IMG/VR virus record: IMGVR_UViG_3300006950_000006
Span: 1-23,807 of that record
Direction: 5' to 3' (one strand)
Origin: a virus
DNA length: 23,807 bases
Below the pieces are notes generated by a model. The model saw only the letters and a list, made by a program, of their open reading frames with translations. It did not search any database and was not told the origin of the DNA. This document shows positions 1 through 23,807 of the stretch, in pieces. A program made the translations under genes and the position numbers. Each line of letters opens with the position of its first letter. Position 1 is the first letter of the stretch.

Positions 1-118
1 ATAAGGTGAAGATCGGTGGCCTTGAGCCATTCTTCATTCGAAAACCAAATCTTGGATAAGCATGTAGAAAGCGTATTGCTTCCTCGTTTGGACCGGGGTT
101 CGACTCCCCGCAGCTCCA
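1..118 (+). ncRNA. ssrA: tmRNA (ssrA), 3' part
   Basis: This is the 3' end of transfer-messenger RNA, which rescues stalled ribosomes by acting as both tRNA and mRNA. The typical 3' pseudoknot and tRNA-like region is visible: AAGCATGTAGAAAGC, then TTTGGAC, then the T arm with stem CGGGG / CCCCG around the loop TTCGACT, and the acceptor strand CAGCTCC followed by a discriminator A at 118. The CCA tail does not appear to be fully encoded, because CA then GCG follows. The 5' part, including the tag reading frame, lies before the window. An integrase gene starts about 130 bases downstream, as expected for an element inserted at the tmRNA 3' end. Confidence 0.9.
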
Positions 119-120
119 CA
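88..120 (+). other. probable attachment site (tmRNA T arm and acceptor end)
   Basis: The T arm and acceptor strand of tmRNA adjoin an outward-reading tyrosine integrase. Integrases of this class often recombine inside the 3' end of tRNA and tmRNA genes and restore the gene from the element's own copy. The exact crossover bases cannot be set because the second copy was not found on either strand of the window. Confidence 0.5.
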
Positions 121-171
121 GCGATTTTTAACGCTCTGTTTTTTAACATTTTACGAGCGTTATTTGTATTT

Positions 172-179
172 TATTTTTG
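172..179 (+). promoter_or_regulatory. putative -7 box of the integrase promoter
   Basis: TATTTTTG fits the Bacteroidota -7 consensus TAnnTTTG exactly. No clear -33 TTTG is seen at the usual spacing. Transcription from here would begin near 185, which favours translation starts at GTG 231 or ATG 246 over the TTG at 177. Confidence 0.35.
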
Positions 180-245
180 AAAATGTGTATTTTTTCGTGT
201 ATCTGTGCAATCTGTGTCTTTGGGGGACGCGTGAAAAACACAGTT

Positions 246-1517
246 ATGATCAGAAAAAAGCTTTTCCGTTCTCCTTATCTGTATGATAACGGAGGCGACA
301 TTTCAAAACCCTGGTGGATAGAACTGGGGTACCGCGATCCGCGAACCGGAAAGATGGTGCGAAAGCGCTATATGGAAGGTTTCGCTGAATTGCGGACCAA
401 GAAAGCACGCAACGAGTTTGCCGAAAAGAGGATCAAACAACTTACTGCAAAATTGCAGCGGGGGTGGATTCCTTTGGATGATACTGAGAAAGTTGCTTAC
501 GAAGATGAACTAGAATATCATCAGGCTGCCCGGACATACGGAAGGCGTAGGGAAGCGAATAAGAACATCCGGTTCTATGCTTCAGAATATATCACCCTTA
601 TCAAGAATACAAAAGCAAAAAAAACATTTGAGTCGTACAGGGGGAAGATCCGGGAGTTAATTGCCTGGCTTGAAAAAAACAAGCTGGTTGATAATGACCT
701 GTCAACATTTGACAGTGTGATCCTTCACCGTTTTTTTGATCACCTGATTATCATTCGAAAGCTCTCCGGAGTGACTATCGAAAAGTACAGAATCAACATA
801 CAAGGTTTCTTTACCTATTTGGTTGAACGCAAAGTATTAATAGATAATCCTGTTCCAAAAATTACGATCCCCGAAACAGGCGAAGATTTTGCAGCGGTGC
901 CATTTCTCGATGATGATATGGCAAAGATCATCGAAGCCATAAGGGGAGAAGATCCCCAGCTGTACCTGGCATCGATGTTGCAGTTTTTCTGTTTCGTCAG
1001 GCCAGGTGAAGAACTGCTCTCTCTACGCGTCAAACAGATCAATTTTACATCACGCACTATTTTTATTCCGAAGAATATCGCAAAAAAGCGGTGTGAACGC
1101 ACTATGGACATCCCGAGCCAGTTGTATGAACTGTTACTGGAGCATGGAGTGCATAGACTCAATAAAGAAATGTTTGTCATTGGTACTATGGGTCGGCCAG
1201 GCACCAAACAAATCGGACTGAATACACTGCGGTCGCGGTTTAATGTTTTCAGGGACCGGATGGGAATGAACAAACAGTATAAATGGTACAGCTTTAAACA
1301 CACCGGTGCAGGTAAACTACTTGAGTCGGGAGCAACAATCGTTGAGCTTATGAACCAGTTGGGACACACTGATATTACCAGTACATATCATTATATAAGA
1401 CGACACTTTGGTGAGCGCTCTGAGCATGTCAGAACCAAATTTCCGGATCCGGCCGGTGGAATGAAAAAACCTGCAAAAGTACTTGTCAATTGGCTGGAGG
1501 GGATAAGCCTTAATTAA
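246..1517 (+). CDS. tyrosine recombinase / integrase
   Basis: This is a site-specific recombinase that would insert and excise the element at the tmRNA gene. Starting at ATG 246 it has 423 residues, usual for phage and Bacteroidota integrases. The N-terminal third is basic and Arm-type, the middle (about 105-215) is a SAM-like core-binding domain, and the C-terminal half is catalytic. Visible catalytic positions are R252 (in VRPGEE), a lysine in the beta-hairpin near IPKN, H374 (in LGHT) and the nucleophile Y383 (in TYHYI). The usual HxLR box is replaced by YSFKH (Y348, K351), so the second arginine is a lysine, a variant I recall from Bacteroidota integrases. Alternative starts are GTG 231 and TTG 177. 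It is the only clear plus-strand gene and converges with the late genes. Confidence 0.95.
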   Translation: MIRKKLFRSPYLYDNGGDISKPWWIELGYRDPRTGKMVRKRYMEGFAELRTKKARNEFAEKRIKQLTAKLQRGWIPLDDTEKVAYEDELEYHQAARTYGRRREANKNIRFYASEYITLIKNTKAKKTFESYRGKIRELIAWLEKNKLVDNDLSTFDSVILHRFFDHLIIIRKLSGVTIEKYRINIQGFFTYLVERKVLIDNPVPKITIPETGEDFAAVPFLDDDMAKIIEAIRGEDPQLYLASMLQFFCFVRPGEELLSLRVKQINFTSRTIFIPKNIAKKRCERTMDIPSQLYELLLEHGVHRLNKEMFVIGTMGRPGTKQIGLNTLRSRFNVFRDRMGMNKQYKWYSFKHTGAGKLLESGATIVELMNQLGHTDITSTYHYIRRHFGERSEHVRTKFPDPAGGMKKPAKVLVNWLEGISLN

Positions 1518-1522
1518 AATCA

Positions 1523-1550
1523 AAAACACCCCGTTGCCGCAGGGTGTTTT
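1523..1550 (+). terminator. bidirectional terminator between integrase and late lipoprotein gene
   Basis: A perfect 9-bp stem AAAACACCC / GGGTGTTTT with a 10-base loop starts 5 bases after the integrase stop. The A-run and T-run let it serve the integrase on the plus strand and the lipoprotein unit on the minus strand. Confidence 0.8.
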
Positions 1551-1597
1551 CTTAACTAACCAATAATCAAACTAAACTTATGAAAAAACTAACCAGA

Positions 1598-2002
1598 CTA
1601 TATTGTGTAGGGCGTAAAGCCCGTTTGCGTCAATTTATCGCGATTGCTGAAATTCCCATCCTTACTTGATTTATCCGGAATATAAAACGTTGAAAGTAAA
1701 CAGTGCTTATTAACGTTAGATATGTAATTGGATGAATACATCTTATGTGCCGACTTACTATTCGCAGATATTGTCACTGCTTTAGAAATTTCAGTCATCC
1801 AAGAACTCAGCGCAGGAGTATCAGGTGATGGCAATACTACATGATTTACGAAAATGAAATCTGCTTGCATAACCTGATCAACTGAAATTATCTGAGCGTA
1901 CTCAGTCGGTTGATCAGTGCGTTTCACAGTGTCGGGCGGTGCGGTGCATGAATATGCAAACAACCCGATCAAAAAAAGTAGAGACAAAACTAAATTTTTC
2001 AT
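1598..2002 (-). CDS. small phage lipoprotein, possible superinfection-exclusion or late moron
   Basis: I do not recognise the family. The 134-residue protein begins with a signal peptide ending in a lipobox (LFAYSC, Cys19), so it should be acylated and membrane-anchored. The mature part is polar with no repeats or catalytic motif that I can name. The gene is alone between the lysis cassette and the integrase and has its own copy of the late promoter (box 2063-2072, -7 box 2037-2044), so it should be made together with the tail and lysis genes. A lipoprotein made late and separately could block re-adsorption or injection of related phages, as Llp of T5 and Cor-type proteins do. That role is inference from position only. 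Confidence 0.75.
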   Translation of the reverse strand: MKNLVLSLLFLIGLFAYSCTAPPDTVKRTDQPTEYAQIISVDQVMQADFIFVNHVVLPSPDTPALSSWMTEISKAVTISANSKSAHKMYSSNYISNVNKHCLLSTFYIPDKSSKDGNFSNRDKLTQTGFTPYTI

Positions 2003-2036
2003 GATAAAACTTTTTTGGGTTAATAAATTACAAAGT

Positions 2037-2072
2037 CAAATCTCACTATTCCTGGTGTGCTACTAAAGGACA
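2037..2072 (-). promoter_or_regulatory. late promoter P4 (lipoprotein unit)
   Basis: On the minus strand: box TGTCCTTTAG (2072-2063), an 18-base spacer, then GAGATTTG (2044-2037), a one-mismatch -7 box. The predicted transcript start is near 2031, about 30 bases before the ATG at 2002. This is the most divergent of the four copies, with G as last base of the box and GA for TA. Confidence 0.6.
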
Positions 2073-2081
2073 AATTTTACC

Positions 2082-2588
2082 TTAGTTAAATATTGCCTTT
2101 ATCCTTCCAAAATTCCTGTATCCCAGATATCCCAATACAATAAGAACCAACAGACCAATAATATAAAAGTAATATTTGACAGTCTGCTTCGTTGTTACGA
2201 CTGTTTTGGTTTGCTCCTTGCCTTGATTATCCAATTTTGAATTATCAAGATGGGCTGATTCGTCTTTTTTGGCTGAATCTACGACCGTTTTAACATTCTT
2301 CTTTTCTGCTTTTGTGGTCGTGGTAACGGTTTCGGATTTAACCGGAGGTTTACCGGTATCACCTACATTGGGTTTATCCGTATCGTAAACTGTTGTCTTC
2401 GTCACTGTTTCATTGTTGCTTTTGCTTTCGTCAATAACTGTTTTATTGACATTTACCAGACTCGCTTTCGTATCAGCGATTGAATTCTGCTGCGTTGTCT
2501 TTTGTTCAATTTTCGACTGTTGAACTGCCTTTTTTGAAGCGCAGGAAAATAACAGGGCTACAATAATGATGCTAATGATTTTTCTCAT
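2082..2588 (-). CDS. probable unimolecular spanin (lysis lipoprotein with C-terminal membrane anchor)
   Basis: This protein probably fuses the inner and outer membranes in the last step of lysis. It has 168 residues. The N-terminus is a lipoprotein signal ending in LLFSC (Cys16), which anchors it in the outer membrane. A long Lys/Thr/Gln-rich hydrophilic stretch follows (about 17-135), then one membrane segment (about 137-158, YIIGLLVLIVLGYLGY) and a short basic tail. An N-terminal lipobox plus a C-terminal membrane helix is the defining layout of one-piece spanins such as T1 gp11. The gene overlaps the holin by 4 bases and closes the lysis operon. The family assignment rests on topology and context, not on sequence recognition. 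Confidence 0.7.
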   Translation of the reverse strand: MRKIISIIIVALLFSCASKKAVQQSKIEQKTTQQNSIADTKASLVNVNKTVIDESKSNNETVTKTTVYDTDKPNVGDTGKPPVKSETVTTTTKAEKKNVKTVVDSAKKDESAHLDNSKLDNQGKEQTKTVVTTKQTVKYYFYIIGLLVLIVLGYLGYRNFGRIKAIFN

Positions 2589-2848
2589 TGAATTGGAATT
2601 ATTGGATTTGGTGGTGTTGGTGGTAAATTTTGAACCATTGTGCTGATTGCTTCATCTTTTTTGGCACTCGAGAGGCTGGAGCCAAAAAAATAACCGACAA
2701 CCATAGAAAATGCACTACCCAATACGCCCAGCATGATATTTAACGCATCAGGATTATTACCCTGTACAGCAAGGATAATGAGAACTGTGAAATATGAAAT
2801 CACAATTACTGCACCAAACGCGTACATGAATTTTTCTTTTATTTTCAT
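2585..2848 (-). CDS. holin-like two-helix membrane protein
   Basis: The 87-residue protein has two predicted membrane helices (about 8-28 and 34-57) joined by a short turn, a charged N-terminus (MKIKEK) and a hydrophilic proline-rich tail (PPTPPNPIIP). Size and topology fit class II holins, which open the inner membrane for the endolysin. It overlaps the glucosaminidase upstream and the spanin downstream, each by 4 bases (ATGA), implying translational coupling. Holins are not conserved in sequence, so context carries most of the weight. Confidence 0.75.
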   Translation of the reverse strand: MKIKEKFMYAFGAVIVISYFTVLIILAVQGNNPDALNIMLGVLGSAFSMVVGYFFGSSLSSAKKDEAISTMVQNLPPTPPNPIIPIQ

Positions 2849-3351
2849 ACCATTGCCCTTTCTACCGATCTGGCAACCGATTTTAAAAGCGATGCGTAAT
2901 TTGGATCTGTCGCGTATCCGGCCCTGGCAATTTCTTCAATGAACCGATCTGTATTTCCTTTAACCGTTAACGCTGTGGCGTATCGTTGATTTTTGAAAAA
3001 GAATTGCACATGATCTGTGAAGCATTGCTCCGGAGTATCATACTTACGAAAATAATCTTTGCACGTATATTTGAAATACTTTTGACCGTTCAGTGTGCAT
3101 GGAACTATTGAGATGATAACCGGAAACTTTAAATCTGCCCTGCGACTGTATTCTGTGGTTGTCAATAGTTGCTCATTGCCATTTACTCCATCCGTGTCCT
3201 TCACGCCAAAAAACATGTTCCCTGGTGCAAATTTTCCCCAGCCCGATTCAAGTGCTGCCTGGGCAAGGATGGCAATGGCGGTTATTCCGGTTTTGAGTTC
3301 TGTCTGCCTGGCAAACGGAAGGAAGGAGGTTACAAATTCTTTTGGTGTCAT
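2845..3351 (-). CDS. GH73-type glucosaminidase endolysin
   Basis: This 168-residue peptidoglycan hydrolase should cleave N-acetylglucosamine linkages at lysis. It is a single FlgJ/GH73-like domain. The family motif AQAALESGWG holds the catalytic Glu35, followed by NMFFGVK and the typical YFRKYDTPEQCFTDHVQFF stretch, and near the end the GYATDPNYA motif seen in these enzymes. No signal peptide or cell-wall binding domain is present, so export would rely on the holin encoded next to it. It overlaps its neighbours by 4 bases on both sides. Confidence 0.92.
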   Translation of the reverse strand: MTPKEFVTSFLPFARQTELKTGITAIAILAQAALESGWGKFAPGNMFFGVKDTDGVNGNEQLLTTTEYSRRADLKFPVIISIVPCTLNGQKYFKYTCKDYFRKYDTPEQCFTDHVQFFFKNQRYATALTVKGNTDRFIEEIARAGYATDPNYASLLKSVARSVERAMV

Positions 3352-3905
3352 TTAGCCTCGTTTTTTAAGATGTCTTTAATTTCTTTTTGCTCTTCGCCGT
3401 GAATATATTTTGTGTTCTGATCCACCTGCTCTTTGGTCACAATCCATTCCATGAAGTAGTGTTTTCCTGTCTCATAAGTTTTTACACCACCCACGACTGA
3501 CATGCAGCAAATCGCGACAAAAACAGGTATGGAAATAACTTTCCACTCGACTATGAATTTAATTGCATAAAGTAATTTTTTGAAGGGTACAATAAACTTA
3601 ATAGCCTTGATCTGTTCGTCAATATCATCAAGAATCAGATTGATCTCTTTTGTTGTGGTTTCCAATTTTGTTCCGATTGGACAATTTGTATAATGTGCAC
3701 CTTCAGCTTTGATAAGAGCTTCCAGCTTCTCTTTGATGAGATTAACCTCAGTACTCATTTTCTCACTGCTCTTTGTCATTTCGGATATCTGGTTTTTGAC
3801 AAGTTCATTTTGTTTATTAAACAATTTTTCAAAACCGTCAAACCGAAGATCCATCATTTTTAGTACATCTGCATCCATTATTTTGTATTTACGCCTTTCG
3901 GCCAT
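3348..3905 (-). CDS. coiled-coil membrane protein heading the lysis operon
   Basis: I do not recognise the family. I place the start at ATG 3905 (185 residues, MAERRKYK...), because the longer frame to 3977 would begin upstream of the late promoter at 3924-3959 and inside the preceding terminator. ATG 3878 is a possible shorter start. The N-terminal half is highly charged and likely coiled coil (about 10-110). One clear membrane helix follows (about 128-148, ISIPVFVAICCMSVVGG) and a charged tail ends the protein. It overlaps the glucosaminidase by 4 bases, so it belongs to the lysis transcription unit and could control holin timing. That role is inferred from position. Confidence 0.75.
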   Translation of the reverse strand: MAERRKYKIMDADVLKMMDLRFDGFEKLFNKQNELVKNQISEMTKSSEKMSTEVNLIKEKLEALIKAEGAHYTNCPIGTKLETTTKEINLILDDIDEQIKAIKFIVPFKKLLYAIKFIVEWKVISIPVFVAICCMSVVGGVKTYETGKHYFMEWIVTKEQVDQNTKYIHGEEQKEIKDILKNEAK

Positions 3906-3923
3906 CAGATTGCGTTTATATCT

Positions 3924-3959
3924 CAAACTTAATCTTTGCCAGCGACAGGTTAAAGGACA
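3924..3959 (-). promoter_or_regulatory. late promoter P3 (lysis operon)
   Basis: On the minus strand: box TGTCCTTTAA (3959-3950), an 18-base spacer, and the perfect -7 box TAAGTTTG (3931-3924). The predicted start near 3918 gives a leader of about 13 bases to ATG 3905. The box directly follows the T-run of the terminator of unit 2. Confidence 0.75.
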
Positions 3960-3992
3960 AAAAACCCGATCCATCATATGACAAACCGGGTT
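3959..3992 (-). terminator. terminator ending the tail-fibre unit
   Basis: On the minus strand, AACCCG (3992-3987) pairs with CGGGTT (3968-3963) around an 18-base loop containing CATATG, and the stem runs into six T residues. It lies 22 bases after the stop of the 120-residue gene and immediately before the late promoter of the lysis operon. Confidence 0.65.
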
Positions 3993-4013
3993 AAATGAAG
4001 CGCTAGAAGTGTT

Positions 4014-4376
4014 TCAATTCCTGCAATACACGATCTGTGGTTGCACCGGTCTCTTATAATCACCATACTCGATGCCTGATGAGTAAAGTGTTAATCGCTC
4101 TGGGAAAATTACATCGGTAATATTTTGAATGATTTCAATAGAGCTATCCTGAACCAGCAGTCTTTCCGGATAAATTGGGTCTTGTAGCACATATGCCTCA
4201 ATAGATGCTGCTCTCACCTCTATTATCTCACAGGCAGATCCAGTACCTGTATAGGTGGCAGCCCCTAATACTCCGATAAACTCACTACCTGGAGCATAAA
4301 CAACAGCGTTATAGGTAATACTGCCATTGATAACAATATACCGTTGCCCAGGGGAAATGGCGGTTACTATGTCCAT
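4014..4376 (-). CDS. small tailspike-associated protein
   Basis: I do not recognise a named family. The 120-residue protein has an N-terminal segment (about 11-54: RYIVINGSITYNAVVY, then FIGVLGAATYTGTGSACEI) resembling two stretches in the C-terminal half of the tailspike encoded just upstream. The pattern is hydrophobic-Tyr-Val, then ITYNG/A, then a Gly-x-Phe strand and a T/SGxG strand, suggesting a small beta domain used repeatedly in this host-binding apparatus. It overlaps the tailspike stop by one base and is the last gene of unit 2. A role as spike cap, chaperone or alternative tip is inference. Confidence 0.7.
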   Translation of the reverse strand: MDIVTAISPGQRYIVINGSITYNAVVYAPGSEFIGVLGAATYTGTGSACEIIEVRAASIEAYVLQDPIYPERLLVQDSSIEIIQNITDVIFPERLTLYSSGIEYGDYKRPVQPQIVYCRN

Positions 4377-6106
4377 TACTTAGCCTCCGATGCTGAAAGA
4401 AAATGTTTCACCTGTACGTAACGGGCAAATATTGTAAATCCCGTACGCGCTTTATTTGTAGCGTTATCATATTCAGGATGTCCGTTTGACAGTAATTTAC
4501 CGTCAGTACCGGTATCGATAGCTCCCATCGAAATATTTCCAATACGCTTAACCAGGATCGGAGCATTGATCACATACTCCCCCCAAACATCAGTATCATT
4601 AAATTCTTCAACACACTTTCCGCTGCCTGAAAACGATACTCTCCCAGCTATAGCCTGAAATACATCACCAATGCCAATATTCAAACCGTTCCAGGTGATC
4701 AGGTTGTCATATACACGATACCAGCTATTGACAGTTAGATTGGTACCCGCCGATATTTTAGCACCTGAAATTGACTGCTTAAATCGAATAAGATTGGTAT
4801 TGTTTTGAGCATTATTTATCACCTTATATAGTACGCCATTACCTGTGAAGGTATTTGTGTCAATTGCATAAATTCGGCTTCGGATGGGATATAATACAGC
4901 ATTATACAAAACGGTATCAACCTCATTAATGTAGATCATACCCGAGACCAAGGCCGTGCCAGCTGCAATTGGAGCAGTCATATCAATGGTCGGTGAGGCA
5001 TTTGGCATCTCACGGTTACGATCTGCGAAGGCAAAGCTCAACTGATTCGATTTGATTTCTTGAATTTTACCCAGATCCTTACTTTTCTCGGTGATATTCC
5101 CACCTCCAACAGCACTACCATCAACATTTCTGGCTAATGTGATTGAATTGTTTGCAACAATCACATTGGCTGACTTACTCGCATTATAGAAGGAGTTAGG
5201 GTGATCCTGATCGTTGGCATATGCATATGTCGGATATCCAACATCCTTTGCACCAATATACGTTCCATCATATGCCATATTACGTGCAGGACTATACGGC
5301 TTCAGACTATAATCATCCAGTGCAGAGTTATTAAAAAGTGGGTCAGCTACCAAGCAGGTCGGAAAAACATTAAATGTCCCAAACTTTGCATTATAGTAGG
5401 CTCTTATTGCATCTATTCCACTTACACCATAAAGAGATTCAATGTCTGCCTGAGTTTTATAAACCGTATCGGTGCCAAACTTGAACGTACAATTATAAAA
5501 CAGGTTGTAATTATTAGACAGCAGATACACAAAGGCATTTACAATCTCAATTTTGCAATTTGAAAAAATGCAAAATGTCATACCAGTTAGAGAGCTGGAT
5601 GTTGTCTGTAGAACTACCCAGCAGTTATCGAAAGTGCAGTTCTTTAATCCGTGTGAGGTAGTATTATAAAGAGACACCGACCTGCTTGCTGTCCCTGATA
5701 TCCCAATATTCTTAAAAATATTATTATTAACATTGATACTCGCCCCATCTATCTGGCTACCCGAAACGATGTCTTTTAGGATCGAATTTTGATACGAGCA
5801 ATTGGATAATGAGACTGCGTTTACCATTTTTATGCCTATAACTCTCTTTGCTTGTGTGTTTGCAAGGTATCCCACAGATAAGGTTAAATCGACAATAGAC
5901 TGCTCCCCAAATATATCCCCAGTATATGAAGGTGCCTCCCTATAAACACCCGGTCCAAGCTGAACGCTTGCTTTACCCGCATCTTTAGCCTTTTGCACTG
6001 TACGGTAAGGAGCATTCGCGCTCCCATCGTTACTATCACTGCCAAATCGGGATACGTAACATGCCGAAGTGAAATATGGGTTCTTAGTCCAGTTAAATAT
6101 TGCCAT
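4376..6106 (-). CDS. tailspike with right-handed beta-helix (pectate-lyase-like fold)
   Basis: This 576-residue protein is a probable receptor-binding tailspike that may degrade or bind surface polysaccharide. Near the N-terminus, YVSRFGSDSNDGSANAPYRT (residues 18-37) is the DUF1565-type motif that opens many parallel beta-helix proteins. Residues about 60-290 show the matching pattern of short strands rich in N, S, T, V, I and F (for example ILKDIVSG, NIFKNIGISG, CTFDNCWV). The rest contains two copies of a short beta motif (about 387-428 and 461-502) shared with the next gene. No catalytic residues can be assigned. The start follows the 86-residue gene by one base. Confidence 0.8.
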   Translation of the reverse strand: MAIFNWTKNPYFTSACYVSRFGSDSNDGSANAPYRTVQKAKDAGKASVQLGPGVYREAPSYTGDIFGEQSIVDLTLSVGYLANTQAKRVIGIKMVNAVSLSNCSYQNSILKDIVSGSQIDGASINVNNNIFKNIGISGTASRSVSLYNTTSHGLKNCTFDNCWVVLQTTSSSLTGMTFCIFSNCKIEIVNAFVYLLSNNYNLFYNCTFKFGTDTVYKTQADIESLYGVSGIDAIRAYYNAKFGTFNVFPTCLVADPLFNNSALDDYSLKPYSPARNMAYDGTYIGAKDVGYPTYAYANDQDHPNSFYNASKSANVIVANNSITLARNVDGSAVGGGNITEKSKDLGKIQEIKSNQLSFAFADRNREMPNASPTIDMTAPIAAGTALVSGMIYINEVDTVLYNAVLYPIRSRIYAIDTNTFTGNGVLYKVINNAQNNTNLIRFKQSISGAKISAGTNLTVNSWYRVYDNLITWNGLNIGIGDVFQAIAGRVSFSGSGKCVEEFNDTDVWGEYVINAPILVKRIGNISMGAIDTGTDGKLLSNGHPEYDNATNKARTGFTIFARYVQVKHFLSASEAK

Positions 6107-6107
6107 C

Positions 6108-6368
6108 TTAAATTTTATTTAGTTGGTAGGTTTGATTATCAATAAAATAGTTCACAGAGTCATTCTTATAAATGCGTTCCGAATCAATCCTGATACCCTC
6201 CCCTTCGTATCTGAATGTCAAGGGTCGGTTAAACTCATCCTTGGTCACAGCGGTGAGGTCATTGAATGTATTGATTTTATCACTCAAATATTCCTTTACC
6301 GCTTCAACCGGTTGGTCAAGAAATGGCCTGCTTTCGTCATATTCTCCAATTCCAATAATTGCTATCAT
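6108..6368 (-). CDS. hypothetical small tail-tip protein
   Basis: I do not recognise this 86-residue acidic protein. It has no signal peptide or membrane segment. It sits between the giant tail-tip protein and the tailspike, 6 bases and 1 base away respectively, so it is almost certainly co-translated. The residues around PVEAVKEYLSDKINTFNDLTAVTKDEFNRPLTFRY look like helix followed by strands. A connector or chaperone role for the spike is possible but only positional. Confidence 0.65.
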   Translation of the reverse strand: MIAIIGIGEYDESRPFLDQPVEAVKEYLSDKINTFNDLTAVTKDEFNRPLTFRYEGEGIRIDSERIYKNDSVNYFIDNQTYQLNKI

Positions 6369-6374
6369 ATCGTA

Positions 6375-9300
6375 CTAATTTAAAATTCCTGTAATGTTTA
6401 AAAATCCAGATGTTGCACCACCTGCAAAGGTTACCCGCCAATAAATGTCTGAATTCGCGGCTATGGACAATGGAAGTATCGCTGGCAAAAAGGTTATGCA
6501 ATCTAAAGAATACTCTGCCGTTGTGATTGATCGTTTATCCATCAATGAAAGCGTGCAGGCTCGTTTATAATAATCGCGGCAAATGGGTGATGCAACATCG
6601 TTGAATGAAATACATCTCATTACTGCTGTAGTGAGATTTACTGTAATATCCGATCCTGTGATATTCAAAAAACCAGTCGAAGCACCGGAGGTAAATGTAA
6701 TTTTCCAATAGATGTCCGAATTTCCGGTTATTGTCAGCGGGAGAACAACTGGCGAAAAGTTGACGCCTGTAAGGGAATACTCCAGGTTACCGATCCCCCT
6801 AAGATCTATTGCCGCAATCCTGAAGTCGTTTTTGTAGTAATCCCTGAAAATGGTGGCGATCGTATCGTTAAAGGAGATTGACCGGGTGATGTTTTTAAGG
6901 TTTATAACAGATAGATCCCATCCGTTAATGGCAACCGAACCATCTGCGGAGGTTAAGAACGAACTTCCATTAAGTCCTAAGAGTTTATCCCGTTCGGCCA
7001 GTGATAAATGGTAACCTCCGTTCCCGAGTATATTACTTAGTAAATTGTGATCACTTAATGAGCTGCTTATTTTAATCCATCGTCCCGGAGAGGCATCGGT
7101 TAAAATATCAACCGGTAAGATAACTGTTGTATTATTACTTACATCCAGACTTTCGTCATCGAAACGATAAAGCCCCATGGTTTCAATGAGCATTAACATG
7201 GCATCAGCCCTGGATGATGCACTCACGGCTTTTGCAGCTGCCAAATTTATAACTGGCACATGAATAGAACTGCCTACACCACTCATTGCATTTGAAACGG
7301 CTGTATCTAATTGCCCTTTATTAATTGCATCTGTCGGATCAACGCCGTCCGCCATCCTGATTCCTTTGTGATTGATAAAATCAAGATCTTCATCAACGAT
7401 CAGCTGATCGCTTGAATTAATGACAACTTTTTCAGGATCTACCTCTTCAATATTTTTAAGTAGTCCCTGTTCATTAACAGTCATCTTCACATGTTTCGAT
7501 GCAGATCCGTAATCACCAGGCGTGAGCAGCTCCACGGGTACCTGACTGGTATCATGCTGAATCCTGATCCGGTCAAAACTGATCATTATCCCATTTGGCC
7601 AGCTATTGGCCAGGGCAAAACGAACCTTGTCAACTGTATTTGAAACGAGCGCCAACAAAATAACCGGTACTGCTACTAATTGCCAGGCAGGATCTGCGCT
7701 GTTGAATCCGGCCATTCCTGCGCTTTTGGACATCACCAGGTGTCCTACTACAGCACCTTGGTTGTACAATTTCAGCGTCATAGCCGTATTTGACAGCCAT
7801 TCCACAGAACTTTTCATATAGAAAGAAAGAATCCCGTTTGTCATCTCAATTGCTGCAGGAGCATCAAAACTGATTGAAGTATTGAGAGGTGTATAAATAT
7901 CGACAGGAGTACCGGCAGAAAGAAGTTCATCATTAAAATATCGTACCGGAACTATACTGAAGTTGTTTGTTTTGTCTCTAACATATGTTGCTCCATTATC
8001 GAATGAAACACAATAGGCTTTCTTCCAGTCATCCGAACCGGTGACTTGATTACTTGTCCAGAATGCACCTTTGAAGTTTGGAAATAAACTTTTACGGAAA
8101 ACAAGTTGCTCCATGTCCATTTTAGAACCCAAAAACCAATCTGAAAAGCCGTCTTTCTCAAAATTTGCAGCATAGAAAGCGGCACATGTGGCATTCGCAG
8201 CATTTGCCATCAATATGATTGTATTTGCAGCACCGGCACCAACCGAAGTATCGGTAGGTCCTGACGAATGTGATTCTCCATATCTGACACCTGGGGATGA
8301 TGGTGATTCTGCCACAATATATCCGGACTTTGCACCTCTATTCAGATAATAGATAATCCCACCCTGGTATTTTTCTCCGACGAAATGAGTAGGTGTCGCA
8401 ACCGTTGTATCGGGTATACTTATTTGTAATTCAATATTTTTTGTTCCGCTTACCGGTTCCGTTGTATCTGCAAAATCAATTGAAATATCCGTATCGTGCG
8501 TTTCTGATGCTGGCCATTCTCCTGTTTCATCGTAAACAGCATCGACCGTCAATGAGGGTTCAGTTGCCCCTGCAGCAATAATAGCATAAGCGACTTCAAT
8601 CTGATTGTTTTCGACTGCCGGCTTCATCGGGATGGCTCCCGGAATTCCTTTTAATACGCCAATTTCGGATGAGGCATCAACGTAAAATACATCAATGCGT
8701 GATAGGTTAGGATCTGGAGGTTCGAGCGTGACACTTTGCGGACTAATCTGATAATCTTCACCTAAGATTTTGTAAACGAGCTTTGTGCTTTGGTAAGTTA
8801 ATCCGGTTTCCCAGATCACCGCGCCACTGATCAGTACAGTCCGGGTATCTGGTATCGTAGTGTCGGTATTGAGCGCAATAAAATCCTTGATGGCCTGCCA
8901 GGTGAAATCGTCAATACCACCAATTCCAAGGGCCATCAATTTGCCATCCTTTACGGTGATCGTTCGATCGTCAACCAGTTCAGGTAATGCTCCGGACCAA
9001 AGTTCTGCCATTGACAGTTTACGCCACCCTAATGCAAACGGACTCTGAACAGCCAGGAGAAGGTTGTTCTGATAAAGAGCTGAAGGCAGTCCCGCCAGCA
9101 GCTCAGCTAAAAAAAAATCAGCAAGCCCCTCCGGCGCCTGTAGATTTAAAATGCGATCGATATTGAGAAGTTTTGAATCTTCTCCGTATCTGAATACAAA
9201 CTCATAATCAAATACATCATCCTGAGTGGTACCCACCACTTTTGAAGAAATAACTGCAATCTGTTTGAGTGATCCATCTATCCGGATTGCGTATTTTTTT

Positions 9301-10181
9301 CGGGAAACAAAAAAATCTTTTATCCAGGCGTTCTCATCCACATCGAGGAATCCGGTTGATTGTTTGACATCCCTATCTTTATCAACATCATATTCAGCAA
9401 CTGATTCATCGCCATACTCAGCCATTTGATGCGTGAGTTTCTGATCTTCTTCCTGTGCACCTGTGAACGACATCGAATCGATTGCTCCCAGCGAATTCCA
9501 CCATACAAATGCGTATTCATCCTCGCTGGCATTTCGAAGTTTATAGCGATGAACTGGTGTTTTTTGTACTCCGCCAACTTCAAACCAAACATCCCACGCA
9601 ACTGCCTGACTATTTTGTCCGGCTGCCACCAGCCATGCCGAAATAACTCCCCAGCTTGTATTGATGCTGTATAGTTTATCCTGGGCAGGAGTCGCGTAAT
9701 TTCCTGTGTAAGTGGTACCGTTTGAATAATATGCCTTTAATCTGACTGTTCCGGCTGAAATCGGATAGATTCCAAGCCATTCTGGAGCTGTTTGAAGGAT
9801 TGATTTTTCCTGTGGTTGCCAGGTTAAGAAATGAGTGGCCAGCCATGTAGTAGCGGTTTCCTGTAATTCCGATACCCCACCTTTTATCACTTTAAATGCA
9901 ACGTTTACACCATCGATTGTAGCAGTGAAAGATGCAACAGTCAACGTTTGTTCGTTGATAATATTTTGATTGGCAGGGATGGAGATATCAAGCAATCGCT
10001 CAATGATGGTCTTTACATCGACAGAAACAATTCCGGATGCATCGGGATTATACTTTTCGCTTAGTATCAGCGTTGCACCTTTCTTTAATTCAAAAACAAC
10101 TTCCACCAATGATGTAACCCGGAAAGGTTTCAGGTTGCCCGAAAAGGATAACGCATCTGGTTGCTGGCTGATTACACTCAT
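6375..10181 (-). CDS. giant tail-tip / fibre protein with C-type-lectin-like (DUF1566-like) domain
   Basis: At 1268 residues this is the largest gene here and probably the main host-recognition protein at the tail tip. Residues 1-330 (MSVISQQPDALSFSGNLKPF...) resemble an adsorption-apparatus attachment region. Residues about 598-750 look like a DUF1566/C-type-lectin fold: GGIIYYLNRG, GYIVAE, GVRYGE, DGFSDWFLGSK, AFWTSNQ and FSIVPVRYF appear in the right order. The C-terminus holds two diverged tandem repeats (1099-1187 and 1188-1268), each with ISFND, RDYYK, EYSL, NSDIYW and GFLNITG. It heads unit 2, with late promoter P2 just upstream. This lectin-like fold is a frequent target of diversity-generating retroelements, but no reverse transcriptase is present in the window. 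Confidence 0.85.
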   Translation of the reverse strand: MSVISQQPDALSFSGNLKPFRVTSLVEVVFELKKGATLILSEKYNPDASGIVSVDVKTIIERLLDISIPANQNIINEQTLTVASFTATIDGVNVAFKVIKGGVSELQETATTWLATHFLTWQPQEKSILQTAPEWLGIYPISAGTVRLKAYYSNGTTYTGNYATPAQDKLYSINTSWGVISAWLVAAGQNSQAVAWDVWFEVGGVQKTPVHRYKLRNASEDEYAFVWWNSLGAIDSMSFTGAQEEDQKLTHQMAEYGDESVAEYDVDKDRDVKQSTGFLDVDENAWIKDFFVSRKKYAIRIDGSLKQIAVISSKVVGTTQDDVFDYEFVFRYGEDSKLLNIDRILNLQAPEGLADFFLAELLAGLPSALYQNNLLLAVQSPFALGWRKLSMAELWSGALPELVDDRTITVKDGKLMALGIGGIDDFTWQAIKDFIALNTDTTIPDTRTVLISGAVIWETGLTYQSTKLVYKILGEDYQISPQSVTLEPPDPNLSRIDVFYVDASSEIGVLKGIPGAIPMKPAVENNQIEVAYAIIAAGATEPSLTVDAVYDETGEWPASETHDTDISIDFADTTEPVSGTKNIELQISIPDTTVATPTHFVGEKYQGGIIYYLNRGAKSGYIVAESPSSPGVRYGESHSSGPTDTSVGAGAANTIILMANAANATCAAFYAANFEKDGFSDWFLGSKMDMEQLVFRKSLFPNFKGAFWTSNQVTGSDDWKKAYCVSFDNGATYVRDKTNNFSIVPVRYFNDELLSAGTPVDIYTPLNTSISFDAPAAIEMTNGILSFYMKSSVEWLSNTAMTLKLYNQGAVVGHLVMSKSAGMAGFNSADPAWQLVAVPVILLALVSNTVDKVRFALANSWPNGIMISFDRIRIQHDTSQVPVELLTPGDYGSASKHVKMTVNEQGLLKNIEEVDPEKVVINSSDQLIVDEDLDFINHKGIRMADGVDPTDAINKGQLDTAVSNAMSGVGSSIHVPVINLAAAKAVSASSRADAMLMLIETMGLYRFDDESLDVSNNTTVILPVDILTDASPGRWIKISSSLSDHNLLSNILGNGGYHLSLAERDKLLGLNGSSFLTSADGSVAINGWDLSVINLKNITRSISFNDTIATIFRDYYKNDFRIAAIDLRGIGNLEYSLTGVNFSPVVLPLTITGNSDIYWKITFTSGASTGFLNITGSDITVNLTTAVMRCISFNDVASPICRDYYKRACTLSLMDKRSITTAEYSLDCITFLPAILPLSIAANSDIYWRVTFAGGATSGFLNITGILN
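6378..6887 (-). repeat. tandem protein repeat in the fibre C-terminus (two units)
   Basis: Two in-frame units of 89 and 81 codons (6887-6621 and 6620-6378) encode clearly related sequence. The shared order of motifs is ISFND, RDYYK, EYSL, LPL, NSDIYW, TF..GA and GFLNITG. The DNA has diverged, so the duplication is not recent. Confidence 0.85.
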
Positions 10182-10196
10182 TTATTCTATTTTTCT

Positions 10197-10232
10197 GCAA
10201 TATAACTGAGATAGAGTGCGTGTTAAAGGACA
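10197..10232 (-). promoter_or_regulatory. late promoter P2 (tail-tip / fibre unit)
   Basis: On the minus strand: box TGTCCTTTAA (10232-10223), an 18-base spacer, and TATATTGC (10204-10197) as a -7 box. The predicted start near 10191 gives a leader of about 10 bases to ATG 10181. The spacer resembles that of P1 (xACxCxCTC near its start, TTGCA at the -7 box). An 8-bp inverted repeat AGTGCGTG / CACGCACT (10215-10238) brackets the box core. Confidence 0.7.
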
Positions 10233-10236
10233 CGCA

Positions 10237-11874
10237 CTACGCTGTAAACCCCTCAATTTTCACGATGCCTTTATGAGGAAGTTCAAAGTATATTTTATCC
10301 ATTATAACTTCATTACCGTCGACTACATACTTTTTGTCGAATCGAAGTGATAGTACTTCGACCAATGTGAGCTGAATGTATTTTGTGAAGGCGCGGGCAC
10401 GGTAGGCTTTCCATTCAAGGAAATCTTTATACAATTGCAAATACAAATATTCGGGGGCCAGGTAGGTTGTCAAACCAATAGACCATCCATCAGCGATACC
10501 CCACCGATCACCTGAAGAATATGGAATCATTACTCCGTTCACTTCCTTCCTTCCATGATAGATCGCAATAATCATATCAGTTAAGGCATCAAATGCATAA
10601 GATCGATTTAAAGGTTTTATTTCAGCTTTTGGTACTGGATATCCATCTTCATGCGCAACCATTTTTGGAATTTTAACTTCAAGTTCAACCTTTTCGGATC
10701 CCGTTCCCTCAGAATATTCTTTAAGACGTCCGATTTGATTCCACTCTAATACTTCTCCATTTAGTACAGTGATATAATCACTTTGAAGCATTGTTACTTT
10801 TACAATCTCATCCTCAATGGTTGGTGTTGGCAAAAAGCTTACTTCCCTGTCAGGTATATAGTCTGATTTAGTATCAAGGCTATCATCCTGTGCAGCGTAT
10901 TTAATAGTAAACCCTCCCGGCTGACTTTCTTCGTTGTGTTGCCATCCTGTTAACTCTACAATCTTCAATGAGTCAATATTATCCGCTTTAAAAATATTCT
11001 TCTTAAACAGTATCCTTACAGTCTTTTTTCGCTCATCAATATCGAACATGACACAAAACATTTTTGCCATAGTATCAACGAATTGTAAAACATAAACATC
11101 AGGCATTAAATATGAATAATAGAGATTGCCAGTTTGTTCAAGTCCGGGGATTCCAAAGTGAACCGAAGCATACCGGACATTAATTATCCGTGAATACATA
11201 ACAGAACCACTGAATTCACTTGTTTTCAATTCGTCCACCAGAATTGTATAACCAGCGCTTTCAAAGATCTTCTCTAGTAAAAAATCAATTCTGAACTGTA
11301 ACATATACAGGTTTGTATTTTGTCTTGTACCACCTGTATTGTATGTTAGTTTTCCAGTTAATTTATCGACCTTATTCACATATTCTGTTAGATAACTTAC
11401 TGCAGAATTAATTGAAGTTGGCGGAACAAAATATTTTCCGTTACTGGTTGTATTCGCAGCATCCCACTCCAAAAGCTTTGCTGTCACTTGTTGTGTTGTA
11501 AATTGTGCCGGAAACCAACTTTCTGAACCATAGCCGATATCTGCCAATTTCTTTCCAGACATGTGATTCCTGAATTCGGTAATACCAGATTTCAGTATTA
11601 TGCCAATTTCATCCTTTGTTACCTGACTGTAATCTACAACTCCACGCATCACCTGAAGTCCCTGATCTTCCAAGATAAACGATTGATCAGCGATATCCCC
11701 TGCACGCTGCAGACGTCCGGGCCATCCTAAATCTTGTTGGTTTGGATAGGTAGGTACTGGGAACGGAAAAGAGAAAGATCCGGTATCTTCATTTAATGCC
11801 GGTGATGAACGCGTGATGCTGATTCTCGCATCCAACTTTAGTGCAACTGGTTTTCCTGCGATGTTTAGCTTCAT
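10237..11874 (-). CDS. probable tail hub / distal tail protein
   Basis: This 545-residue protein directly follows the tape measure (4-base overlap) and precedes the fibre unit, the normal place of the distal tail or Tal-type hub protein in siphophages. It starts [20 protein letters not shown] and continues with a beta-rich N-terminal domain, then a mixed central region ([20 protein letters not shown]) and a C-terminal region ending in [13 protein letters not shown] recognise the general type from Bacteroidota prophages but not a named family. It carries no membrane segment or obvious enzyme motif. It is the last gene of unit 1, and its stop codon lies inside the inverted repeat at promoter P2. 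Confidence 0.7.
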
Positions 11875-14800
11875 GATTTCTTGGTGACTTTTGAGTTAAA
11901 TTTATTCACACTATCGATTCCATCAGACAGCGAATTATTTCCAAACATTGGAATATATGCAGGGATCCCGTTTCTGAGTTGTTTGTTTAATTCGAGGATT
12001 GCAGCCTTTAGTTCCGGATCGGTTCCCCCTGCAGGGTTTGTATTCATTTGCCCAGATGTATCTACAGATGCATAACCACCCTTGGAAAAACCACCAGACT
12101 GGCTCATCGAACTTAAATTAAGCCTGGCTAAACTATTATTACGTCTGGCTTGCTCGAACATGTTTATCATTGGTCTGAGTTGCGGATTATTTACACCCTC
12201 TTGTGGAATGACATATTCACCTTTATGAACTACCCCTGCTGGTTCATATTTGCCTCCATCACCAGTATAGCCACCAACTGCAAGTGATTTCATTTTATTT
12301 CTTTCTGACACTGCCATAGCCAATTGAACAGCACCGGTTGCACCAATAAAAACAGCTGCAATTGCTCCGCCAATTGGTCCCAACTGTGCAAAAGACTGCA
12401 TAATCCCCAAGGCAGTAGAGGTAATGATTTGACCAATAGTAACGACCATCTGTGCGTCAGCATATTTTTTCCGGATCTTTTTTTTCTTCTCCTCGTTGTC
12501 TCCAGCTTCAGCAAGCTCTGCCTCCATTAGTACGCTTACAAAGTTGGCAGCTGCAGAAGTTATTTTCTGATATTTCTCCCAGCTTTCAAGATCACCCTTG
12601 CTTTTATCTTCAGCTGCTTTTTTTTGTATTTCAACAATTTTATCCTGGAACTCCTGTTCTGATATTAATCCGGCTTCATGCTGGGCCATTGCCAGTGTTT
12701 GCTGCCCTTCGGTTGTTTCGTAATACTTTTTCAGCGCATAATCATAGGCTGTATCTACCTTCTCCTTTTCAGGGGTCATTAAATCAGTAAGTAGACTGGC
12801 ATCCGCCTTCGCTGCTATTAACTCATCTTCTATTCCTTTTTGCATGGCAGCTACTCCATCCTTACCTAATTTATGCAACTCAGATCTTAGAGCATCTTGC
12901 TGTTCAGTATTATCGAGCTCAAAGAATTCGCGAAGTTTTTCGGCATCCGTTTTTTTAGTCTTCTTCCCATCTCCAGTACCAATATCAGTGCCTGTACCAT
13001 CTCCGGTAATAGTATTCGTTCCTCCTGATGTATTAGTCGATGTAGGTGATGTAGTTGTTGAAGTTACCTCCTGATCTAAGATTTCCTGAAATTTAGCCTT
13101 ACGTATTTCCAGCTCCTTAATTTTCTTCTTTTGATTTTCCAGTGTTCCTTGTTCTTGTAATGTCTTATATCCAGGTGTTTTTTTACCCGATGTAAATGCT
13201 TTTCCCATTGTTTGAAAAAATCCAGCTTCTTCACCAACACCCGATTTTAAAAGTCCAATTTCTTTGTTGGCATCCTTTAGATTTTCGGTTGCTGCCTCTA
13301 TTCTCGCTTTCTTCTCCAGGCTTGCAATATATTGATCTGTCGCAATAGTTGCAGCTTTTGTATTAATCGTTTCGAGGTTTAACCCGGAAAGATATTCAGG
13401 AGATAACTTATTGAGTTTTTCAATTGCTGCTTGCCTGGTTTCTTTTGATAATACTTCGTTTTTTGCAACCCTTAATAGTTGTTCCAGTTCAACTTTTTCA
13501 TCAATGATACTTTGCTTTGCTTTGATATTGATATCATTTAATGCCTTTTGAGCTATCTCTGCTTCAGTCATTTTACGGGTATACAAGTACAATGCAGCTC
13601 CTGCAGCAATCAATAGTCCAACTATAATACCGATTGGATTTAACTTCTGTGCAAGGTTCCAGGCATTTTGAGCGACGGTTGCCAGGGTGATTCGGCCAGT
13701 GAGTACACCAACAGTGTATTGATATGCTTTTGTGATTGCGGTTTTTGCTACCAGGTAGCCATATTGGATGTTATCCCAGTAGGCTGCAATTTTCACAACG
13801 GCCACATAACCGGCAATGGTTGCCGATACCGATACGATTGCAAATCCGTATTTTGTAAAGAAATTTATCAGCACGATTGTAACTGATAACATCTTACCAT
13901 ACCATCCTGTAATAGTAGCCATTGCAGGCGCCAGTTTCTCTCCCAGTTCTATAGAGATAATAGTAATCCTATTTTTTGCCTGGGCAAGTCTTGCATTATT
14001 ATTGTCTGTATTGGTAGCAGCCTGTATCATTGCTACATTGGTCCCGGTAACAGCAGTTGTTAGTTTGTCGTATTTCTCAACATTTTGAAGCAAAACAGAT
14101 CCAACAGTAATATTCTCAATTCCGAACACTTTTTGCTTGAGTGCATCCTTTTCTGAGGCCAATGTCTTTTTCTCTAACTGAGCATTAACTTCTATCAGGG
14201 CATCCCTAATATTGAATTGTCCGCTGGCATAACCAACTCCTGCATCTTTCATTTTAAGCAGAGCACCACGAAGTTTTGTGCCGGCTTCAGCTCCTTTTAA
14301 TTGCTTTTCTCCAAGAACCTCCAATGCTGCAACCGTTTGTTCAAGACTCATGTTTGAATCTGCAGCAACGGTACCAACATTCTTTAATGATTCAGTAAGG
14401 TCAGCGACTTCAGCGCTTCCCTCCAGTGAACCGGCAGCAATTGCATTGATGATCCGATCCGATTGCGATGCATCCAGGTTAAACTGATTCATTGCAGCTG
14501 CTACGGCGTCAATAGCAGGAACCATCTCTATTTTTGATGCTTCTGCAAGTATCAGCGCTTTCTCAGTTACCTGAGCAAGGGCTTCTTTATTCTTTAATAA
14601 TTCGGGTCGCGCGGATCCCATCTTTGTGAAACCATCTACAATGTCCTGGGCGCCTTTGGTGATTTTTATTCCTCCTTCGAGGGTTGCTGTACTAAGTTCT
14701 TTGGCCTTTTGTGTCAGCCAGTCAAGCGCGCCACCTTTCAATCCAGTTAGTGCAGACAGGTTTGAAACACGCTCCTGGAAGTCGTTGAAACTTTGCACCA

Positions 14801-15305
14801 CCTGTTTAAATCCAAGCGCAATACCGGTGAATGAGGCAATAACAGCCATTGCTATTCCCAGATACCTATTGAAACCGTCAGCAATTCCACTAAGTGACCA
14901 TGATTTACTTGTTGCTTTTGTTTCTGCATTGATATCTGCCAGGGCAGTTTTCACTTTTTTTAATTCCGCTGATTTTTTTAGGTACTCTTCAGTACCGCGT
15001 GTCATTCCCTTTAGCTGATTGGTTATGGTGCTCTGAGCTTTCTGCAGATCACGCCAGCTTACTTTATTGATATCTTTCAGTACGCGTTCAACGTCAAAGG
15101 TTTCTCTTTTCAAACTGCGTTGTGTTGCCTCGATGGTTGAAAGTTCCTTTTTCAGCTTGTCAAACTTAACATTGTCGCCCGCCTGCAGGGCACTCGTCAG
15201 ATCTTTTTTAAGTTCTTTAGATTTTCTGTCCAAAGCCTCCAATGCAGCTTCTGCCTGTTTTCCATCCAGGTATACTGTTGCCCTTGCGGTTTCATTTTGT
15301 GCCAT
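11871..15305 (-). CDS. phage tail tape measure protein (TP901 core family)
   Basis: This protein sets tail length and is probably released during DNA entry. At 1144 residues it would correspond to a tail of roughly 170 nm under the usual rule of about 0.15 nm per residue. Residues 1-130 are coiled coil. Residues about 181-358 match the TP901 core region ([63 protein letters not shown]). Hydrophobic segments lie near 148-168, 475-512, 558-580 and 955-1003. A Thr/Gly/Ser-rich low-complexity linker covers about 743-783, and the tail shows the typical GGYTGDGG / [10 protein letters not shown] motif. It overlaps the gene before it by 14 bases and the hub gene by 4. Confidence 0.95.
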
Positions 15306-15678
15306 CTGTGGTTATATTGGTAATCATTAATATTTGAGCTTTGTGGGCATATTTATCACGAAGTATTTCACCAATGCGCTTTATTTGAGAGAAGAATGTA
15401 CGCGAATACCATGGTTTTGCTTTACGGTTGCTGCTATCCACCTGGTCCATTTTAACGCCATTGCCTACACCCATATCTACGAACTTACCGTAATAATTGA
15501 ATGCAAATTCAATCTTATCAGGGTCGCCGTTTGCCTGAGTGAATACATGCACCGCAAAGCTGTTGGCAAGGTTGCCGGTTTGGTGGATACGAAGCATGGT
15601 AATCTTATTTTCCCAGCGTTCAACTACGATCTTTGCCCAAGCTTCAACAGTAAGTGAAAGGTTCGTATTATCGGCCAT
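15292..15678 (-). CDS. neck / tail-completion protein, HK97 gp10-like
   Basis: The 128-residue protein has the layout of HK97-gp10-type head-tail joining proteins: an N-terminal helix ([16 protein letters not shown]), a GNLANSF strand region, FVDMGVGNG, and a helix after [19 protein letters not shown]. The pairing of a FVDMG-type motif with a closing KPW...F helix is typical. It lies 3 bases after the preceding gene and overlaps the tape measure by 14 bases. The place directly before the tape measure is normally taken by the tail tube and its chaperones, which are not seen. Confidence 0.7.
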
Positions 15679-15681
15679 CTG

Positions 15682-16146
15682 TTAGATTTCAAAGTTTTCA
15701 TTTTTCATTATGAACGAAAATGAATAGCCATAATACCCATTCCCAATGGGTCCGAGTTTAGCGAAGTCGATCCTGCTCCGGTCGAATCCAAAAGCGATGT
15801 CACCGAACTCACCTGCATCTTTTATAAGTTGACTGAAGAATTTCTTTCCCAGGGAAAAGGTTACTTCCTGGGCACGTCTCCGATCGGCGCTATCGTTCAG
15901 TTTTACCTTGTCGAAAAAGTAAACAGTATTGTATTCGTTTGCAAAGTTTCCATTCTCCAGGTCAAGATAACCATCGGCGCTATCCTCCACCACGAGCACC
16001 GGCGTTGCCGGGCTGCGAAGGTTTTGCAACATCCCTTCCATTTCAGCCAGTCCGGAGCAGGCGTATATTGCCTTGATTTCGGGCATTTGTGCTGCACGGC
16101 TTTTTGCGAATTCGAGTGCGTCAAACATGGCTTTGCTGATTTTCAA
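15682..16146 (-). CDS. probable tail terminator / completion protein
   Basis: This is a 154-residue protein of mixed helix and strand: an N-terminal helix, strands around TPVLVVEDSADGYLDLENG, a long helix (RRAQEVTFSLGKKFFSQLIKDAG), then strands ending GYYGYSFSFIMK. That order and the length are compatible with gpU-like tail terminators, which cap the tail and join it to the head. The start overlaps the previous gene by 26 bases; an internal ATG at 16128 would shorten the overlap to 8. The assignment rests on size, predicted fold and position. Confidence 0.65.
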   Translation of the reverse strand: MKISKAMFDALEFAKSRAAQMPEIKAIYACSGLAEMEGMLQNLRSPATPVLVVEDSADGYLDLENGNFANEYNTVYFFDKVKLNDSADRRRAQEVTFSLGKKFFSQLIKDAGEFGDIAFGFDRSRIDFAKLGPIGNGYYGYSFSFIMKNENFEI

Positions 16147-16888
16147 GTTTCTGATTCAGTTCGTAGAACACCTCATGCACATGCGTGTGGAGAATCTCTT
16201 TATTTCGGGTTACATCGCCATTGTTCAGCGAGGTGAATAACCGTAGGATGTGCTCATCTGGTGATGGTGCCGAAGTTTCGCCGGTGGTACCATCACCAAA
16301 CACATAGGGGTATTTATCGATAATCCATTTCTTTAATCCGGAAAACCAGATATAAACGGCTGTTTTCGCGTGATTGGGAACCGAGCGCAGGATATTGACA
16401 TACATTTTGTATTTGCGTTCATTCCATTTTTCACCAGGCTTCCGATAGAATACTGCTATCAATTGATTCAGATCATCTACTTTTTTACTCGCTGAATAGT
16501 TGGCATAAAGCTGATCAGCCAACAGGTATTCTTCGAGTGTGACACCAAACAACCTGGAATCAACTGGGGATAGTCCTCCGAGTTTTTCCGGCAGGCGACA
16601 GAGACCAACACTATCGATCAGCCAGCGCAATTCATCCAGCAGGCTTTTCATCTCTTCAGCTGACAATGAAAAGACTTCGCCGGCAGGATCCAGAAATTCA
16701 AAAAGCAATTCACCATCACCAGTTTCTAAACCATGTTTTACAGGTTCAATACCAGTGAAGCTGATCATACATTTTGTCAGGAATTCAGCTTCTGATAGTT
16801 GTTCTTCAAATAACAGGGCCACAAACAGGAGTTGTTCCGGTGTAATATCATGCCATCCGGACGGGGCATGTAAATGTATTTCTCTCAT
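16121..16888 (-). CDS. unrecognised structural or assembly protein between connector and neck genes
   Basis: I do not recognise this 255-residue protein. It is acidic and rich in helices (ITPEQLLFVALLFEEQLSEAEFLTKC, AEEMKSLLDELRWLIDS, TLEEYLLADQLYANY), with no membrane segment or signal peptide. It overlaps the connector gene by 4 bases upstream and the terminator candidate by 26 downstream, so it is part of the morphogenesis operon. A helical, non-structural assembly factor such as a tail chaperone is possible. It does not look like a beta-rich tail tube or a capsid protein. Confidence 0.7.
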   Translation of the reverse strand: MREIHLHAPSGWHDITPEQLLFVALLFEEQLSEAEFLTKCMISFTGIEPVKHGLETGDGELLFEFLDPAGEVFSLSAEEMKSLLDELRWLIDSVGLCRLPEKLGGLSPVDSRLFGVTLEEYLLADQLYANYSASKKVDDLNQLIAVFYRKPGEKWNERKYKMYVNILRSVPNHAKTAVYIWFSGLKKWIIDKYPYVFGDGTTGETSAPSPDEHILRLFTSLNNGDVTRNKEILHTHVHEVFYELNQKLENQQSHV

Positions 16889-17724
16889 AATCCAGCGAAA
16901 AATAAAGGTGAATCAGCATTGTTGATGATCGGAATCTTTTGTGCGGCAGTCCAATTCGTATAAATTTCACTGTCGCGGAACAAGGGATATTTATCAGGTG
17001 AAGTATAAAGCAACCTACGGACCCGCGAGAGATAGGACTGTGCAGTTTCTTCCTGCTTCATTGTGAAATTGGCGAATGCAAACCGAAGGTTCTCGAGAAT
17101 CGTTTTATTATCTGCAGTAAGATCTCCATCGCGCAGCTGCTCTACTACCTGATCAGATAATTCCTGGCTGATCACAGGGGCTATCTTCAGGTTAATGGCA
17201 TTTAGCATTTCGGGCTTCAGCGCCATAAATTCGCGACGGCTGCCGGGGTAAACCACATAACGCCGGAATTCTTTTACGGTTGTGAGATAGAGATTTGAAA
17301 GCAGGGTATAGGCGGGACTTCCTTTCCACTCATCGTGATAATCGACCGTTTCTTCCAGGTACTCGAGTAACGACTCTACCGCTTCATCAAGTTTCCGGTA
17401 GGTTGCAGATTGCAGCGCTGCAACACGTGCCTGTGATGCCGGTGCAAGATTTGGATTGCTCACCACAGCAAAACCTGATTCATTTTCTACCAGGTCGAAA
17501 AATGGGATCCCATCACCATATGCTTTATAGGCGACAATTGCCCTGGCATAGTTCAACAACGCTTCGTCCTCCTCGCTGATGATTAGAAAAAGTTCTTTGC
17601 CGGTAATCTCCTTTATTAACCAGGATTCAGCATCGGCAATGTATTTTTCATACTTTGCAAAATCAGCTGAAAAGATTGTCGGAATATACTGCTTTAAAAC
17701 ATCAATACTGCCAATGATTACCAT
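16885..17724 (-). CDS. DUF6712-type head-tail connector candidate
   Basis: The 279-residue, mostly helical protein matches the pattern I know from DUF6712 proteins of Bacteroidota phages: IPTIFSADFAKYEKYIADAE near the start, ALLNYARAIVAYKAY, GFAVVSNPNLAPAS, LLEYLEE, YHDEWKGSPAYT and EFMALKPEM. Members lie after portal or head genes and probably act as adaptors. Here it starts 3 bases after the portal stop, so the head genes that would normally sit between them are absent. The C-terminal motif SYLSRVRRLLYTSPDKYP lies around residues 235-253. Confidence 0.8.
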   Translation of the reverse strand: MVIIGSIDVLKQYIPTIFSADFAKYEKYIADAESWLIKEITGKELFLIISEEDEALLNYARAIVAYKAYGDGIPFFDLVENESGFAVVSNPNLAPASQARVAALQSATYRKLDEAVESLLEYLEETVDYHDEWKGSPAYTLLSNLYLTTVKEFRRYVVYPGSRREFMALKPEMLNAINLKIAPVISQELSDQVVEQLRDGDLTADNKTILENLRFAFANFTMKQEETAQSYLSRVRRLLYTSPDKYPLFRDSEIYTNWTAAQKIPIINNADSPLFFAGL

Positions 17725-17727
17725 AGC

Positions 17728-19077
17728 CTATTTATTTACAGCAGTTTCCTGCCCGGTTTTATTTTTATCGAGTGTTGTGAAAACAGGTTCAGGAATTGCA
17801 AATACAATGTCCTTATCCCATTTGTTATAGAGCTTTATCAGTTCGAGCGGTTTCAACAGCCGGTCACGGAAGGGCTTCATCAGGGCTTGTTTGATCTGGA
17901 AGAGTTCCCGTTTATCGGTACCTGACTGGCTCCCGGAATTTTTCCCTGGAACAGATCCGATCAATGAAGGATGAACACCCATCGCGTAGCTGATGATGTT
18001 ACTGACTTCTTCCGAATCTTCGAGGTATTCACCACCGGCGATCTCTGTTTTGAGTGGAACGATCTCGATGTACTTTTCTTCAGTGGACGAGGTACCCGAA
18101 GCAATCAATTTTTTCAAGGCTACAATTCCTTTCCCGGCATTCTTCTCTCCAGCAAGGAAGTCACGAAAGCGGCCATACTCCAGGGCTTTTCTTGCTTTCA
18201 TCGCTTCAACATTGGAAGTGTCGATACCTTCATCTTTAAAGATTTCTGTAAAATACTTATCAGACAAATAGATGATATACTTTAATGCCAGCTGATTCTT
18301 CAGCAGCGCCTTCTTAAATTCGGGGATCATCATCAGGAAGTCGTACCATCCGCTTAGAAATATACTCCACCAGTACGGATCCTGATAATAGGTTTTCCCG
18401 GGAGTAGGGAAGTTGACCGGAACAATAAAACGCAGCTGGGAGTAACTGCCGGTACTTATCCTTGATACAAGATCCTGGTATGGGTTATAATTATTGAGAA
18501 CATCTGACTCAGCAATCGTCGCTTTATTCGCTCCATCGTTCCACTTTGCAGAATAGTAGTGCTTTGTGATACAACCTTTTTTAGGATCCATTACACCCCA
18601 CCTGGAGAATGCTGCCTCCTTACTCCGGAGTGAAACGATTTTACGCTTATCACCGCTCAGGATGATCTCCGGAAATACATTGTAAAAGTGATGCATGTCG
18701 GAGAGTTGTTCCAGGAAGAAACCGTTGATATCGTTTTGTGCAAAGAAATCAACCACTTCGCCTTCATAGATCTCCTCATAACCTACCAGTTTATTCCCCT
18801 CAATAATCCTGCGCATGGGTTTGATGCCTTGTCCATAACCAGATTGGATATTAAACAGCAGGTTCGATTGTACGATTTCGCTCTTTTTGGCTTTCTCAAT
18901 AATGAGCTGTGGCATATCGTTGGTTGATCCCCAGGGAGAAATTGTATAGCCATCAACCGATACTGGCTTCAGGTCTGTTGCTTCTGAAAACATTTCACGG
19001 CTCGATTCCATCGCTATGATAGCCTTCGCTTCAGGGAGGTAGGTAAAACCACCAATCTCTATAAAATTATCACTCAT
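17728..19077 (-). CDS. phage portal protein
   Basis: Portal proteins form the dodecameric ring through which DNA enters and leaves the head and to which the tail attaches. This 449-residue protein has portal-like features: N-terminal SPWGSTNDMPQLI, a helical stem region around FLSGWYDFLMMIPEFKKALL, and the diagnostic C-terminal stretch near residues 370-400 (MGVHPSLIGSVPGKNSGSQS followed by DKRELF), ending in a helix with FRDRLLKPLELI. The length is normal. It overlaps the small gene before it by 4 bases. A portal without adjacent terminase, protease and capsid genes is unusual. Confidence 0.88.
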   Translation of the reverse strand: MSDNFIEIGGFTYLPEAKAIIAMESSREMFSEATDLKPVSVDGYTISPWGSTNDMPQLIIEKAKKSEIVQSNLLFNIQSGYGQGIKPMRRIIEGNKLVGYEEIYEGEVVDFFAQNDINGFFLEQLSDMHHFYNVFPEIILSGDKRKIVSLRSKEAAFSRWGVMDPKKGCITKHYYSAKWNDGANKATIAESDVLNNYNPYQDLVSRISTGSYSQLRFIVPVNFPTPGKTYYQDPYWWSIFLSGWYDFLMMIPEFKKALLKNQLALKYIIYLSDKYFTEIFKDEGIDTSNVEAMKARKALEYGRFRDFLAGEKNAGKGIVALKKLIASGTSSTEEKYIEIVPLKTEIAGGEYLEDSEEVSNIISYAMGVHPSLIGSVPGKNSGSQSGTDKRELFQIKQALMKPFRDRLLKPLELIKLYNKWDKDIVFAIPEPVFTTLDKNKTGQETAVNK

Positions 19078-19295
19078 AGCGTAACCTCCTCTCCATTGAA
19101 TTCGATGACCGAAAGCCGGCGCACTTTGCGGATCTCCTCACTGTCGCAAAACTTCAGGTTCATTGTCCGGCCTGCAGAGTGAAACGAAGTGCAGATGCAG
19201 CGCGGACCATGGATGATGGCGCCGCTCTTCTCAACGAATTTGATTGAGAATTCGCCGAGTTCTACTACCTTGTGTAATTGTGAAATGTGCAGCAT
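19074..19295 (-). CDS. small first gene of the structural operon, function unknown
   Basis: The 73-residue protein is not one I can name. It contains FSIKFVEKSG, CICTSFHSAGRTMNLKFCDS and a basic stretch EEIRKVRRLSVIEFNGEE, suggesting a small beta-rich fold. It starts at ATG 19295, about 13 bases after the start predicted for late promoter P1, and overlaps the portal by 4 bases. Small proteins in this place occur before portals in other Bacteroidota phages as far as I recall, but their job is unknown. Confidence 0.7.
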   Translation of the reverse strand: MLHISQLHKVVELGEFSIKFVEKSGAIIHGPRCICTSFHSAGRTMNLKFCDSEEIRKVRRLSVIEFNGEEVTL

Positions 19296-19296
19296 A

Positions 19297-19324
19297 GCTT
19301 ATCTTTTTTTATTGCAAGATAAGC
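19297..19324. repeat. 9-bp perfect inverted repeat at promoter P1
   Basis: GCTTATCTT / AAGATAAGC with a 10-base spacer lies immediately before ATG 19295. One arm covers the predicted -7 box of P1, so the RNA would begin inside the repeat. It is therefore more likely an operator or chance symmetry than an RNA hairpin. Confidence 0.6.
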
Positions 19325-19349
19325 GGGAGTGAGGGTGTATTAAAGGACA
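19314..19349 (-). promoter_or_regulatory. late promoter P1 (portal-tail operon)
   Basis: On the minus strand: box TGTCCTTTAA (19349-19340), an 18-base spacer, and TATCTTGC (19321-19314) as -7 box. The predicted start near 19308 leaves a leader of about 13 bases before ATG 19295. It follows directly after the terminator of the cargo gene, so the 9-kb structural operon needs its own promoter here. Confidence 0.75.
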
Positions 19350-19359
19350 AACAGGGCAT

Positions 19360-19389
19360 AAAAAAACCCCGGCGAATGACGAGGTTTTT
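19360..19389 (-). terminator. terminator of the cargo gene
   Basis: AAAAACCcCG (19362-19371) pairs with CGaGGTTTTT (19380-19389), with one C-A mismatch and an 8-base loop. On the minus strand the stem runs into seven T residues. It lies 17 bases after the cargo stop and 10 bases before the P1 box. Confidence 0.7.
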
Positions 19390-19406
19390 GTTTTGAATTA
19401 AAGAGT

Positions 19407-19961
19407 TTAAAGGTTGTTAAGATCTTCTTTATTATCGCTTTTATCGCTACTATTTGTTTTATCAGAATAAAATATGCCATGGTCAATATTGCCATTATCA
19501 CCGAATATACGACAAACGATGTAAGTCCTATCAAGTTTCCAAATAGCATTGAGTTCCAAATCTCCCTTACTAATTGCCAAACCGTAATATTGTTTATCTC
19601 CCTTAAATAAATCACTTCTCCATTCTTCTTTAACTTTTGATGGCTCACCATATTTTTCAGTTAGCAGTGCTTTGGTTTTTTCATAATCCTCAATATATAA
19701 GTTTTTATTTGAATGTTCTTCGGTGAATGTATACAATACCGAGGACAATTTATTATTCTTGAAATAGTAGGATAGGGTGGGCTTAAGATTTGAAATTTCA
19801 GATTCATAAGTCAATAGTTTATCACCACCATCTAATATAAGTTTGGATTTCTCCATACTTTTTATTTTCGCGGATGAATCACCCCAGTAAAAAGTCTTAA
19901 AATCTTGTGAATATAAAATCGATGGATACCAAAAAAGCAAAATGAACAATAGTCTTTTCAT
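19407..19961 (-). CDS. secreted cargo (moron) protein of unknown function
   Basis: The 184-residue protein starts with a signal peptide (MKRLLFILLFWYPSILYSQ, cleavage likely after SQ, residue 19 or so). The mature part contains FYWGDSSAKIKS, LSYYFKNNKLSSVLYTF, ALLTEKYGEPSK and a polar Ser/Asp/Lys tail. The WG...IKS / YYF...KL / L..KYG.P order resembles a widespread periplasmic or secreted bacterial family, but I cannot name it. The gene is isolated, has a host-type promoter box and its own terminator, and separates the accessory cluster from the structural operon. That is the classic layout of a moron expressed in the lysogen. Confidence 0.8.
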   Translation of the reverse strand: MKRLLFILLFWYPSILYSQDFKTFYWGDSSAKIKSMEKSKLILDGGDKLLTYESEISNLKPTLSYYFKNNKLSSVLYTFTEEHSNKNLYIEDYEKTKALLTEKYGEPSKVKEEWRSDLFKGDKQYYGLAISKGDLELNAIWKLDRTYIVCRIFGDNGNIDHGIFYSDKTNSSDKSDNKEDLNNL

Positions 19962-19988
19962 GATAAATTTGGTTTTAAGTTAATCCTA

Positions 19989-19996
19989 CAAACTTA
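19989..19996 (-). promoter_or_regulatory. host-type -7 box of the cargo gene
   Basis: TAAGTTTG on the minus strand matches TAnnTTTG exactly and lies 27 bases before ATG 19961. The late box TGTCCTTTAA is not present upstream (TTTCACTTTT occupies the equivalent place), so this promoter is expected to use the normal host sigma factor. Confidence 0.5.
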
Positions 19997-20107
19997 ACAG
20001 AAAAATTCCTTTGTAAAAAGTGAAATGAAATGAAGCGGCTTTTTGTAAAGATTGGAAAGCTGGCAAAAATAAAATAAGCAAATACGATAGAGCGACCTGA
20101 ACGAAGT

Positions 20108-20220
20108 ACAGTTTTTTTGCACACAAAAAATCCGGCCAGAAATGGACGGAGCGTCGCGGAATTCCGCTTCCAGGCGCGGCGGATCAGGCACAAGCCATCC
20201 GCACAGCGTTTCTATAAAAT
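20108..20220. other. GC-rich intergenic patch with 12-bp palindrome
   Basis: The 265 bases between the RadC and cargo genes contain no convincing gene. A GC-rich stretch here contrasts with AT-rich flanks and includes the perfect palindrome GCGGAATTCCGC (20156-20167). TTTTTTTGCACACAAAAAA near 20112-20130 could form a weak hairpin ending the RadC unit. Confidence 0.4.
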
Positions 20221-20226
20221 CAAACT

Positions 20227-20679
20227 TTATAATAAACCTTCATCGGCAAAAGAATAAAATCCGTCTGCTGTAATAATCATATGATCTAACAGGCCAATAT
20301 CCTGAAATTTACACGCTTCTTTTATTGATCGGGTGATTTTAATATCTGCGTCGCTCGGGTTTAGGTTTCCGGATGGGTGGTTATGGGCGATAATAATACT
20401 GCTTGAGTTTGAAAGTATTGCAGCCTGCAAAACTATTTTAACATCAACAACACAGCCGGCAGTACCTCCAATTGAAATATTAATAATTCCTTTTACTCTG
20501 TTTGCCCTGTTTAATAGCATGATTTTGAATCGTTCAATATATTCAAGGTCCTCCCAACTTTCCGCTAAACATCGGGCAGCAAAATTACTTCCTGAAATTA
20601 AGGGCGCTGTCTTAATATCTATTTTAGGGTTATAACTCATTTTCACCTCTGCAATTTGAAAATCTTTTAAAAGTTTCAT
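20227..20679 (-). CDS. radC: RadC-like JAB/MPN domain protein
   Basis: This is a 150-residue single-domain member of the RadC (JAB/MPN) family, lacking the N-terminal helix-hairpin-helix part of chromosomal RadC. The JAMM metal-site residues are visible: a Glu in the ERFKIMLLNR strand (near residue 50), HNHPSG (His-x-His) near residue 100 and the SDAD aspartate about 8 residues later. Short RadC proteins are common on Bacteroidota prophages and integrative elements, where their substrate is not established despite the DNA-repair name. It follows the ArdC-like gene by 25 bases on the same strand. Confidence 0.92.
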   Translation of the reverse strand: MKLLKDFQIAEVKMSYNPKIDIKTAPLISGSNFAARCLAESWEDLEYIERFKIMLLNRANRVKGIINISIGGTAGCVVDVKIVLQAAILSNSSSIIIAHNHPSGNLNPSDADIKITRSIKEACKFQDIGLLDHMIITADGFYSFADEGLL

Positions 20680-20704
20680 AATGTGATATTTAAAAAGTTA
20701 ATAG

Positions 20705-21124
20705 TTAAATCATTGATTCGTCAAAAATCGGGGCGGTTGTCCGTTGGTGGCGTGGTTGCTCCTGCTCGGGTTGTTTCTCCTTTTCCGGTCTGAATACTTG
20801 CGTATTTGCGAAGAGGTAACAAAGGGGCCAATATTTATAATCTTCCGGCTCGTCGCTTCCCTCGGCTATTTGTGAGCCTTTGCGCGGTTGTCCCCAGATC
20901 AGAAAAGCTTTTGAGCCTTTATTGATTGTGTAACCTTCATCCTTCCATTGCCAAAAAGTTCTAAACTCTTCAATGTTGGAATCTGACTTTTCGTAAATTT
21001 CTTTTAATCCTTCGTTCACGCTGTCGAGTGCTCCCTCTTTAACTAATACCCTTAAACCTGCTGAAATCTGAATCAAGGCGGTGCGGTTTGCCTTGTATTG
21101 TTCCTTTTTACTATCTTTGTTCAT
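20705..21124 (-). CDS. ArdC-like antirestriction / ssDNA-binding domain protein
   Basis: The 139-residue protein has a central stretch, FWQWKDEGYTINKGSKAFLIWG (about 56-77, read in overlapping parts), resembling the N-terminal domain of ArdC proteins: an aromatic-rich strand, then KG.KA and a hydrophobic strand. ArdC domains bind ssDNA and protect incoming DNA from restriction. There is no metallopeptidase domain, so this would be an N-domain-only form. The C-terminal 35 residues are Glu/Gln/Arg/Pro-rich and probably disordered. It sits between the coiled-coil gene and RadC, a common neighbourhood in Bacteroidota mobile elements. The family call is from pattern memory and moderate. Confidence 0.65.
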   Translation of the reverse strand: MNKDSKKEQYKANRTALIQISAGLRVLVKEGALDSVNEGLKEIYEKSDSNIEEFRTFWQWKDEGYTINKGSKAFLIWGQPRKGSQIAEGSDEPEDYKYWPLCYLFANTQVFRPEKEKQPEQEQPRHQRTTAPIFDESMI

Positions 21125-21141
21125 CGCTTAATTTATTGAGT

Positions 21142-21158
21142 GGTAAAATTTGTCTTAG
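21142..21158. repeat. leader repeat copy B
   Basis: GGTAAAATTTGTCTTAG (plus strand) lies 18 bases upstream of ATG 21124. It is nearly the same as copy A before ATG 21667. The shared stretch read towards the genes, (A)GACAAATTTTAC, suggests a common regulatory site or duplicated leader. Confidence 0.55.
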
Positions 21159-21189
21159 GGGGCTGCAGGAGTGCAACCCCCTTTTTTTT
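21158..21189 (+). terminator. strong plus-strand hairpin with T8 tract between minus-strand genes
   Basis: GGGGG-c-TGCA / TGCA-a-CCCCC with a GGAG loop is followed by eight T on the plus strand. On the minus strand the T-run becomes an A-run before the hairpin and no T-run follows, so termination would favour plus-strand transcripts although both flanking genes are on the minus strand. Confidence 0.65.
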
Positions 21190-21667
21190 ATGCTTCTATT
21201 TGTGCGGCCAGTTCTAACCGCTTAACGTCAATCCTTCCCATCATAAAGGCTATAACCTCACCAATAATAACAGGGTTTTTCAATAGAAAAATGTTTGCTT
21301 TCCTGTATGAGCCTGTTCCACCCTCTACCGTTAAAGAATAATCTTCCGTTTCAAAATCGTTAATTACTGCAATCTCATGTAATTTTTGGGTGTGTACTTC
21401 CAATGCTTCAGTATTGGCGTTTAATATTGCCAGGCGTCGGATAAGATCTTTTTTCTCGTTAAAGTACTTGATTCGATCATCAAGATTTTGGGGAATGGCT
21501 AAAAGCCGTTTTTTCAATTCAAGAACCTGCGTTTTTAGTTCTTCTACGCTTTCGGGTTTCTCCTGGGCGGTTGGGTTCACCATCTCGGCAATGGTTGCCT
21601 GAGTAAATTCCTGGGCATTCTTGCCCCCTTCTACCTTTACCAAGGTAGTCTCTTTTTTTGTTGACAT
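21188..21667 (-). CDS. coiled-coil accessory protein of unknown function
   Basis: I do not recognise the family. The 159-residue protein has a polar N-terminus, a heptad-like helix (about 41-75, SVEELKTQVLELKKRLLAIP then IKYFNEKKDLIRRLAIL), a second helix (ALEVHTQKLHEIAV) and a C-terminal region (YSLTVEGGTGSYRKANIFLL, then MMGRIDVKRLELAAQI). It has no membrane segment or signal peptide. It is the first gene of the accessory cluster with the ArdC-like and RadC genes and shares a similar leader with the former, so the two are probably controlled alike. Confidence 0.75.
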   Translation of the reverse strand: MSTKKETTLVKVEGGKNAQEFTQATIAEMVNPTAQEKPESVEELKTQVLELKKRLLAIPQNLDDRIKYFNEKKDLIRRLAILNANTEALEVHTQKLHEIAVINDFETEDYSLTVEGGTGSYRKANIFLLKNPVIIGEVIAFMMGRIDVKRLELAAQIEA

Positions 21668-21686
21668 CGTTTAAAATTTAATGTGA

Positions 21687-21703
21687 GTAAAATTTGTCTT
21701 TAG
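21687..21703. repeat. leader repeat copy A
   Basis: GTAAAATTTGTCTTTAG (plus strand) lies 20 bases upstream of ATG 21667. Towards the gene it reads CTAAAGACAAATTTTAC followed by TCACATTAAATTTT. It also resembles GGTAAAATTTGTCCTTTAG on the minus strand at late promoter P4, differing by one inserted C. Confidence 0.55.
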
Positions 21704-22012
21704 ATGTAAGTGGTTACCCTCTTAAATCTTCTTAAAAGTACTACTATTAAACGACTTGTGCAAATATATTTATGAACTATAAAACAGTTAATCAGGTAGT
21801 TGTATGATTTTATATAATAGTTTAGCGGTGTGATTTCGTAGGATAAAGCAAAATTTATTTTTGTGAAAAAATGATTACCGGCATCAAAATAATTCAAATG
21901 TGGCTTTCTGATAGCATTGTTTTTTGACCGAAAAAAATATTTTAAGTCAGTATCAAAGTATTTCAATGAATTAAAATCTAATATTCAGATATTCAGATTT
22001 AAAAAGAGGTTA

Positions 22013-22036
22013 AAAAGGGGAAGGTTTTCCCCTTTT
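22013..22036. terminator. bidirectional terminator hairpin
   Basis: A perfect 10-bp stem AAAAGGGGAA / TTCCCCTTTT with loop GGTT. It has T-runs in both directions and would end the minus-strand unit that includes the 56-residue gene, or any plus-strand transcript from the 21.7-kb region. Confidence 0.75.
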
Positions 22037-22110
22037 CTGTCAGAAGACCCCGCCCCGCCCTGCGTGGAAATGTCATTATTTTTTACATAATTTTACGGTA
22101 TATGCCCGAG

Positions 22111-22131
22111 TGTTTAGAACGATTCTAAACA
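22111..22131. promoter_or_regulatory. perfect operator-like palindrome
   Basis: TGTTTAGAA-CGA-TTCTAAACA is a perfect 9-bp inverted repeat with a 3-base centre, the size and symmetry of a dimeric repressor operator. No repressor gene is recognised in the window. Confidence 0.55.
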
Positions 22132-22161
22132 GGACGCGCCGTACAGGAGATGGTGCGCACG

Positions 22162-22175
22162 CATGTAATTACATG
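22162..22175. repeat. 14-bp perfect palindrome
   Basis: CATGTAATTACATG, 30 bases from the operator-like palindrome and 31 bases downstream of the 56-residue gene's stop. Possible protein-binding site. Confidence 0.45.
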
Positions 22176-22205
22176 ACGTATGCAATGCCGATAGATAAAT
22201 GGTGA

Positions 22206-22376
22206 TTACTTAGTGATGGCCTTGATCATCTCCTGTCTAACCCAGACAATAGATTCCGTTTCTGTTATGATTCGGGTGGGTTCGATTCCTGTGAGTTCAT
22301 AGGACTGGAGAGCGATGGCAATGATTTGCTTGATGTCATCAGCTTCAATTTCATAGATCAGTTGGAACTTACTCAT
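22206..22376 (-). CDS. small hypothetical protein downstream of the terminase remnant
   Basis: Starting at ATG 22376, this 56-residue acidic protein (MSKFQLIYEIEADDIKQIIA...) is not one I recognise. The longer open frame to 22481 would run through a perfect inverted repeat and has no coding character, so I prefer the short start. It is predicted as strand-helix-strand-helix. It follows the terminase fragment on the same strand with a 189-base gap. An 11-bp inverted repeat ends immediately before its ATG and may control it. Confidence 0.55.
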   Translation of the reverse strand: MSKFQLIYEIEADDIKQIIAIALQSYELTGIEPTRIITETESIVWVRQEMIKAITK

Positions 22377-22417
22377 GTTGTGTCGTATAAAAAAAGGGCT
22401 GTGTGGTACGACACAAC
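22377..22417. promoter_or_regulatory. 11-bp perfect inverted repeat abutting a start codon
   Basis: GTTGTGTCGTA (22377-22387) and TACGACACAAC (22407-22417) are perfectly complementary with a 19-base spacer, directly next to ATG 22376. A third half-site GTTATGTCGTA (one mismatch) lies at 22509-22519. It could be an operator pair, or an RNA hairpin hiding the ribosome binding region. Confidence 0.65.
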
Positions 22418-22565
22418 AAAATTGCGAGTAGCAATATAGTAGCGAGGGACTTACACCCATGCTCACAGCCCAGTAAGGCATACTATATGATCTACTCTAA
22501 ATTATTTTGTTATGTCGTATGGCAAAAGTAAGAAAAAGGTGGAAGTAATTACTATCGGTGATCAT

Positions 22566-23234
22566 CTATATCCATGAACTACCCAACCCACCACCAACAC
22601 TGCCCTTAACAGGATACAGCATCATGCCTATCATTAGGGTATCAAAGGCATCAGTACCATCAGTGCGATGTTCTAGCAGGCTTTCTTCTGTCTCCTTGTT
22701 CTTCTCCTCAGACTTATCCTTCTGAAAGCCGTGTGATCCAATGCGGACACCTGCATGTTGCAGACCTAGTACCAAGGCTTCATTGTTAGGCTGATTGATC
22801 TGAGGCATTTGGTACTTCTGTCCTTTCAATGCCTGGTCAAAGATCAGGTACTTTTGATCATGCCGTAATGGATTGCCTATGTGCTGCCTGTTCACTGTCC
22901 ATTTGTTCTTCTCGAATTGTGAGCATATCACTGATGCAAAGTCCTCATCACTTACTGCATAGTTACTGCCCAGGGCAGTGTTGTCATAGTAATAAACCAC
23001 TTCTTTTGAATGATGGAAGCGATAGTACTTACAGAAGTCATCAACAACCTCACGCAATTTGCGTTCATACTTCACATAGAACGATTTGATTACTTTAATC
23101 TTAGACCATGATGGCTGTCCACAGACGAGCCAATTGATATCAGAGTTATAATCGAATGCAACCCTGATAGGTTTAGAATAAGTAGACCTATACGACAGTG
23201 GTACAGATAGATACAAGATAAGAGGGAACATCAC
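22566..23234 (-). pseudogene. large terminase fragment, nuclease domain only
   Basis: The 222-codon frame (GTG 23234 or ATG 23231) matches the C-terminal nuclease domain of a Bacteroidota-type TerL, which cuts DNA during packaging. Visible are the first metal-site aspartates in VAFDYNSD (near residue 30), YYYDNTALGS, then KGQKYQMPQINQPNNEAL, GVRIGSHGFQKDKSEEK, and the last acidic site in TDGTDAFDTLMIG. The N-terminal ATPase (Walker A and B), about half the usual 430-500 residues, is missing, and a stop lies 4 codons upstream of the GTG. The first ~15 residues do not look like the family. An insertion sequence starts about 200 bases away, so truncation by rearrangement is likely. A stand-alone nuclease is less likely. 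Confidence 0.75.
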
Positions 23235-23362
23235 AGGGAACGTTTAATGCAATTTTTCATGTAGCTTCTATCATAACAATCGGCACCAAAATAAAAAAAG
23301 AACAGTTAAAAGTGAGCTCTATTTAGAATTGCAACACACCAAAAAAGCGAAAGAACTTTTCT

Positions 23363-23437
23363 ATGGGACCAAAATTAGGTAAGAAATCTGAACTTTCCAA
23401 TCAACAAAAAATCCCCGGCCTATTCGGAGGGCACTGA
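23363..23437 (+). pseudogene. possible gene start interrupted by the insertion sequence
   Basis: A 24-codon frame MGPKLGKKSELSNQQKIPGL runs up to the probable IS end near 23431 and then stops. It is preceded by an A-rich GAAAGAA stretch at a suitable distance from ATG. It may be the start of a gene split by the IS, but it is too short to be sure. Confidence 0.25.
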
Positions 23438-23475
23438 AAAAGTATCCCTCATTAAAAAAGTCCACTGAAAATTAG

Positions 23476-23516
23476 CTGGCAGATGAAGACCTATCTTTCA
23501 TCTGCCAGTTTTTTTT
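23476..23516 (+). terminator. terminator at the edge of the insertion sequence
   Basis: A perfect 12-bp stem CTGGCAGATGAA / TTCATCTGCCAG with a 9-base loop and eight T on the plus strand. It would stop outside transcription from entering the element antisense to the transposase. Confidence 0.8.
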
Positions 23517-23617
23517 CTATCAGTGCGAAGTGCAAATTTTTATATCAAAAGTACTTTTGGGTGCTTAATATGGGATGTTTTTGGGGTATTTTAAGGTATT
23601 TGGGTTCGGCGCCACAA

Positions 23618-23807
23618 TTAGTTCATTAACTTGAGGATTCTTTTCAGGTTTACAGTAAAAATAGCCATTGCACCCTGCATTTGCATACTGGCAATTCCGT
23701 ACGAACTGGCTCTTGCGTATCCATGCACATTTTTTAATTCGCTATTTTTTGCTTCAATCTTATACCTGTGTTTTGCTTTTTCTTTGAAGTAATCAGTCTG
23801 TTGAAAC
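23618..23807 (-). CDS. IS1182 family transposase, C-terminal 62 residues
   Basis: The minus-strand frame entering from the window edge ends with TAA at 23618-23620. It encodes YFKEKAKHRYKIEAKNSELK, then HGYARASSYG, MQMQGAMAIF and VNLKRILKLM. This is the conserved C-terminus of IS1182-type DDE transposases, with the last catalytic Glu in KIEAKNSELK. The rest, including the first two catalytic Asp, lies outside the window. It is oriented towards the terminase fragment. Confidence 0.85.
   Translation of the reverse strand, partial: FQQTDYFKEKAKHRYKIEAKNSELKNVHGYARASSYGIASMQMQGAMAIFTVNLKRILKLMN

Follow-up and report, generated by a model that had tools for sequence, protein, structure and literature searches.

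The window (the whole 23,807-nt stretch of viral DNA that was analysed) carries four gene units on its minus strand, each preceded by a ten-base box and, downstream of it, an octamer resembling the -7 element of Bacteroidota promoters. The features are listed below, +1 being the predicted transcript start.

19352-19371, minus strand: terminator-like hairpin directly before late promoter 1 (consensus scan only)
19340-19349, minus strand: putative late promoter 1, upstream box TGTCCTTTAA, core 19342-19349 (about -40 to -33); 10/10 positions invariant in six sequences
19314-19321, minus strand: putative late promoter 1, -7 element TATCTTGC, 8/8 invariant; predicted +1 at 19309
19074-19295, minus strand: gene opening unit 1, for a small protein ahead of the portal; same place in L001-L008 and distant relatives
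17728-19077, minus strand: portal protein gene, unit 1 (tblastn to the annotated Leef_1 portal)
16885-17724, minus strand: DUF6712 protein gene, unit 1 (Pfam PF20459; the Leef_1 gene after the portal is annotated as adaptor)
11871-15305, minus strand: tail tape measure gene, unit 1 (Pfam PF10145, phrog_28)
10223-10232, minus strand: putative late promoter 2, box TGTCCTTTAA; invariant at 9/10 positions across five sequences
10197-10204, minus strand: putative late promoter 2, -7 element TATATTGC; predicted +1 at 10192
6375-10181, minus strand: gene opening unit 2, for a large fibre-like protein (Pfam matches to Lcl_C and YadA_stalk, each under the Pfam cut-off)
3963-3992, minus strand: terminator-like hairpin directly before late promoter 3 (consensus scan only)
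3950-3959, minus strand: putative late promoter 3, box TGTCCTTTAA; same site in G008:27775 and L499:17870
3924-3931, minus strand: putative late promoter 3, -7 element TAAGTTTG; predicted +1 at 3919
3348-3905, minus strand: gene opening unit 3 (185 aa), with its start at 3905
2845-3351, minus strand: glucosaminidase (lysis) gene, unit 3 (Pfam PF01832)
2063-2072, minus strand: putative late promoter 4, box TGTCCTTTAG; the site is shared by one relative (L499:19525)
2037-2044, minus strand: putative late promoter 4, -7 element GAGATTTG, first T replaced; predicted +1 at 2032
1598-2002, minus strand: unit 4 gene, 134 aa

The window holds four copies of TGTCCTTTA[A/G], all on the minus strand, and exactly 18 bases separate the 10-mer from the octamer at all four sites. 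Boxes, octamers and spacing are as an earlier, sequence-only reading of this DNA had described them, and the unit starts it named (19295, 10181, 3905 and 2002) fit. The two boxes that it placed directly after a terminator do follow hairpins, found by consensus scan only, terminator-like hairpins in the whole window being near chance (20 against 17.1), and our predicted starts are each one base off its values. The 10-mer is, as it held, far rarer by chance than seen: TGTCCTTTAR occurs four times against 0.17 expected, a count reached in none of 100 dinucleotide shuffles, and the full layout TGTCCTTT-N21-AnnTTKS occurs four times against 0.01 expected. The -7 elements begin with TA at three of the four sites and have TT correctly placed at all four. 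That reading had also proposed that the box takes the place of the host -33 TTTG; all four boxes indeed read TTTA there, 19 bases from the -7 element, and judged by position their TTT lies at about the place of the Bacteroidota -33 TTTG (TTTA-N19-TAnnTT).

The whole 10-mer was rejected as the element, its last two bases differing among phages. By sequence comparison the conserved core is the 8-mer TGTCCTTT at about -40 to -33, followed by 20 bases and a host-type -7 element; across phages the base after TTT is free and TGTCC is kept. In the closest relatives of the window the two elements hardly vary, whereas spacer and flanks have drifted: the invariance of the box and -7 element at promoter 1 compares with 1 of 40 invariant columns upstream and 3 of 18 in the spacer, and that of the promoter 2 box with 0 of 40 upstream. 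In phage contigs, the -7 element was found 22 bases after TGTC[CA]T in 83 matches in 31 contigs, against 1-7 at every other spacing, and in 33 against about 4 when the spacing test was made without the 9-mer used for contig selection; for the scan of viral contigs with TTTG at the right spacing, and for its control, totals are at-least counts among the matches listed. A start codon followed within 45 nt at 69 of 112 sites with the right spacing and at 4 of 69 with the wrong one (Fisher p 5e-15). Position frequencies at 188 box sites, which were selected by box and start codon from contigs of which some had been picked by box and -7 element and others, found via a regulator profile (see below), had not, give TA..TTTG at +28 to +35 and a start-codon peak at +40.

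The layout recurs in Bacteroides phage BT-TP2, Porphyromonas gingivalis phage 019a, Polaribacter phage Leef_1 and Bacteroidales prophages. Every copy of TGTCCTTT in the three phages (four in BT-TP2, at 6028, 10591, 17977 and 25811 of PQ571279, three in 019a and six in Leef_1) lies on the late strand, and an annotated gene follows 40-70 nt downstream. A first scan of Leef_1 that insisted on TAnnTT did not pick up its boxes, the TA being absent from most of its -7 elements. When viral contigs were scanned for the exact 10-mer (N18, N16), most matches fell inside reading frames by chance, and the intergenic matches preceding a gene belonged to the window's own clade and to L020. The conservation that the sequence-only reading had looked for in related elements was found: in near and distant phages alike the layout lies on the late strand and ahead of late genes. 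The same site stands before several late units and on the late strand only, as is typical of an activator-dependent late promoter, and we regard TGTCCTTT-N20-TAnnTTTG as almost certainly a real late-gene promoter on the strength of these comparisons. Early or opposite-strand promoter candidates were recognised in only eight cases, too few to set against the late ones.

In 28 of 32 box contigs a single small protein family is encoded beside the capsid genes. Members also occur in MT835542, L010, Leef_1, BT-TP2 (as gp8), a Microcystis phage and 18 P. gingivalis phages. The gene lies outside the window and is present in near-identical relatives. Three long box contigs (G417, G428 and G447) gave no match to this candidate regulator, and in Pfam, NCBIfam and PHROGs the family drew no match at a meaningful E-value. 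Searching the phage collection by tblastn with the 188-aa regulator of the window's own clade returned nothing, and with another family member 24 records. When loci were instead selected by the regulator profile alone, with 20 kb around each, TGTCCTTT occurred 41 times on the same strand against 10 on the opposite one, and the -7 element lay at N22 and N23 in 25 and 16 cases, against 0-4 at other spacings. Four of these 20-kb loci lacked TGTCCTTT and held, at the same spacing, TGTCTTTT in three cases and CGTCCTTT in one; a regulator sub-clade (support 91, three rows) pairs with TGTCTTTT. Sites combining the box with TTTG or TTGC were downstream of the regulator gene in 97 cases and upstream in six, the latter in contigs where the regulator is far from the contig start and probably reflecting permuted ends. 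Layout, spacing, conservation, late-strand position and company with this protein family are all read directly from the sequences.

The AF2 model of the regulator is confident (pLDDT 95) and its C-terminal half is HTH-like; the C-terminal helices resemble HTH and sigma region 4 domains, weakly (Z 3-5, best 4.9). A first structure search found no match under E 1 in the PDB, and in BFVD only the Leef_1 member fell under E 0.001. The predicted structure suggests DNA binding, although the scores for the HTH resemblance are low and a different fold may be present.

From these observations we infer where transcription begins, that the protein binds the DNA and activates the promoter, and that the host sigma factor is used, as follows. 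TGTCCTTT-N20-TAnnTTTG would be the late promoter in a large lineage of temperate Bacteroidota siphophages. A small HTH-like phage protein of ~160-190 aa, whose gene lies immediately before the capsid module, would bind TGTCCTTT at -40 to -33 and recruit host RNA polymerase, whose primary sigma factor (sigma-ABfr type) would read the -7 element TAnnTTTG/TTGC. Counted from the first box base, the transcript would start 40 bases downstream, in many cases at the A of the start codon or no more than two bases from it. Each late unit, whether for capsid, portal and tail, fibre or lysis, would have its own promoter copy, so that one protein could turn all of them on together. We hold this explanation as a whole, a lineage-wide late promoter with an HTH-like activator and a host sigma factor, with moderate confidence, and the choice of this particular protein as the activator is a fairly plausible one. 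The new family and TGTCCTTT-N20-TAnnTTTG may well form one conserved late switch in phages of Bacteroidia and Flavobacteriia; a switch working in at least two Bacteroidota classes would depend on a phage protein, not on host regulators.

Because the regulator family is passed on together with the capsid genes, shared ancestry could account for its association with the box. Equally widespread are TerS, protease, portal and further structural families, and TerS-like and several small late proteins were counted in 29 and 26 contigs, which lends some credit to the unlikely view that the promoter is run by another phage protein, namely a DNA-binding late protein of structural or packaging type such as TerS, or by activators that differ between sub-lineages, for example of LuxR/GerE type. 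Among the widespread families, however, the candidate regulator is the only one encoded before the late genes, whereas TerS lies downstream of the first of them and would need late transcription first. A GerE protein is found in the early region of G002/G006 and also in Leef_1, the LuxR/GerE type sitting near the repressor; it passed the cut-off in just 9 of the 50 box contigs (some being fragments), and was rejected as the common factor.

An ordinary host promoter with a strong -33 element, in which the primary sigma factor reads TGTCCTTT alone and timing comes from antitermination or repressor release, would account for a host-type -7 element and for the position of the box TTT. It is improbable, as the base following TTT is not G as a rule and the 8-base box far exceeds the faint -33 element mapped in Flavobacterium johnsoniae (PMC6847099). 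Nor does the paired pattern show any excess in 393 Bacteroidales genomes overall (32 matches, the backwards control not being lower), which bears out the expectation that the box is not common before ordinary host genes, and the layout at this spacing is absent from three other Bacteroides phages examined.

The sequence-only reading had taken the layout to imply a dedicated sigma factor or activator, of which the activator fits better. A phage sigma factor reading both boxes would explain their fixed spacing, and the C-terminal half of the candidate is like sigma region 4 among other HTH domains. It is very improbable: the -7 element is the same as that of the host primary sigma factor, neither Pfam nor NCBIfam gives the ~160-aa candidate a sigma match better than chance, and no sigma gene common to these box phages was found. 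An activator is preferred because the -7 element stays host-type TAnnTTTG and what these phages do have in common is a different, phage-borne HTH-like family. That the box is an operator, packaging or recombination site standing before late genes by coincidence has nothing beyond general possibility in its favour and is extremely improbable given the fixed distance to -7 element and start codon, the single strand and the multiple copies each preceding a gene.

Bacteroidota are a dominant gut group, and in the open-access papers, the sole literature searched, we found no account of late-gene switching in these phages and no description of their late promoter; the listed papers carrying the string TGTCCTTTA were unrelated by title, and the P. 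gingivalis phage paper makes no mention of a promoter or regulator. A fixed-geometry box with one candidate protein is directly testable in Bacteroides with the existing phage BT-TP2. An activator acting at this box would let late transcription units of uncultured phages be annotated by sequence alone, assign a role to a protein family that has no name and provide a phage-specific switch for gene expression in Bacteroides. It raises a question of translation too, as at about a third of the 188 sites the start codon is no more than two bases away from the predicted transcript start, against about 3.7% of Bacteroides thetaiotaomicron 5' leaders under 10 nt (PMC7366714).

Among the nearest known systems is the sigma-ABfr promoter of Bacteroidota (-33 TTTG, -7 TAnnTTTG), with a -7 element, relative to the start, of T-12 A-11 T-8 T-7 T-6 G-5 and a -33 element that is faint where mapped in F. 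johnsoniae (PMC6847099). The phage sites share this -7 element, in the same place relative to the predicted start, but have the 8-base TGTCCTTT at -40 to -33 instead of the -33 TTTG, and the layout goes with phage late genes without being enriched in host genomes. In T4 middle promoters, a MotA box replaces the host upstream element and the host sigma factor keeps the -10. The arrangement here is alike in that a phage-specific box lies upstream and the downstream element would be left to the host sigma factor; it differs in belonging to Bacteroidota and to late genes, the candidate has no detected relation to MotA, and we know of no AsiA-like partner for this promoter. P2 Ogr, Mu C and RinA/ArpU are small phage activators that drive late transcription via a common site. 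Site and spacing are different here and the candidate is without a Pfam or NCBIfam match, but the likeness is that of a small phage protein, here a candidate activator, and a common site for the late genes.

The four late transcription units of the sequence-only reading, each headed by a box lying 18 bases from a -7-like octamer, were recovered on re-examination exactly as described, in boxes, spacing and octamers alike. They lie on the minus strand of a 23.8-kb phage-record fragment, which carries portal, DUF6712, tape measure, fibre-like and lysis genes, with an integrase gene on the plus strand at the left end.

19349, minus strand: promoter 1, before the portal and tail unit
10232, minus strand: promoter 2, before the fibre unit
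3959, minus strand: promoter 3, before the lysis unit
2072, minus strand: promoter 4, before the fourth unit

TGTCCTTTAR was observed four times in the window against 0.17 expected, and four times together with the -7 element against 0.01 expected. At the portal promoter (19298-19321, and in relatives) the -7 element is one arm of a short inverted repeat, TATCTT...AAGATA, which spans the predicted transcript start and is retained in close members of the clade. Near the window's end, the match to the large terminase of the relatives is limited to residues 341-541 (22569-23171, 97% identity), and the N-terminal part is not encoded in the remaining 636 bases; an insertion, an intron or a chimeric contig end are possible, with no known intron in Rfam at 22569-23807.

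The DUF6712 protein is 90-96% identical in nine contigs, and in the relatives that extend to the sites the box precedes the same genes. In promoter 1 (six sequences) all 10 columns of the box and all 8 of the -7 element were invariant, vs. 1/40 upstream columns and 3/18 spacer columns; in promoter 2 (five sequences) the corresponding values were 9/10 and 5/8 vs. 0/40 and 0/18. Promoter 3 is also present in G008 and G453, two related contigs, whilst the recurrence of promoter 4 in G453 is weak evidence because the spacer is identical. The clade's capsid unit, outside the window, has AGTCCTTTAA-N18-TAACATTG upstream of the protease.

Comparison across phages shows a promoter-like two-box element of fixed geometry, conserved in phages of two bacterial classes and associated with late genes as well as with a single protein family. 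In L010, a prophage of a Bacteroidales genome (portal 45% identical), TGTCCT-N22-TAATTTTG precedes the portal and fibre units, and TGTCAT-N22-TACCTTTG precedes the protease. Thirty phage contigs were selected by a paired site; with the window added, these 31 contain TGTC[CA]T and a following TAnnTT[T/G] 83 times at N22, vs. 1-7 times for any other single spacing between 10 and 35, and 33 vs. about 4 once the 9-mer used for selection is left out. In the viral collection, among the matches listed, 112 non-redundant sites had the correct spacing and 69 of these had a start codon within 45 nt, vs. 4 of 69 sites at a control spacing two bases shorter. Across 188 sites, selected by box and start codon, positions +28 to +35 read T(76%) A(82%).. 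T(85%) T(93%) T(79%) G(79%), and start codons peak at +40. As the G of the F. johnsoniae -7 element lies at -5 (PMC6847099), transcripts would be expected to start at +40, placing the box at -40 to -33. In about a third of these sites the start codon is no more than two bases away from where the transcript is predicted to start (39-42 from the box; for example L460:19667 and L108:2475, in two of the phage loci), which suggests leaderless late mRNAs there.

In annotated phages, every TGTCCTTT lies on the late strand, 40-70 nt ahead of an annotated gene, in Bacteroides phage BT-TP2 (4/4), P. gingivalis phage 019a (3/3) and Polaribacter phage Leef_1 (6/6). Microcystis phage Mea-Yong924-1 (L457, MZ447863) has the same box and spacing despite a cyanobacterium as listed host; four TGTCCTTT and one TGTCCTTA are placed likewise, and two further TGTCCTTT are on the opposite strand. 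Either the layout extends past Bacteroidota or the phage in fact infects a companion bacterium from that group. In Leef_1 and Mea-Yong924-1 the -7 element mostly retains its last four bases but not the TA, much as at the fourth window site. TGTC[CT]TTT at this spacing to TTTG/TTGC occurred 102 times in 1.26 Mb of box phages vs. none in 1.04 Mb of other viral contigs, and none in three Bacteroides phages of different types (B124-14, half of crAss001 and Versailles); the paired pattern occurred 32 times in 393 Bacteroidales genomes, no excess over a backwards control.

Gene clustering showed that the 32 contigs share a set of late genes (TerL, portal and others in 30-31); after profile iteration, 28 also encode a family of 160-190 aa upstream of the protease, the candidate regulator. 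No match was found in contigs G417, G428 and G447; the fourth contig lacking it is the window, a fragment.

L014:12554-13120: candidate regulator gene of the window's clade
L479, L481, L486: loci using TGTCTTTT, with related regulators
L475 and contig G448: users of TGTCCTAT

The family also occurs in MT835542, L010, Leef_1, BT-TP2 (gp8) and 18 P. gingivalis phages, with a weak match in Mea-Yong924-1 (E 1.6e-5), and has no match of meaningful E-value in Pfam, NCBIfam, PHROGs or PDB sequences. Its AlphaFold model is confident (pLDDT 95), and the last three helices (79-161) resemble the HTH domains of homeodomains, TnsB, sigma region 4 and MntR (Z 3-5); R139, the only invariant residue, is on the last helix. 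Box-plus-TTTG/TTGC sites lie downstream of the gene in 97 cases vs. upstream in six. Of 393 Bacteroidales genomes searched by protein alone, 35 have the family, as do 3 of 247 Bacteroidota genomes; up to 20 kb downstream of 35 genes found in this way, TGTCCTTT is present 41 times on the gene's own strand vs. 10 on the opposite one, and the -7 element follows at N22 in 25 cases and at N23 in 16, with no other spacing exceeding four. At the same spacing, TGTCTTTT goes with three regulators forming one branch (support 91) and TGTCCTAT with two others. LuxR/GerE-type regulators, not common to all, are found in the early region of some box phages (L014:1294-1842, L108:19714-20301).

The sequence-only reading had allowed either a dedicated sigma factor or an activator. 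Since the -7 element is that of the host primary sigma factor, a new sigma factor fits less well than an activator replacing the -33 contact. The candidate regulator would bind TGTCCTTT and recruit host RNA polymerase, taking over that contact. The chief weakness of this activator reading is joint inheritance: box, regulator and capsid genes pass down as a set, and their co-occurrence is therefore no proof of the link by itself. No description of the box element or of the candidate protein family was found in the open-access papers searched; phage late promoters driven by an activator are a kind already known.
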